Source: Mesostigma viride (taxonomy: Eukaryota > Streptophyta > Mesostigmatophyceae > Mesostigmatales > Mesostigmataceae). Taken from it: 64,000 bases of DNA. The notes under the pieces were generated by a model. The model saw only the letters and a list, made by a program, of their open reading frames with translations. It was not told where the DNA came from and did not search any database. Below are positions 1 to 64,000 of this stretch, one piece after another; position 1 is the first letter of the stretch; every line of letters starts with the position of its first letter. The stretch lies in assembly GCA_009746045.1 (NCBI GenBank), contig RPFO01000296.1, positions 3,118,798-3,182,797 on the forward strand. Reading direction: 5' to 3'. The position numbers and the translations under genes were made by a program.

Positions 1-70
1 GGAATACGTGCTACATAATCTCCCACCAACGGCCGGAGCCATGTTATATTATTTTAATTTAGTAAGTGTA

Positions 71-774
71 TATGTAACAACCAAATGTTACATCCAAAGT
101 TTTCCTACTGTTGATCTTATTATGAGTTCTTGGGGACAATTATTTGGAAAGTTAGGAGGCTTCGACGTATGATTGATATTAGGCCTGCTGAGATTTGTCG
201 AATTATTGTTCTACCCTCATTGGTCGTGGCCTGATCCACGTGGGGTACTTTGAATGGTCTAGTTCAGCCAGCTATAGATTCTCTTTAAGACTTTTGTACC
301 TGGTGGATCTGGTTCCAGGTCATGGAGATTCTGTAGCGCTGGCCTTGTGTTGTTCTGTGAATTTTGAGGACAGGATCTTACCTTGAGTGATCCTCACATT
401 CATGATTGGTCCTTTCGGGTTAGGATTGAGCCGACTCTGCATGCACGATGACTTTTATCCTGTTTGTGGAGGTCGTGGAAAGAAGCGTACGTGGGAACCA
501 AACCTATGGTGTAATTCAAGGATTTCCTTGTTTCATCAAGCAATCAACCCTTGCCAAAAGTCAACTATAACTTCAACAGATAGTCGACTTGGAAACAACT
601 TGTCTGTTGTGTCTAACAAGGGTGGGGACTCAATCCCTTAACTGTTGAAGCTTCATCTTCATTGCTGCTCTGGACGTGAAGTTATCTGTCAAGACTCTAA
701 CCCAGGTATAAAGATCTTTTCACGCTAATGCTTATACTGAGGCTGTTGCAAACACAACATTTTTAGTCGTTACA
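71..774 (+). repeat. Gyp1 5' LTR
   Basis: Starts TATGTAACAACC and ends TCGTTACA. TGTAAC/GTTACA form a short inverted repeat two bases in from the left edge. I place the left edge at 71 rather than 73 because the GTGTA duplication then fits exactly and TATGTAAC also follows the polypurine tract at the 3' LTR. It is nearly identical to 12297-13006. The differences seen are small, for example GGTGGGG versus GGTGCCAGGG near 622/12848 and a TTG insertion near 12975. Short open frames inside it (for example 195-386) are repeated in both LTRs and are not treated as genes. Confidence 0.92.
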
Positions 775-775
775 T

Positions 776-787
776 TGGTATCGGAGG
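776..787 (+). promoter_or_regulatory. Gyp1 primer-binding site
   Basis: TGGTATCGGAGG lies one base after the 5' LTR. Green plant LTR elements commonly use TGGTATC(A/G)GAG, complementary to the 3' end of initiator tRNA-Met. The assignment is from resemblance only. The stretch 788-996 is leader with no other feature seen. Confidence 0.7.
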
Positions 788-996
788 TTTCTACCTAGGT
801 GTTGGTGGTCTTGATAGTATTAGTTCACGGTTAACAATGAAATTCATGCCCGACCCAGAGAGGGTACGTAATGCTGTGCGCTCGGACAGTTTTTAGAGTG
901 TGACTCATCCTTATGTGACAGTCTTGCTCTGAGAACTGCCTTGAGCTCATAAGTCTTTAACGTCTCCCCAGTACGGCATGCGCGACCCATGGAGGA

Positions 997-2748
997 ATGA
1001 GTAACCCGGAGACACAACCACCGGAATCAAGTAAGAGAGTTGAAGATGCAACCACATCTTTAGCAGCTCCGCGACCTACCGGTGATGAAAGGGTTTTTTC
1101 ATCTACTCCCAGACGTCAACTATTTGGAGATACCACTTTAATGTCTGCTTCCCGCAGATATTCGCTGTCCGTCGGCCCAAAGTTCTCCATCTTGCCCCTC
1201 GGCGTGCAACCAGGCGAGCATTCCCTGCGTGGCGCTGGTAGAGGTGGACCCCGGTCTCCCAGCGTTGAGGACACGCGTTCGCCAGCACCCGAATACGGTT
1301 CGGCTATTCGTTTTGGCTACAACACCCTGCCGGGGAGAGACGGCACCCGTCTAGCGGCTGACGAGCTGACAGCGGAGAAAATTCGATTACAACATGAACG
1401 TGAGGAAGCTGCGAGAGCTAGAAGTGTGGCGGAAGCGCTGGAGAAGAGTGTGGGTAGGACTATTGCGCGTGTGCAGCAACTTGAGTCGCAAGGGCAGACG
1501 GGCGATGGAGAGTCTGTTTTCGTGGATCAACCGTCTCCAACACTGGGTACACGAAGGGTATATGCGGTTAACGCTCCTTTTGTTGTTGAGGGGACAGATG
1601 CACAGGGGTATGAGCCTCCACGGGTCTCGGTGGCTGCGACAATGCCGGAGAGTAAGGATGTGCCACGCGCCCCAGTGATGGAGCTCACGTCTTTGTACCC
1701 TCGTACTGTCCCTTTTCCCAAGGTGGAGTCGGTAGACAAGCTGACAGTCGCTGACCAACCTCACCCATCGCAGCTTTGACCATTTCTCAACCAAGTTTCA
1801 GGATGTCTTCGCCATACACTTCGCCAACTACGGGCCCAAGGCAGAGGAACGCCTTACGATGGACATTAGGATGGACATTAGGCAGCGGATGAGCGACAGT
1901 GCCAGTGACCGTTTTGATGAGTTTCTGCGCTCTGTGGCTGGACGTGCGTGCACCGACCTCCCCTCTCTTTTGCTGGGCTTTCGCCGGTTTCTGTTATACC
2001 CCAGGATCAGCTTCGCATGGATCGGGACGCACTAGCTAACTGCACACAGGCTGGGTTGACGCTGCCACAGTTTGTGGAGCAATTCACCAACCTTAGAGCC
2101 AAGATTCCCCAGTGCTCTGACGTGGAGGCGCTTCACAGACTACTGCATGGCATGGCTCCCCATGTGAGACTGGATGTAGACAAGCACTTTTCCCAGTTTG
2201 ACTACGTGGATTGGCAATGGGACAAGGTGTTGTCTTATGTGCTTACCCTCTGCCGTGTGCCTGCTTTCTCTGTCAAGTGGGAGCCAGTGGCCACCACGGT
2301 GCCACCCATCAAGAAGTCCCTGAACCAGCTGGATGACCTCCTGGGGGAACTCAATGCCCTGGATCACACCAAGGGCAACTGTTTTATCTGTAACCAGCCA
2401 GGTCACTTTGCACGTGACTGCCCCAGACGGGACCAGTTTCCCCCTGCCACGAAGGGACCTTTTGGTGCCCTGTCATCTCCCCGGCCACCCAACCTGCCTC
2501 CTGGCGTTCCTGCTGGAGATCACCGGATGCAACCAGGATTCCAGCCCAACTTCCAACCCCCTGGGAGGTTCCAGTCCCGTGCTAGGTCCTTCAGCAGACA
2601 GGATAAGCGTAGGATGGTGAACGCTCTCATGCAGCTGCTGGCAGAGGAGGAGGAAGGGAGCGACGGGGATGAGCCACCAGAGCCACCTGAGCAACAGCAA
2701 CCCTCCGGCAGTGGATCAACCCCTGACCCACCTGAGTCAAAAAACTAG
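997..2748 (+). pseudogene. gag: Gyp1 gag (frameshifted)
   Basis: Structural polyprotein that would form the particle and package RNA. It reads from the ATG at 997 to 1779, continues in a second frame over about 1778-2030, and finishes in a third frame to the stop at 2748. The first part is basic and Pro/Arg-rich with a charged helical stretch (around residues 125-165). The last part is a typical helical Gag region followed by one CCHC zinc knuckle (C-x2-C-x4-H-x4-C, bases about 2380-2421), then a Pro/Gln-rich acidic tail. ATG 997 is chosen as the first ATG after the leader in the long open frame. The two breaks look like single-base indels. The protease frame downstream lies in -1 relative to the end of gag. 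Confidence 0.8.
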
Positions 2749-2774
2749 TTGGGTCCCCAGGTCCTTCTTCTGTC

Positions 2775-3830
2775 ATGGCAAGGTCTGACCTGCCTGCTGT
2801 TGACGTTAGGCCAGTGAACACGGCGTGTGCTTCTGACCCTGTTGTCCCTATGGGCCCTCCTGTACCAGGTCTCCTGCTCAAGTTTCAGGCTAGGCTCCTT
2901 AATGTGCCAGTTCCCTTGGCCCAGCCAACTTGCTTGTTTATGATTGATTCTGGTGCTGGCAGTAATTATATTGCTGCCTCCTTGGTGCAGGAGTTGAAGT
3001 TGCCTGTGTTGTCCCACCCCACACCGGTCATGGTGCAGTATTCTGATGGCAGGAGAAGCTGCTCACCTGGCTACGTGCAGCTGGTCTTCCAAGTTTGTTC
3101 ATCCCAGATTTTGGAAGTTACAGCAAGTTATATAGTTGCCACGCTTAGTATCGATTCCGCAGGAATCGATGTATATAACTAAGACTGTTGCGACACGCCG
3201 GCATCCCGGGTTCGAATCCCGCTAGGATCGTTCCGGGGGTGGACTTTTCGCCTAGAAATGCGAATAACGTTGCGGACGCTAATCGTTCTGCCTAATGTGC
3301 TATGTTAATCGAAAAAGGCAAGTGCTCTCCGCTGACTAGGCGGAGTACTAGCGCTAGCTATTCGACTGATATGATGTGCTCAACCGGCTAATCATCTGTG
3401 TTGTTCGACGTCGCTCCGAAAATCGGCTAAGTCCCCGAAATCGGCTAATTTCCACGCGATGTCTCGCTATAATCGACTAGGCCTAGTTCGGTGGCTCGCT
3501 GGGCGCCGAGTATGATAGGCCGCTGGCCTCTGACCCCCTGTCGACTAGGAAATTTTGACAATCGAATAAGGAAAATTCGATAATCAAATAGGAAAGTTCG
3601 ATGGTCGAATAGGCAACTTCGATAATCGAATAGCCAATTCGATGACCCGACTAGTATCGGCCTTAGCCTTGCCGGCGCAAGCAAAAGTTTTAGTTATATA
3701 CGTCGATTCCTGCGGAATCGATACTAAGCGCTTAGTGTCGATTCCGTAAGGAATCGATGTATATAACTCAGCAGACGTCATTCCCCTCACGGCAGCAGAT
3801 GTGATTTTGGGGATCCCCTGGTTGGCTGAC
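2775..3830 (+). pseudogene. Gyp1 aspartic protease, split by an insertion
   Basis: Retropepsin that would mature the polyprotein. Coding begins at the ATG at 2775, 26 bp after the gag stop, in the -1 frame. The catalytic D-S-G-A motif is at about 2946-2957, preceded by a hydrophobic strand and followed by the expected helix. Coding is interrupted at about 3144 by a 0.62-kb palindromic element and resumes at 3769, where the second half shows the family motif for the C-terminal strand (V-I-L-G-I-P-W-L, about 3807-3830). The gap between protease and RT is normal for chromoviruses. A frame-neutral gag-pro -1 shift is possible in the living ancestor, but decay equally explains it. Confidence 0.82.
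3145..3768 (+). mobile_element. palindrome-ended non-autonomous insert in the Gyp1 protease
   Basis: A 38-bp terminal sequence beginning TTAGTATCGATTCCGCAGGA is present at 3145-3182, inverted at 3690-3727 with one mismatch, and again in direct orientation but diverged at 3732-3768. Each copy contains its own hairpin (ATCGATTCC / GGAATCGAT). The interior has no ORF worth calling. It holds an exact RNA polymerase III B-box match (GGTTCGAATCC, about 3210-3220) and, at about 3480-3655, five or six degenerate copies of an 18-20 bp motif of the type TTCGATAATCGAATAGG. It clearly interrupts coding sequence. No clean target duplication was found and I cannot assign a superfamily. Confidence 0.72.
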
Positions 3831-6515
3831 ACCAATCCTGCTATTTCCTGGCCTGACAGGGTGGTTCAGTTCAGAGATGGGACCGTGTGGGATGCCACCT
3901 GTGTGTTGCAAGGGGGGAGAAGAACAGCCACTGAGTGCTGTTCCACACAGGCAGCCGTCAATGATGGCAAGGGTGGGGAAACAGGTTCGAAGGAGGTGGA
4001 ACAGGAGCCTACATTGGAAGAGAAGCGGGCTGCCCTGCTGAAACATGTGTGGTCTGCTAAGCATACTCTGTCTTATTTGGCCACCTATCCAGTGGAACAC
4101 ATCTTTTTCCTGCATTTGGTGCCTAATGAGCCTGAGCCTGCTAGTGGCCATTCTATCAATGCTGTCAGTTCTACTGTCACCCCTGAGCAACAACAGCTGC
4201 ATGATGCTTTGCTGGAAAAGTATGGTGCCATCTTTGAGGACAAGATGCCCCAGTATCCTCCTGAGGGACCCATCACACATGTCATCAAGTTGGTAGAAGG
4301 TGCTCGTCCTCCCTTTGTGCCTATGTACAGGATGGGCCCTGCAGAGATGGCGGAGCTGAAGACCATACTTACTGGCTTGTTGGAGGCTGGCCTGATCCTC
4401 CCAGCTAACAGTCCTTTCAGTTCTGGGTGTCTGCTTGTGCCAAAGCATGATGGGGGGTGGAGGCTGTGCATTGACCTGAGGGGACTGAACAAGGTGACGG
4501 TCAAGTCCAGGTACCCTCTTCCCAGAATTGACGAGCTGCTGGAGAGGACTGCAGGAGCTGCCTTCTTCACCAAGTTTGACCTCAGGCATGCTTTCTGGCA
4601 GATCAGGGTGGCCACTGAAGACATCCCCAAGACGGCCTTCTCCACTCCGTGGGGACATTTCCAGTGGACAGTGATGCCTATGGGTGCCTCTAACAGCCCT
4701 GCCACTATGCAGATGTTTGTCAATGCCATCTTTGGCCACCTAACTGGTAATGCCCTACCCCAGATCTCACCTGACCTACGCAACCCCAAGTTCAAAGACA
4801 TTGCCCACTTGTGTGACACTGCCAGGGTGGTCTTCAGGACTTGTGTGGTCGTCTACCTGGACGACATTCGGGTGCACTCCCGTACCTTCAAGGAGCATCT
4901 GGAGAACGTGGAGGAGGTCCTCAAGGTGATCCAGCAGTATCACCTGTCTGTGAAGAGGTCCAAGGTGGAGTGGGGCCAAGAGGTGAAGTTCCTGGGCTAC
5001 CAGCTGAGCTCTGCAGGTATGACTCCTGAGGCCAGCAAGGTCTCTGCTATCTTGGAGTGGCCTGTGTTGAAGTCAGTTCAGGACATCAAATCCTTTCTGG
5101 GTCTGGTGGGCTGGTACAGACGGTTCATTCCTGACATGGCGGCCATTTCGGGTCCCCTGTTAGCCCTGCTCAAGAAGGATGTTCCCTTTGAGTGGACTGC
5201 AGCATGCCAGCAAGCCTTTGATGTGTTGAAGCAAAAGCTGACCACTGCCCCCTTGCTGGTGGGCCCCAACCCAGACTTGCCTTACCAGGTTAGGTCTGAT
5301 GCGTCTCAGGGTGCCATTGGGGCAGTGCTGATGCAAGATCATGGCAATGGCCCTCAGCCCGTGGAGTACATGTCCAGGAGTATGACGTCTGCAGAACGTA
5401 ACTACCCTGTTCATGAGCAGGAACTGCTAGGATTGGTGGTGGCTTGTCACAAGTGGGAACATCTGCTGAAGGGGGCTCAGTTTTCTGTGGCCAGCAGCGC
5501 CAGGGATGGGCAGGGCAACGAGTCTATCACCCTGATGACTGACCACAGGCCCTTGGTACATGTGCTGGAACAGACCCGGATGAGTAAGAGGATGGCTGGG
5601 TGGATGGAGTTCCTGGGGGGGTTTGGGCCTTTCTCTGTGAGGCACATCCCTGGTACACAGAATGTGGTGCCGGACGCCCTGTCCAGAAGGAGGGATTTGA
5701 TGGGAGGTTTTCATGAGGACTTGGACATCTGTGCTGCCATGATTTCCGTGGTAGAATGTGGGGCTGTGACTAGAGCTCAGGCCAACAGCCAGAAGGCTTC
5801 CCAACTGTTGACACCACCTGTAGGGAATAACGGTGGTCCCGTGATGCTCATCGACCAGGGCTCTGTCCCAGAGTTGACAGGCGTCCAGGAGGGTGTCCAG
5901 TCACTGTCTGACAGTCTTAGGGGAAGCCTTGATGGTGTGCCGCCCACTCCCACAGTGCAGCCAGGTGAGGGAGACCCTGCTAGACGCAGCAGAGGTAGGC
6001 CCAGGAAGTGGGTCATGGACCCTGCGTTGGTAAGCCGGTCCAAGGTGTTGGCCTTTCAAGTGATGGCAAAGCCAAAGGGGCCCATAGCAACTACTGTTTC
6101 ATCCAAGCAGTTGGTGGCTAGCCCTGGGCAGGAAGAGGAGATGCAGATGCAGCCCCTGGGACCTGACAAGGACCTGGTGTTGCCCAATCCCTTGAACATT
6201 TCCCTACTGGACGTCATCAAGGCATTCACCAATACGGAGGACATGGCTACGGCAGCTATTCAGAGGGGCAACTTTGGCAATAGACCTGTAGAATACTGGG
6301 AGGGCGTTCTGTATGTTCATACTCATGATGCTGACCACGTGGTGACTAGGAAGGTGTATGTGCCTGAAATGGCCATCCCCACGGTGTTACATTGTTTCCA
6401 CGATGATGTGACTGCCTGTCATCCTGGTTATGTCAAGCTGCTTCATGAGGTGCAGCAGAGAGTTTTGGTGGCCTGGTCTTTATCAGGATGTCAAGGCCTA
6501 TGTGGACTCCTGTGA
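3769..6515 (+). CDS. pol: Gyp1 pol: protease end, reverse transcriptase, RNase H, integrase N-terminus
   Basis: Polyprotein segment for cDNA synthesis. After the protease end, the RT shows the fingers/palm signatures (F-D-L-R-H-A-F-W-Q near 4577, M-P-M-G-A-S-N-S near 4673) and the catalytic Y-L-D-D at about 4854-4865. RNase H follows, with its first Asp in R-S-D-A-S (about 5290-5300), the E-L-L segment (about 5420) and T-D-H-R-P (about 5540). After a Pro-rich linker comes the histidine part of the integrase HHCC finger (about 6390-6430). The frame stops at 6515 because of a one-base shift at about 6460-6466. The integrase continues in the next frame. The frame is already open before its first ATG (3801), as expected for a polyprotein. 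Confidence 0.92.
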
Positions 6516-7767
6516 CTCTTGTCAGAGAAATAAGGTCAGGAACCAAGCCACGCCCATTTTTCCCATGGCTATGCCCATTCCCCTGCGTCCTTGGATCAGT
6601 GTGACTATGGACTTCATCTGTGGTCTACCCCTGTCGGATGGTGGCAATGACAGGATTCTGGTGGTAATGGACAGACTTTCCAGGATGTGCCATCTTATTC
6701 CTTGCAATGCTCACCTAACTGCTGCACAGTGTGTGGATCTGTTTATGAAGGAGGTCTACCGTCTACATGGCATGCCTAGGGTGATCATCGCTGATCAGGA
6801 TCCCCTCTGGTTGTCAGGGTTTTGGAAGTCATATTCTTTGACATCCTGGACACTAAGCTGGCCTTTGTTTGGTGTGGCGTACAGGTGTGCCAGCACTGGT
6901 GCTGTGGAGAGGTTGAACAGGATTGTCAGGGAGTGTCAAAAGCATTATTGTACCCATGACAACAAGGAATGGGACAAGAAGCTGCCCTTCATTGAGTTTG
7001 CAATCAACAACTCTCCTCTGGCTCCCCATCAGATGTCACCCTTTGTGATCTGCAATGGCCAGTGTCCCCTGACCCCATTCGACTTGGAACTGCCTGACAG
7101 AGATGCTGAAGGCCCTTTCCAGCGACGTCTCGGTTCAGTTCAGCAGTTGCTGGCTTCCTTTCAGGAGGCTCATAGCATTGTGGCTACCCAGCTGTTGAGG
7201 ACTCAAGACAAGTACCTGACCAAAGCCTGGCAGCAAACGGTGGCCAGTCATTCCTTTGTGACTCCTGGAGACTTGGTGTTGTTGGAAGCTAACAGGGTGC
7301 TGCCTGAAAAGGAGCAATGCAGGAAACTGCAACCCCTCTGGCTGGGTCCTTACCCAGTGTTGGCCACCTTTCACTATGGTACCGTGGTCCAGGTCCAGGT
7401 GCCTTCCCATTGGAGGCTCAAGAATAATATTTTTCACCTAGCCCAGCTGAAGCTGTACAGACGTAACACCTTGCCCGGCAGGTTGTCTGCCCCCTTGCCT
7501 TATGAGTTGGATTCTGAGGGGGAGAAGATCTATGAAGTGGAGCGGTTGTTGGCTCACAGGGTGAAGGGGAAAGGTAGGACTAAACAGCTGCAGTTTAAGG
7601 TCCACTGGAAGGGAGAGCCAGAGGTGACTGCTACATGGCTGTGGTTGTCGGATCTCACCAACAGTCACTCTGCTGTACTAGACTATTGCCAGCATCATGG
7701 GATTACTTTGCCTGAGTGGTATGTCATGGGCTCTGAGCGGCGTGCTCCCCTTCATAGCTCCCAGTGA
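6430..7767 (+). CDS. pol: Gyp1 pol continued: integrase and chromodomain
   Basis: Catalyses insertion of the cDNA. The true join to the preceding frame is near 6462. The integrase finger is completed by C-x2-C (about 6512-6523). The catalytic core has the first Asp in M-D-F (about 6610), the second in A-D-Q-D-P (about 6794-6802) and the Glu in A-V-E-R-L-N-R (about 6907). Between the second Asp and the Glu, roughly 6828-6885, a dozen codons read sensibly only in another frame, so two indels compensate. The C-terminus (about 7531-7700) is a chromodomain with the Y-E-V-E, F-K-V-H-W-K-G and T-W-L-W elements, the hallmark of chromoviruses and usually a chromatin-targeting module. Stop at 7765-7767. 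Confidence 0.9.
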   Translation: MSSCFMRCSREFWWPGLYQDVKAYVDSCDSCQRNKVRNQATPIFPMAMPIPLRPWISVTMDFICGLPLSDGGNDRILVVMDRLSRMCHLIPCNAHLTAAQCVDLFMKEVYRLHGMPRVIIADQDPLWLSGFWKSYSLTSWTLSWPLFGVAYRCASTGAVERLNRIVRECQKHYCTHDNKEWDKKLPFIEFAINNSPLAPHQMSPFVICNGQCPLTPFDLELPDRDAEGPFQRRLGSVQQLLASFQEAHSIVATQLLRTQDKYLTKAWQQTVASHSFVTPGDLVLLEANRVLPEKEQCRKLQPLWLGPYPVLATFHYGTVVQVQVPSHWRLKNNIFHLAQLKLYRRNTLPGRLSAPLPYELDSEGEKIYEVERLLAHRVKGKGRTKQLQFKVHWKGEPEVTATWLWLSDLTNSHSAVLDYCQHHGITLPEWYVMGSERRAPLHSSQ

Positions 7768-7813
7768 GTACTGCTAACTCCTTTTTGGTGCTGTGTGTCT
7801 GTGGTTGCCAGCC

Positions 7814-9080
7814 ATGGCAGACTCCAACCCTGAGGGGCCACCCAGGTCAACAGCCCAACGTCGGAAGGACTTGAGGGCTACGTACGTGTTCCAGCACGAC
7901 TATGCTGGTCCCAGGGCCACCGCGGCACCCCGCTTCAGGAAGACGCTGGGTTTGTGGAAGCTCATTTCCTGAACTTGTTCCAACGTATGGTGTACGACCA
8001 GCAACGCCATGATCAGCGTCATGGGGCCCTGATGACGAGGTTGGACCATGTTGAGAGTCTGGTCAATCAGATGGCAGAGCATGTGAAGGCTGGGCACCTT
8101 CCATCTGTGGTTTCTGTTGTGCCTGCCGTCTCGGAGGCCCAGGTGGTCCAGGAGGCTATCCCTACCCCTGCTGCCCCAGTTACCTCCTCGGTGGAGGCCA
8201 CCCCACCTTCCAAGGTTGTGGTACATCTGCCCAGGTCTGTTGTTCCAACCAAGCAGGTGGAGCAGTATGTGGACCACCGCAAGTGTGTGCCTGAGCAGTG
8301 TGACTGGTGCAACTCTTTGTACAAGGCCATGCAGGCCCTGGACCAGACGGTGGTGGAGGATGGCGAACTGGTGCCTGAGAGTATGGTAGAGCTGGTGCTG
8401 GACTGTTTGCCTCCCAGTCTGTGTGAGATTGGCTCCCCCTTGGTGGCCTATATCATGCACACTGTCTTTGCCATATGTATACCTGGCCTTCTTTTGACAT
8501 GAGGCCTGCGGAGGGCCAGGATTTGATGGCTGCCCTGCCTGGTGAGCTGAGGCTGGCATTTGGGGAGTTGAAGCCAGCTGGGTATGCTCAGACATATACC
8601 GAGCTGATTGAGCAGGCTGTCATGAAGGGAGAGTTTGACATGATTCCGTCTTCCAGCTGCTCTGTGCCTTCTTGTTTTCCTCACAAGGACACCACTGTAT
8701 TCGTGGGGCTGCAGTTGCCCAAGTTCCCCACCGAGTTGAGGGCCAGGCTCACTCCTCTGAGGGTGTTGGTACCCGTATTGGGGGCCAACTGGGGGCCTGT
8801 CAAGGCCTTCCTGCAGCTTTGGTGGGCATATAGTAACTGGCTGTGTCGCCACAAGACAGCTAGTGGTTGGGTCTTTGACCCCCTCCGCCAGGCTGTGGTT
8901 ACCCTGTCCTTTCCTGCTCAGTGCAGTCGGTTTTCTGCTGAGTTGGGCAAGGCTGCTGAGACCTGCATGGATATTCAGGTCAGCAGGAACTGGCCAGATC
9001 TGGTGGCCATGGTGGAGCATTTTCCCTTGTTTGGAATGAAGGGGAAGGATACGAAGAAGGGTGATTGGTATACCCTGTAA
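7814..9080 (+). pseudogene. Gyp1 third ORF, downstream of pol, unknown function
   Basis: Begins at an ATG in good context (CCATGG, 7814), 46 bp after the pol stop. It must be read in three pieces: 7814-7972, about 7940-8502 and 8475-9080. The protein has a short basic start, a heptad-like helical stretch (about 8015-8085), a Pro/Val/Ala-rich linker, a C-x2-C pair (8298-8312 region) and a hydrophobic helical C-terminal half. That half carries an F-P-T-x-L-R-x-R block at about 8724-8747 followed by F-L-x-L and N-W. The same block occurs in the third ORF of Gyp2. I do not recognise the family. Its position is where env-like or other accessory ORFs lie in gypsy elements, but no signal peptide or clear membrane anchor is visible. 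Confidence 0.6.
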
Positions 9081-9259
9081 GGGTTCAGAGTGATGGGCTT
9101 GTTGGAGATTGGGCTGTGGAGTGAGGTGGGGAACCAGAATGGATGAGGCCAGTTCTGATATCCAGTCCAGATTTCCAGAAGTTCCAGATTCCAGGGATTC
9201 AAAGTAGTCATTGCAGTTGTATTATCTAGGCACTGCTGCCTGTGTTTTGGATCACTTGA

Positions 9260-10519
9260 TGTCGCGTCCGTGATCTATCACGTCCGCAATTCAGATTTTA
9301 GCGTAATTCTGACGTCCGCAGCCTTGTGCGGGTTGCTATACCGCGGCCCGGTACTGACGCCGCGGATCTCACTTGTACTCACGCGCCAAGTCCGCTGAAT
9401 TTGCTGACGGAACTTTTGGGCGGACCTGAATTTCACTGACATTCGTCACAAGGGCAGTTTGCCGAATGCTGGTACACAGCAAGCCGGCAAGGCACTGCAT
9501 GAGCAGCTGTGCAATTTCAGGATGTCAACGTGGGACACCAGACACAATTAAATGCAAGGAAGCCCCAGGCGGTGCCTGGCATGGCCGATAGATTGCCCTT
9601 GTATATTTGTGTTCGCTTGACAGATAAAGCTTGAAGTTTAGCTTGTCGGAAATTAGACAATGTTATGATTGGCTGATGTCTAGAGTGGCGCTAGTGGCGC
9701 CAGCCGCCAGGCTTGAGCTTTGAGCAGTATAGAAGGATGAGCAACGAACCATGGTGGTCGTTGTTCGTCCGTTTCTCTCCCTCACAACTGGTTTGTTGTC
9801 TTCATGGGGTGAAATAGTTCGAGCAGCCCGGAGCAGCCCCCGTGAGTGGTTGCACATTGCAGTCAGTTGCCATGAGGATGGACTGACGGATACGACAATG
9901 TATTGGTTTTGTTAAGAATGTGTGTAAGACTGAGAACGAGACAAGGGGCAGGGCCTTCGGGCACCCTGGTCGTCGTTGGCATGCATGCCAGTAGGAACTA
10001 GGTCGGGAACACACGCGCACTGCCGCCACAAGGGGCCTGCAGTGACGTCAACCAAGGGACCTCACAGCTGCTCTTATAACTACAACATTACAACTCGACA
10101 GTCTTTGTAATTCGTCATGTATCTCATTGGAATTGAAATGTCTTTTGGTTGCTTTGATGATAAAGCATGGTCTCAAGAATCGGCTGGTTGGGCCGGATTG
10201 CCTGTCATGAAGGTGGCGGTGCCATAAAGGACCGCACCTTTCATTCTCATTTTAAACGGACGAACAACCCATGATGGGTTCAGTCCGGCCAGCCTGGGGT
10301 TCCTCCTGCTTCACTTAGGGAAGCACAAGGAAGAGGTTAGGCTTTTCCCTGTAAAAAGCCATTGAAGGGGTTATTGCTTAGCCTTCAAAAGCATCTGAAG
10401 AGGTTAGGCTTTTTCCTGTAAAAAGCCATTGAAGGGGTTATTGCTAAGCCTTTAAAAGCATGCATGTTAAGGTTGTTGCTGATCCTGGAAAAGCATCTTT
10501 GAGCAGCTGGATTTTTTTT
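9260..10519 (+). repeat. SDR-mini repeat A1
   Basis: About 1.26 kb, starts TGTCGCGTCCGTGATC and ends in an eight-T run. It is repeated almost unchanged at 10730-11987. It has no convincing ORF. A TATA-like TATAGA near 9727 may mark a promoter, since A would contain the transcription start in an LTR-like model. Confidence 0.85.
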
Positions 10520-10616
10520 CCTTTTTGCTGCTGCCTAGAATGACGCCCTCTTTGGGCTTCCTTCTTTTGTGTGAGATGCCTTTCTTTCACTTTTTGCTCT
10601 CAAGTTGTTGTGAGCT

Positions 10617-10634
10617 AAAGAGTGGGGGGGGAGG
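10617..10634 (+). promoter_or_regulatory. SDR-mini polypurine tract
   Basis: AAAGAGTGGGGGGGGAGG, directly abutting repeat B1. This is where plus-strand DNA synthesis would start, so B, not A, is the predicted 5' edge of the reverse-transcribed terminal repeat. Confidence 0.7.
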
Positions 10635-10727
10635 TGGCATATCCCACACATGATTACTGCTGATAGTGGATGCATTCCAAGTAGCGGTAATGACCAGTCC
10701 AGGATGATATGGCACGCAAACGCGACA
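10635..10727 (+). repeat. SDR-mini repeat B1
   Basis: TGGCATATCCCAC to ACGCGACA, repeated at 11988-12081. It is followed by GC and then A2. The junction ACGCGACAGCTGTCGCGT (10720-10737) is a perfect 18-bp palindrome. Confidence 0.85.
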
Positions 10728-10729
10728 GC

Positions 10730-11987
10730 TGTCGCGTCCGTGATCTATCACGTCCGCAATTCAGATTTTAGCGTAATTCTGACGTCCGCAGCCTTGTGCG
10801 GGTTGCTATACCGCGGCCCGGTACTGACGCCGCGGATCTCACTTGTACTCACGCGCCAAGTCCGCTGAATTTGCTGACGGAACTTTTGGGCGGACCTGAA
10901 TTTCACTGACATTCGTCACAAGGGCAGTTTGCCGAATGCTGGTACACAGCAAGCCGGCAAGGCACTGCATGAGCAGCTGTGCAATTTCAGGATGTCAACG
11001 TGGGACACCAGACACAATTAAATGCAAGGAAGCCCCAGGCGGTGCCTGGCATGGCCGATAGATTGCCCTTGTATATTTGTGTTCGCTTGACAGATAAAGC
11101 TTGAAGTTTAGCTTGTCGGAAATTAGACAATGTTATGATTGGCTGAAGTCTAGAGTGGCGCTAGTGGCGCCAGCCGCCAGGCTTGAGCTTTGAGCAGTAT
11201 AGAAGGATGAGCAACGAACCATGGTGGTCGTTGTTCGTCCGTTTCTCTCCCTCACAACTGGTTTGTTGTCTTCATGGGGTGAAATAGTTCGAGCAGCCCG
11301 GAGCAGCCCCCGTGAGTGGTTGCATGCAGTCAGTTGCCATGAGGATGGACTGACGGATACGACAATGTATTGGTTTTGTTAAGAATGTGTGTAAGACTGA
11401 GAACGAGACAAGGGGCAGGGCCTTCGGGCACCCTGGTCGTCGTTGGCAAGAATGCCAGTAGGAACTAGGTCGGGAACACACGCGCACTGCCGCCACAAGG
11501 GGCCTGCAGTGGCGTCAACCAAGGGACCTCACAGCTGCTCTTATAACTACAACATTACAACTCGACAGTCTTTGTAATTCGTCATGTATCTCATTGGAAT
11601 TGAAATGTCTTTTGGTTGCTTTAATGATAAAGCATGGTCTCAAGAATCGGCTGGTTGGGCCGGATTGCCTGTCATGAAGGTGGCGGTGCCATAAAGGACC
11701 GCACCTTTCATTCTCATTTTAAACGGACGAACAACCCATGATGGGTTCAGTCCGGCCAGCCTGGGGTTCCTCCTGCTTCACTTAGGGAAGCACAAGGAAG
11801 AGGTTAGGCTTTTCCCTGTAAAAAGCCATTGAAGGGGTTATTGCTTAGCCTTCAAAAGCATCTGAAGAGGTTAGGCTTTTTCCTGTAAAAAGCCATTGAA
11901 GGGGTTATTGCTAAGCCTTTAAAAGCATGCATGTTAAGGTTGTTGCTGATCCTGGAAAAGCATCTTTGAGCAGCTGGATTTTTTTTG
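10730..11987 (+). repeat. SDR-mini repeat A2
   Basis: Second copy of A. Small indels separate it from A1, for example near 9855 versus 11324 and near 9980 versus 11448. Here the T run joins directly to B2 without the 115-bp interior. Confidence 0.85.
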
Positions 11988-12081
11988 GTGGCATATCCCA
12001 CACATGATTACTGCTGATAGTGGATGCATTCCAAGTAGCGGTAATGACCAGTCCAGGATGATATGGCACGCAAACGCGACA
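11988..12081 (+). repeat. SDR-mini repeat B2
   Basis: Second copy of B, forming the right end of the element. Ends GGCACGCAAACGCGACA, then the TTGA target duplication. Confidence 0.85.
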
Positions 12082-12296
12082 TTGATGTTGATTACACTTT
12101 TGTGAGAGTGGTTAATTCAGGATTGATCATGATCAGATGATGATGAGATAGGAGGCCCCTTTGGGGATGTAAAAACCCATCTGCTTGTCCCAAGAGGTGG
12201 TGGACTTCCTGTTTATTGTTGTGTTGTTCTTGTGGAGGTTGTTGTTTTATTCTTCTTGGCTTCTAGGAACTGGGAGTTCCTGTCTTGAGGGGGAGA
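12082..12296 (+). other. Gyp1 3' untranslated region with polypurine tract
   Basis: Together with 9081-9259 this is the Gyp1 sequence between the third ORF and the 3' LTR. No ORF. The purine run GAGGGGGAGA at 12287-12296 abuts the LTR and is the predicted polypurine tract. Confidence 0.75.
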
Positions 12297-13006
12297 TATG
12301 TAACAACCAAATGTTACATCCAAAGTTTTCCTACTGTTGATCTTATTATGAGTTCTTGGGGACAACTATTTGGAAAGTTAGGAGGCTTCGACGTATGATT
12401 GATATTAGGCCTGCTGAGATTTGTCGAATTATTGTTCTACCCTCATTGGTCGTGGCCTGATCCACGTGGGGTACTTTGAATGGTCTAGTTCAGCCAGCTA
12501 TAGATTCTCTTTAAGACTTTTGTACCTGGTGGATCTGGTTCCAGGTCATGGAGATTCTGTAGCGCTGGCCTTGTGTTGTTCTGTGAATTTGGAGGACAGG
12601 ATCTTACCTTGAGTGATCCTCACATTCATGATTGGTCCTTTCGGGTTAGGATTGAGCCGACTCTGCATGCACGATGACTTTTATCCTGTTTGTGGAGGTC
12701 GTGGAAAGAAGCGTACGTGGGAACCAAACCTATGGTGTAATTCAAGGATTTCCTTGTTTCATCAAGCAATCAACCCTTGCCAAAAGTCAACTATAACTTC
12801 AACAGATAGTCGACTTGGAAACAACTTGTCTGTTGTGTCTAACAAGGGTGCCAGGGACTCAATCCCCTAACTGTTGAAGCTTCATCTTCATTGCTGCTCT
12901 GGACGTGAAGTTATCTGTCAAGACTCTAACCCAGGTATAAAGATCTTTTCACGCTAATGCTTATACTGAGGCTGTTGTTGCAAACACAACATTTTTAATC
13001 GTTACA
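12297..13006 (+). repeat. Gyp1 3' LTR
   Basis: Direct copy of 71-774, preceded by the polypurine tract and followed by the GTGTA duplication (13007-13011). Confidence 0.92.
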
Positions 13007-13133
13007 GTGTAATAGTACTTTATAAAGCCACGAGGTAGCCATGGCTGACGGGGGAGCTCATAACTTTCACATTTGGGCACCAAATTCATCCGTGAATATC
13101 ACAATCCGTCATTCTAAGACGCACAATTAGCTG

Positions 13134-13640
13134 CTATATGCTCCCGAATGCGTCAAGTGTGACCTCTTCAAGGTCGTCATTCTGACGATCCTGACCTACG
13201 GCGCCGAGACCTGGACACTGACGCAGGAGCTGGAGCAACAACTCAACGGCAACGTCACCAAGATGGCAGCTGCGCAAGGCCCCCCCTTTGGTTTGCACAT
13301 TAGTAATGGGGATTTGTACGCTGATTTGCCCTATGTTTCCCACATTCTTAGGCACAGGCGCCTGGGCCTAGCCGGGCACCTGGCCCGCACAGATCAGGTA
13401 TAGACACATCAGATAGACTAGCTGGCACCAAGCCCGCTCAGCCTGGGCGATATGTCCTCACCTGGCGTGCCCTTAGTAGGCCGCGCGCGGCAGGGCCGCC
13501 ACCCGTGGACTTTTCATGATAGACTCGGCATGGACATGTGCTACACTAGACGTGACAGCTAGGCTCACACCCGGGCAGCCTCAGCGGTTTGTCTGTAATA
13601 TGGAGGCAGATATAGATGGCAAGTAGTGATGAAGGAGACC
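13134..13640 (+). pseudogene. LINE remnant: C-terminal end of a non-LTR reverse transcriptase ORF
   Basis: The plus-strand frame 13134-13403 encodes a tail typical of non-LTR retrotransposon ORF2: T-Y-G-A-E-T-W-T-L (about 13194-13220) and later R-H-R-R-L-G-L-A-G-H-L-A-R (about 13347-13385). These match the Y-G-(S/A)-E-T-W and R-L-x-(W/L)-x-G-H-(V/L)-x-R signatures of RTE/CR1-like LINEs. After the stop at 13401, a broken continuation to about 13640 still shows the G-R-x-x-x-x-x-x-F-H-D-R-L-G-x-D pattern. It is 5'-truncated and inactive. The LINE clade is uncertain. Confidence 0.65.
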
Positions 13641-13822
13641 ACCCCCAAGTCTGTGGGGGCTCCGCGTGCCGGACCGCATATGGCATTGATCATAGCGATT
13701 CGGGCCGTGGTGCCCACAACCCTGTAACTGACTAGGACCTAGTAGATAGCTTACACCATCCATTCCATCCCATGTTCCCCTCCCACTGAGGACTTATGCT
13801 CACGTGACGCAGTCACATGTCT

Positions 13823-13899
13823 ATTAATTAATTAATTAATTAATTAATTAATTAATTAATTAATTAATTAATTAATTATTAATTAATTAATTAATTAAT
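13823..13899. repeat. (TTAA)n microsatellite
   Basis: About 77 bp of almost pure TTAA repeats with one break. It lies downstream of the LINE remnant, and two other short tails in this interval (14030-14107, 15510-15597) also run into TAATTAATT. It is probably the 3' tail of a LINE/SINE family. Confidence 0.85.
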
Positions 13900-14029
13900 G
13901 CTCCCAAAGCTAACACGCAATATTATGACGAGCAGACGCTCGTCTACGCAACGCAGCCTGGCGGCTGCGATAAGCCAAGAAAATACGCCTGCTGCTCCGG
14001 CTGTAGTTCCGCCCGGCCTAGCAGGTAGC

Positions 14030-14107
14030 GGACTGTTTGCACCCATCCATCCATCCATCGGGGTTAATGCTCCGTGACTCCCCACCGGGAGCACGCGTCT
14101 AATTAAT
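14030..14107 (+). repeat. repeated retroelement 3' tail, copy 1
   Basis: GGACTGTTTGCACC, four CATC units, then TTAATGCTCCGTGACTCCCC and GGGAGCACG ending in TAATTAATT. It matches 15510-15597 at nearly every position. The preceding 13900-14029 holds no gene. Confidence 0.6.
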
Positions 14108-15509
14108 TTAGCAGGCTGCCAGCGGTGACACTACTAAAGCGTTAGTAGTCCACTCGGCTCCCCCTGCGGTCTCGCCCTCGGCATCACCTGATCCCAAACG
14201 CAGTCGCCCAGTAGAACCGCGCCCCTCAGATCGAACCGCGCTTTCGGCCCCAACCCTTCGATGTCGACGACCACGACTGGACCAACATGGCCCCGTGCAC
14301 TGCCATGCCGACACTGCATCTTCTACGGGGACTACGCCTCGCTTTATTATGAGCTGTGCCTCCATCTCCACAGCCTCGACCACCCCATCCCGCCGGATGG
14401 CACCTGGGTTCGCCCCAGCTTTCTGTTCGGTTAATTGCCCCCCGGCGGCGGCCATGTGCAACTCCAGCACATCATTCTCTTCTGCTCCCTCCTCACGCGC
14501 TCTGACGGTGAGATCTGGGCTCCATCAATTTCCGCATCCACCTTCCGCTCCCTCCTTAACCCTTAGTCCGCTGACCCATTTTTGGCACTTTCATACCCCT
14601 GAAAATTAAAAAAAAAAAATCATAACTCACAGGCCACAACACCAAATACCCCCAACCAAGATGCTAGGAGTATCTACACTTCAAGGGCTTTCAGAATATG
14701 CAATAATACCTTGGCTTTATCAAAGCATTTGGATGATAGCTCTCCTCAAAGTTGGCCAAAAGACGATCTTTTTTCCCCAAGGAAAAGTCTATACCCCCCC
14801 CTAACTTTCCAGGTAGGGTAGGGAATCTCAATATCAACATTGGACAACTTAGTTGGATAGTCCAATTGTGGTTTCCTTGGGTCAGACCACCCGGATAGAC
14901 CTATATAAGGTGCTCATATACGTGTGCGGGTTACGCGCGCGTAAACAGCCAACTATGACATGCATTATAACAAGCTATAAAAGATTGCCAAAGGTGCTGG
15001 AATACAAACTGATGTTGCCTACCTGCATTAACGAAATGATATGCTCCAAAGAAATGCCATAAACCGGTCACTTTCAGGGCTCTTTACAGCAGGCATGGAA
15101 GCTTGCTGAAAGGTGCACCAAAAATCTCGTCAAATATAATGCATGGAAGATGTATTCCGCTGCAAAGGACACGCAAACACGTTGCCGTACCTGGCTCGTT
15201 CACGTCCTGACTGGATTCCATGCATGCAGTGGCCGGGACCCTCATATCTCACACATACCATTGCTTTACAAGCATAGGTCGCCATAGCCGCATCATGCAT
15301 GCATCCTTTATGATTACCAGTTGATCCTGCGTTCAAAGATTACCTATAAATGCGTCCGCATTCCCAGCAAACGCATCAGCGGACACCCCGTACCAAATCT
15401 GGTTGCTTGGGCTGGCGCAAATTGCCCGGCCATGAGGATAAATAGATGTTGTAGTTAGAATGCTGTTAGATAGATGTCATAGGTAGCGGATGTAGATAGC
15501 TTAGACCGG
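14108..15509. other. no recognisable gene
   Basis: In 14108-14470 one plus frame (about 14306-14432) looks briefly protein-like, with a C-R-H-C pair and a Tyr/His-rich segment, but it matches no family I know and has no start. The rest is AT-rich non-coding sequence, including a 12-A run near 14610. The 14853-15062 and 15130-15336 open frames have no supporting signal. Confidence 0.5.
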
Positions 15510-15597
15510 TAGGACTGTTTGCACCCATCCATCCATCCATCGGGGTTAATGCTCCGTGACTCCCCAACGGGAGCACGAGACTAATTAATTAATTAAT
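15510..15597 (+). repeat. repeated retroelement 3' tail, copy 2
   Basis: Second copy of the 14030-14107 sequence, again ending in a short TTAA array. Upstream sequence differs, which fits independent 5'-truncated insertions. The stretch 15598-15956 shows nothing else. Confidence 0.6.
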
Positions 15598-15956
15598 GAG
15601 GATAAAATGGAAATATTATAAGCGATTACTCATCTGGCACTGACGACCAAGAAGGCAGTATTTTTCCACCTGAATTTTCCCAATCCTACAAGTTTGCATG
15701 GCCATGCCTGACCTACAAAAATCACGCATCATCATTCTGAGCAACCACATCATTCCAAAAAGCCATTTTTATGCCCTGAAAATTATTCTAGGATAGGCTA
15801 ATGATTAGTTTGGCCTCAAATTTGGCACCAAGGTGCCTAATCAGATATCTTATGGTGGCATGTGGTCAAATAATTTTTTGGGAGTCGGCAGCATGGCAAC
15901 ATGGTGACATTTGCTAGCATAAAAATACCGAATTTTCAGCACTTTCTGGCATGTAT

Positions 15957-17760
15957 GCGTATATAATGACATCAAATGAACTCAGTTGGGCCTGGAACTT
16001 TGCACATGTTATAAACACATCCCATGCAACATGCCCACAAAGTTTCAGGCTGGTTGGATCACAAAATGGTGACAGATGCTAGCATAAATACCCCCAAAAT
16101 GCAGTTTTTCAGGATTTTCCAAGGGTTTCATCACACATATGCATATATAATGACATCCCTCGGTCGCCTCCGTTCAATCTCCCGCCGCATTCCCTGCTCG
16201 CGTCATCGATAAACACCAGAAAACCTACGCGGGTATTCTGCACACGGCTGATTGGATTGCTCTTTTCGCGGACCTCAACGCCCAGGGACGTGCGTGGCTG
16301 TTCTCGCTTTCCTTGCGGAGTGTGGGCTCGGCGTACCTTCGTGCTCTTCCCATGGCCCCCCCATTCGCCTTGGCTCCCAGCCACTACTCGGTGGCGCTCC
16401 GGCACCAGCTATTTGCCCCGCAGCCTCTTGTTCCGGCCGGGCGGCCTTGTGGTAGCTGTGGGCAGCCGCTGGATCCCACGGGGACTCACTACCTTGCCTG
16501 CATGGGGGGCCAACAGAATCAGAATTGGTATTTGTATTTGCACACTGTCCTCCTGACGGTGGTGCTCGCCATGATTCGGTCGGTTTTCCCCCACGCGAAC
16601 ATCCGGTCCGAGGATGCGGATGGCGCTGCCTTCTATTCCCCCAACCACCGGCCTGACATCGTGGTGCTGGACTTTGAGGGGGGTGGCCGGCATCTGCTTA
16701 TTGACGTTTCGGTGGCGCGGCCCTTGGCTCTTAGCCACGTGGCTGGGGCCTCCCTCACGGCAGGTTACACGGCGGACCGGGCGGAGCGGGCCAAGCTCCT
16801 GGCCTACGGCGACGTCGGGCACCATCGTGTGGTGCCCTTTGTCCTGGAGGAGTTTGGGGCCATGGGGCCCCTGACCTCCGCCTTCTTCAAGGAGTGTTGC
16901 CGGCTCCGGGAGGACCGGCTGGACCTGGAGGGCCAGCGGGCCCCATGGTCGGCGCGGACCTGGACGTCATATTGGCGTCAGCGCTTGTCGGTGGCGCTGA
17001 CTCGGGCCATGGCGGACATCATGCTCCGCCGTACGCGGGCTGATTTTGCGGTGCAGCAGGGCTATTAGGTTCCTCCCGTTAGGCGTTTCCATTGGTCTTA
17101 TCGTAGTATAGAGCTTTGACATGGCTCTGTATATAGGTTTATAGCTGGGCGTTTGCTTTGGTTTGAGTGATTTCACTCTGCTGTAAGTAATTATATTTTT
17201 AATATATAATGACACCAAATGAACTCAGTTGGGCGTGGAACTTTGCATATGTTCTAAACACATCCCATGCAGCATGCCCACAAAGTTTCAGGCTGGTTGG
17301 ATGACAAATTGGTGACAGATGCTAGCATAAACACCACAAAAATGCAGTTTTTCAGGGTTTTCCAAGGGTTTCATCACACATTTGCATATATAATAATGAC
17401 ATCAAATGAACTCAGTTGGACCTGGGACTTGGCGCATGTTCGAAACACATCCCATGCAGCCTGCCCACGAAGCTTCAGGCTGGTTGGATGATAAACTGGT
17501 GACAAATGCTAGCATAAATACCACAAAAATGCAGTTTTTCATGGTTTTTCAAGGGTTTCATCACACATGTGCATATATAATGACATCAAATGAACTCAGT
17601 TGGACCTGGAACTTGGCACATGTTCGAAACACATCCCATGCAGCCTGCCCACAAAGCTTCAGGCTGGTTGGATAACAAATTGGTGACAGATGCTAGCATA
17701 AATACCACAGAAAAATCAGCTTTCTATTGTTCTTCCAAGGGTTTCATGGCAATCATTCCA
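15957..17760 (+). repeat. tandem array, about 185-bp unit
   Basis: Units begin with ATATAATGACATCAAATGAAC and include a CCCATGCA(A/G)C(A/C)TGCCCAC block and an ATGCAGTTTTTC block. Starts lie near 15960, 16145, 17205, 17390 and 17572, a spacing of about 182-186 bp. Units differ by scattered substitutions. Open frames across it merely repeat the unit. The array is interrupted at 16157-17197 by a LINE fragment. Confidence 0.8.
16157..17197 (+). pseudogene. 5'-truncated LINE with a restriction-like endonuclease domain
   Basis: An open frame runs from the left junction (about 16158) to the stop at 17066-17068, about 300 residues with no start. It has a C-x2-C...H-x3-C zinc element (about 16447-16505) and then R-P-D-I-V-V-L-D...L-L-I-D-V-S-V (about 16650-16715). 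This is the R-P-D / D-V arrangement of the C-terminal PD-(D/E)XK endonuclease found in some non-LTR retrotransposons. A GC-rich coding part contrasts with the AT-rich host array. ATATAATGACA(T/C)C occurs on both sides, consistent with a target duplication but also with the tandem unit itself. The 3' end is A/T-rich. Confidence 0.7.
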
Positions 17761-18190
17761 CCTTGGTGTACAGAAGGTTCCAAACAACACATCATTACAT
17801 TATGCATCCTATTTACAATGCAGGAAGGCATACTTGGGGGCACATGCCTATAGTACAATGCATTAATAACACAGCTCTAGCCAGCTAGCTAGCTATATAG
17901 TGGCTAATGCCACACCCGGGGGCACGTTCTCACGGCCCTGCTGCATCCTTTTCCTTTTCTTCTTCTCTGCATCTGACAGGGGCCTGCCCCCCATCTTCTC
18001 ATCCACCAGCCTGGTGAGCACCCTGACGTTGGTGACTTGCGTCAGCTACCCTACCCCCATGGCACGCTTGGCCTTACGCTTGGTGAAGGTGGAGGGGTGG
18101 GTGCGACAGTTGGTCTGGGTTTTCATCACCCCCTTCCTCCAGTGCATGCGTGTGCTCCAACGCCTAAGCATGCAGAGAAGCACACACACA
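17761..18190 (-). other. unassigned, possible coding remnant on the minus strand
   Basis: On the minus strand about 17915-18110 contains a Lys/Arg-rich stretch with a single stop that reads like a decayed exon (K-R-K-A-K-R then an acidic-basic helix with K-K-K-R-K-R). I cannot name it. A GCTAGCTAGCTAG tract occurs near 17885 and a CA run near 18181. Confidence 0.25.
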
Positions 18191-18745
18191 TGTTACGTCC
18201 TAAACTTCTACCACCACCTCTACCTCTACCTGGCCTAATCCAACCTAAATTAGTCAGGCCACCTCTACTCAATCCCCTAGCGAAAGACGAACGAGACGGA
18301 GCTGATCTCAATGCATTCACGTATGTATTACTATAATACGCCATAAGCCATTCACACGAACCCGTTTACTCCAGGAATAGAGGAAGGAAACACACTACAC
18401 TGCCGTGACCCAAGCCTATATGTGTTAATTCATTTAACACACGCCGAGTGCCAACACGAGGGGTAGAACGTGCATAAATGGTCACCAACGGTCCAGCATG
18501 CTCGGGCCGACCTGGCCCTCGCCTACAATTGCACAGGTGCACGCTGGTCCACTACATTCTACCCAAAGGATAAGGACCACTAATAAAGTACGCGGCGCGA
18601 CGCCCAAAAGCATCCAATGCACCACAGTACTGTTACGAGGACAACAATATCCCAGTACGAACTACACGTAAACCTAGTAGGAACGACCGAGGCAAAAGAC
18701 CTAATTTACGTCCGTAACTACAACGAATTGTTACGCGACGTAACA
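18191..18745 (-). repeat. Gyp2 3' LTR
   Basis: Bounded by TGTTACGTC on the left and GACGTAACA on the right, a 9-bp inverted repeat, giving 555 bp. On the minus strand it directly follows a purine tract. Its partner LTR is outside the window, so the length rests on the terminal inverted repeat and the polypurine tract only. Confidence 0.75.
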
Positions 18746-18763
18746 CCTCCCCCCCCACAAAGG
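18746..18763 (-). promoter_or_regulatory. Gyp2 polypurine tract
   Basis: Minus strand CCTTTGTGGGGGGGGAGG immediately upstream of the 3' LTR. The stretch 18764-19120 is 3' untranslated sequence without a gene. Confidence 0.7.
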
Positions 18764-19120
18764 TAGGGATCCCTCTCCCTACGCACAGGGAGGAAACCAA
18801 GGGGTAGGAAAAACCTAATGCACCCAGCACACACCAACACAATCGACAGGCCATCCAAGATACAAAGCACCAACATGTTAACTCGGTTCCACCCCGAGTG
18901 GTGTAGGGTTAACCAGCACCAAGCCTGGTGGGAGGATCCCCTAACTGCCTGGCACAGAGGCCTTGCCGGGAGGGACGGCACTAGGCAGGACACACAGAGT
19001 AAACAAATCAGTACCAAGGACCAAGAACGACCAATCAACTGGCCAGAATATGAGGGCGACTCTATATACCGGAGGGACAACACCCTCAGGTCGGGCCTAA
19101 GGCCCTCTATCTAGTTGCCA

Positions 19121-21441
19121 TCAGTCTGCATGGTAAGTGCCACGCGAGGCCAGCAGAACATCCAGATACGCATGGTAGTGGGCCACATCATCGGCATTAT
19201 CATGCCTATCTACCGTGAGGAAAACATCGGCCCACACGCCATCAGGAAAAAGGCCCAGAAAGGCCCAGTAATACCTATGCTGCGTAAGAACAACCTGGCC
19301 ACGGGCCCAGTCCAGGAAACCACAGGCAAAGAGGCGTAGGAAAGGCTCTACCGCGATCAAACAGAGAGCCCGCAGGAGTAGGCGATGGTACCGGATCCGA
19401 GGACGCAAACCCGTCGGGAAGAACAGATCTATCAGAGGCTCCACGTTAGCCGGCCACAACCGGATGTGCCGAACCTCACGTGAGCGCCACCGACGAGCGC
19501 ACTGTCGCGACCCGAACGTCTCTAGGTAGTCGCTAGCCCGAGGGGGAGGATGGCCACGGGAGTCCAGGCCCTGGCCCGGGAGGGGCGCTGGACGACGGGC
19601 ATCCCACTCCAGGAGGGGCTGCAGGAGAACCGCGCCGTACGTAGCACCCGGCACCGCAGGAAACTCTACCGTAAGGGCATCTGAGGCCATAATGCCCAGA
19701 GGCGGAGGGTAAGCCCACTGGAAACCACCGTAGGTGTCCAAGTCATTGTGACGCCTAGCCCAGCGATACAGGACTCGCCGAACCAGGATCTCGCCCTGGA
19801 ACACAGGATCAGCTAAAATAACCATATCGAAAGGAGGCCGATCAGTATCAATGGGTAGGCCACGGTCCCGCGGCGCCCGACACACCTGGGAGAACCCGTA
19901 GGACATGGGCGAAATGGCCAGCTCGGCAGAGGCGCGCGGCAGGTCACACTGTCGGCAGGCGATCGCAGACATACCGTACCCAGGAACGGGCGTGTCGCGC
20001 GACTCCGGCGTCGCATGTACCACAGAAGGGGCCCGGTCCCGGTCGCCCTGGGACAACTCCCGGAGGGAGTCAGAAGCGCGGATGGCCCGATGATCAAGGC
20101 CGCTGGCCCGAACAACCGCAGCCAAAGACCGCGAGGCCGACGGGGCCGGAACCGAAACAGGGGTAGGAACCTGCACAGGCGCAGACGGCGCGCCGGTACC
20201 ACAGGAGGCCGCGACGGACCCGCTGCCGAAGGAGGTCGCGACGGACCCGACACCGCAGCTGGCGCTCCGGTCTCCGGTGGAGGCGCACCCTCAGGCCACA
20301 TGTTGAAAATAGGACCCGTAGGGACAGGCACGTTAGCATAAGACTGGTTACCATCCAGGCTCCAGTCTGGCACTGGAATCCTCTGCGGGGGACCACCCTC
20401 CCAGAGCCTGGGAAGCCCGCTCGTATCGCCAAAGAAGCCCCGCGATGGCTGCGACGGAGCTTGTGGAGGCTCGGAAGCAGCGACGGCGGGCGCGACCGCT
20501 GGGGCGGAAGACTCGCGCGTAGGCGCAGGTACGGCGGTCACAGGCGCGGAGGCAGCCGGAGGCGTAGGAGCCGCAACAGCAGACGAAACCACAGCGACCG
20601 AGGGCTCGCACTGGGACGCAGGCGAAGCCGTAGTCGCCGAGGCAACAGGAGGGGTAGGTGGCACGGCAGCAACAGACGCCCCACCTGGCGTGGCTGGAGC
20701 ATGCGACTGGGACGCCATGAAGGCCCCGAATGCCGAGGCAAGGGACTGGATCTGGGCCTGCATTGCAGAAACAGTAGCCGCAAGATGGTCAGGCTCGCGA
20801 TCCAAGCCCGGAGGGGTAGGCTCCACCGACACGCGCTGGGTCGACCGTGGTGAAGACGGGACAGGGGAAGGAGCCGACACGGAGGAGGAGGACGCTGCAA
20901 CGGAGGCCGAATACTCCGGCGTATACTGCGCCTCTACAGGTGCATCCAAAGGAGAAGGATCGCCATGTGCTAACATCCCCGCCGATTGATCTGCAATCTC
21001 CATAAATTGAACCGCCCGTAGGAGGTCACAGGGATGTTCATCTACCTCAGCCTCGCCCTCGACTGGAAGCCAAGGGAAAACCTCCCGGAGGCAGGAGCGG
21101 CTCACAGGGGTAGACAGGTAGGAGAAAACCCTAGGGCACTGAAGAATGGCGTCTATTTGCCCCAAGGCAGGGCAGCGGGAACCACACTCCAGAAGGCAGT
21201 GCCCAGCGTCGTCAAACCCATGAACAACCAGCTGCTGCGGTTCATTGGGGTCTGGGCCGAACCAAGAGACCCCAAAGAGGGCGGCCCGGACCAAGGTCGC
21301 ATGATGAGCCTGAAGGGCAGAATGAAATGGGCCACCCGGATAACTGGAACGGGAAACCCACCGGCCCGGAAGGGCCTCATAGTAGAACTCTGGATCAGGG
21401 GTAGGCGGCAAGGTCTCCGTCGGAGGGGTAGGTTCCGCCAT
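19121..21441 (-). pseudogene. Gyp2 third ORF, downstream of pol, unknown function
   Basis: Starts at the ATG at 21441, just after the chromodomain. It is open to about 20190, where a one-base shift moves it to the frame that ends at 19121, for about 770 residues in total. Features in order: a globular N-terminal region rich in Trp/Pro/Cys; a Ser/Pro linker; a helical stretch with heptad-like spacing (about 20730-20790); a long Ala/Pro-rich low-complexity region; a C-x2-C pair (about 19955-19965); and a hydrophobic helical C-terminal domain. That last domain carries F-P-T-x-L-R-x-R at about 19397-19420, then F-L-x-L and D-W at about 19310. The same block in the same order occurs in Gyp1. Family unknown. 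Being retained in two divergent elements suggests function. Confidence 0.6.
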
Positions 21442-21539
21442 GATGGCTGCGGAGGGGAGGGGACAACCAACCACCCGTCGACAGCAGGCATAATATAAGG
21501 GAGGGGCAGGTCGACAGCTTAGAGAGCTGATGCAGGGTT

Positions 21540-22490
21540 TTGTAGTCCTGCAACAAGCGGCTACAACCATCTAACTCACTCTCTGTGTACCATACTTTAT
21601 CTACCTCGCTACGAGCATACATCCACTTCACCTTGTACTGGCGTTGAGTACCGCGGCCCTTTATAATATCCCTATGGGCCACGATACTCTCTACCTCGTC
21701 TTCTACCTCACCAGTATCCGGGTTATGCTCTAAAGGGGCAGGGGCTCATTCTCTACCAGCGAACGTGCTTTGGTGATAAAGCTTCAGCTGGCTCCTATGG
21801 AAGGTGCGTGAATGGGTCTGCCAAGAGGTAGGAATATCTATCTCATACAGGAAATTTCCTACTCTAGACAACACACGGAAGGGTCCTAAGAAGGCGGGCC
21901 TAAGTTTCACTTTAAGTTCAGCTTCGAACTTGTGAGCAAATCGGCCAACACGGGGGCCTTCTACTAAGACTAAATCTCCTATATCTATCTCAGGGGCTCT
22001 TCTATCTAAGGAGGCACGCAACCTAGCAAGGTACTTGGCCTGAGCCCTATGGTACCCTGAAATAGCGTGGTCATGTGCATTTTTCATTTTATCTAGTAAG
22101 GCCTGCACACCTTCTACGGTATCCCGGGACACATCGTCCCTGTCCCTTAAAGGACTAGCTAAGAGAGAGGTAGGGGTAAGAGGCTGTCTACCTGTATCTA
22201 GAAAGAAAGGCGTATAGCCATGCGCAGCCTGAGGGCAATTGTTAAGGGAGAACTCTACCAGGCATAGATAATCCTCCCAATCACTCCCAGAGCCGTTAAC
22301 ATAGTGCCTCAGCGCTTCTTCCACTACCCGGCTATTAATACGTTCTACTAACTAAATGAGAGGAGGAGGAGGAGTGGTAGGCAGTACCGAACGTAACCTT
22401 GGTACCGAAAAACTGCTGCCAAAAGTCAGAGGTAAATAGCTTATCTTTATCACTAATAAACTGCCTACTCAAACCATGATATCTATAAAC
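21540..22490 (-). pseudogene. pol: Gyp2 integrase C-terminal part and chromodomain
   Basis: The integrase second catalytic Asp is in I-S-D-K-D-K (about 22430) and the Glu in V-E-R-I-N (about 22340). Between them a run of TCC/CTC codons (about 22345-22370) replaces the usual Pro-Gln-Thr-Asp turn and shifts the frame. The clean frame 22324-21746 carries the rest of the core and the SH3-like tail (G-P-F-R-V-L). After the stop at 21746 another frame (about 21741-21540) encodes a chromodomain: E-V-E-S-I-V-A-H-R, Y-K-V-K-W and V-W-Y-T. Chromodomains in this position target integration to chromatin. Confidence 0.8.
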
Positions 22491-22491
22491 G

Positions 22492-24189
22492 TTAAGGGTT
22501 AAGGTATAGGCGTGCGCAATCGCGTGCGGTGAGTTCTAAAGGACACGGCACGAGATGACACATACGAGTAAAACGATCTACAAAAACAAGGATCTGGGCG
22601 TTACCTCTATCATTCTTCCTAAAAGGTCCTACAAAATCCATCATAATGGAGTCCCACGGCATGATGGGATCAGGTAGGGTCCTAGGTTCTGCTATCTGTC
22701 CTACATTGTTGGGTTTCATCTCCTGGCAAGATTGGCAGGTCCTAACATACTCATCTATATCTTTTAAAAGGGAAGGCCAGTAGTAAGAGCGAGCTACTAG
22801 GTCCCGTACCCGTTTACCACCCTGGTGAGCAGCTATGTCATGCAACTCAAAGAGCAGGGAGGAGCGACAGATAGAGGGGACATACAGGCGCCATTGAGGG
22901 GGAGAATCTGCTATCTGCACATATAAAAATCCACCTACAAATTTACAGGGGTGTTTACCTAACTGTTGGGGATGGGAGGCAATGGCAGCTAAAGCTTCCG
23001 GCTCAGTGGCAGTAAATCTACTAATAAGGCGTTCAATATCAGAGGTAGGCATCGCTACAGAGGTATCCAGAACAGGTTTAAAGAGGTCTCCTACCGCCTT
23101 GCCAAAGAGAAGGGGAGGTCCTAGAGGGACTATGTTATCATAAGACTTTCCTGACCTAGTCGCTATATGGCTAAGCGGTATAGAAATTTTATTTTTCCCC
23201 TCCCCCCCCACAGAGACCACAGGAAGGGCCTCACACGGGAGAGAGAGTCCTACCTGAGAAAGGAGATCAGGCATGCGAACAGCTGTATGAAAGAGGTAGG
23301 CATAAGATTCATCATCAGGTAGTTCACCATAAGGGATTACACCAATAGTAGTAGGAACTAGAGTAGTATTGAGAACATCCAAGTCCTCGAAAAAGGAGTA
23401 ATCTGCGCGACGGGAGAGTGCATCAGGTACTATGTTATCTACACCTTTAACACACTGAAGTTTAAAAGGGGAAAACTGTGCTAAAAACTCCATCCAGCGC
23501 GCTTGACGAGGGGTAAGGTTGGGTTGGGAGAGCAGATGGGTAAGGGGACGGTGGTCCGTTTGTATAACTAATCTATATGGATCTATCTCACAGGGTTCAT
23601 TCAGGCAAACATCAAATTGGGCACCTTTAAGAAAATGCTGCCACGCGTGGCAACAATACACCACAGCTAAGAGTTCCTGCTGGTGTACAGGATAGTTACG
23701 CTCCGCAGGGAGCATTGTCCTAGAGATATACTCAATTGGCTGTAAGCCCTGACCCTGATCCTGGAGAAGGACGCCCCCTATTGCTACCTTACTAGCGTCT
23801 GTAGCTACCACAAAGGGTTTGGTAGTATCGGGTAGGATGAGTACGGGAGGAGAAAGGAGTAGGGATTTTAAACACTGAAAAGCAGACTGACACTCACTAC
23901 TCCAGATAAAGGGGATATCTTTCTTTAATAAATGATTGATAGGGGCTGCTATAGTTGCGAAACGAGGGATAAAACGCCTATAGTAAGAGGCAATCCCTAG
24001 GAAACTACGTACACTTTTAACGTCGGTAGGGGTAGGCCATTCCTGGATTGACCTAGTCTTATCCGGGTCGGTAGCGACACCGGCATCTGACAAAACATGT
24101 CCTAAAAATGGTACACTCCTACCAGAACGAACTTTAGCACGGCGAGCCCACAAGGAATTTTCAGACATTATTTCTAGGACTTTCTTTAA
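22492..24189 (-). CDS. pol: Gyp2 pol: RT end, RNase H, integrase N-terminal part
   Basis: Resumes exactly at the TTAA of the PB1 insertion, in the same frame as the RT segment at 25890 and above. It holds the RT thumb (F-L-G-H-V-L, S-F-L-G-I-A-S-Y-Y-R-R-F-I-P). RNase H follows, with the first Asp in A-T-D-A-S (about 23803), E-L-L (about 23685) and T-D-H-R-P (about 23550). The integrase HHCC finger is at about 22835-22720 and the first catalytic Asp in M-M-D-F (about 22640). The frame stops at 22492. The rest of the integrase lies in other frames downstream. Confidence 0.9.
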   Translation of the reverse strand, partial: LKKVLEIMSENSLWARRAKVRSGRSVPFLGHVLSDAGVATDPDKTRSIQEWPTPTDVKSVRSFLGIASYYRRFIPRFATIAAPINHLLKKDIPFIWSSECQSAFQCLKSLLLSPPVLILPDTTKPFVVATDASKVAIGGVLLQDQGQGLQPIEYISRTMLPAERNYPVHQQELLAVVYCCHAWQHFLKGAQFDVCLNEPCEIDPYRLVIQTDHRPLTHLLSQPNLTPRQARWMEFLAQFSPFKLQCVKGVDNIVPDALSRRADYSFFEDLDVLNTTLVPTTIGVIPYGELPDDESYAYLFHTAVRMPDLLSQVGLSLPCEALPVVSVGGEGKNKISIPLSHIATRSGKSYDNIVPLGPPLLFGKAVGDLFKPVLDTSVAMPTSDIERLISRFTATEPEALAAIASHPQQLGKHPCKFVGGFLYVQIADSPPQWRLYVPSICRSSLLFELHDIAAHQGGKRVRDLVARSYYWPSLLKDIDEYVRTCQSCQEMKPNNVGQIAEPRTLPDPIMPWDSIMMDFVGPFRKNDRGNAQILVFVDRFTRMCHLVPCPLELTARDCARLYLNP

Positions 24190-25889
24190 CCCCTAAATGG
24201 TCTGAGATCCTGCCGATAAATCGGCTGGATCTTCACAATTTTGCAAACCAGATGCCATCCAACCTACCCATATCCAATGGCTGTCCTTGGGGGCCAAGCA
24301 TGTCCATGAGTTGCCCTTCGGGTTGGTATATCACAACCTCACATATATGCAGGGTAGGCCATATATAACTGCCGTCAAAGTCAGGGGGGTCAAGACGCGC
24401 GTTTTCATTTTTGGTAGAATGTGCGTTTTGAATTATGTTATAAGACCTAGGTACCTACCACTTCAGGGATGATAAACAATTAGTTGCTGAACAGTTTGAG
24501 CCATTGGGGTCATCATTTGGGTGGGTATACCATTAGTTACACCCAGTACAGCCCATAGGGGTACCGTTGGTAAAAAGCAACCAAGGGGGTAGGAGTGGGC
24601 ATACTACCTACTACTACCTACTAATATGGCCACCAACCATGCCAAACAATACATTTCCCTTCCACAATGATGGGGAAACATAACTGCATCATCACACTGC
24701 CCTTACATGGCACCTATGTGCAGGTGCTACCTTGTCCGTGCACGTAGGTAACGTGGTACGGATACCCTACGCAAGGCATGCATTCTAGGAGGCAGCCACC
24801 AACAAACTGGTGATGTTGAGCCTATTTCAGCCTGTCCTAGCAAGGATAAACTAGGCCTAAGCTGCTATAGCTTGCCAGGTGATGGCCAGCACACCTGGTG
24901 GCACATGCTGTCAATGGGAAGCTTTTACTCACCAGTTACGTGCTTGATGATGCCACAGCGACCAGCCAATTGCCTCACACTCATGCAATATGTGTATGGG
25001 AAATGTATAACAAACATATATGGAGGTATTCAAACCCATACAGCCTCTAAAACTTCATCACCATCACCCTGTGGCAGGTCAACTGACTGAGGGAAGCACC
25101 TAAGAAGGGTGTATTAGAAAGGGGCCAGGCCAGGGTCAAGACAGAGCATGAATAATGCAAAAAGAATGTGCTACACAAGCTAGAACGTATATATAAACGT
25201 CAAACATCGATAGGAAAACGATGCTTAAGCTTTACCAGGCATGGATGGCGTTACCTTGGCCCAGGCGGTGGCCGCAAAATGGCGCATTTCGGCACACCAA
25301 AGTTGTGCAGCATGGTCGCTGGATTCGGCGATTTCTGGCCACCCTTGCACGTTTACGACTACTATGTATCATAAAAAGTAAAAAGAAACCGATATATCCT
25401 TTAAAATACGCCGGAAAGGTATTGCTGTCAACGTTTCTATCGTCCGGCCTGATCGCAGTTTTTTCCAGCAAGAACGCTGCCGACACCTATCAAATGGCAT
25501 TCCCGCGAACCAAAAATTGGCCTGTATGATCTTTAGGACGTATAAAATCAATATCCTAAGTTTGGTCAGAAAATTCGAACGAAAACGTAAATGCCATGCG
25601 TGGGCGCAAGCCGCCATGGCCAGGTCGTCGTTTTCCGGAATGCACGTTGTACGTGAAAAAGTACCCTGACCCCTTGTACTTTGACCGGCCAGAACACCTC
25701 TGTAACTTTGTCAGAAGTATGCAAACCCATATACCATGCTTTAGAGTATTTTATAAACTTTCGATATTCTCAGCTAAACTTTTCCTAATTCTCAATAGTT
25801 TTCGCGGCATTTGGTCGCCCGAGAAGGGGCCGATGCATCGGCTGGAACTCGATTTTTGGCGGAAAATCGGCCGCAAGACCATTTAGGGG
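24190..25889 (-). mobile_element. PB1: piggyBac-type non-autonomous DNA element
   Basis: Inverted termini CCCCTAAATGGTC (24190-24202) and GACCATTTAGGGG (25877-25889), each flanked by TTAA (24186-24189 and 25890-25893). Taking out the 1700 bp plus one TTAA restores an uninterrupted Gyp2 RT frame, the precise behaviour of TTAA-specific piggyBac-like transposition. CCC-starting termini also fit that superfamily. No transposase is visible. The open frames at 25168-25617 overlap on both strands and resemble nothing, so the element would depend on enzyme from elsewhere. Orientation is arbitrary. Confidence 0.82.
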
Positions 25890-26587
25890 TTAAATCGCGT
25901 AGGTGCGTTTCAAAATCATGGGAGTAAATAAGGATGTCATCTAAGTAAGCCTGAGCACAAGAACGATCGTGCTCCGCTAAAGAAACAGAGGAGAAGGAAG
26001 GATCCTTTAAATCAGAGGACACTTGGGGAAGGTGAGAATTACCCAAAACAGGTCTAAGCACTTCATTCATCAACATTTGAAAAGAGGCAGGAGAATTACA
26101 GAGTCCCATTGATAGCCGCTACTCTAAACTGATAATGACCAAAAGGGGTAGCAAAGGCGGTTTTATGGCAATCCTCGGGCGCTATACGCAGTTGCCAAAA
26201 ACCATCTGCACAATCCAGTACCGTGAAACAGGTAGAGCCTTTAACCTTATTAAATATATCATCAATACGAGGTAGAGGGTATTTAGACTTCACAGTAATA
26301 TCATTTAACTTCCTATAATCAGTAACTAAGCGAAACTTGCCATTTGGCTTAGGGACTAACAGGACACCAGCTGAGTAGGGGGAGTTACTAGGCTCTATCA
26401 ATCCTGCTTCTAACAGTGACACTAAAATCTGTTTTAGTTCTTTTAACTCGGTAGGGCCCATTCTATACATCGGAGAGTGCGTAGGAACTGCACCGTCCTT
26501 AATAACTACACGGTGTAAAACAGAACGAGGAGGAGGATAAGAAGGAGTCTTTTCTTCAAAAACTTTGGAGGAATCTATCACAGCCAT
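25890..26587 (-). CDS. pol: Gyp2 reverse transcriptase, N-terminal part
   Basis: Open from the ATG at 26587 through the fingers and palm: P-M-Y-R-M-G-P-T-E, R-L-V-T-D-Y-R-K-L-N, then V-L-D-C-A-D-G-F-W-Q (about 26210-26240). A one-base shift near 26105 moves it to the frame with M-G-L-C-N-S-P-A-S-F and the catalytic Y-L-D-D (about 25935-25950). It reaches the PB1 TTAA at 25890 in mid-codon-run and continues at 24189. Between this and the protease (26588-26792) is an AT-rich linker without a clear domain. Confidence 0.88.
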
Positions 26588-26792
26588 GTATCGTCATACT
26601 ATTTCGTTTTCAGTAAATCCCACTCCTATTGTATCCACTGTGTTTACATCTATATCCACACTATTATTAGTGATAGGTATCTCCTGTACTTCTAACTGAA
26701 GGAACATACATAATAAATATCCATATTCCTTTAATTCAGATCGCAATTCATCATTGGACATTAATACTTCAGGTATAGGTCTTACAGGAGGA

Positions 26793-27245
26793 TCAACAGG
26801 TAGGAGGAGTAATATCTACCAAGGATAAATTTTCTACTCTATAATGACGTTCCGGTACCCAGTAAGAGCTATCTGGAAACCAAATGACCATGGTATCATA
26901 ATTAATAGTAATCTTATTATCCTGGTGCCAATCTAATCCTAATAATACATCAGCGGTAGTGATAGGGCCTATAGTGGCCGTCAGGTTAACAGTACGTCCT
27001 TGTTGTATGACCAGGGGAAGGGACACCGTACCCGGGGAATGACTGGTGCGACCATCAGCATAATGGACAGTGACAGGTTTGGTGTGAGGGGTAGGGACTA
27101 GTCCTAAACGCCTAACTAGGGCCTCGCTCACAAAGGAGCTAGCCGCACCGCTATCAACTAACACAGAGACATTCAAAAGTTCATCAGCATGCAAGAAGGG
27201 GTCTACAACAGTGTGGGGAACGGTTAAGCCACCATTCAAAAACAT
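26793..27245 (-). CDS. Gyp2 aspartic protease
   Basis: Retropepsin domain of about 150 residues. The catalytic D-S-G-A is at residues 31-34 (about 27155-27144), the flap region is rich in small residues (H-Y-A-D-G-R-T-S), and the C-terminal strand motif L-L-G-L-D-W is at about residues 95-100. It would mature Gag-Pol. It is separated from the gag stop (27371) by 125 bp of other-frame sequence. Confidence 0.85.
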   Translation of the reverse strand: MFLNGGLTVPHTVVDPFLHADELLNVSVLVDSGAASSFVSEALVRRLGLVPTPHTKPVTVHYADGRTSHSPGTVSLPLVIQQGRTVNLTATIGPITTADVLLGLDWHQDNKITINYDTMVIWFPDSSYWVPERHYRVENLSLVDITPPTC

Positions 27246-27370
27246 AAGAGGACGAACACGTAGTGGTAGGGATGATTCAGCTCCTACAGAGGTTATAAAA
27301 ACAGGCAGGCAAAAATTATCATCTGGGGTACTATCTAAGGACCTGTCCAGGTTACCCCCGGCTGACAGGC

Positions 27371-28649
27371 CTACTGTTCCCCCTCCCCCCCCAAATCCAT
27401 AGGAACTAACCCCGAAGAAGACCCTGGCGAAAAAGCCACTGCTGGAGGGTCACGAGGGAGCGAAGAGGGTGGAGGAGCCTGATTATCATAGGGGAACCCT
27501 GAGGGTCCTGTCTGCACAGCATTCAGCCTACTAGGGGTAGCTGAGGGAATGCGTCCTGGAGTGGGACGAATAGGAGCACGCTGAGGGGTACGAGGAGGGC
27601 GAGCATCGGGATGAGGGGGAGCCCCCGAAAGGAACTTGGGGCACTCACGTTTAAGATGACCTACTTCCTTACAATGATAGCATGTGATATGAGAGACATC
27701 CAGAGCTGAAAGATCAGTAACGCAAATGTCTGATTCTTCTACATAGGAGTTCTCCTCCTCAGGGGTAAGGCTAATGTGATTAATACGGGAACGGGTAGGA
27801 AGAGAAGGGGTGGTGAAGAAATCTGCTACTCGTAAGAGATGCTGGCGCACATGCTTGAGGGGTAGATCAGTAAAACGGTAGGCAGAGAACTGGCGCTTTA
27901 CCTCACGTAATAAGGGTCTACTGAGGCCTTGTAGGAAACGAGCACGTACTTCTGCGCCCGACAAATCCCTAATTCGTACCATCTGTGCATCAAATTCTTT
28001 CATATATTCCCTAAACGATTTAGTACCCTGCTGCAAAGTGCCAAAGGCTAATCTATCCTGCCAATCTGCATCAGGAGGAACTAAATGGTTCTCTAAACGC
28101 TTAAACAATTCTGCTACTGAGTTAGGGTAGGCATGAGAGGCCAAGGATTCACACTGGATGAGGTTAGCAAGCTCAGGAGTAATACAGGTAGTAAGATAGT
28201 GAGGGACTAATACAGCATCAGAGAGACGCCATCTATTATGATTTTGCCACGACTCTGTGTTCTGGGTAAGCAACATAATAAAAGTGAAAAACTGTTGAGG
28301 GGTAGACTTGACATCCAACTTGGGAAGGTTAGCAAAGAGGGGAAGAGCAGGGGGCTTAGGGGGATTGGAAGGGTCAGATTTACCCATAGGACCACTGTCT
28401 TCAACTGCTACATAAGAGGGATAGAAAGAAGGAAGAGGGAAGGTTTTGGATAGGGGTCTAGAGGGGGCTACCGTTTCAGGATGGTGCCCATAAGAGAAGG
28501 GAACAGTATATTGCTCACGAAGGGAGGAGTAGGCAAAATGATCATAATTTCTGTCATCTAAAGGCATGGTGCTGAAATCACTATTAACTTCTAACTCAGC
28601 CACACGGGTAGGGACCTGGGCAGCCTCGTAGGCCGTATCAGGGTAGGAC
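27371..28649 (-). CDS. gag: Gyp2 gag, C-terminal part
   Basis: Continues the gag that begins at 63947. The open frame upstream of 28649 belongs to the inserted MetGyp terminus and is not gag. The segment has a helical capsid-like region (about 28320-27900) and one CCHC knuckle (C-Y-H-C...G-H...E-C, about 27685-27644) followed by a Pro-rich tail. Stop at 27371. It packages the element RNA. Across the insertion point the frame is preserved with one AGGAC target copy. Confidence 0.88.
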
Positions 28650-28786
28650 TGTCGCGTCTGCGTGCCACAACCTCCGGCGCCACCATGCGGCTGGCCACTC
28701 AGCTTTGGTAAAACCCAAATGAGCTGAGCTGACGTGCCTGCCTTAACTGCATGCCCTGTGGGGTGGGCGAGGACCTGTCCCATGAT
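28650..28786 (-). repeat. MetGyp repeat B2 (outer 3' end)
   Basis: About 137 bp, nearly identical to 30041-30177 (one base missing near 28688 and a C/T change near 28672). On the minus strand it ends GGCACGCAGACGCGACA at the insertion boundary. Confidence 0.85.
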
Positions 28787-30038
28787 TGACGAAAAGAGGG
28801 CTCTCAGCCGAGGACAAGGAACTGTCCCTCGTGCCTGATGACCACCTTATTGATCCCCTTGTGTACCGTCGCGTGCCGCGTTTGAATATCCTTGCTGGGG
28901 CGTTAGCTAGACGCTCCAACTACTCTAATTGCGACAATATGATGGTGCAAGAGGATGCCTTTGCCTCCCCTGCTATAGAACAATGCTTTCACAACACACA
29001 CTTTGCACAGTCTGATGATGAAGCCGCACATGCGGAATTTATTGAGAAAGTTAATACAATTACAACACGTTGATAGTCTCAATATCGATGCACTCCATGC
29101 TCACGAGCCCGCAGTTAGGCAGCGCTCCATGACATGCTACCGGCCTTGCTCCCAAGGAAAGGGAGAAACACGAAGGCCACTAACGAGAGACTCGAAGAGA
29201 CTACACGCTGCGTGAGAGTCCTCTTCGACTATGAACCAAACCATTCGTCATGCCACACGCATGACACACGCCACACTTGTCAGTCCAGCCAGGAATGCCA
29301 AAACTATCTTGCTGCCTGAACCATGCAAATAGAAACCGCATTCCAGTTGCCGTCCTGGCTTTCTACCACACATGCCAACAAAAGCAGGAAGGCATCCCGA
29401 CAAATCTAAATTGCTACCCTGTTGCCGATCTCATCTCCTAGAGGCTCCGGCATTTCTGTCCCTGGGAATGTCCGGCATTGAGTCACGTCCACCAAGGTCG
29501 AAGCATAATATCCTTCAGACAATCTGCACGCTCACACCTTGCGTGTGAGTGGCCCAGCAAACATTGCGTCTAATCGTTCCTTTCTAGAAGAAATCCCTTT
29601 GTAGGGCTGCCAGCGATTTCGCATTCATTCCAGCGATCTGGCTCCGCACCGCAAATTGTCCTTTTCCATTTTCTGTCCAGTCCTCATAACGTTGACCCGC
29701 TATTCTACACCACAAAGACACCTGGCCTGTCAATAGCCTCGGCGCTGTTGAAGTCCAGCAGTCCAGCTCCAGCTCAGCTCCAGCTGTCACTAACACGCGT
29801 ATGATCCTCTCGACGCTGCGCACTTGTGCTGCCGTCCGCTCAAGTCAGTGCTGCGCGCCCAGCTGTGCCTGGCCCGGCGCGCGCGCACGTACACTTTCGT
29901 CCGCTCTTATGCTGCAAGTGCTAGTGTCCCCCCCGGTCACTAGCCTTTGTCGAAAATGCGTAGAAAACAAATTCCTTGCGCACGTCACCGGTCTTGTGCA
30001 TAGTGGGCGCCCGGATGACATAGCTCGCGTCCGTGACA
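28787..30038 (-). repeat. MetGyp repeat A2
   Basis: About 1.25 kb. On the minus strand it starts TGTCACGGACGCGAGC (30038) and ends TTTTCGTCA (28787). It matches the pieces 47123-47511, 61319-61679 and 62997-63500, which together are A1. The open frame at 28786-29073 also occurs in A1 but has no known domain. Confidence 0.88.
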
Positions 30039-30040
30039 GC

Positions 30041-30177
30041 TGTCGCGTCTGCGTGCCACAATCTCCGGCGCCACCATGGCGGCTGGCCACTCAGCTTTGG
30101 TAAAACCCAAATGAGCTGAGCTGACGTGCCTGCCTTAACTGCATGCCCTGTGGGGTGGGCGAGGACCTGTCCCATGA
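30041..30177 (-). repeat. MetGyp repeat B1
   Basis: Inner copy of B. It lies between the polypurine tract (30178-30189) and GC plus A2. The B1-A2 junction reads ACGCGACAGCTGTCACGG on the minus strand, with a palindromic core GACAGCTGTC. Confidence 0.85.
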
Positions 30178-30189
30178 TTCCCCCCTCGC
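30178..30189 (-). promoter_or_regulatory. MetGyp polypurine tract
   Basis: Minus strand GCGAGGGGGGAA, abutting B1. It marks where plus-strand DNA synthesis would begin. Confidence 0.7.
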
Positions 30190-30204
30190 TGGCGACCGGC
30201 CCCA

Positions 30205-31098
30205 TCACGAAGACAGCGATCGTACCAAGACAAGGGCAGCGGTGACCGCAGTCAAGCTGCGGGAGGTAAACTGCGCAGCGGTGCACACTGGACAAAACCA
30301 ATCCCCCTCCGGAATGCTGGTGACCACTGGCTGCAAGCACTGCATGTGCCAACCACAGTTACACTGATCACACAATAACATGGACTCCGCCTGATCGACC
30401 CGGTGACAAACCTGACACTGGGCGTCCTTGACTCGGCGAGACGTGTGCGGTTGGAGGTCGTGGACCAAATTGGGCAGCGAGCAGGGACTGAGATTGCTGA
30501 GGTTGTCAGTCGTACGGCTCCCGTCGGCGCCCTCCAAAATTGCCACTCCCGATGGTTTGATAGCCACAATGCGCAAAATGGTGGGCCCCGCCTCCACATC
30601 CAAAGTGTGCTTCAGCTGAGTGCGCAGGAAAACATACTGCCCTGGCCTAAACCGCAGCTGGCGAGCCATGTATGCGCCCCCCCGGCGCTGAGCGTAGCGC
30701 AGGGAGTCCCTGTGCTGAGCAATGAACAAGTTGTTCATCGCGATGGGCATGACCTTCTTAAAAGTCTCTGCCCTGGCCAGCACCTCAACCAAAAATTGCT
30801 GAGCGTTGTCGAAGGCCATGGGTTCGGGGTGCGCAACCTGTGCCTCCGTAGGCAAAAGAGGATTACGCCCGAACAGAAGGAAATACGGGGAGAAGGTAGC
30901 GAGAGACTCCTGGGGAGACATGCGATAACCCATGGCAATCCATGCCAACTCGCGATCCCACCTGGCCGACTCCGGCACCTGCAGGCTCCACTTGCGCAGC
31001 GCCTGCTTGACGGTCTGCACCAATCTCTCAGCCAAACCATTGGCCTGAGGATGCTCCCGAGAAGTGCGACGGTGATCAATAAGACATCCATCCAGCAA
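30205..31098 (-). CDS. pol: MetGyp integrase C-terminal half with PHD finger
   Basis: Continues the integrase after a frameshift near 31100-31140. The second catalytic Asp (V-T-D-Q-G-G) lies just upstream at about 31132-31134 in this frame. The catalytic Glu is in G-L-A-E-R-L-V (about 31029). After the core and a basic SH3-like region comes a complete PHD finger at about 30417-30283, with Cys/His spacing C4-H-C3 (C228, C231, C243, C246, H251, C254, C269, C272 of this frame) and a W-F-C-P-V-C end. PHD fingers read histone H3 tails, so this is a plausible targeting module in place of a chromodomain. Stop at 30205, then the polypurine tract. Confidence 0.9.
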   Translation of the reverse strand: MLDGCLIDHRRTSREHPQANGLAERLVQTVKQALRKWSLQVPESARWDRELAWIAMGYRMSPQESLATFSPYFLLFGRNPLLPTEAQVAHPEPMAFDNAQQFLVEVLARAETFKKVMPIAMNNLFIAQHRDSLRYAQRRGGAYMARQLRFRPGQYVFLRTQLKHTLDVEAGPTILRIVAIKPSGVAILEGADGSRTTDNLSNLSPCSLPNLVHDLQPHTSRRVKDAQCQVCHRVDQAESMLLCDQCNCGWHMQCLQPVVTSIPEGDWFCPVCTAAQFTSRSLTAVTAALVLVRSLSS

Positions 31099-31139
31099 CT
31101 CCTGGAACTCACCCCTGAACTCACCACCCTGGTCCGTGA

Positions 31140-31715
31140 CTACCTCCGCGGGAGCCCCAAACCTGGTATGATGTCCGCAAAATGCTTCGCTGTGGTAGCG
31201 GCATGCTTGTCAGCAATGGGGATCAACTCAACCCATTTGCTAAAGCTCTCCACGCATACCATGACATAGAGGTTGCCGTCAGGGCTCTCCTGAAACGGCC
31301 CGCACAGATCGACGTGCCAGCGATAAAACAAGCCCTTGATGGGAAGCGACATCAGCTCCTTGGCACCATGATCTGCGCTAAAGTTAGCCTTGGTTCGAGC
31401 ACACGGGACACAGCTGGCCACTACCTGGGCCACCGTGTGTCGCATGTTATTCCACCAATAGCTGGTCCGTACGAGGCTGAGCGTGCGATTGCCACCCAAG
31501 TGACCATACCGCTCGTGGTACGCCTGCACTATAGCAACGCGCTTGTCAGGCGGTGGGACGACCACCCTACGCTTGCCCAACAGCTTGTACAAAACCCCAT
31601 CTTCCCAACCATAGGTTGCAGCCCTGTGCTGCACCCTGTTCAACTCCGTCGCCTTCTGAGCAGGAGTCCAATCGACTGGAGTAGGAGTCAAGACAGCACC
31701 CTGCACTTGCTCCAA
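31140..31715 (-). CDS. pol: MetGyp integrase N-terminal half
   Basis: HHCC zinc-binding domain (H67, H72, C102 and C105 of this frame) followed by the core with the first catalytic Asp in H-V-D-L-C-G-P-F (about 31310-31308). The core matches the integrase type common in algal gypsy elements. The frame ends at 31140 because of an indel. The second Asp and the Glu follow in the next frame, so the DDE triad is complete at the sequence level. Confidence 0.9.
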   Translation of the reverse strand: MEQVQGAVLTPTPVDWTPAQKATELNRVQHRAATYGWEDGVLYKLLGKRRVVVPPPDKRVAIVQAYHERYGHLGGNRTLSLVRTSYWWNNMRHTVAQVVASCVPCARTKANFSADHGAKELMSLPIKGLFYRWHVDLCGPFQESPDGNLYVMVCVESFSKWVELIPIADKHAATTAKHFADIIPGLGLPRR

Positions 31716-31791
31716 ACTCGACCATCTAGCCAGATATCAGCGGTGTAGCAATCAGCAAGAGAGCTACGCGCTAAGAGAGCCTGCACAGCGA

Positions 31792-32955
31792 TCAGCTGCT
31801 GCAGAGAAGGATCAATGTCAAAGGACAGAGACCTACCCTCTTCCATAGCGCACACAGCTTTGGATGGCGTGAATGGAGACGGCCGCACCGGGTCGTCGCT
31901 GTGCCGAAGTCCGCCACAGAGTACTCGACACTGCGCCACCATGCCTCCTCCTCATCGTCGGCCGCATACCCAGCAGCGTTCACAAAGACCACAGAACCAG
32001 ACGAGCCCTCGGCACCCATGGCCCGGGCTCCAGTGTGGTCAACAGTGGTAGGCATGGCGTATCGGGATAGCACATCGGCGTTGACATGGTCCTTGCCGGC
32101 CCGATGCACAATGGTCATGTGGTACTCCTGGATAATCATGGCCCATCGGGCGAGCTTACCCGTCAGGTTGGTGTTGGTCATTAGCCACTGAAGCGGCTGG
32201 TGGTCTGTCACCAGAGTAAACACGCGCCCAAATAAATACGGGCGAAAGTGCTTGATGGCCCACACCACAGCCAGTGCCTCCCCCTCATAGGAAGAATACC
32301 GGCTCTCCGCTGGGTTGTTGCTGCGACTAGCATAAGCAATAACGTGCTCGCGCCCATCACCATCCTTTTGCGCCAAGACCGCACCCAGTCCTACCTTGGA
32401 CCAGTCGGTATATAACACAAATGGCAAAGCATAGTCAGGGGCGCGCAGAATCGGTGCCGACGTGAGCTCCTGCTTGATTGTCTCGATGGCGCGTTGCTGT
32501 GCGGGACCCCACGCCCACACGCACCCCTTCTTGAGTAACTCGGTCAAGGGCTTCACCTTGCTGCTGAAGTTCTCAATGTAACCTCGGTAATAGCCAGCCA
32601 AACCCAAATACGCCCGCACCCCTGAGACATCCGTGGGTACGGCGGCCTGCGCAATGGATTCGACCTTGGCGGCATCAGGCGTCCGGCCACCCGGCACAAT
32701 CTGATGACCAAGGAATGAGAGGGTCCGCTGGGCGAACTTGCACTTCTCAGGGTGCAGCCGCATATTATGCTCCTCGAGAGCCAAGCGAACCTGCTCCAAG
32801 TGCGCCAGGTGCTCCTCAAATGTCGCGCTAAAGACGATTACATCATCAATGTAACAAGCGGCGAAAGGAAGACCTGCAAGCACTTTGTCCATAGCTCGTT
32901 GGAAAACAGCACTAGCGTTGCGGTGCCCAAAGGGCATGCGCACCCACTCATACAA
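31792..32955 (-). CDS. pol: MetGyp reverse transcriptase C-terminal part and RNase H
   Basis: Joins the preceding RT frame near 32950. It carries M-P-F-G-H-R-N-A-S-A-V-F, the catalytic Y-I-D-D (about 32853-32842), F-L-G-H-Q-I and Y-L-G-L-A-G-Y-Y-R. RNase H follows, with Asp in Y-T-D-W-S (about 32415), E-G-E-A-L-A-V-V (about 32280) and T-D-H-Q-P-L (about 32200). The last 60 or so residues are out of frame with the integrase, so another shift lies near 31850-31940. Confidence 0.9.
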   Translation of the reverse strand: MYEWVRMPFGHRNASAVFQRAMDKVLAGLPFAACYIDDVIVFSATFEEHLAHLEQVRLALEEHNMRLHPEKCKFAQRTLSFLGHQIVPGGRTPDAAKVESIAQAAVPTDVSGVRAYLGLAGYYRGYIENFSSKVKPLTELLKKGCVWAWGPAQQRAIETIKQELTSAPILRAPDYALPFVLYTDWSKVGLGAVLAQKDGDGREHVIAYASRSNNPAESRYSSYEGEALAVVWAIKHFRPYLFGRVFTLVTDHQPLQWLMTNTNLTGKLARWAMIIQEYHMTIVHRAGKDHVNADVLSRYAMPTTVDHTGARAMGAEGSSGSVVFVNAAGYAADDEEEAWWRSVEYSVADFGTATTRCGRLHSRHPKLCALWKRVGLCPLTLILLCSS

Positions 32956-34229
32956 ATTGCCGCCCCCCAGAATGCAAGCTTCCGCTGATCCTCCGGCGCA
33001 ACTGCGATCTGATGAAAGCCGCTACGCAGGTCCAGCGAGGACACAAACTTCACATGAGGAGATATCTTATCCAGGACATCATCCACACGTGGCATGGGGT
33101 AACGGTCCACGGGTGTGTGTGCATTCAGCAACCGCAGATCGGTGGCCATGCGCATACCCGTCCATGCCCCGGTGATAGCGTCCTTCTTGGGCGCAACGAC
33201 AACGGCAGCAGCATAGCTGGAGGAAGATTGCCTGATGATACCGGCATCCTCTAACTCCTTGCATTGCTCGGCTACAAAATCCAACTCGGCCTGACTCAGG
33301 CGATGCTGGCGTCGGAACAAAGGAGTGTCAGTGTCCAATGGAACACGCATGGTCCCACCATTGAAACACCCCAGTTCATCACTTGTGAAAGCGAAGGCCC
33401 CCCTTGCAGTGCCTAGCCACTTTAGCATGGCTGAGCGCTGCGCATCAGAAAGGTGTTCGCCAATAGCCCAGGGGTGCGTATCCGCGGGATCACCCACAGC
33501 TACCGCATGTGCCTCAAGATGCGGCGCCCTAGCCGCATCGTCGTGGAACAAGGAAAAGGCTGCCACACCTGGTGTGACACCCACCGCCGGAGCCTCGCGT
33601 GCCGCACGGTGTATTACCCGATGCAGCGTGGGCTCGCCGGCCAGCACGGTGCTGGTCAGCAGGGCGGTCATGAGAATGATAGTCCACACCTGTCGCAGAC
33701 GCCACCCCCATGCTGATGAAGTCCCCGTCGCTGCAGGGCGCTTCAGTTTGGCTGCGCGCGCCTCAACCTGCTGAGGCGGATTGGCTGGGGACGCCCCCCC
33801 AGACTGGCGCACGGCAACCGATGCAAGCAGCACATACCCGACCTGCAACACCGACATAGCCTGGCCTATCAAAGACCAGCGCTCACTCTCGAGCACGCCC
33901 GGCAGCGCCGAGGCCCCGACATGAAAACCCATGCTGGCCTCACGAAATTCTGCGGGTGGCTGCACCAACAGACCGGTGGTAGTGTCCCAAACGAGACCCT
34001 TACCCCGATCACGGTATGCTGTCGACCCTTGGTAACTGACCAGGGTCGGCAGTGCACACATGGGGCTCCCGACCCGGTTGACGCGTGCATACGGTGGGCG
34101 ATCCTCGCTATCCACCTTCTGCGTGACTAGGTGGGAAGGCAATGCTACCTCCGCAGACACACTCGGATGCTGCCTTGCTACGGCCCCAAGACCGCCTGCA
34201 CACCGGTCGCACACGCCACGTTGGTCCAA
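32838..34229 (-). CDS. pol: MetGyp: methyltransferase C-terminal part, hydrophobic segment, RT N-terminal part
   Basis: The frame is open without an ATG. Residues about 60-135 complete the cytosine methyltransferase. Motif IX-like P-A-E-F-R-E-A-S-M-G-F is at about 33960-33925, and motif X-like R-W-S-L-I-G-Q-A-M-S-V at about 33880-33845. A strongly hydrophobic stretch follows at residues 181-198 (about 33689-33636, V-W-T-I-I-L-M-T-A-L-L...), which could be a membrane helix. After an acidic linker come RT fingers (R-M-A-T-D-L-R-L-L-N) and palm (S-L-D-L-R-S-G-F-H-Q-I, about 33030). The frame derails near 32950. The order methyltransferase before RT inside one polyprotein is unusual. Confidence 0.85.
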   Translation of the reverse strand: MDQRGVCDRCAGGLGAVARQHPSVSAEVALPSHLVTQKVDSEDRPPYARVNRVGSPMCALPTLVSYQGSTAYRDRGKGLVWDTTTGLLVQPPAEFREASMGFHVGASALPGVLESERWSLIGQAMSVLQVGYVLLASVAVRQSGGASPANPPQQVEARAAKLKRPAATGTSSAWGWRLRQVWTIILMTALLTSTVLAGEPTLHRVIHRAAREAPAVGVTPGVAAFSLFHDDAARAPHLEAHAVAVGDPADTHPWAIGEHLSDAQRSAMLKWLGTARGAFAFTSDELGCFNGGTMRVPLDTDTPLFRRQHRLSQAELDFVAEQCKELEDAGIIRQSSSSYAAAVVVAPKKDAITGAWTGMRMATDLRLLNAHTPVDRYPMPRVDDVLDKISPHVKFVSSLDLRSGFHQIAVAPEDQRKLAFWGAAICMSGCACPLGTATLVLFSNELWTKCLQVFLSPLVTLMM

Positions 34230-36817
34230 TAGGCACGCAAACGATGCGTGAGCCCACCCAGCCCTGCGTTGTCACACACGATGGGCTCCCCCAGGAGTGC
34301 CACGATTGTAGCCCAGTCCTCCCGCACCGCCTGATGTGGGCTGTCACCCGCCACAACGTTCTCAAACAGATACGCAGGCGGATGGGGCTGACGCGACTGC
34401 AACAGTCCCACCACACGCAACAGTTCCCAGAACAGCGCGCTACGCGGATCGGCTAGCCCCCGCCCTTGCCCTGCCTGGCTCAGGCCCTGGCACTCCCAAC
34501 CCGCAATTACCAAGTCGATGGCATGATGCCTGCGCAACAACTGCTGCACCTGCACCTCACCGATGGCTCGGATATCTTGAGGACATTCCCCAAACGGGTC
34601 ACGCCATGCTGATGGCGGAAACTGCGCGGGATACTCTCGCGACAACACGCCACAGTGACTGAAGTACACCTGACGCGCCTTGTGCGATGGCTCTACCGCG
34701 ATGAGTTTACGGCACACGCCGCCTGCGGCCAAAAAGCCTGCAATGCCCCCTCCGATCCCCGCAAACAGTTCCAACACTACCGCACCCTTGGCAAAATCAG
34801 GGGCCTGCGGTAAGATTGCAGCAGAAAAATTACCTTGGGCCTCCGAGACACCCGGTTGCACCAAAGTGAGGCCATGGCTGGCCATCTGAGGAATGGTGAC
34901 GACGGCTTCAGTCACCCGCTTGCGCATAGCCAGCTGCCGCGTGGACGTCACAGCATCCAGCGACCACTGCGTGCGCATCTTGGCAATGCTCGCCGTTGGC
35001 TGAGGCAGCACCGTCCGATGCTTGTCCCACGCCGATGAGCCCGCCGCCCGTACCTCCACCATGCTGACCTCCACCACGCCCGCAGCCGCTGAAGGGTTGA
35101 GGCGTGCAGCCCCGGCTGAAGAACTGAAGCATGAGACCGGCACACTGGCCCGCTTCAGGCCAGCCCCATCCCAATCAGGGATGTAAGATGCCTCCTCCGC
35201 CCTATAGTCCACCTGAACCATGGCGCGAGCAAGGACATCCACCCCGAGTAGTGCGGAATATCCACACTTGTTGACCACCAGCGCATACGCGGACACGGTG
35301 GTCATGCTAGAGGCGCGCAACGGATTGAAAATCACGTTGACTTTAACCGCCGTCATAGCGTACGGCTTACTAGCCGGACCCTGCCAACCTGACACAGACA
35401 CGGGGCTTTCCACTAAGCCACCGTTCTCGTAGGTCAGGTTCAGCATGGTGGCCAAGTCTGTGCTGATGACTAGCGGCTGAGCACCGCTATCAAGCTTGAC
35501 TGCGCCAACCAACGGACATGTCACCATGTCGCTCCATACATCTCCACAGGCTCCAACTGCTTGGAACGCTATGGACGGCTCACCATTGGGGTATGGAACC
35601 ACCGTGGGAACCTGGGGAACTGCACTAGTGCGCTGCTGGCTACTTGTGCTGACCACTCCCGCTTGCACCACGGGCACTGCGGCTTCTACCGGCTGACGCC
35701 CGTAGGTGACGGACTCAGAATTGCGCAAGGTGCGCACATCATGCCCATCTGCGAACAACTGGATCTCGGACACAACCGACCCCAGCCACTCAACCCCCTT
35801 CTGCCCGAAGGTGTCGACCACCTGCCGTGCTGAAAACATGGGTACGTCCACAATGAACGGCATTGGGTACACAGGCGCCAATCGCCTACGCTGCTCCAGC
35901 CCAGCAGGGTTCGCATGCTCAAAAGCAGATTGCACCCCAGCCAGCGGCATGGAAAAGGACGCGGGCAACTGCCCGGCAGGCAACATGGGTGCCTGCTGAA
36001 AAGAAAGCGGGCTGCGTGCCTGCTTGCCTTTGGTAGCCTCCGCAGCGTTGATCTCGACGTCACCCGGCATGGGCGCCCAGAATGGGTCCTCCCGGTACAC
36101 CGTCGCGAATTGGTTGGGGGGCGCCGTCGCCTCCTCACCATGCTTGATGGCAGCCACCTGGGCTTCCATCGAGTCGGTCTTGCCCGCCATCTCGGCGAAG
36201 TGGACCGTCTTGATGCCCGCGGCTGGACACTTGTTCATCAGGTGCCACTTCGTGTCTGCCCCATGCGGCTTCGTGCAGCGGCTTGGACACTCGCGACTAA
36301 GGTGCCCATCCTTGTCGCAAAGGTAACATTTACCGCGTGACGGGGTGGGTGCGCCCAGCGCGCCTTGCACGCCCTGCGCCTCCTGAGTCCCATCCGATGT
36401 CGGCGGACGACCGCCTCCGCCTCGACCACCACCGCGACCCCGACCACCGTAGCCACTGCCGCCGCCACCACGACTGACACCGCCGCTGCCACCCTGACCG
36501 CCACCGCCGCTGCCCCCGTGACCGGCGTTGCCACCACCCTGAGTGCCGACATATTCACCGCGCCCCGCACCAGGCAGCCGCTGGCCACCCTTGACCGCGA
36601 TGGCCTTCTCCATCTCAGCCATCTTCTTGCGCATCTCAGCCAGCTCAGACGAGATACCCTTCTCGCCTTCCGCACGCTTCCTGAGCAGCCGCTTGAATGC
36701 TGCACAGAGAGTCACCAAAGTCCACTCCCCACCGGGCGGCTCCGGAAGATCGATGGCCAGCAGGGGCACTGCACTCCGCCATAACCGGCAAGCCTTGGTC
36801 TGCGTATAATCAGGCAC
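34178..36817 (-). CDS. MetGyp: Gag zinc knuckle, aspartic protease and C5-cytosine methyltransferase N-terminal part
   Basis: A frame of 879 codons, open without an ATG. It has an Arg/Gly-rich region (residues 80-140), a CCHC knuckle C164/C167/H172/C177, and a long linker. The retropepsin has D443-S-G-A and the A-L-L-G strand at 522-525. The methyltransferase starts at about residue 678. Motif I is L-E-L-F-A-G-I-G-G (682-690, AdoMet binding). Motif IV is W-E-C-Q-G with catalytic Cys776 (about 34492-34490), where the usual Pro before Cys is Glu. Motif VI is F-E-N-V (818-821) and motif VIII H-R-L-R-A-Y-W-T-N (858-866). The pattern around motifs VI and VIII recalls DNMT3. The frame is lost near 34190, and motifs IX-X continue in the next frame. 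The product would methylate cytosine in DNA if repaired. Confidence 0.9.
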   Translation of the reverse strand: MPDYTQTKACRLWRSAVPLLAIDLPEPPGGEWTLVTLCAAFKRLLRKRAEGEKGISSELAEMRKKMAEMEKAIAVKGGQRLPGAGRGEYVGTQGGGNAGHGGSGGGGQGGSGGVSRGGGGSGYGGRGRGGGRGGGGRPPTSDGTQEAQGVQGALGAPTPSRGKCYLCDKDGHLSRECPSRCTKPHGADTKWHLMNKCPAAGIKTVHFAEMAGKTDSMEAQVAAIKHGEEATAPPNQFATVYREDPFWAPMPGDVEINAAEATKGKQARSPLSFQQAPMLPAGQLPASFSMPLAGVQSAFEHANPAGLEQRRRLAPVYPMPFIVDVPMFSARQVVDTFGQKGVEWLGSVVSEIQLFADGHDVRTLRNSESVTYGRQPVEAAVPVVQAGVVSTSSQQRTSAVPQVPTVVPYPNGEPSIAFQAVGACGDVWSDMVTCPLVGAVKLDSGAQPLVISTDLATMLNLTYENGGLVESPVSVSGWQGPASKPYAMTAVKVNVIFNPLRASSMTTVSAYALVVNKCGYSALLGVDVLARAMVQVDYRAEEASYIPDWDGAGLKRASVPVSCFSSSAGAARLNPSAAAGVVEVSMVEVRAAGSSAWDKHRTVLPQPTASIAKMRTQWSLDAVTSTRQLAMRKRVTEAVVTIPQMASHGLTLVQPGVSEAQGNFSAAILPQAPDFAKGAVVLELFAGIGGGIAGFLAAGGVCRKLIAVEPSHKARQVYFSHCGVLSREYPAQFPPSAWRDPFGECPQDIRAIGEVQVQQLLRRHHAIDLVIAGWECQGLSQAGQGRGLADPRSALFWELLRVVGLLQSRQPHPPAYLFENVVAGDSPHQAVREDWATIVALLGEPIVCDNAGLGGLTHRLRAYWTNVACATGVQAVLGP

Positions 36818-38113
36818 TTTGCCCGCAAACGCGAGAGCCGGTCAAGGGAGAAAGCCGGATCCTCACCCTCGGCGACGGTGAACGCTCCATTCCATTCCGC
36901 GATGGCCTTGACGTGCTCAACTGGGTACTCCAGCCGCAGTTGCTGCCACAGCTGCTCTGCCGGGTCGACATCGAAGATGATCGAGTCGAGATCCGGTGTG
37001 CCCATGTCCGTGAGCGCAAACCAGATGTCCGTGCGATGACATCGGTCCACGAGCGCTCGGTAATGCTGGACCAAAACCTGGACCTTCTTCTTGGTCAGGT
37101 CATGGAAAAAAGGTGAATAAAATCCATCACCATCTCATGGCGAAGAGGATACCCCGAGGCATAACGATAAGTGTTACAATGAGCTCGGAAGAGCTCATAG
37201 GCTTCCTCTAAAGTCGCACCCGTGCCTGCTGAGGTGAACTTCTCGCGAAGCTCCACCTTGGGCAGCGATGGCACACGAGTGGATTCGCCATGCACGCCGT
37301 ACGGCATGCGGTGGGGTCGCTGGACGTCGTCGCCCTCACCCCATGGTATGCTGGCTACCTCCCGATCGACTTGGCCCCAGCCGAAGTCTGACCGAGTGCC
37401 GCCAAGCCTGGGCCGCCCTGCGGTGCCACCCAACGGCGTTGCTGCCGCCGTCATGGGTGGCCGACCTGTGCTAAACAAGCCACCTGATGCTCCCCCCCTG
37501 GGGGCTGCACCATACCCGCCGCGCCACGATAACGTGCCTTGGTTGGGTGCCCGTAGGTTCCCCCCAGCGTATAAGATGCGTCGGCAGTCGACCGGGTGCC
37601 TACCCGACCGACGTTCGGCTGCAGCTCGTCATCCTGCGCCATTTCCCCGTCGCCCCGCCGTTGACCGCTTGGTCCGACGCGTGGCTGACTGGGCTCAACG
37701 TTGCGTAGTGGACCTGTCCCACTGCGCTCTTCGTCGAAGTGTCCGCGTTGGTCGCGCAGCGCCTCATGTCGCCGCGCTTCCTCGGCAGCGGCCTCCTCGT
37801 CGGCAGCCTGCCTGGCCTCAGCGTCGCGTTGGGCCGCAGCTTGGCAGGCGCGTGCAGCTTCCGTGGTTGCCTCCGCCTGCCGCCGTTGCTCAGCGCGCTC
37901 CGTAGCACGCCTCGCTTCAGCCGTAGATTCCGCGCGCTCCAAAGCAAGTCGCACAGTTTCTTCAACAAGCGTCGCCTGTTGCGATAACTGCGTCGCTTGC
38001 TGAGCTCGGAGTGCCGCCAGCTCTGCCGCTTGCTCTTGCAGCAGGCGCAGCACTTGGGTAAGAGCACCACCGTCCCCTGCCGAAGAAAGGGAAGGCGCTC
38101 CATTACCTAACAA
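36712..38113 (-). pseudogene. gag: MetGyp gag, N-terminal and capsid region (frameshifted)
   Basis: Read in three frames: 38113-37451, 37478-37095 and 37074-36712. The first part is an Ala/Arg/Glu/Gln-rich helix of about 130 residues, a likely coiled coil. The second and third parts are Gag-like helical sequence with Y-E-L-F-R-A-H-C and L-W-Q-Q-L-R-L-E-Y-P-V-E-H-V segments that resemble retrotransposon Gag domains. No ATG starts the first frame; it is open back to about 38200, so the start may be non-AUG or lie across the Cop1 insertion. The next frame brings the zinc knuckle. Confidence 0.75.
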
Positions 38114-38215
38114 AGCGGTGTCCGCACTAGTGCCGAGACGACCGCTGAGCGGGTCAGTTGCTTGACCGCCCGTAGCTGCCGGCGCTGACCCACCATCAAG
38201 TTTCGTTTAAGTGGC

Positions 38216-38835
38216 AGTTGTGAGGGTAAGAATGCCACGAATTCCGCCATGGTTCTTGCAGGAAGTTGCCTTTATTAACAATCAGGAAACACAGACGTAA
38301 GTCACGTCACTTCCAAGACTGCACGCAGCACAGACGACAGGGTCGCAGTGCCAAGAGAACGTGCACGCAAGAACTAGCGTCCCGGTGTGACCAAGTCACT
38401 CATATAGCTTACTAGGGACGCGTCCAAGTATTCAGCTGCACTGTCACAGCTGAACTGTCAATCAATTGATTACACAGACTCTGGCACGTCGCCTTTGGCG
38501 CGCAGATCTATCAATTGTCCATACGGCTAGTCCTGTGGACCTATCCGTACACTAGTCAGCATCAATTGTCTCATAGGTCCTGGCGCGCTACAGTGCGCCT
38601 ACCTATCAATTGACCATCAAGTCCTGTACAAGTCCTGTCAACGTCCTGCGGACTATCAAAGTGACACTTGTACATCCTGTGTCCGTACGCGCCCACAGTG
38701 GCGCGCCGGGTACTGTCGGCACAGCCTAGGAAACGTCATAACTTTTACGTTCCTTAACCAAATGAGGCGTTCAAGGTGCCGTTGGAAAGAGCGTAACAAT
38801 CTCTATCCATCTAACGTAAATCCTTTACGTTAACT
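38216..38835 (-). repeat. Cop1 3' LTR
   Basis: Downstream LTR in the minus orientation, preceded by the purine tract 38836-38857. It carries several ATCAATTG(A/T) repeats and TAACGTAAAG blocks. No coding capacity. Confidence 0.92.
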
Positions 38836-39784
38836 CCAATCCCTTCTTTTCTTTAGGGGTCACATCCCCTGCCAGGGACCCTTGAAGTAGCTTGAAATGT
38901 CCTTCACTCCAGCTTGAAGCTTGAACAGATGTCTTTAATGGCCAATGCCATTCCCCCAGCCCTTTCTTTTAAGGAACTGGAAAAGAAACAGATCTGCCAC
39001 AGGGAAAACCATTTCATGAGAAATGGAGAAAACCTATGGAAGTGGCATTACAGAGTACCACCAGATATTAGAAGCACACAAAATTAAATACATACAGGTT
39101 AATTCTATGAGGTCTTCTCCAGGAATTAATCCCATCACCTCGGTAGAGCCTCCAGTACAATGACCTTCTGGCGGTGAGTTACATTAATCCCAGATACTAA
39201 TCCCATAAAACCCAGTACATATTCAATATAAGTACAATAAATCCATGACAATTAAAATACCACTTGACAAAGTAAGGCGTATTACAATAGTTTGCCTGTC
39301 ATTCTCTCAACAGGGGTCTATTGGCGCCCGTCTTACGGCGCCCGTCTACTTGCCAGATGGTAAACTGCCACAGCAAACAAATGACAAAATGAAACACATA
39401 GGCAACAATTAAATCCTGCCCTGGGGAACTAGGGAAGTCTGAACAGGCAAACACCTGAACAGGCCAGCTTGTAGAAACATAATACCAGGGAATCGAACCC
39501 CGCCCTATAAACCCCAGAATAAAGGTTCCCAGACCATTGTGAGAGGTATGTACAAATATACATTTCTTTTAAAATAGAATACATGGTCTGTAATGGACCT
39601 GTCAACCTTGTGTAGTCAACAGCATGAACCCCAGCCAAAACCTGGCTGTATCCTGATTAAAATCAGAGTGAGTGTACCATGGTCCATGAGCCTTAGTACA
39701 GACTAAAATACAGGTATTATGCCAGTCACAATGCTGACACTACCACACAATCTGCTCTCCAATGCCCTATAACCATGCACCAGC
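38836..39784 (-). other. Cop1 3' untranslated region with polypurine tract
   Basis: No ORF of note. On the minus strand the last bases before the LTR are TAAAGAAAAGAAGGGATTGG, a good polypurine tract. Close to 950 nt of untranslated sequence is long for a copia element. Confidence 0.7.
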
Positions 39785-42700
39785 TTAGACAGCTTGCTGA
39801 GATGGGTCCATCAGAGACTGAAGAACCTTGTATTGCACTGCTGCCTTCTGCACTAGCTTGGTCAAAGCATCAGCAGGATTGTCAACCCCAGGGATATGCT
39901 CAATATTGGCCAAGGAGGACAACTCCTTAAGAAGGAGATAATCCAAGTCCCTACTTCTGGCCATCTGCCTGTGCACAAACTGCACCATCCCCATGGAGTC
40001 TGTTTTTAGAAGAGTGGTAACCTGAAGTGGCCAAGGAGTGTTAGAAGTCATCTGATGAAGCAACTCCTTCAGATAAAGGCTTGTGTGAATGCCTTCACAA
40101 ATAGCCCTGCATTCTGCCACATCACTGCTGACAGCCACCCGTTTGTGCAGGCGACTAAACCAGCTCACCAAACTCCCCAGGCCTTCCTGTCTGAGCACAA
40201 AGAGCCCTGCAGCCCTGCCCCTGACCTTGGAGACCTGCCTGCTGTCCATTGAGCTATCCACATACAGCTCCATGCAAATGGGTTGTGATAAATCCACTGC
40301 AGACAACAGAATGCCAGATGAAGCCCTGACCTGATCAGCCACCTTGGCAGACCCTAGCTCCACCAGCATGTCATCAGGCAACCTGGCTATGACCATAAGG
40401 TCTGGCCTGGAAATGCCTGCCACCCAAGCAACCATGCCCCTCACCATGGGACACAGTGCCTGTGTGATGGTTGGAGGAAGCTTGCTAATGAGGGTCTCTT
40501 GATAGTCATTGCCCCCCACCAGCAGCATACGCCACTCCCCTCCCTTCTTCACCAGTGTGGCCTCCATGCCCACAAACAGCAGAGGCTCATTCTCCACCTG
40601 CCATTGCTCCCTACCCAGAGGAAACTTGGACTTAATGATGGAGATCAGCTCCTTAAGCCACGACGTGGGAGCTATCAGATGTAGGTCATCCCCGTGCAGC
40701 GAAGCATACACTGGCAGGCCTTCCCATTGCCCCAGAAACAGACAGGGGTCTACAGGAGAGACCTTCAAGTTGCAATGCTCCTTCAGGAAACGGTTGAGAG
40801 TCTCCCTCCAGATTATTGGACTTGACCTCAGGCCCTCCAGGCCCTTGAGGATTTTAAGGAACTCCGTGTGGATGTCCCTTTTCCATACAGCAGGCACCCT
40901 AACATAGAAAGGCGTCTTGCCCTCCCACTTTTCCTGTGCCACATCTGCATCACCCTCCAGAAATGCCCTCTTGAAGTCTATCACCACTGAGCCATAGTCC
41001 AAGCCCTTGTTGAGAAGGCCTAGAAAGACACACAGCAGCAGCCTCCAAGTATCATGCAGCATGCCAGGGGTATACAACTCCTCAGCAGTGCACTCACCAG
41101 TACCCTTGAACTCATTCAGCACTGGCCTGACATGTGGTACCTTGACCCCGTCCACCTCCTTCATCTTGATGACAAACTTGAGCTTGAGTAGACGTCGTGC
41201 AGGAGGCAGGTCATTGACAGGTTCCACGCATTTCTTGGAGATCCAGTCCTCCCCAGATTTAATCAGACCCAGTGTGACCTGGGGACACATAATGGGAGAG
41301 GACATGAGCTTCACCAGGCCTTGGTAGTTGATAGGGCTGTGTCCAGCAAGTGAGTGAGGACCAATGCCCAAACTGCTTGGATGACTAGCAGCTGGCAGTA
41401 TGAGGTCATCAACCAAGGGCTCCTGCCCCTGGCACACTTGCACACGCTTAACCGTCCTGGTTACTGCACGTGATAGGTGAGTGGTCCTGAAATTAATCAG
41501 TGGGACCTGACCAGCCCCTTCCTTAGTCAGGAGAGAGGACGTGATCACTACCCCATCCTGGCATAGGAAATTCTGCCCCAGAAGAGCAGGTCCTTGATAG
41601 CCCTCCAAGACACAAAAAGCAGTGTCCTGTCCAAGGATAGGAATGAATACCTCACCCAGTACCTTCACGTGTACCCCGCCACTGAAGTCAGACACAAACT
41701 GATAGCTGGGTTCAGACATGCTGTACCCTGCTGCAGCCCTGGTCCCAATAATGGAGACCTGAGAATTAGTGTCTACCTCTAAGGCAGTGTCCAGCCCCAG
41801 ATTGCCATGCCACCTGAGCTTGGCTACCTTGGGCTGCTTCTTGGCCCTTTGTAGAGCCCCAATCAATCCAGCCAAACTTGTCCCCCTGGGCTTGGTTAGT
41901 GCCTTGGGCTTGACAGTTGACTCCCCAGCTGTTGACCTTGCAGCCTGTTCAACAAGTACCTCTGCAACCTGGCCAGGGCTGACAGATTCCCCTGCAACAG
42001 ATGTGGTCGTTGCGTCAGTGATGTCACCTGGGACCTGAAAATCCTGCAGATCCTGTGAGCCTTGTGCCTGACTGCCCTCATTCATCAGGTTAGGCTTGAC
42101 ATATGACCAACTCAGCCGGTGTACATGCTTTGGTTCGTCCTCCATGCTGACCAAGCATGCGTGGCTAGCTTCATCAACCTGGGTAACCACCCCAGGACTC
42201 CAGCTACCACGTTTGCCATAAAGGCTAGGTTCCTTCCAAGCTAGGACCTTCTGACCCACTTGTGGCTCCAGCATCTTCCAACCCCGGTCCTTCTCCCTCA
42301 GCTTGGCAAAGGTGACATGTGCAGCATGTTTCCAGCCCTCCAGCACATGTGGTGGGCACAGGCCATGATATAGACCCATTGGGCTGACAGCAACTCCATC
42401 ATAGTAGAAGTTAACCCTGCTGTTCAGCTGCTGCTCCACGTTCCTCAGCCATGCACTCCTGACAAGTGCAGGTGCAGACAAGGGTACCCAGTCTTCAGAG
42501 ATGATCAATTTCTTGACCTCCTGGATTGCCCTCTCGATAGCACCCTGCTGCCCATGAGCCTCCCTAGGTGTAACCAGCAACTCAGGAAGGGTAGGATCAC
42601 CCTTGAGATGCTGAAACTGCATGTCCACCTGGATCCTTGTGGTAGGAAACTTGGCTCTTACATTCTGCAGGGCAGCCAGCAAGTACCTGTTCTTCATAGA

Positions 42701-43270
42701 AGGTAAATGCTCCAGCACCTTGTATTTCGTGTACCTGTCCACGCACACCAACAGTTGCATGCCCCTGATGTGTTGGATATCACACTGCAGATCACCAATG
42801 CTCTGAGGTAGAGCTTTGGCATGTGATTTCCTGGGCTTGTTGGAGGACAACTGGCACTTACACCGTGAGGCAGCTTGCTGACACGCCTTAAGAAGGGGTG
42901 CCCTGCCCATACGGAAGGCAAAGTTGTTTGACAGAGAAGTGGCATGCCCAAACATGTTGTGGATTCGGGCACCCAACTCCTGGTACACAGAGGAAGCAGT
43001 CCCTGGCACAGTCAGGACTGTGCTGTCAGGTTGTCCAGCATCACCATGCTGACTTCCATCCTGTTCTGACTCAGAGCCTGAGTCACCCTGCTCATGCCCA
43101 ACACCTGGACCGCCAGCAGGGACCACATGCATACCACCAGAGGCCTTCACACCCCTCTGTGGTTGTACATTGGTTTCTCTCAAAATGAGAGGTCCACCCT
43201 CGTGCCCAGCACGAGGATGCATAGGGTCAGACATACTTACAGCTGCATCAGCTGTCAAGGACGTCTTCAT
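39785..43270 (-). CDS. pol: Cop1 pol: integrase, protease-like domain, RT, RNase H
   Basis: An intact frame of 1161 codons from the first ATG (43270); in-frame sequence is open back to the gag stop. The integrase has a H-x4-H...C-x7-C-x-C finger (about 42975-42855), a first Asp in C-D-I-Q-H-I (about 42780), a second in V-D-M-Q-F and the Glu in A-I-E-R-A (about 42533). A retropepsin-like segment follows at about 41800-41560, with D-T-N at 41773-41765 where D-(S/T)-G is expected and A-L-L-G-Q-N-F-L as the later strand. RT of the copia type carries V-I-D-F-K-R-A-F-L-E-G-D, G-L-R-S-S-P-I-I-W and H-G-D-D (40696-40685) in place of Y-V-D-D. RNase H has Y-V-D-S-S and the terminal A-D-A-L-T-K. The protease placed after the integrase is atypical for this superfamily. 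Confidence 0.9.
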   Translation of the reverse strand: MKTSLTADAAVSMSDPMHPRAGHEGGPLILRETNVQPQRGVKASGGMHVVPAGGPGVGHEQGDSGSESEQDGSQHGDAGQPDSTVLTVPGTASSVYQELGARIHNMFGHATSLSNNFAFRMGRAPLLKACQQAASRCKCQLSSNKPRKSHAKALPQSIGDLQCDIQHIRGMQLLVCVDRYTKYKVLEHLPSMKNRYLLAALQNVRAKFPTTRIQVDMQFQHLKGDPTLPELLVTPREAHGQQGAIERAIQEVKKLIISEDWVPLSAPALVRSAWLRNVEQQLNSRVNFYYDGVAVSPMGLYHGLCPPHVLEGWKHAAHVTFAKLREKDRGWKMLEPQVGQKVLAWKEPSLYGKRGSWSPGVVTQVDEASHACLVSMEDEPKHVHRLSWSYVKPNLMNEGSQAQGSQDLQDFQVPGDITDATTTSVAGESVSPGQVAEVLVEQAARSTAGESTVKPKALTKPRGTSLAGLIGALQRAKKQPKVAKLRWHGNLGLDTALEVDTNSQVSIIGTRAAAGYSMSEPSYQFVSDFSGGVHVKVLGEVFIPILGQDTAFCVLEGYQGPALLGQNFLCQDGVVITSSLLTKEGAGQVPLINFRTTHLSRAVTRTVKRVQVCQGQEPLVDDLILPAASHPSSLGIGPHSLAGHSPINYQGLVKLMSSPIMCPQVTLGLIKSGEDWISKKCVEPVNDLPPARRLLKLKFVIKMKEVDGVKVPHVRPVLNEFKGTGECTAEELYTPGMLHDTWRLLLCVFLGLLNKGLDYGSVVIDFKRAFLEGDADVAQEKWEGKTPFYVRVPAVWKRDIHTEFLKILKGLEGLRSSPIIWRETLNRFLKEHCNLKVSPVDPCLFLGQWEGLPVYASLHGDDLHLIAPTSWLKELISIIKSKFPLGREQWQVENEPLLFVGMEATLVKKGGEWRMLLVGGNDYQETLISKLPPTITQALCPMVRGMVAWVAGISRPDLMVIARLPDDMLVELGSAKVADQVRASSGILLSAVDLSQPICMELYVDSSMDSRQVSKVRGRAAGLFVLRQEGLGSLVSWFSRLHKRVAVSSDVAECRAICEGIHTSLYLKELLHQMTSNTPWPLQVTTLLKTDSMGMVQFVHRQMARSRDLDYLLLKELSSLANIEHIPGVDNPADALTKLVQKAAVQYKVLQSLMDPSQQAV

Positions 43271-43414
43271 AGGAACCTGTACCTCTCCAGGTGACCTGGG
43301 GCCACACTGAACCTGGAGATCACCCTCTTGTTGCCCAGATATAAAATCTGCATTGGAGCACCTGGCCTCCCCCTTGGGTGAATTAAGGTGTGTAGGGGTT
43401 GCCTCAGACAGTCA
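43271..43414 (-). promoter_or_regulatory. Cop1 gag-pol readthrough junction
   Basis: Gag ends with UGA at 43414-43412, followed directly by CUG. The 47 codons from there to the pol ATG contain no further stop and are in the same frame as both gag and pol. UGA followed by CU is a known leaky context, so pol may be made by stop-codon readthrough. The alternative is internal initiation at 43270. Confidence 0.6.
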
Positions 43415-44527
43415 CTGCTCCTTGTTGTCTTCTTGCTGACTGCCCTTTGAAGGCTGGCCTGCCTGGGACTTGTTGTTGTTCTTCTTGTTGTTGTTGTTAT
43501 TCTTGTTGCTGCCCTGGCCCTGGGACTTCTTGAAGCTGGGACACTCCTTCTTGATGTGCCCCCACCCCTTGCACAGGTAGCATTGTATCTTGGACTTGCC
43601 CTGGCCACTGCCCCCATTGTCAGACGCGTTGCCCTGCTTGGGCTGACCACCCACCCGCCTGAACACCGACTTGGAGTGTGACCTCCTGTCAGAATCAGGT
43701 GAATGATCTCCCTTGCGCTTGTGATGGTTGCCCCTACGCCCTCCTTGGCTTCGGTCAGCCTCAGACGTCTTGGAGCCACCCTGGGTACGCCCGCCTGCCT
43801 GGGTAGCCTTCACTGCTGGCACTCCACCCTCAAACAGCTCCTCTGCCTCGAGAGCTTGTTTAATGATGACCTTGTAGGCCTTCAGGGTAGAGTGTGGGGC
43901 ACACATGACTTTTAAGGAGCCACGTGTCGCCTTATCCAGCCCAGAAACCTTGAGCCAGTTGGTTAGGGCTATGTTATCAGCGACATTAAAGCCGTGAGCC
44001 CTGCCCTCCTCAACCATCTTACAATAGTTGAGAAAGTTCTGGATCAGGTCCCCCTTGACCTCCCACCCTTGATACTTGTCCTGCCAATGGATGCCGACCT
44101 TCTTGCGTTGGTCCTCCAGCAGCTCCTTCAGCTCAGCCACGTACAGTGCCCAGGCCTTATTGGCCTTTTTGCACTCCCTGGTTAGGTCCTTAATCTGGTC
44201 AGTACACTTGCCAAAAGTGCTACTGCCTATCCAGATTTGATAGTAATTTGTACCACCGTACAAGCTAGGGAACCCTTCCAATCCCTCCACAAACTCTTCA
44301 GCCTGCTTAGGCTTGGAGTCTGAGGTTACAGGCTGCAACTGATTGACAATTAAAAGACCCTGTGTGGTAAGATCAAAGCCATGAATAGCTTGTGCATTAT
44401 TATTATTGTGAGGAAGGTTGGTAATCTCTCCGGTAAGCCCCACGTCATCTACGTGAGCGGTTCCACTACCAGCACCCCCATTATTATTCCCACTGGCTGG
44501 ACCCTTGCTACGGCGTCCCTCAGCCAT
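43412..44527 (-). CDS. gag: Cop1 gag
   Basis: 371 codons from the ATG at 44527. Asn/Gly-rich start, then a copia-type Gag helical domain (W-A-L-Y-V-A-E-L-K-E-L-L and L-I-Q-N-F-L-N-Y-C-K-M-V-E-E segments). A basic linker and one CCHC knuckle (C-Y-L-C...G-H...E-C, about 43590-43550) are followed by a Lys/Asn/Gln-rich tail. It forms the particle and binds RNA. It ends in UGA in the same frame as pol. Confidence 0.92.
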   Translation of the reverse strand: MAEGRRSKGPASGNNNGGAGSGTAHVDDVGLTGEITNLPHNNNNAQAIHGFDLTTQGLLIVNQLQPVTSDSKPKQAEEFVEGLEGFPSLYGGTNYYQIWIGSSTFGKCTDQIKDLTRECKKANKAWALYVAELKELLEDQRKKVGIHWQDKYQGWEVKGDLIQNFLNYCKMVEEGRAHGFNVADNIALTNWLKVSGLDKATRGSLKVMCAPHSTLKAYKVIIKQALEAEELFEGGVPAVKATQAGGRTQGGSKTSEADRSQGGRRGNHHKRKGDHSPDSDRRSHSKSVFRRVGGQPKQGNASDNGGSGQGKSKIQCYLCKGWGHIKKECPSFKKSQGQGSNKNNNNNKKNNNKSQAGQPSKGSQQEDNKEQ

Positions 44528-44697
44528 CCTGCACTACCAGCTATTCAAAGAACACCTTAACAAAGCAGCAGAAAATATGTACAAAATTTTTGTGTCGCCA
44601 CTGCCGCCTGCGCCGGTGTCGCTGCCGCCCCGCGAAATGCCGCTGAAAATTCGACAAAAAAAATGTCGACGAGTACTGCAGAAGAAAATTAGGCCGA

Positions 44698-45408
44698 CTA
44701 GTAGTCAAGGCCCCTGAAGTCGCAGTACGTGTATACGAACTCACGATCCTCCATATCCAGCTCCGGACCTGCACCGGTATGAATTAAAACCGGCGTGCTC
44801 CCCGCCGCGTAAGTTGCGACGCGCCGACGCGCGACGAGGCGCAGAGGATGTGTAAAGATCGTCAATAATTCCCACCCCGCGGGAATCCACTCTCGCACAG
44901 AGGCGAGAAATGCCACCAGGTTAATTAAAACCTGGCGCTCGCGACTGCGTACGCCGCGAGTGAGCAGCGATAACAGCGCGAGATCCTGAAACAAATTTGT
45001 CGACACCGCCGGCGCGCCCCCCGTGCGTAGCGATGCCCAGTTTTGCAGGTTTCTCTGGTAACCGGTGAGTGAAGAGAGGACGTTGTCCAACTCCTCAATG
45101 GCAGTCGTGACTTCGGTCACCGACCGCAAACCTCCCCGCACCTGGACCGTAAATGTCGATAAAATGTTTCGAATCTGGTCCAACAGGTTGCGGATTGCCG
45201 GCACCAGTGCTGGCAAATCGGGGTCCTCGGGGTTATCCCCGAGCAATGCGTGAGCTGCACGCTGCTGACGATGAAGCTCGTCGAGCGAGACCGTTACTTC
45301 GTCGAGCAATTGCTGCCACGACGGCACCGTCGGTCTTGACGAAGAACCAGCCGGCGGAGCGGCTATTTCCTCATCGTCCGGAATCCGAAATTCTTCCGAA
45401 TTTGGCAT
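44698..45408 (-). CDS. Cop1 5' ORF (ORF0), unknown function
   Basis: Predicted 236 residues from the ATG at 45408, only 24 nt inside the 5' LTR edge. The frame is open into the LTR, but this is the first ATG after the LTR. It ends at 44698, 170 nt before gag and in a different frame. The protein begins acidic (E-E-F-R-I-P-D-D-E-E), then appears all-helical with Leu-rich amphipathic stretches, and has no Cys/His finger, catalytic motif or signal peptide. I do not recognise it. An intact ORF ahead of gag in an otherwise intact element argues that it is translated. It might instead be a captured host exon. Confidence 0.65.
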   Translation of the reverse strand: MPNSEEFRIPDDEEIAAPPAGSSSRPTVPSWQQLLDEVTVSLDELHRQQRAAHALLGDNPEDPDLPALVPAIRNLLDQIRNILSTFTVQVRGGLRSVTEVTTAIEELDNVLSSLTGYQRNLQNWASLRTGGAPAVSTNLFQDLALLSLLTRGVRSRERQVLINLVAFLASVREWIPAGWELLTIFTHPLRLVARRRVATYAAGSTPVLIHTGAGPELDMEDREFVYTYCDFRGLDY

Positions 45409-45432
45409 CTTTTTGACAGAGCGTGTAATACG

Positions 45433-46049
45433 AGTTGTGAGGGTAAGAATGCCACGAATTCCGCCATGGTTCTTGCAGGAAGTTGCCTTTATTAACAATC
45501 AGGAAACACAGACGTAAGTCACGTCACTTCCAAGACTGCACGCAGCACAGACGACAGGGTCGCAGTGCCAAGAGAACGTGCACGCAAGAACTAGCGTCCC
45601 GGTGTGACCAAGTCACTCATATAGCTTACTAGGGACGCGTCCAAGTATTCAGCTGCACTGTCACAGCTGAACTGTCAATCAATTGATTACACAGACTCTG
45701 GCACGCCTTTGGCGCGCAGATCTATCAATTGTCCATACGGCTAGTCCTGTGGACCTATCCGTACACTAGTCAGCATCAATTGTCTCATAGGTCCTGGCGC
45801 GCTACAGTGCGCCTACCTATCAATTGACCATCAAGTCCTGTACAAGTCCTGTCAACGTCCTGCGGACTATCAAAGTGACACTTGTACATCCTGTGTCCGT
45901 ACGCGCCCACAGTGGCGCGCCGGGTACTGTCGGCACAGCCTAGGAAACGTCATAACTTTTACGTTCCTTAACCAAATGAGGCGTTCAAGGTGCCGTTGGA
46001 AAGAGCGTAACAATCTCTATCCATCTAACGTAAATCCTTTACGTTAACT
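45433..46049 (-). repeat. Cop1 5' LTR
   Basis: Upstream LTR in the minus orientation, flanked outside by GTGGC. No TGG-type primer-binding site follows it. The adjacent minus-strand sequence CGTATTACACGCTCTGTC would have to pair with an internal tRNA segment, as in half-tRNA priming, which I cannot verify. Confidence 0.92.
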
Positions 46050-46054
46050 GTGGC

Positions 46055-47122
46055 CAGCCGGAGCGGCTGCTTAGGTTTTAGCGGGCAAGTGTTCGAAGCG
46101 CGTCATTGGTGAATTACTCGGGAACTTGGGTTTCCCCGCGAAACTCCAACCGCACGTTCAGATTTCCAAATCTCAAGTAAAGTTCGGCGCAACTTTCTGA
46201 ACGGGGGCAGTTGACGAGCAGCATTCCTCCGGACGAATGAATTGCGTTCCATACTTGCGCAAAATTTTGGAAGGTAGCTTGCGTGCAGCCCTACTAAAAT
46301 TTGCGCGGACGTTCAGATTTCCAAATCTCAAGTAAATTTCGGCGGAACTTTCTGAACGGGGGTAGTTGGCCGGCAGCGTTCCTCCAGACGAATGAAATGC
46401 GTTCCATACTAGCGCAAAATTTTGAAAGGTAGCTTGCGTGCAGCCCTACTAAAATTTGCGCGAAGTGTGGGACTGAAAATTCGTAACGGAAACTTTTTGG
46501 TAGTTGCCGTCACTTCCTCTTGTGCAAACGTGTGGGAGTGAAAATTCGTAACGGAAACTTTTTGGTAGTTGCCGTCACTTCATTTTGCGCGAGTGTTGGG
46601 CTGAAAATTCGTAACGGAAACTTTTTGGTAGTTGCCGTCACTTCCTTTGGTTCGACTGAAAATTCGCTGAAATTCGCTGAATTCGTACCGTAGCCTAATT
46701 TTTAGTACCTCGAAGTGACGGGGCACCTAAAAATTTGCCCACAAGTACACTTGGCAGCGCGCTCACTGGGAAAAATTGTACAGCCGCTCCGGCGGGCCAC
46801 TTGAACGAATTGTAATGACTGCCTGATGCTGTGGGGTCAGTTCCTGACATGTTGATGGTGGTATCGACCCTGGAGAGCTCCTGCCCGTCGGTGTCGACGC
46901 CCGTGTTGGCACAGCCTGCGTGGCTTGCCAAAAACGCTGTGACCGACCTAGTGTGATATGACATAAACTGCCACAACCACTACCAAGTAGCAACGGTCTA
47001 ATCTGAAAGACTTAATGGTTGATCAGGCCACTATGTGTGCTAGTCTTCCCCAGAAAACTGCACACCGTCTCTCTTTGCTGAAATGAAAATGTTCCTTTGC
47101 AGATGGAGTTAGTCTCTTTGAG
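46055..47122 (-). repeat. MetGyp leader with two nested tandem repeats
   Basis: Lies between Cop1 and repeat A1. A unit of about 155 bp (starting ACGTTCAGATTTCCAAATCT) occurs at about 46153-46307 and 46311-46463. A unit of about 65 bp (GAAAATTCGTAACGGAAACT with TTGCCGTCACTTC) occurs three times at about 46470-46660. Both repeats end in A/T-rich AAAATT(T/C)G blocks. A minus-strand ATG at 46850 opens a short frame to 46695 that could encode the start of Gag if spliced, but there is no proof. 46976-47122 shows nothing else. Confidence 0.6.
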
Positions 47123-47934
47123 TGACGAAATGAGGGCTCTCAGCCGAGGACAAGGAACTGTCCCTCGTGCCTGATGACCACCTTATTGATCCCCTTGTGT
47201 ACCGTCGCGTGCCGCGTTTGAATATCCTTGCTGGGGCGTTAGCTAGACGCTCCAACTACTCTAATTGCGACAATATGATGGTGCAAGAGGATGCCTTTGC
47301 CTCCCCTGCTATAGAACAATGCTTTCACAACACACACTTTGCACAGTCTGATGATGAAGCCGCACATGCGGAATTTATTGAGAAAGTTAATACAATTACA
47401 ACACGTTGATAGTCTCAATATCGATGCACTCCATGCTCACGAGCCCGCAGTTAGGCAGCGCTCCATGACATGCTACCGGCCTTGCTCCCAAGGAAAGGGA
47501 GAAACACGAAGTGTCAAGAATCCTGTCTTGAATATGCCCATTATGCTGACCGTGCAGAAATCTATAATACGGGCAGTTGTATTCGAGCCCTAATTAACAA
47601 ATAGATATGCTCGGATAGTAGTACCTAAGTGGGATTTGTCCTACGTGAACGGACACTATGACTATGTGCCAAGTTGTACAATGGCACTAGGACCATTGGT
47701 CACTATCTTCACCAGATTATAGTATTGTGTCATGTGCATGTCATACCATGCCGTACCGAGTCATGCATGCGCATGCACCATGTTCCAACATACCAGCTGT
47801 CGTTATCGACCCATTGTCGGCCCATACCCATACCAGGGCCGCCGCCACCACTCACCTACCATAATTACCAATGTTCATGCTACCTTGAGGTAGCCATGGA
47901 AAGCCACACCATATGGACGTAATAAATAATTTTT

Positions 47935-48508
47935 CATACACCCGTTTGCTCACCATAGTCACCAGCATCTTTGTTAAAACAATAAGTAGATGCATACAGA
48001 CAGGTAGCGGTTACAGAACCGCTATTAAGAACTCCTTAGGCATGGCTCGCGATTACCCGCGCAGACCAGGCCACCAAAGAGGGTGGGTGGGTGGGACAAG
48101 AAAAAAGACCACAACAATGTCACTACGCCGCCAAAGTAGTCAAACTGCCCTAGCACGGGGCTGACATCAGCAACCGAGCTTAACTTAACACGCCAACCTG
48201 AGAATGTAGCGACACCTACCGTACCACAAAAACAACAACCAATCAAATACCCTTTCCGAAAGGTTCTAATTATCATTCAACAAACCGGTTCAACAAACCC
48301 GGCCCTGTCAAACTTTAAGCATAAGATTGTTTCGAGATTGTAGCACAATAGGGCCACTGCCCCTACTAACAATTCCAGGTCGCCAGCCATTAGCCAAATC
48401 CGGTTACATCTGCCAAACCCGCCCGGTTCAGCCGACCATCCAGGCGGCTCCCGTGAGCGGCCTTATTCCCCGCCTCACTTCGAGAAACTCTTTTCAAAGA
48501 AATCCGAT
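47935..48508 (+). repeat. K1: short copy of an unclassified repeat
   Basis: Starts CATACACCCGTTTGCTC and ends AGAAATCCGAT. It shares its first 120 bp, a middle 235 bp and the last 177 bp with K2, but lacks the K2 centre (48633-49514). It shows the empty site for TIR9, where AAGATTGTTTCGAGATTG is continuous at 48324-48341. No terminal inverted repeat or coding capacity. Confidence 0.6.
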
Positions 48509-50589
48509 TCATACACCCGTTTGCTCACCATAGTCACCAGCATCTTTGTTAAAACAATAAGTAGATGCATACAGACAGGTAGCGGTTACAGAACCGCTAT
48601 TAAGAACTCCTTAGGCATGGCTCGCGATTACCCAACCTCCCCTTCCTGGCCCTCCGGTCCGCTAAAGAAGCACCATTTCCTTTCCCGTCAAAAGCTGTCC
48701 TGTCGCGATGGGCGCTCTCCGTTGCCAGAAAACAGATTTAATTCCCAGCGACTGTGAATGCACAAAAATTCATGCACTGTCAATCGACACAGCTCGCATT
48801 TTTGACCCCACTCGGGGGCCCCCGCTGACCTCGTTGCCGACCTCTTCTCTGGTCCGCTAAGGGGTGCTGTCGCGGAACACAAAGTCAAAGCAAAAGCTGC
48901 TGACTGGCGCCGCTGATTCCAGCCGACGCCCAGTTTACAACTTTTTTGAAGAGCAACCAACCTAGTGCCGAGCACATAAACACTCCTTCCGTACAAAAAA
49001 GTGGAAATACCACTGATTACGAAATCAAGTTGGCTTTCAGCCCTTGCCTCCTGCGCCGAGGCTCCGTGTCCCACAACGGTGACTTAAATTTTTTACCCCC
49101 CCGAGCCGCGGCGGCCCTCAAGCCAAGCCCAACCCGGAATGCAAGCATTTCCAGGTACGAGACAACTCAAAGGCAGGCCAGCCTGCCGACAGCCCAACCC
49201 GAGGCGCAAGCATCCCCAGGTACGGAACCATCAAGCAAGCTAGCCCTTGCCCAACCCGGCCAGCTGGCCGTTTCTTTCAAACAAACCAGCCATTAAATAA
49301 TGCATCAGCCCCCGCTTCGCATTTAAACCCCGATCACCCGGACATTAATTCCGGGCCAGTGGCAGCCATGAATCCCAACCGCCTTAAGCAGCCAGGGATC
49401 ATGGATGCCGGAAATTTGGTTAACAAATTTTAGCCCCGCACCCATGCTGCGCGCAAGGCTGGTGAGGCACTTCTTGTACCGCCATAGCCTCAGCCGTCGG
49501 CGCTCAGCCAACGTTTACAAGAAAAAAGACCACAACAATGTCACTACGCCGCCAAAGTAGTCAAACTGCCCTAGCACGGGGCTGACATCAGCAACCGAGC
49601 TTAACTTAACACGCCAACCTGAGAATGTAGCGACACCTACCGTACCACAAAAACAACAACCAATCAAATACCCTTTCCGAAAGGTTCTAATTATCATTCA
49701 ACAAACCGGTTCAACAAACCCGGCCCTGTCAAACTTTAAGCATAAGATTGTTTGGGTGGTTTTACCGGATTAGGATACATTTGCACGGCTTCAAATGTAT
49801 CCTAAATGCACCATTGGCAAACATGGTTTCTGGACATGGTCGATATCATTAATATGTTTGGCAAGCATAATATGATCATGCTTGCCAAAGATGTTGTCTC
49901 TTTTCATATTTCACACATATATTATCGGCCTCGGCGTGCCATGCTTCCACGTTTGTTGTCTCTTTTCATATATTGTGAATATGATCAATAAAATTCCAAA
50001 CATGACCATGTTGGAGACTTCAAGTGGAGCATCATGATTACTGTTTTCACTATTACGTAACCCATGGTTCATGTTAACATGGCATAATGAGCAATCCTAT
50101 TGACCCCATGACTAATGGTGAAGTTAATAAAGTTACATCGTGGCACGTCACTATAGCATCAAGTTGCATCATTGTGCATAAAGTAGTTTAGCACTGAGTT
50201 GGCATGCCAACACCAGGTACACTAAATAAATTAAAACCAGAATTGATAAACAACCCAGTATCCAAATACAGTATCCATATATATGCAGGTCGTACTACAG
50301 GTACAGCCACGGCTGCCACGCGGCTTCTGCAGCGATCACGCTCTTTCTCCTAGACAATTGCTCTACTGGTCCCTACAGGTCGGTCGACTTGGACCATGAT
50401 GCGTCAAGAACAGTTAATTGACCGACTTAAACAAGATGTTTGTCTACATGCAGCTGTCTGCACCTAACTAACGCGAAACCGCGTGCTACCAAATATAGGG
50501 GCAAATGCATGAGTAACACATGTCAACGCACAACCGGTGGAAATCACGCGATACCAACCGCGGCAACAGTGGTGTGAACATAGCGGGCA

Positions 50590-51060
50590 CTGACATGCAA
50601 AAAAGCACCAGCAGCGGCATCAGTAGCAAATTGTAGTAGCGGAACAATAGCCACTACATCAATGCAACAACACATCAGCCCAGCAACACAGCAGCAGCAT
50701 GACCGTAGCACAGCAGCAGCACAACTGTAGCACATCAACACGGCCGCATAGCAGGAGCACAAGTCAGCGCAGCAGCAACTTAGTATGCCGATTCCTGAAT
50801 TTCCTATCAGTGGACTATAGTCCATTGATAGGAAATTCACTAATAGGCAGTACTAGCTCAGCAGCACGGCAGCAATGCAGCAGTGCATCAACACAGCAGC
50901 ACGACAGCAATACATCAGCGGCACGGCAGCAATGCAGCAACACATCAGCACAATAGCACAGCAGCAGTACGGCAGCAATGCAGCAGCAATAGCATGGCAG
51001 CACAGCAGCAGCAGCAGCACATGAGCAGCTCAATGACAACAACGCTGCTTGCGCTTCAGC
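50590..51060 (+). repeat. AGC/CAG-rich simple repeat with a perfect-type palindrome
   Basis: Degenerate runs of AGC, AGCAGCAC and GCAGCAAT. At 50796-50839 lies a 44-bp palindrome centred on GGACTATAGTCC with one mismatched pair. Open frames here on both strands are just repeat translations. 49783-50589 has no gene. Confidence 0.7.
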
Positions 51061-53670
51061 AGTCGTCGTCGTCGTCATCGTCATCGGCAAGGATGAGCGC
51101 TCGCTTCCGACGCCGGGAGGCGCCTGCGTTGTTGTTCTCCGCCACAACGTCGCTGGGTGGAACCATCTCGCGCAATCGAGCCTCGGCCAGGGTGATATCC
51201 GGCGCTTGCAACGCAGGGACGACCACACCGGGGCACCCGCAGATCTGTGCCTCCAGCTCGTGGAGAGGCACGCAAGAAACCGCGTCCTCCTCCCAACGGG
51301 CACCCCAGTACATGGCTACCATGTCGTTTTGCGTGTCGACAACAGCGACACGACCATGGTACCTGCCGTCCCGGCTTTCGGTGCGACCGTCCGCGGATGT
51401 CACACGCTCCGACGCCCAATGACACACGACTTGCCCTACGAGGTTGCGGCTGCCACTCTTGACCTGCAGCGTTACGCCTTCCCAGCATGCCTTCGCCATG
51501 CCGACGATGCCCTTCGAGCATTCAGCATCTTGCCACTTCACGACCGGGTGTTCCGCGTCATAGGGCACCTCCTTCAGCGCCTTTAGGCACTCCTTGGTGA
51601 GCTTTTCGTTCGCACCCAAGGAGACTCCATGGGGCGGCTGACCTCGCTTGCCCACCACTTGTGTCAAGACGAGGTCTGAGGCGGTGATGATCACCGTGTG
51701 CGCCGCAGTGGTTGGCGGATGGGGCCATTGCGCAATGTCTGTATTCCACGGGTGCCACGTGTCATGCAAATGCTTAGCGCGGTATACAAAGAGCTCAATA
51801 GAAGGTTGGCCGCCATCCTCCTTCGCAACCACCTCCTTGATGATGCCAACGAGGACTGGAGTCCACGTGAGCTTCGAGTTGCAGAGAATACCAGCTGAAG
51901 GGTGCCAGTATAGAACAGCGGAGCCTTTCTCAACGCCTTGCATGCGCTTCAAGTAAGCGACCTTGGCTGCCATGGCCCTGTCTTCTGCCGCCCATTCCTG
52001 CTGTGTGTGGCCATCATGACGAACTCGGTCTACCAGCGGGGTGACGCGCACCGCCTCTGCGTCGACCAACGCCATGAAGTGCTCTTCTTGCGTCGGTGGT
52101 GGTTCAGGCGCTGCATCGTGCTCACGCAGGGCGGAGATGTCCGCGCGAGATGGCCACGGCAAAGGGCGCCACTCCTCAGGCACCTCCTCAGGGGCATGTG
52201 GGACTTGACTTGCGAAAAAAGGCCTTGTTTGGCTTGATGGTGTCGGGCGGAAAGTACCACTGCCAGATGCCATGGGGCAACTTCTCGACCCTTGTTTTGA
52301 TCGACTCCAGCTCCTTCCCCAGAAACTCCATGTTCAATGGTGCGAAGGCTGGGGTGTCCTGCAACATCGGAATGCGGTCTGGATCCACAAGTCGGACGCC
52401 AAACAGCGGCCGCCCCTCCGCATCAAACCTGTATGGCTGTGTCATCGCCTTCCCGCACCGTGGCGCGCCTTCCTGTCGAGTCCCCGCGGGCTGCCACGGC
52501 GTCTTTTGGGACTCCGTGGTCCGGTAGGACAACCAGGTCTCTGTGTTGCCCTGTACCTGGAAGAAGACGGCGTGGTGCACCTTCATTGAGCGACCGCGTT
52601 TTTCAGGCACCGGCTGTGCCGCTCCGCCGCTCCGCCGCTCCGCCGCCCGCCGGCTGCGCCGCCGGCCCGCCGCGCGCCGGCTGCCCCGCCCCGTAGCCCG
52701 TCGACAGGCTGCCCCGCCCCGCCGCATGCCAGCTGCGCCGGCCCGCCGCCCACGCGCGCCGGCAGCGCCGTTGGCCCCCCGCGCGCCGACGGCCCTGCCC
52801 CGCCGCCCGTTGACAGCCCCGCCCCGCCGCATGCCAGCTGCGCCGGCCCGCCGCCCATGCGCGCCGGCAGCGCCGCTGGCCCCCGCGCGCCGACGGCCCT
52901 GCCCCGCCGCCCGTCGACTGCCCCGCCCCGCCGCCCGTCGACAGCCCTGCCCCGCCGCATGCAGGCTGCGCCGCCGCTGCCACCTCGCTGCGCGCTGGCT
53001 GCGCCACCTCGCCGCCCGCCGACGGCGCCGCCCCGCCGCGCACCGGCTGCCCCGCCCCGCCGCCTGTCGACTGCCCCGCCCCGCCGCATGCCAGCTGCGC
53101 CGGCCCGCCGCCCACGCGCGCCGGCAGCGCCGCTGGCCCCCGCGCGCTGACGGCCCTGCCCCGCCGCCCGTCGACTGCCCCGCCCCGCCGCCCGTCGACA
53201 GCCCCGACCCACCGCATGCCAGGTGCGCCGGCCCGCCGCCCGCGCGCGCCGGCAGCGCCGCTGGCCCCCGCGCGCCGACGGCCCTGCCCCGCCGCATGCC
53301 AGGTGCGCCGGCCCGCCGCCCGCGCGCACCGGCAGCGCCGCTGGCCCCCGCGCGCCGACGGCCCTGCCCCGCCGCCCGTCGACAGCCCCGCCCCGCCGCA
53401 TGCCAGCTGCGCCGGCCGGCCGCCCATGCGCGCCATGCGCTTCGCAGGTCCATTGGGATCATGAGGCCTGCGCAGAATCTCACCTCGGAGGCCCGTGCTA
53501 CTTCTAGTAAGATGCTTGCATTTTCAATGCGTCACCTATATGCAGGCATAGAGGGTGGTACATGGCGCTAGACTCATCAAGGGATAGGAGCCATGCCCTC
53601 AGCAATTACTCACCTCCTGGCCCTTGCTGTTGCGGTCTCGGATGAAGATGATGGTCTACACGCCGCCGCA
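51056..53670 (-). CDS. TIR9 gene 1, minus strand, unrecognised, probably multi-exon
   Basis: The main frame 52273-51056 (about 400 residues) ends in a poly-Asp tail (GAC/GAT run, 51060-51085). It has Trp-rich segments such as A-V-L-Y-W-H-P (about 51900) and D-T-W-H-P-W (about 51760). Upstream, 52590-52190 reads on in another frame with F-D-A-E-G-R-P-L-F-G-V and I-W-Q-W-Y-F-P. A further possible exon (about 53669-53622, I-F-I-R-D-R-N-S-K-G-Q-E) is bounded by TAG and GTGAGT, and another starts after GCGCAG near 53460. A GC-rich minisatellite (52610-53440) separates them. No known domain is seen. It could be the transposase or accessory gene of TIR9, or a captured host gene. Confidence 0.4.
52610..53440 (-). 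repeat. very GC-rich minisatellite inside TIR9 gene 1
   Basis: Imperfect units of roughly 110-120 bp built from CCGCCCCGCCGC, ATGCCAGCTGCGCC, GGCCCGCCGCCC, GCGCGCCGGCAGCGCCG and GACGGCCCTGCC blocks. GC content is far above the surroundings. Long open frames on both strands (up to 431 codons) are artefacts of missing stops. It lies between coding-like sequences, so it is either an intron expansion or a coding repeat. Confidence 0.75.
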
Positions 53671-54530
53671 TGCAAACAAGGAATGAGAGACAAAGCCGTG
53701 CGAGGCCAATATGGGCACAGTGAGAGAAACAAGTCGACGCGAACCTACATCACGAGTGTCAGCGAAGGGGACCCATGGGAGAAGTCTCCCTCCCATGGTA
53801 TCATTCACGGACACACGCAGCGGCCATGGGAACAGCCAAAACAGCAGGTTCACACACGCAAGGGCAACGACCTGCAGTGCCTGACCAGCATGTCGGTCAG
53901 TTGTGATTGGCAAGGCAGAGCCACACACACCAGGTACACGCTGCATGGGCAGGGAAGACGCTCTTACATGAGAAAAAGCGAGGAAACGTGCGCGAGAAGG
54001 ATATTAAGAGCGATCCGCGCTAGAAGGATGCTACAATAGCATCATATATTCAAGAATTAGCAAAGAAAGATGTAGAAAAGAGACAAAAGAAAGAAATACG
54101 AGAGAAAGCAAAGACAGGGAGCTGCCAAACAGGGCAGACAAAAGGTTACGAGCGGCAAGAGTTGTGAACGCTGCACTTGATTGCTTTCTCTGACTTGTCA
54201 ACTGCGAAGAGTGACTGACTTACCTCTCTGGAAATGGTATGCTCAGCATCCCATGGTAATGAAATGGTGAGCTATGCTGTCAGACATGCCTATATAACAT
54301 AGCTACCCTAGGGTCCTAATACAAAACTAGAAATCAAACCATACCGTGAGTTTCCCGGCTCGCACGGCCTCCTCCCTTTGTGCCGACGCCTGCAAACACA
54401 ACGGGCCGTGGAGGAGGGTGGAAAGGTGGGCAAGTGTGGAGGAGTTTGGGGGGGACCGGGTTGAGCAGCGGTGGGGGAAAGATGTGCCGGTCATGATGTT
54501 GTCAACTACAGCTGTTGTATCGTGATTCAC
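53671..54530. other. no recognisable gene
   Basis: Non-coding sequence within TIR9. A short minus-strand exon candidate ends at its left edge. The stretch 54050-54130 is A/G-rich. Nothing else is supported. Confidence 0.5.
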
Positions 54531-54840
54531 CTTCAATAAGTCTACTGTTCTACATCCGGTGGTGGATGGACACAAGCAATAAAGGCCCCGCCCACAACTC
54601 AGATTTCTTTAGAAAATCTACTGATCTACATTCGATGGCGCCTTCACAGAAGCAGGAAACTCCGCCCACCGGTCAAATGTGACGCCCAACAAAGCCCCAA
54701 CTTATTTCTTCAAGAAGTATACTGTTTTACATCCGGTAGTGCTTGGACAGAAGCAATATGTAAAGCCCGCCCACAAATCGGATTTCTTTACGAAAAACCT
54801 GTTTTACATTCGATGGGGTCTTGACAGATTCAAGCAGCAA
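54531..54840. repeat. degenerate tandem repeat, about 85-100 bp unit
   Basis: Units contain TACTGTT(C/T)TACATCCGGT or CTGATCTACATTCGATGG, followed by ACAGAAGCA and CCGCCCAC. Copies lie near 54540, 54615, 54720 and 54800. Confidence 0.55.
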
Positions 54841-54894
54841 TACTCGTTTCTACCTGCGTGCGACTGCAGCGGCCGAGTGCTGCAACTTGCCTTC

Positions 54895-56290
54895 ACGTCC
54901 CAGTCTTCACGTGTCAGTCCTGGTCTTCACGTCTTCACGTCTTCACGTCTTCACGTCTTCACGTCTTCACGTCTTCACGTCTTCACGACTTCACCTGAAC
55001 TTGCGGCGTATCGTATCTTTGATACCTTGCATGCACGTCTTCACGTCTTCACGTCTTCACCGCGTCTTCACCTGTCTTCACCACGTCTTCACGTCTTCGC
55101 GTCTTCACGTCTTCACGGCTTCACCTGAACACCTGAACTTCACCTGAACTTGCCGTATCGTGTCTTCACGTCTTCACGTCTTCACGTCTTCACGTCTTCA
55201 CCGCGTCTTCACCTGTCTTCACCACGTCTTCACGGCTTCACGGCTTCACGTCTTCACGGCTTCACCTGAACACCTGAACTTCACCTGAACTTGCCGTATC
55301 GTGTCTTCACGTCTTCACGTCTTCACGTCTTCACGTCTTCACGTCTTCACCGCGTCTTCACCTGTCTTCACCACGTCTTCACGTCTTCGCGTCTTCACGT
55401 CTTCACGGCTTCACCTGAACACCTGAACTTCACCTGAACTTGCCGTATCGTGTCTTCACGTCTTCACGTCTTCACGTCTTCACGTCTTCACCGCGTCTTC
55501 ACCTGTCTTCACCACGTCTTCACGGCTTCACGGCTTCACGTCTTCACGGCTTCACCTGAACACCTGAACTTCACCTGAACTTGCCGTATCGTGTCTTCAC
55601 GTCTTCACGTCTTCACGTCTTCACGTCTTCACGTCTTCACCGCGTCTTCACCTGTCTTCACCACGTCTTCACGTCTTCGCGTCTTCACGGCTTCACGGCT
55701 TCACCTGAACACCTGAACTTCACCTGAACTTGCCGTATCGTGTCTTCACGTCTTCACGTCTTCACGTCTTCACGTCTTCACGTCTTCACCGCGTCTTCAC
55801 CTGTCTTCACCACGTCTTCACGGCTTCACGGCTTCACGTCTTCACGGCTTCACCTGAACACCTGAACTTCACCTGAACTTGCCGTATCGTGTCTTCACGT
55901 CTTCACGTCTTCACGTCTTCACGTCTTCACGTCTTCACCGCGTCTTCACCTGTCTTCACCACGTCTTCACGGCCTCACGGCTTCACGTCTTCACGGCTTC
56001 ACCTGAACACCTGAACTTCACCTGAACTTGCCGTATCGTGTCTTCACGTCTTCACGTCTTCACGTCTTCACGTCTTCACGTCTTCACCGCGTCTTCACCT
56101 GTCTTCACCACGTCTTCACGGCTTCACGGCTTCACGTCTTCACGGCTTCACCTGAACACCTGAACTTCACCTGAACTTGCCGTATCGTGTCTTCACGTCT
56201 TCACGTCTTCACGTCTTCACGTCTTCACCGCGTCTTCACCTGTCTTCACCACGTCTTCACGGCTTCACCTGAACACCTGAACTTTGCGTA
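54895..56290 (+). repeat. TCTTCACG satellite with 141-149 bp higher-order unit
   Basis: The base motif is TCTTCACG (8 bp). Higher-order units each contain CACCTGAACACCTGAACTTC and CTTGCCGTATCGTG. The CCGTATCG block recurs at about 55153, 55294, 55443, 55584, 55733, 55882, 56030 and 56180, spacings of 141 or about 149, so units differ by one 8-mer. Encoded open frames are repeat translations. Confidence 0.9.
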
Positions 56291-56449
56291 TCGTATCTTT
56301 CATACATTGCATCATTTGCATGCCTTGGAGCTGCACGTCTTCAAGCAGTGTCACCCAGTTCCCGCTTGATTCAAATGCACTTCGCGCTTGAATTCGTGAC
56401 TTCGCCCCGCTCAAGGTGGAAAGAATGATGGGCACTAGCCACGGGAACT

Positions 56450-56797
56450 ATGCCCGATGCTGATAGCCGAAGCGATGACATGGACGAATTGATTGATTTG
56501 TGTTATGCCGGGGACGATTGTAGAAAATGGGTGCTAGGAAAGAAATCTGGTGCCATGAAAGTAGATTTTTTGGCCGGTGCAAACCACCAATGCGCCGGCC
56601 GATGTGGCAAGGTCCTGCACGGCAGCCAGAGCGCACCCAGCCAGAGCGTACCCAGCCGCTGCCGCCGCCGACCCCCGTACTGGTGGGCGTGGAACAGACG
56701 ATGAGAGAGATGCAACGAGCTATGGAGAACCAAAGCAAGAAGGTTGAAGAGCTTGGTTTGCAGCTGCGTCAAGAGGTGCAGAAACAAGTGGTCCAGC

Positions 56798-56836
<39 letters not shown>

Positions 56837-56873
56837 TGCAGCAGCAACTGCAGCAGCAACTGCAGCAACAACT

Positions 56874-56930
<57 letters not shown>

Positions 56931-58360
56931 CTTCAGTTCCCGCAGGCAGCGTCGGCAATGTCGCAGTTTCCACAGGCATTGTCGGCACTGCAGCAGTTTT
57001 CGCAGGGACCGTCGGCAGCAGAGCAGTTCCCGCAGGGATCATCGGTGGTGCAGCAGTTCTTTGTGAGTCATTCGTGTAGTGTTGAGTGGGTGGGGTGGGG
57101 GGTGTGTGTGGGGGGGGGGTGTAGGGGGGTTTGACTGTGTGACTGCGTGGCTGCTTGGCTGGAAAGGAGGGTGCGTGGCTGTGTGGCTGCGTGGCTGCGC
57201 TGCTGCGTGGCTGCGTGGCTGCGTGGCTGCGTGGCTGCGCTGCTGCGTGGCTGCGTGGCTGCGTGGCTGTGTGGCTGCGTGGCTGCGCTGCTGCGTGGCT
57301 GCGTGGCTGCGCTGCTGCGTGGCTGCGTGGCTGGAAAGGAGGGTGCGTGGCTGTGTGGCTGCGTGGCTGCGCTGCTGCGTGGCTGCGTGGCTGCTTGGCT
57401 GGAAAGGAGGGTGCGTGGCTGTGTGGCTGCGTGGCTGCGCTGCTGCGTGGCTGCGTGGCTGCGTGGCTGCGTGGCTGCGTGGCTGCGTGGCTGCGTGGCT
57501 GCGTGGCTGCGTGGCTGCGTGGCTGGAAAGGAGGGTGCGTGGCTGTGTGGCTGCGTGGCTGCGCTGCTGCGTGGCTGCGTGGCTGCGTGGCTGCGCTGCT
57601 GCGTGGCTGCGTGGCTGCGTGGCTGTGTGGCTGCGTGGCTGCGCTGCTGCGTGGCTGCGTGGCTGCGTGGCTGCGTGGCTGCTTGGCTGGAAAGGAGGGT
57701 GCGTGGCTGTGTGGCTGCGTGGCTGCGCTGCTGCGTGGCTGCGTGGCTGCGTGGCTGGAAAGGAGGGTGCGTGGCTGTGTGGCTGCGTGGCTGCGCTGCT
57801 GCGTGGCTGCGTGGCTGCGTGGCTGCGTGGCTGCTTGGCTGGAAAGGAGGGTGCGTGGCTGTGTGGCTGCGTGTAGCTGCGCTGCTGCGTGGCTGCGTGG
57901 CTGCGTGGCTGCGTGGCTGCGTGGCTGCGTGGCTGCGTGGCTGCGTGGCTGCGTGGCTGCGTGGCTGGAAAGGAGGGTGCGTGGCTGTGTGGCTGCGTGG
58001 CTGCGCTGCTGCGTGGCTGCGTGGCTGCGTGGCTGCGTGGCTGGCTGGGGGGGGGGGGGGGGCCGGGTGCGTGGATGCGTGGATGTGTGGCTGGGTGGGT
58101 GCGTCACTGCGTGGCTGGCTGGCTCTGTGGCTGCGTGGGCGGCTGGATGGCCGGGTCAGCGTGGCTTCGTGTTCAATGGGATGCTAATATGTTGTTGCCT
58201 TTGGATGCCACAGTTCATGGATTCTTTTGTTCACATGCAGGTGCTGCCGTCTTCCCCATCGACGTCGTCAAGACCGATGTCGCCAAGAAGGATGATGCAA
58301 TCACTCTCGGCCATGTTTAACTCATGTGGGCCTTCATGGCCATACGGGAAATATTATTGA
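56450..58360 (+). CDS. TIR9 gene 2, plus strand: coiled-coil, glutamine-rich protein with a satellite-filled intron
   Basis: Starts at the ATG at 56450 with an acidic N-terminus and C-A-G-R-C-G. After a one-base shift near 56600-56650 it reads a Pro-rich segment, a coiled coil (about 56695-56795, V-E-Q-T-M-R-E-M-Q-R-A-M-E-N-Q) and a polyglutamine tract. A second shift at the end of the CAG tract leads to a Gln/Phe/Pro-rich region ending at 57062, where GTGAGT forms a 5' splice site. The predicted intron 57063-58240 ends TTCACATGCAG. The last exon (58241-58360) is in phase and encodes a Ser/Pro/Met-rich tail with the stop at 58358. Family unknown; possibly an accessory or DNA-binding protein of TIR9. 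Confidence 0.5.
56801..56934 (+). repeat. CAG repeat (polyglutamine-coding)
   Basis: About 44 codons of CAG with CAA and CTG interruptions at regular spacing (CTGCAGCAG(CAA) units at 56832-56880), then 18 pure CAG units. Glutamine is the frame continuous with the coiled coil upstream. Confidence 0.85.
57139..58120 (+). repeat. GGCTGCGT minisatellite within the predicted intron
   Basis: The 8-bp unit GGCTGCGT repeats with variants GGCTGTGT, GCTGCTGCGT and GGCTGGAAAGGAGGGTGCGT, giving irregular higher-order blocks, ending in a G run at about 58047-58062. All three plus frames and the minus strand are open for hundreds of codons because the unit lacks stops. I do not call these genes. Confidence 0.9.
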
Positions 58361-58850
58361 ATCAGTTCTTTGACACTGAGTTGGCACTACGCAACACCTT
58401 TGATGCACATGAGTGCAGGGCGCATGTGTTGAAACCATGCAACCATGGCGATCCCTCAAAAAGTTTGGTTATGTAATAAGTGACACAATTATTCCGGACG
58501 TATGATGGCCCAACGTCCTGTAAGGTTGAGTTGTCTTGGAGGAGGAGCGTGATGACCGCGGAAGCCGCGTGGGTGTCTGTAGTGCTATATCTTGAAGATG
58601 TACGGTCTTGGAAGAGTTATGGTCTTGGAATCATATAATAATGAACTTGGAATAAAGTTGCGGGCAGCCTTCAATTGGCATATGTTGTCTCATTGATGTT
58701 GTCTCATTGCGTTAATGGGTCAATTGTCTTAGTTTATATAATGTATATCTTGGGAAACTCATTGCTTCAATAAAATGCATGCTAGGCGCAATCAACCCCC
58801 ACAAACACATCTGAAAACTGCACAGTGCATCAAATGTATCCTAGACAAAA
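58361..58850. other. TIR9 3' region without a gene
   Basis: AT-rich sequence after gene 2. AATAAAG near 58651 and AATAAAATG near 58769 could serve as polyadenylation signals. Subterminal ATGTATCCTA repeats begin at about 58835. Confidence 0.5.
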
Positions 58851-59148
58851 AAATGTATCCTAATCCGGTAAAACCACCCTTTCGAGATTGTAGCACAATA
58901 GGGCCACTGCCCCTACTAACAATTCCAGGTCGCCAGCCATTAGCCAAATCCGGTTACATCTGCCAAACCCGCCCGGTTCAGCCGACCATCCAGGCGGCTC
59001 CCGTGAGCGGCCTTATTCCCCGCCTCACTTCGAGAAACTCTTTTCAAAGAAATCCGATCCTGGCTCCTGACGCTTAAGTTGGCAATGATTCACCACCTAC
59101 AAATTATTAATTTAAGTCCCCATAATAATAACCCCATGCCTTTTAACA

Positions 59149-59160
59149 TGGCATCGGAGG
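59149..59160 (+). promoter_or_regulatory. LARD1 primer-binding site
   Basis: TGGCATCGGAGG directly follows the 5' LTR. It differs at one base from the Gyp1 site (TGGTATCGGAGG), so the same initiator-Met-type primer is likely. Confidence 0.65.
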
Positions 59161-60803
59161 TCCGGGGCAAGATCTTTCAACGGAATTAACCAACCTCTAA
59201 GCGGCAGCTCACATTTTATTGAGCGCCTTGATCATAGTTTATATTTTCATATACGGAGCAGCTTGGTCGAATTCTTGTACTTGATACGACCATGATTATG
59301 GCGCAGATGCTACCGTGAAATTCAAGGCTTTCAATCGACTTACTTCAACGTGTGGTAACACCAAATATTCGGGGTGACACCTACCGTCGCTAAAATCCGT
59401 CAAGAATTTCCCAAGCTCCGGTGCGCAGGCCAGATCTACGCTTTTATACTTATATATGCCCGAAACTGATCAAACGCCAACATTTCGGTGATGGGGACGT
59501 CGGCACTGAAGCCTGGCACTCAAAAGGTGCCGGCTCTGGTTCCAGGCAGCGCCAGTGATTTTTTACCTGGCAGCACATTTTTGCCCGAGTGCAGTGCGTT
59601 CAATCGGCGCGGGGTCACTGACGGGCTCCCACTGAGCCGCGCGAGCTGTGAGCATCGACGAGAAATCGGCGGAGCTGTTTACCTCAAGAATTTTTCATGA
59701 GAACCGGTCTTTCTTTTGTACCGGCACCATTTCGCGTGGCATCAACATTCTTTTGGGCGCATTCTTTTAAACCGGAATTCTTTTTAAACGGTCATCACTT
59801 CAAGAGCCCAGAGCCTGCCATGCTCCAAGGTCCAAGAAAAAGGGAAACATTCCCTGGGTCCTGCTCTCAAGGCCAGCCTGCTGACACAGCTGCACACCAC
59901 ACTAAGGAGGGTGCTCACTAACCCCCACGTTGTTTTCAGCACTAGTTGCAGTTTTATAATTCAGTCACATTTAACTAGTTGCAGGCACCACTAGCAGCAT
60001 GCAGCAACAGCTAGTTGCATTATCACGTGCCAGCACTAGACACCCACTAGCAACCAGTTGCCCCATAATGTAGGCAGCAGTAACAGCACAGTCCCATCAG
60101 CACCATCACACTGGCATCAACAAGCACAGCAGGCAACACCAGCAGGAACAGAGTACACTGCATAGTCCATGCAGGCAGCTACCCACACTTGCCTAGCCAG
60201 CAAGGAGAAGTAGTAGCACCCAGCAGCACATGCATGACTCTCCACCACAGGCGTAGAGTAGATAGTAGCTGCAGTCAGCTGCACGCACTTGTCTAGCTAG
60301 CAAGTAGCAGTCCAGCAACCAGCTCTACATCCTCACGTCACAGTTCACCTTGTAGTAGTTGCAGTAAGTTGCACCAAACCCTGTTGGCAAACAAGTCGGA
60401 GTAGCACTACCAGCACCACACAAGAAACTGTACCCACACACAGCATAATATAGATCGTGTGTGCACACACAGCAGCTGACGTCACCGGTTTACCAGCAGC
60501 TACGAGTACCCAACGTTTCCAGCTGCAACCCTGGCATCAACCAGTACCGGCTACAGTCTGCATCCAGACTCAACACTGAGCAACCAGTCTTTACAGTTCC
60601 AGAGCCTGTTTCCAGTTTGGCTCCACCCTCGTGTGGCGCACTCCATGTGACAATATGGGGCTACACAACCTTGCCTTCATTTTTCTTGCTGTTTTATATC
60701 AAGACCAGGGTGTCGTGTAAGGAGGGAATCCCCTTAGGTACCCGACTACCCTCGCCCAGGATCTAGCATTTGTATTTATAGACAGCATCATGTGCAAGGA
60801 GGG
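59161..60803 (+). other. LARD1 interior, non-coding
   Basis: No gag or pol motif in any frame. At about 59940-60330 the motif (A)CTAGTTGCA and related GCAGTAG/CAGCA words recur many times. Short open frames (59488-59700, 60461-60766) have no domain. Confidence 0.6.
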
Positions 60804-61313
60804 TGTCAAGAATCCTGTCTTGAATATGCCCATTATGCTGACCGTGCAGAAATCTATAATACGGGCAGTTGTATTCGAGCCCTAATTAACAAATAGATAT
60901 GCTCGGATAGTAGTACCTAAGTGGGATTTGTCCTACGTGAACGGACACTATGACTATGTGCCAAGTTGTACAATGGCACTAGGACCATTGGTCACTATCT
61001 TCACCAGATTATAGTATTGTGTCATGTGCATGTCATACCATGCCGTACCGAGTCATGCATGCGCATGCACCATGTTCCAACATACCAGCTGTCGTTATCG
61101 ACCCATTGTCGGCCCATACCCATACCAGGGCCGCCGCCACCACTCACCTACCATAATTACCAATGTTCATGCTACCTTGAGGTAGCCATGGAAAGCCACA
61201 CCATATGGACGTAATAAATAATTTTCCTGGCTCCTGACGCTTAAGTTGGCAATGATTCACCACCTACAAATTATTAATTTAAGTCCCCATAATAATCACA
61301 CATGCCTTTAACA
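60804..61313 (+). repeat. LARD1 3' LTR
   Basis: Uninterrupted 510-bp LTR, TGTCAAG to TAACA. The open frame at 60966-61214 recurs in the 5' LTR (47674-47922) and is not called a gene. Confidence 0.82.
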
Positions 61314-61679
61314 CGAAGGCCACTAACGAGAAACTCGAAGAGACTACACGCTGCGTGAGAGTCCTCTTCGACTATGAACCAAACCATTCGTCATGCCACA
61401 CGCATGACACACGCCATACTTGTCAGTCCAGCCAGGAATGCCAAAACTATCTTGCTGCCTGAACCATGCAAATAGAAACCGCATTCCAGTTGCCGTCCTG
61501 GCTTTCTACCACACATGCCAACAAAAGCAGGAAGGCATCCCGACAAATCTAAATTGCTACCCTGTTGCCGATCTCATCTCCTAGAGGCTCCGGCATTTCT
61601 GTCCCTGGGAATGTCCGGCATTGAGTCACGTCCACCAAGGTCGAAGCATAATATCCTTCAGACAATCTGCACGCTCACA

Positions 61680-62988
61680 CCAGTGTACAGCCATACGCAA
61701 TACGCAATCATACGGGGCCCATGGGTATGGTGTATAATACGCCATACGGGGTATAATACGCAAATCATACGGGGACTCTTGAAAATGCTGTTTTTTGCAT
61801 GGTTCAGGGGGTTCTTCAACATTCTGACCAATCAGGCATGTTTTTTTTGTGTTCTTGCAACACCACTTGCCTTTATTTAACACATCATCACATAATATTG
61901 CCGTTGCCGTCGCTGCATGCCTACAAATACAAGCATTGTACATCTGTTGTTATTAATAATGTCTGTAAATAGCACACGGTCAGTCGGCCAACTTGCCAAA
62001 AGTTATAAGACATTGTGCCAGAAACAGACATCTTGCCTACTCGTGGTAGGCCACCATGCAATATTGATCTACATGAAGCAAGAATCCATACGGGCTGCCA
62101 ACAATGTGGCTAGCGTGCAGGATACCATGCATGCCAGCAACCCGACCCAGCTTCCCTAAACCATTAACACATATGGTACGGTGGCTGGCTAGCAGCAGCC
62201 TGCATGGCTAAATAAGGCATTTATGTGCATCGCGAGTCACACCAAATACCCCGCAGCCTGCGACGTAATGCCTCCGGCGGCCTCTTGCACTCGCTCACTC
62301 TTGCCTCCTTCGCGTACGTAGCGCCCATGATATGGCGGGTGCTAGCCTTGCTCGGGTGGTAGAACCCGAGAATTTTGCATCCAAAAGTGTGCACGTCACT
62401 TAGCTTGTAGTTACCTGTCGGCTGCCCTTTCCTGTTGAGAGTCTGTTCTTTCACGATGTGTGTCCAGACAGTCTCGAATACGGCCTGCATCTCGTCGGCC
62501 CAGTCATCATCGTGTTCCATAGACCCACACCATCACCGTCGCTAGCCATGGTGCCTGGATGTCAATTGTGCTACGATTAAATGTTAGGTGCCAGATGCGC
62601 GCCCTTGTTGGCAGACAACATAACTTCGTCACCTAATTTCCTCGTCCTTCGTCTCCTAGACCCTAGTCCGACACGCAGCAATCTGCAGCAATGCACGTAC
62701 AGTCGTACATGCACGGCCAGCTTGGCACCTGCATGTCGTTTATTTGTCGCGGAGTTCCAGGTCGCCTAGATACAGTCTAGTTCCGGCTCCACGTGCCGTC
62801 CAAAATGATGCCAGAAGCTACTTCGAACGCGGTTCATACGCAAAAAATACGCAAAAAATACGCAATACGCAAAAAATACGCAAAAAATACGCAGTGCGTA
62901 TTTTTTTTCCCATTTCCATACGGAAATCTTGCGTATGGCGTATAATACGCGCCATACGGCGTATTATACGCCGTATCGCTGTTCACTG
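61680..62988. mobile_element. hAT1: non-autonomous hAT-type element
   Basis: Ends CAGTGTACAGCCATACG and its inverted counterpart CAGTGAACAGCGATACG (two mismatches in 17), flanked by the 8-bp duplication GCTCACAC (61672-61679 and 62989-62996). A2 shows the empty site. The 8-bp duplication and CAGTG-type ends indicate the hAT superfamily. Subterminal CATACG(G/C) and CGTATAATACG words repeat many times at both ends, as transposase-binding arrays do. No transposase is seen. Confidence 0.85.
62221..62520 (-). CDS. small ORF inside hAT1, unknown, possible captured fragment
   Basis: 99 codons from the ATG at 62520 to TAA at 62221. Acidic start (M-E-H-D-D-D-W-A-D-E) with a Trp/Phe pattern, then K-L-S-D-V-H-T-F-G-C-K-I-L-G-F-Y and a basic C-terminus. 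Codon use looks protein-like and its composition is less AT-rich than the flanks. No family recognised. It could be a transduplicated host exon or a relic of transposase. Confidence 0.35.
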   Translation of the reverse strand: MEHDDDWADEMQAVFETVWTHIVKEQTLNRKGQPTGNYKLSDVHTFGCKILGFYHPSKASTRHIMGATYAKEARVSECKRPPEALRRRLRGIWCDSRCT

Positions 62989-63499
62989 GCTCACACCTTG
63001 CGTGTGAGTGGCCCAGCAAACATTGCGTCCAATCGTTCCTTTCTAGAAGAAATCCCTTTGTAGGGCTGCCAGCGATTTCGCATTCATTCCAGCGATCTGG
63101 CTCCGCACCGCAAATTGTCCTTTTCCATTTTCTGTCCAGTCCTCATAACGTTGACCCGCTATTCTACACCACAAAGACACCTGGCCTGTCAATAGCCTCG
63201 GCGCTGTTGAAGTCCAGCAGTCCAGCTCCAGCTCCAGCTCCAGCTGTCCTAACTCGCGTATGATCCTCTCGACGCTGCGCACTTGTGCTGCCGTCCGCTC
63301 AAGTCAGTGCTGCGCGCCCAGCTGTGCCTGGCCCGCCGCGCGCGCACGTACACTTTCTTCCGCTCTTATGCTGCTAGCGCTATAGTGTACCCCCCCGGTC
63401 ACTAGCCTTTGTCGAAAATGCGTAGAAAACAAATTCCTTGCGCACGTCACCGGTCTTGTGCATAGTGGGCGCCCGGATGACATAGCTCGCGTCCGTGAC

Positions 63500-63947
63500 A
63501 GGACCAAGAAGCAGGAGGATAAAATGGAACTGCACTAGGGCGACCAGAAGGGCCAACAGGGGCAGAGGTACGACCCATGTTATAAGCAGGGATGGAAGGC
63601 ACAGGGTGAGGAGGAGGCCTAGAAGCATTGTCAGAGAGTGAGGACCTAATTGAGGGTGGAGCCAAGGTTGCAGGAGGGGCAGGGGCCTGGTTCAGGGTAA
63701 AAGAGGGGTCATCACTAAATCTGACATGTTGTTCAAAGGTAGGTGGGGTACGTGAGGGACGACGGCGACCACCAGTAGTAGGAGAAGGAGGTGAGGTACG
63801 CAGGTTACCTTGAGGAGTGAGATGATGCACCGTTTCCAAGGAGTCCCGTCGGTTACCACGAGTATCGTTGTTATTATTAGTAGTATTATTATTATTAGTA
63901 GTATTATTGGTAGGTATAGGCGACATATCTCCACCCACTGGATCCAT
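63500..63947 (-). CDS. gag: Gyp2 gag, N-terminal part
   Basis: Begins at the ATG at 63947, close to the window edge. Asn/Thr-rich start (AAT/ACT repeats), then Pro/Arg/Ser-rich sequence. It is cut at 63500-63504 by the MetGyp insertion and resumes in the same frame at 28649. Bases 63948-64000 are leader. Confidence 0.85.
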
Positions 63948-64000
63948 GTTTAACGAATTAAAAGGAAAAGCAATGAAAATGGTCTTCAGAAAAGGATAGG

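Follow-up and report, generated by a model that had tools for sequence, protein, structure and literature searches.

The window, a stretch of 64,000 nt of Mesostigma viride DNA (assembly GCA_009746045.1, contig RPFO01000296.1, positions 3,118,798 to 3,182,797, forward strand), is a nest of insertions. The outer element, E1, lies on the minus strand from 63500 to 28650 and has the order A1-internal-B1-GC-A2-B2, with the following features:

63501..63504, minus strand: E1 target-site duplication GTCC, 5' side
47124..63500, minus strand: E1 A1 repeat, starting TGTCACGG at 63500 and reaching the leader, not B, at 47123
47110..47123, minus strand: E1 putative self-primer binding site at the A1 end, complementary to A2 at about 29203-29190 with one mismatch
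34181..36841, minus strand: frame with a zinc knuckle (gag side; PF00098, E 1e-4) and a C5 cytosine DNA methylase (PF00145, E 1.7e-11)
31795..34271, minus strand: E1 RT and RNase H, two overlapping frames (32841-34271, 31795-33021)
30208..31736, minus strand: E1 DDE integrase, two frames
30180..30189, minus strand: polypurine tract GCGAGGGGGG, directly before B1
30041..30179, minus strand: E1 B1 repeat, AATCATGGG...GACGCGACA
30039..30040, minus strand: E1 GC spacer in the palindrome GACA-GC-TGTC, a putative uncut integrase site
28788..30038, minus strand: E1 A2 repeat
28787..28788, minus strand: E1 A2/B2 joint TTTCGTC/AATCATGG, where the cDNA ends would meet
28650..28787, minus strand: E1 B2 repeat, with outer 3' end ACGCGACA
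28646..28649, minus strand: E1 target-site duplication GTCC, 3' side
27374..28645, minus strand: target gag frame, 3' part (Retrotrans_gag, zinc knuckle); its 5' part is at 63501-63998

E1 reads TG...CA at its integrated ends, and exactly 4 bp of the target are duplicated, reading GTCC on the strand of the element and GGAC on the plus strand. When the flanks are joined with one copy of the duplication, they restore a gag frame that stays open for 590 aa, as the initial annotation had said in describing gag as in frame across the outer boundaries. That annotation also read the outer layout correctly, with A1 followed by leader rather than B at the 5' end and the order polypurine tract, B1, GC, A2, B2 at the 3' end. 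It had given the duplication as AGGAC or GGAC; the duplication is real and is GGAC, but the 5-bp AGGAC does not hold since exactly 4 bp are repeated. A1 is split by two later inserts (about 47512-61309 and 61682-62988) into three pieces (63501-62989, 61681-61310 and 47511-47119) that are 97.9-99.5% identical to A2, and a copia element (38216-46049; identified by RVT_2) interrupts the internal region.

A second element in the window, the nonautonomous E0, occupies 9260-12081 on the plus strand and has the same order and GC spacer as E1:

9256-9259 and 12082-12085: E0 target duplication TTGA, 4 bp
9260..10519, plus strand: E0 A1 (against A2: 1252 identities, 5 mismatches, 3 gap bases)
10632..10727, plus strand: E0 B1, after the polypurine tract GAGTGGGGGGGG
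10728..10729, plus strand: E0 GC spacer in CGCGACA-GC-TGTCGCG
10730..11986, plus strand: E0 A2
11987..12081, plus strand: E0 B2, outer 3' end

The A sequence of E0 is unrelated to that of E1, and the sole similarity between their A or B repeats with E < 0.01 is confined to the final 18 nt of B. Because E0 repeats the layout with an unrelated A and its own TTGA duplication, the layout is not a chance arrangement.

Elsewhere in the 440-Mb genome we found a third family, F3, with B repeats of about 135 nt and A repeats of about 1126 nt. Among the 26 F3 copies in which the coding-end B was located, GC-A2 comes next in 15 (with 4 extra bases in a single copy), giving the long form. In the other 11 copies B ends CGCGACA and other DNA follows, leaving A-int-B only. 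The 5' end was located in two of these 11, with duplications TACT (C1579-) and CGGA (C1835); among the 11, C1579+ lacks a polypurine tract ahead of B, and in C1391 the bases GC follow CGCGACA before unlike DNA begins. The target duplication was exactly 4 bp in all ten insertions of which both ends were located (five F3 long-form, two F3 A-int-B, two E1-family, and E0): none matched over 5 bp, and mispaired controls matched over 4 in 0/90. The alternative order, A-B-GC-A-int-B, is absent from the nine located F3 5' ends (seven long-form, two A-int-B) and from three E1-family 5' ends.

Could E1 simply be one ordinary LTR element that was rearranged or wrongly assembled? The nesting of insertions in the window lends the idea some appeal, but we rejected it, and we consider its chances negligible, because the same layout is found in three families (E1 and E0 in the window, F3 elsewhere), at many loci with differing flanks, and each of the ten scored insertions has its own 4-bp duplication. 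Against it, too, in our reading of three of seven repeat pairs, other LTR elements in this genome carry a whole LTR at each end and 5-bp duplications. Ordinary A-B LTRs at both ends, the finding that the initial annotation would have taken to mark E1 as a rearrangement, occur in none of the copies of these families whose ends were seen; E1, E0 and F3 lack identical whole LTRs at their two ends, the long form having A at the 5' end and B-GC-A-B at the 3' end.

The coding regions are of Ty3/gypsy type. The E1 RNase H is matched at E 1.5e-39 and the E1 RT matches the Ty3 RT structure 4ol8 at E 8.6e-45; both are of Ty3 type, and the domain order RT, RNase H, H2C2, rve is the Ty3/gypsy order RT-RH-IN. 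The integrase, previously described as a complete DDE enzyme, is recognisable, with HHCC and D, D, E all present, but in the window copy it is split over two frames, of which 31143-31736 carries HHCC (H2C2) and the first D, and 30208-31209 carries the second D, the E and a PHD finger. In F3 the integrase has D,D-34-E (spacing counted by hand) within one frame, in keeping with the D,D-(34/35)-E pattern of Ty3/gypsy integrases. No match to Phage_integrase, the tyrosine recombinase domain, was obtained among the six E1 and three F3 frames scanned, in which rve and H2C2 are present. Judged from these sequences, the elements belong to a clade of Ty3/gypsy retrotransposons whose coding parts comprise gag, a C5 DNA methylase, RT and RNase H, together with a DDE integrase and a PHD finger. 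The coexistence of a DDE integrase and a target duplication with split repeats, to which the initial annotation had drawn attention, is borne out by the E1 domains and GTCC duplication and by the ten 4-bp duplications.

Where, then, are the ends of the cDNA? A polypurine tract lies just before B, at its left edge, and in two families, F3 and E1, a perfect self-complementary primer site (17 and 14 nt) lies at the right edge of A, so that together they mark both cDNA ends. F3 copy C777 has a leader perfectly complementary, over 17 nt, to its own A at 880-896, and in E1-family copy L135 the perfect complementarity of leader to A (836-849) spans 14 nt; in each case 0/300 shuffles were as good. Six other F3 leaders listed have a 15-nt complement to A. 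The primer match of the window E1 is not significant (6/300 shuffles as good), and its A1/leader boundary is the same as in E1-family copy C998:5.06. E0 has no self-primer match (196/300 shuffles as good).

The joints between repeats differ in their constancy. The A2/B2 joints of 13 F3 copies fall into eight types: an exact join of the predicted cDNA ends in five, an additional A in two, and one each of +AA, +AAG, +ATC, +ATCCA, +T7G11 and an A cut back by 138 nt. The extras ATC and ATCCA match the beginning of the primer site, and the G run looks like polypurine tract. B1-GC-A2 is intact in 10/10 stretches, from ten of these 13 copies, and the A1/leader boundary is identical in all six of the ten stretches where it is visible. 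In the E1 family the variability is modest, the A2/B2 joint being exact at 7/10 independent loci and off by one base at two of the other three. The tabulation of family copies that had been suggested for this locus gave 4-bp duplications throughout (10/10), nearly constant B-GC-A joints and variable A2/B2 joints.

In models of PAT and TOC1, reverse transcription directly yields a linear split-repeat molecule. Might A2-B2 in Mesostigma also be copied from RNA, with reverse transcription yielding linear A-int-B-GC-A-B and the DDE integrase just processing its ends? The order does match that of tyrosine-recombinase elements as presented in PMC6681497, and most E1-family joints are exact. However, the positions of the polypurine tract and the self-primer site make the start of B and the end of A the termini of the cDNA. 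In addition, the 13 F3 copies show eight kinds of joint, several of them carrying bases from the primer site or resembling the tract, whereas B-GC-A, and A1/leader wherever it is visible, do not vary. We regard copying from RNA as very improbable.

We think it likely, from the arrangement of the sequences, that the cDNA ends are joined, in a two-LTR circle or after integration, and that integrase cuts the internal palindrome CA/GC/TG; it is equally likely, in our judgment, that the ends made by reverse transcription differ from the ends that integrate. The RNA would start near A position 880, fold back and prime itself, and reverse transcription would produce a linear cDNA with an LTR, B-GC-A, at each end. 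The A end and B start would be joined, most simply by host end joining, to form a two-LTR circle with small scars. Integrase would make one staggered cut at CA/GC/TG in one LTR, so that both processed ends share one GC, and the opened molecule would insert as A-int-B-GC-A/B, the other GC remaining uncut within the insertion. A point against this reading is that such a circle, having two identical GC sites, should be open to cutting at both and so also yield A-B-GC-A-int-B, which was not seen; the choice of site would have to be biased. The modest joint variability of the E1 family, and the want of a significant self-primer match in E0 and in the window E1, also weigh against it. The initial annotation had proposed that reverse transcription defines a B-GC-A repeat and that integration uses ends internal to it, in the manner of a circle or concatemer opened at the GC; the tract and primer site, the 4-bp duplications at internal ends (10/10), the variable A2/B2 joints set against nearly constant B-GC-A joints, and the A-int-B class support this reading.

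A route with no circle would have integrase cut linear cDNA at the GC inside the left LTR, hold both processed ends and insert them together, after which repair would join the free A end and the B start in the broken chromosome; cutting both LTRs would give A-int-B directly. Its expected structures, duplications and variable joints do not differ from those of the circle route, and a cut near one cDNA end could explain the single order seen, F3 having about 135 nt of B to about 1126 nt of A. Nevertheless, it requires integrase to cut at internal sites of linear DNA and a double-strand break to be left at every insertion, whereas two-LTR circles are known by-products whose junction cleavage has precedent in the accounts considered below. 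On balance we find it unlikely.

If cDNA ends are joined into circles, one-LTR circles opened likewise would give A-int-B; without a repeated R region, this form should be unable to propagate further. Alternatively, A-int-B copies may be deletion products, arising when B1 and B2 (about 135 bp) recombined in an inserted long-form copy and GC-A2-B2 was lost. This would leave exactly the ends and the 4-bp duplications seen in C1579- and C1835, but 11/26 F3 copies is frequent for so short a repeat, and the six open 1642-aa F3 frames are found in both classes (four in long-form and two in A-int-B copies). We hold deletion to be a serious possibility, if not the one we favor. It touches the A-int-B form only and is compatible with joining of the cDNA ends in the long form; A-int-B would then be uninformative on circles.

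We also lean, with less assurance than for end joining itself, towards circular or otherwise end-joined cDNA as the obligatory integration substrate, with integrase opening the LTR-internal palindrome and host end joining having first to weld the cDNA ends for a new copy to replicate again. If the mechanism holds, the ends of each cDNA must be joined and, consequently, every productive copy would depend on its own end joining.

What would this mean for the long-standing question of circles? According to the account in PMC11054761, the proposal that retroviral circles are integration precursors dates from 1984 and fell out of favor once, in 1987, linear DNA proved active. In our own reading, the reports of integrase opening two-LTR circles run against the linear-only view. 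Here a gypsy-type family seems, from its genomic copies, to join its cDNA ends and to enter the chromosome by a cut at an internal palindrome, a route of the circle type once put forward for retroviruses and then given up. The genome keeps the cDNA-end joint beside correct 4-bp duplications, so each long-form insertion would record both end joining and integrase action, and the old question becomes testable in a natural system. The same copies suggest how a DIRS/PAT-like repeat order can arise and persist without a tyrosine recombinase, and A-B-A-B repeats alone do not identify tyrosine-recombinase elements.

A close described parallel in layout is KnitGypsy-Dnmt3 of Klebsormidium nitens, for which a figure legend (PMC5890265, 2018) gives gypsy domains with DIRS-type repeats. 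Compared by description only, it resembles E1 and F3 in combining a gypsy Pol and cytosine methyltransferase with such repeats (PMC5890265). The passages describing it are silent on target duplications, spacer, primer site, joints and mechanism, and neither "target site" nor PHD occurs in the text (PMC5890265). Our literature search found no mechanism for gypsy elements with DIRS-type repeats.

TOC1 has split direct repeats of this order, and PAT, Ngaro and TOC1 elements are not known to make a target duplication. As outlined in PMC6681497, PAT, Ngaro and VIPER elements share the split direct repeats, in the order A1-int-B1-A2-B2, with E1, E0 and F3. Unlike them, the Mesostigma elements have a DDE integrase, Ty3-type RT and RNase H, 4-bp duplications, a polypurine tract and a GC spacer. 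In Tf1, the cDNA ends are taken as the integrated ends. Tf1 and Tj1, self-primed Ty3/gypsy elements, are like F3 and the E1 family in having a primer site by the 5' repeat that is complementary to the repeat interior, whereas Tj1 differs in its two identical LTRs and 5-bp duplication, as described in PMC4600332.

The cleavage step has its nearest parallel among retroviruses. Foamy-virus (PFV) integrase is reported to cut both strands of a two-LTR palindrome and so produce a 2-nt 5' overhang (PMC1180852), and HIV-1 integrase is likewise reported to cleave its own two-LTR palindrome (PMC1905944). As in PFV (PMC1180852), 2 nt separate CA from TG in the Mesostigma elements and one staggered cut would yield both processed ends, the likeness here being in the geometry alone. 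The PFV palindrome, as that account has it (PMC1180852), arises at the LTR-LTR joint, whereas the Mesostigma palindrome sits within the LTR, at the B-to-A boundary and away from the joint of the cDNA ends, and is therefore not made by joining and stays visible in the insertion.

The outer gypsy element of the window, E1, contains two repeat modules, A and B, and both self-comparison and the letters at its ends and joints confirmed the order A1-internal-B1-GC-A2-B2 that the initial annotation had read there. Its parts, and those of the second window element, E0, are as follows.

Features of E1 and E0 in the window
63500 to 28650, minus strand: E1
63500 (beginning TGTCACGG) to 47124, minus strand: E1 A1
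after A1 and before the polypurine tract, minus strand: E1 leader and coding region
30189-30180, minus strand: E1 polypurine tract, GCGAGGGGGG
30179-30041, minus strand: E1 B1, then GC
30038-28788, minus strand: E1 A2
28787-28650, minus strand: E1 B2, ending ACGCGACA
9260-12081, plus strand: E0, with A1 (1260 nt), an internal region of 112 nt including the polypurine tract, B1, GC, A2 (1257 nt) and B2

Four bases, GTCC, stand on both sides of E1, and joining the flanks with one GTCC kept restores a gag reading frame that stays open for 590 aa, which bears out the earlier statement that gag is in frame across the outer boundaries. Because the joined flanks read this open frame, the outer boundaries are genuine ends of an insertion; an ordinary LTR element with nested pieces is ruled out, as these ends bear a duplication and restore the gag frame. 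Self-comparison also revealed two younger insertions interrupting A1, while a copia element with 0.62-kb LTRs interrupts the internal region. Lying within A1 are a 1.3-kb insertion (61682-62988) with ends rich in GCGTAT/ATACGC repeats and an apparent LTR element (47512-61309, minus strand; LTR about 0.5 kb, internal region 1.65 kb, end overlap of ~9 bp). An 11-kb insertion (47934-59057, minus strand; repeat order Y - int - Z..V - Y - Z..V) sits in the LTR of the latter, between CCAGG and AAAATT, without a target duplication. It resembles a PAT/TOC1-like split-repeat element of the kind that makes no duplication, offering a natural contrast with E1. The only frame scanned there (51059-52333) had no family match, and the stretch 52700-58300 holds long minisatellite-like tandem arrays (e.g., 8- and 24-bp spacings) in which both strands have long open frames.

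E1 encodes a zinc knuckle, a C5 cytosine methylase (PF00145, 1.7e-11), reverse transcriptase (RT), RNase H (1.5e-39), an H2C2 and DDE integrase and a PHD finger. The solved Ty3 RT structure matches the E1 RT; no solved structure matched the methylase frame, and the RT found nothing in viral contigs. The complete DDE integrase previously ascribed to E1 is present as an H2C2/DDE integrase, but it is split over two frames, and for this reason the window copy is considered broken. A tRNA-type primer site (TGG...), sought by eye only, was not seen. A tyrosine-recombinase element is ruled out, since the frames scanned contain no tyrosine-recombinase domain and 4-bp duplications are present.

E0, which lies near the 3′ end of a gypsy element with a chromodomain integrase and LTRs of about 0.7 kb (70-13006), is flanked by its own 4-bp duplication, TTGA. 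It has no clear DNA similarity to E1 in A or B except in the last 18 nt of B, and at its A2/B2 joint B lacks its first A. Given so short an internal region, we infer that E0 must be nonautonomous.

Other copies came from one search of the genome (440 Mb, 2243 contigs), in which 150 integrase-core matches were scored among 2441 candidates. They were chosen by integrase similarity among the matches listed and reached by expected distance, so that truncated copies were missed, and all belong to this one genome. One group of matches forms a third family, F3, in which six copies among the matches listed have open frames of 1642 aa; the reference copy, C777, is laid out as A-int-B-GC-A-B and encodes methylase, RT, RNase H, integrase and PHD finger, with the D,D34,E core within one frame. 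Recurrence of the layout in other families and loci rules out a one-off rearrangement or misassembly. Among nine further integrase regions compared, C1724 and C1391:1827 are also F3, five (L131, L133, L135, L141, L143) have long LTR-type direct-repeat pairs and two have none; three of the seven LTR-type pairs (in L131, L135 and L141), the only ones scored, show 5-bp duplications beside TG...CA. Among the regions looked at, the split layout is seen tied to one integrase lineage only.

The 5′ A module was often not encountered: there was no match to A in four F3 5′ regions of 2.6 kb each (C69, C998, C1106-, C1945) or in the 9.9 kb upstream of C1391:1827 and of C1724. For the E1 family, a first set of five 5′ stretches contained no A1, wider leader and/or 5′ stretches (16, from nine copies) contained the A1 start for three of the nine copies and the A1/leader boundary for one, and 15 3′ stretches contained the A/B joint in six and the B-GC-A joint in one. 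At two expected F3 5′ ends (L238 and L239; G000:C1956:908809-909109 and C2134:294429-294729) there was gypsy-like coding sequence, as if elements were nested or in tandem. The best integrase-core matches listed, L001 and L002 (G000:C2011:144400 and 204955; E 1e-24 and 4.5e-23), lie on one contig and score far better than all others; they may belong to a different kind of transposon or be foreign DNA. In L253 (G000:C224:3618604-3619104) an E1-like A end is joined to an E0-like B (GGTGGCATATC...), from which A and B modules appear to have been exchanged between families. A search with the B-end pattern gave a chance match to a single contig, whose frames are phage-like, and the palindrome pattern occurred in at least 119 stretches of prokaryote genomes, likewise taken as chance matches.

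Target duplications, scored only for insertions with both ends found (n = 10; one-ended copies left out), are exactly 4 bp in all ten; a 5-bp match occurred in 0/10 and a 4-bp match in 0/90 mispaired combinations. They are GTCC (E1) and TTGA (E0) in the window, CGGG in the E1-family copy C1391:1.10, TCTC (C777), GGCC (C1613), CTTG (C2100), TCCT (C1468) and AGTT (C2200) in long-form F3, and TACT (C1579-) and CGGA (C1835) in F3 copies of the short form A-int-B.

Where would the cDNA of such an element begin and end? The C777 leader, beginning ATCCACACAGAGCTACA, directly follows A (GTCTT) and is a perfect 17-nt complement of A 880-896, 15 of these being kept in six other F3 leaders, and the E1-family leader of L135, ACTCGAAGAGACTA, has a perfect 14-nt complement of A 836-849, with A taken from the window copy. 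Each score was reached by 0/300 shuffles; the window E1 leader, with one mismatch, was not significant (6/300 as good), and E0 had no self-primer match (196/300 as good). The same self-priming arrangement is reported for Tf1 and Tj1 (PMC4600332). Plus-strand synthesis would begin immediately beyond the G stretch of the polypurine tract, at AGAAAAG in F3, AATCATGG in E1 and AGGTGGC in E0. By ordinary Ty3 logic, primer site and polypurine tract would give a cDNA of the form B-GC-A - int - B-GC-A, and its two ends would therefore lie where B begins and where A stops. The integrated ends differ from these, as the insertion begins with A and stops with B.

The A2/B2 joint is the exact meeting point of the two inferred cDNA ends. 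Among 13 F3 copies the joint is exact in five (C1613, C1690:7.72, C69, C998, C1106-), carries a single additional A in C2100 and in C1724, and has AA in C446, AAG in C1945, ATC in C2200, ATCCA in C777 and T7G11 in C1468, while in C1690:7.31 A stops 138 nt early; it was not found in two long-form copies, C1106+ and C800. ATC and ATCCA are the opening bases of the primer site. The G stretch, which resembles the polypurine tract, is longer (L165, G000:C1468:9279861-9280261) than the G8 of the C777 tract. The E1 family has joints at 11 loci, ten of them independent (C351 and C2156 share an identical flank and count as one insertion). Seven are exact (window, C887:2.79, C351=C2156, C1391:1.10, C1579:9.40, C1391:0.72 and C224, with E0-like B), as judged against the A end in only three leaders (CGTC in the window and L135, CGTT in C998:5.06), and three are not (C1579:6.77 and C2111 off by one base, C1579:5.62 by more). 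B1-GC-A2 reads CGCGACA-GC-TGTCGCG in 10/10 of the F3 copies in which it was compared (separate stretches, ten of the 13), and the A1/leader boundary is GTCTTATCCACACAGAGCTA in all six of the ten stretches that contain it. Only two altered B-GC-A joints were seen, CGACA-TGCA-GC-TGTC with four extra bases (L216, G000:C800) and, in the E1 family, CGACA-GCTGACAG-TCACGG (L227, G000:C1579:5617381-5618281). The small losses, additions and primer-derived bases at the A2/B2 joints are probably traces of cDNA end joining.

In the palindrome GACA-GC-TGTC, 2 nt separate CA and TG, and a single staggered cut at the GC would give two ends, each with a recessed CA-3′OH and a 5′ GC overhang, both processed at once. 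A two-LTR molecule would have two palindromes, and cutting one would leave A-int-B-GC-A/B with the second still visible, as observed, if the cDNA ends had been joined before integration, as a circle. Alternatively, a linear cDNA might be cut inside one LTR and its ends joined after integration by chromosome gap repair; we consider this unlikely, and the genome copies would fit it as well as they fit a circle. If either GC of a two-LTR circle could be cut, the order A-B-GC-A-int-B would also be expected. It is absent from nine located F3 and three E1-family 5′ ends, which a symmetric circle does not account for and which speaks for some rule by which the GC closer to one of the cDNA ends is chosen.

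A second form bears on circle opening. Among 26 F3 copies with the coding-end B located, 15 go on into GC-A2 (including C800, with its four extra bases) and 11 run into different DNA after CGCGACA; one of these, C1579+, has no polypurine tract ahead of B, and another, C1391, has GCTCCGC there, which may be decayed GC-A. The 5′ end was located for two of the 11, both with the same A start and a 4-bp duplication; seven other stretches at the expected 5′ position had no A1 start, and the C1837 leader is altered. A-int-B would be the product of a one-LTR circle opened at its GC, and as such the form would support circle opening, not prove it. The same structure would remain if B1 and B2 had recombined, and that these copies are leftovers of such an event is a possibility we take seriously while leaning against it.

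In titles and the beginnings of abstracts, with subscription literature partly outside this coverage, no integrase acting on sites inside the LTR of a split-repeat element was described. Foamy-virus integrase makes a cut of the proposed kind at the two-LTR junction, leaving a 5′ AT overhang (PMC1180852), and the HIV-1 enzyme cleaves the palindrome at its own junction (PMC1905944); in those viruses the palindrome lies at the LTR-LTR junction, whereas in E1, E0 and F3 it lies inside the LTR. PAT, Ngaro and VIPER elements equal E1, E0 and F3 in layout (PMC6681497), but not in recombinase or target duplications. The one published mention of this combination that we came across is a sentence in a figure legend, on Gypsy-Dnmt3 of Klebsormidium nitens (PMC5890265). 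We conclude, from sequence, that an element of the E1/E0/F3 type is Ty3/gypsy by its proteins, departs from an ordinary LTR element, and would work like a circle-integrating element.
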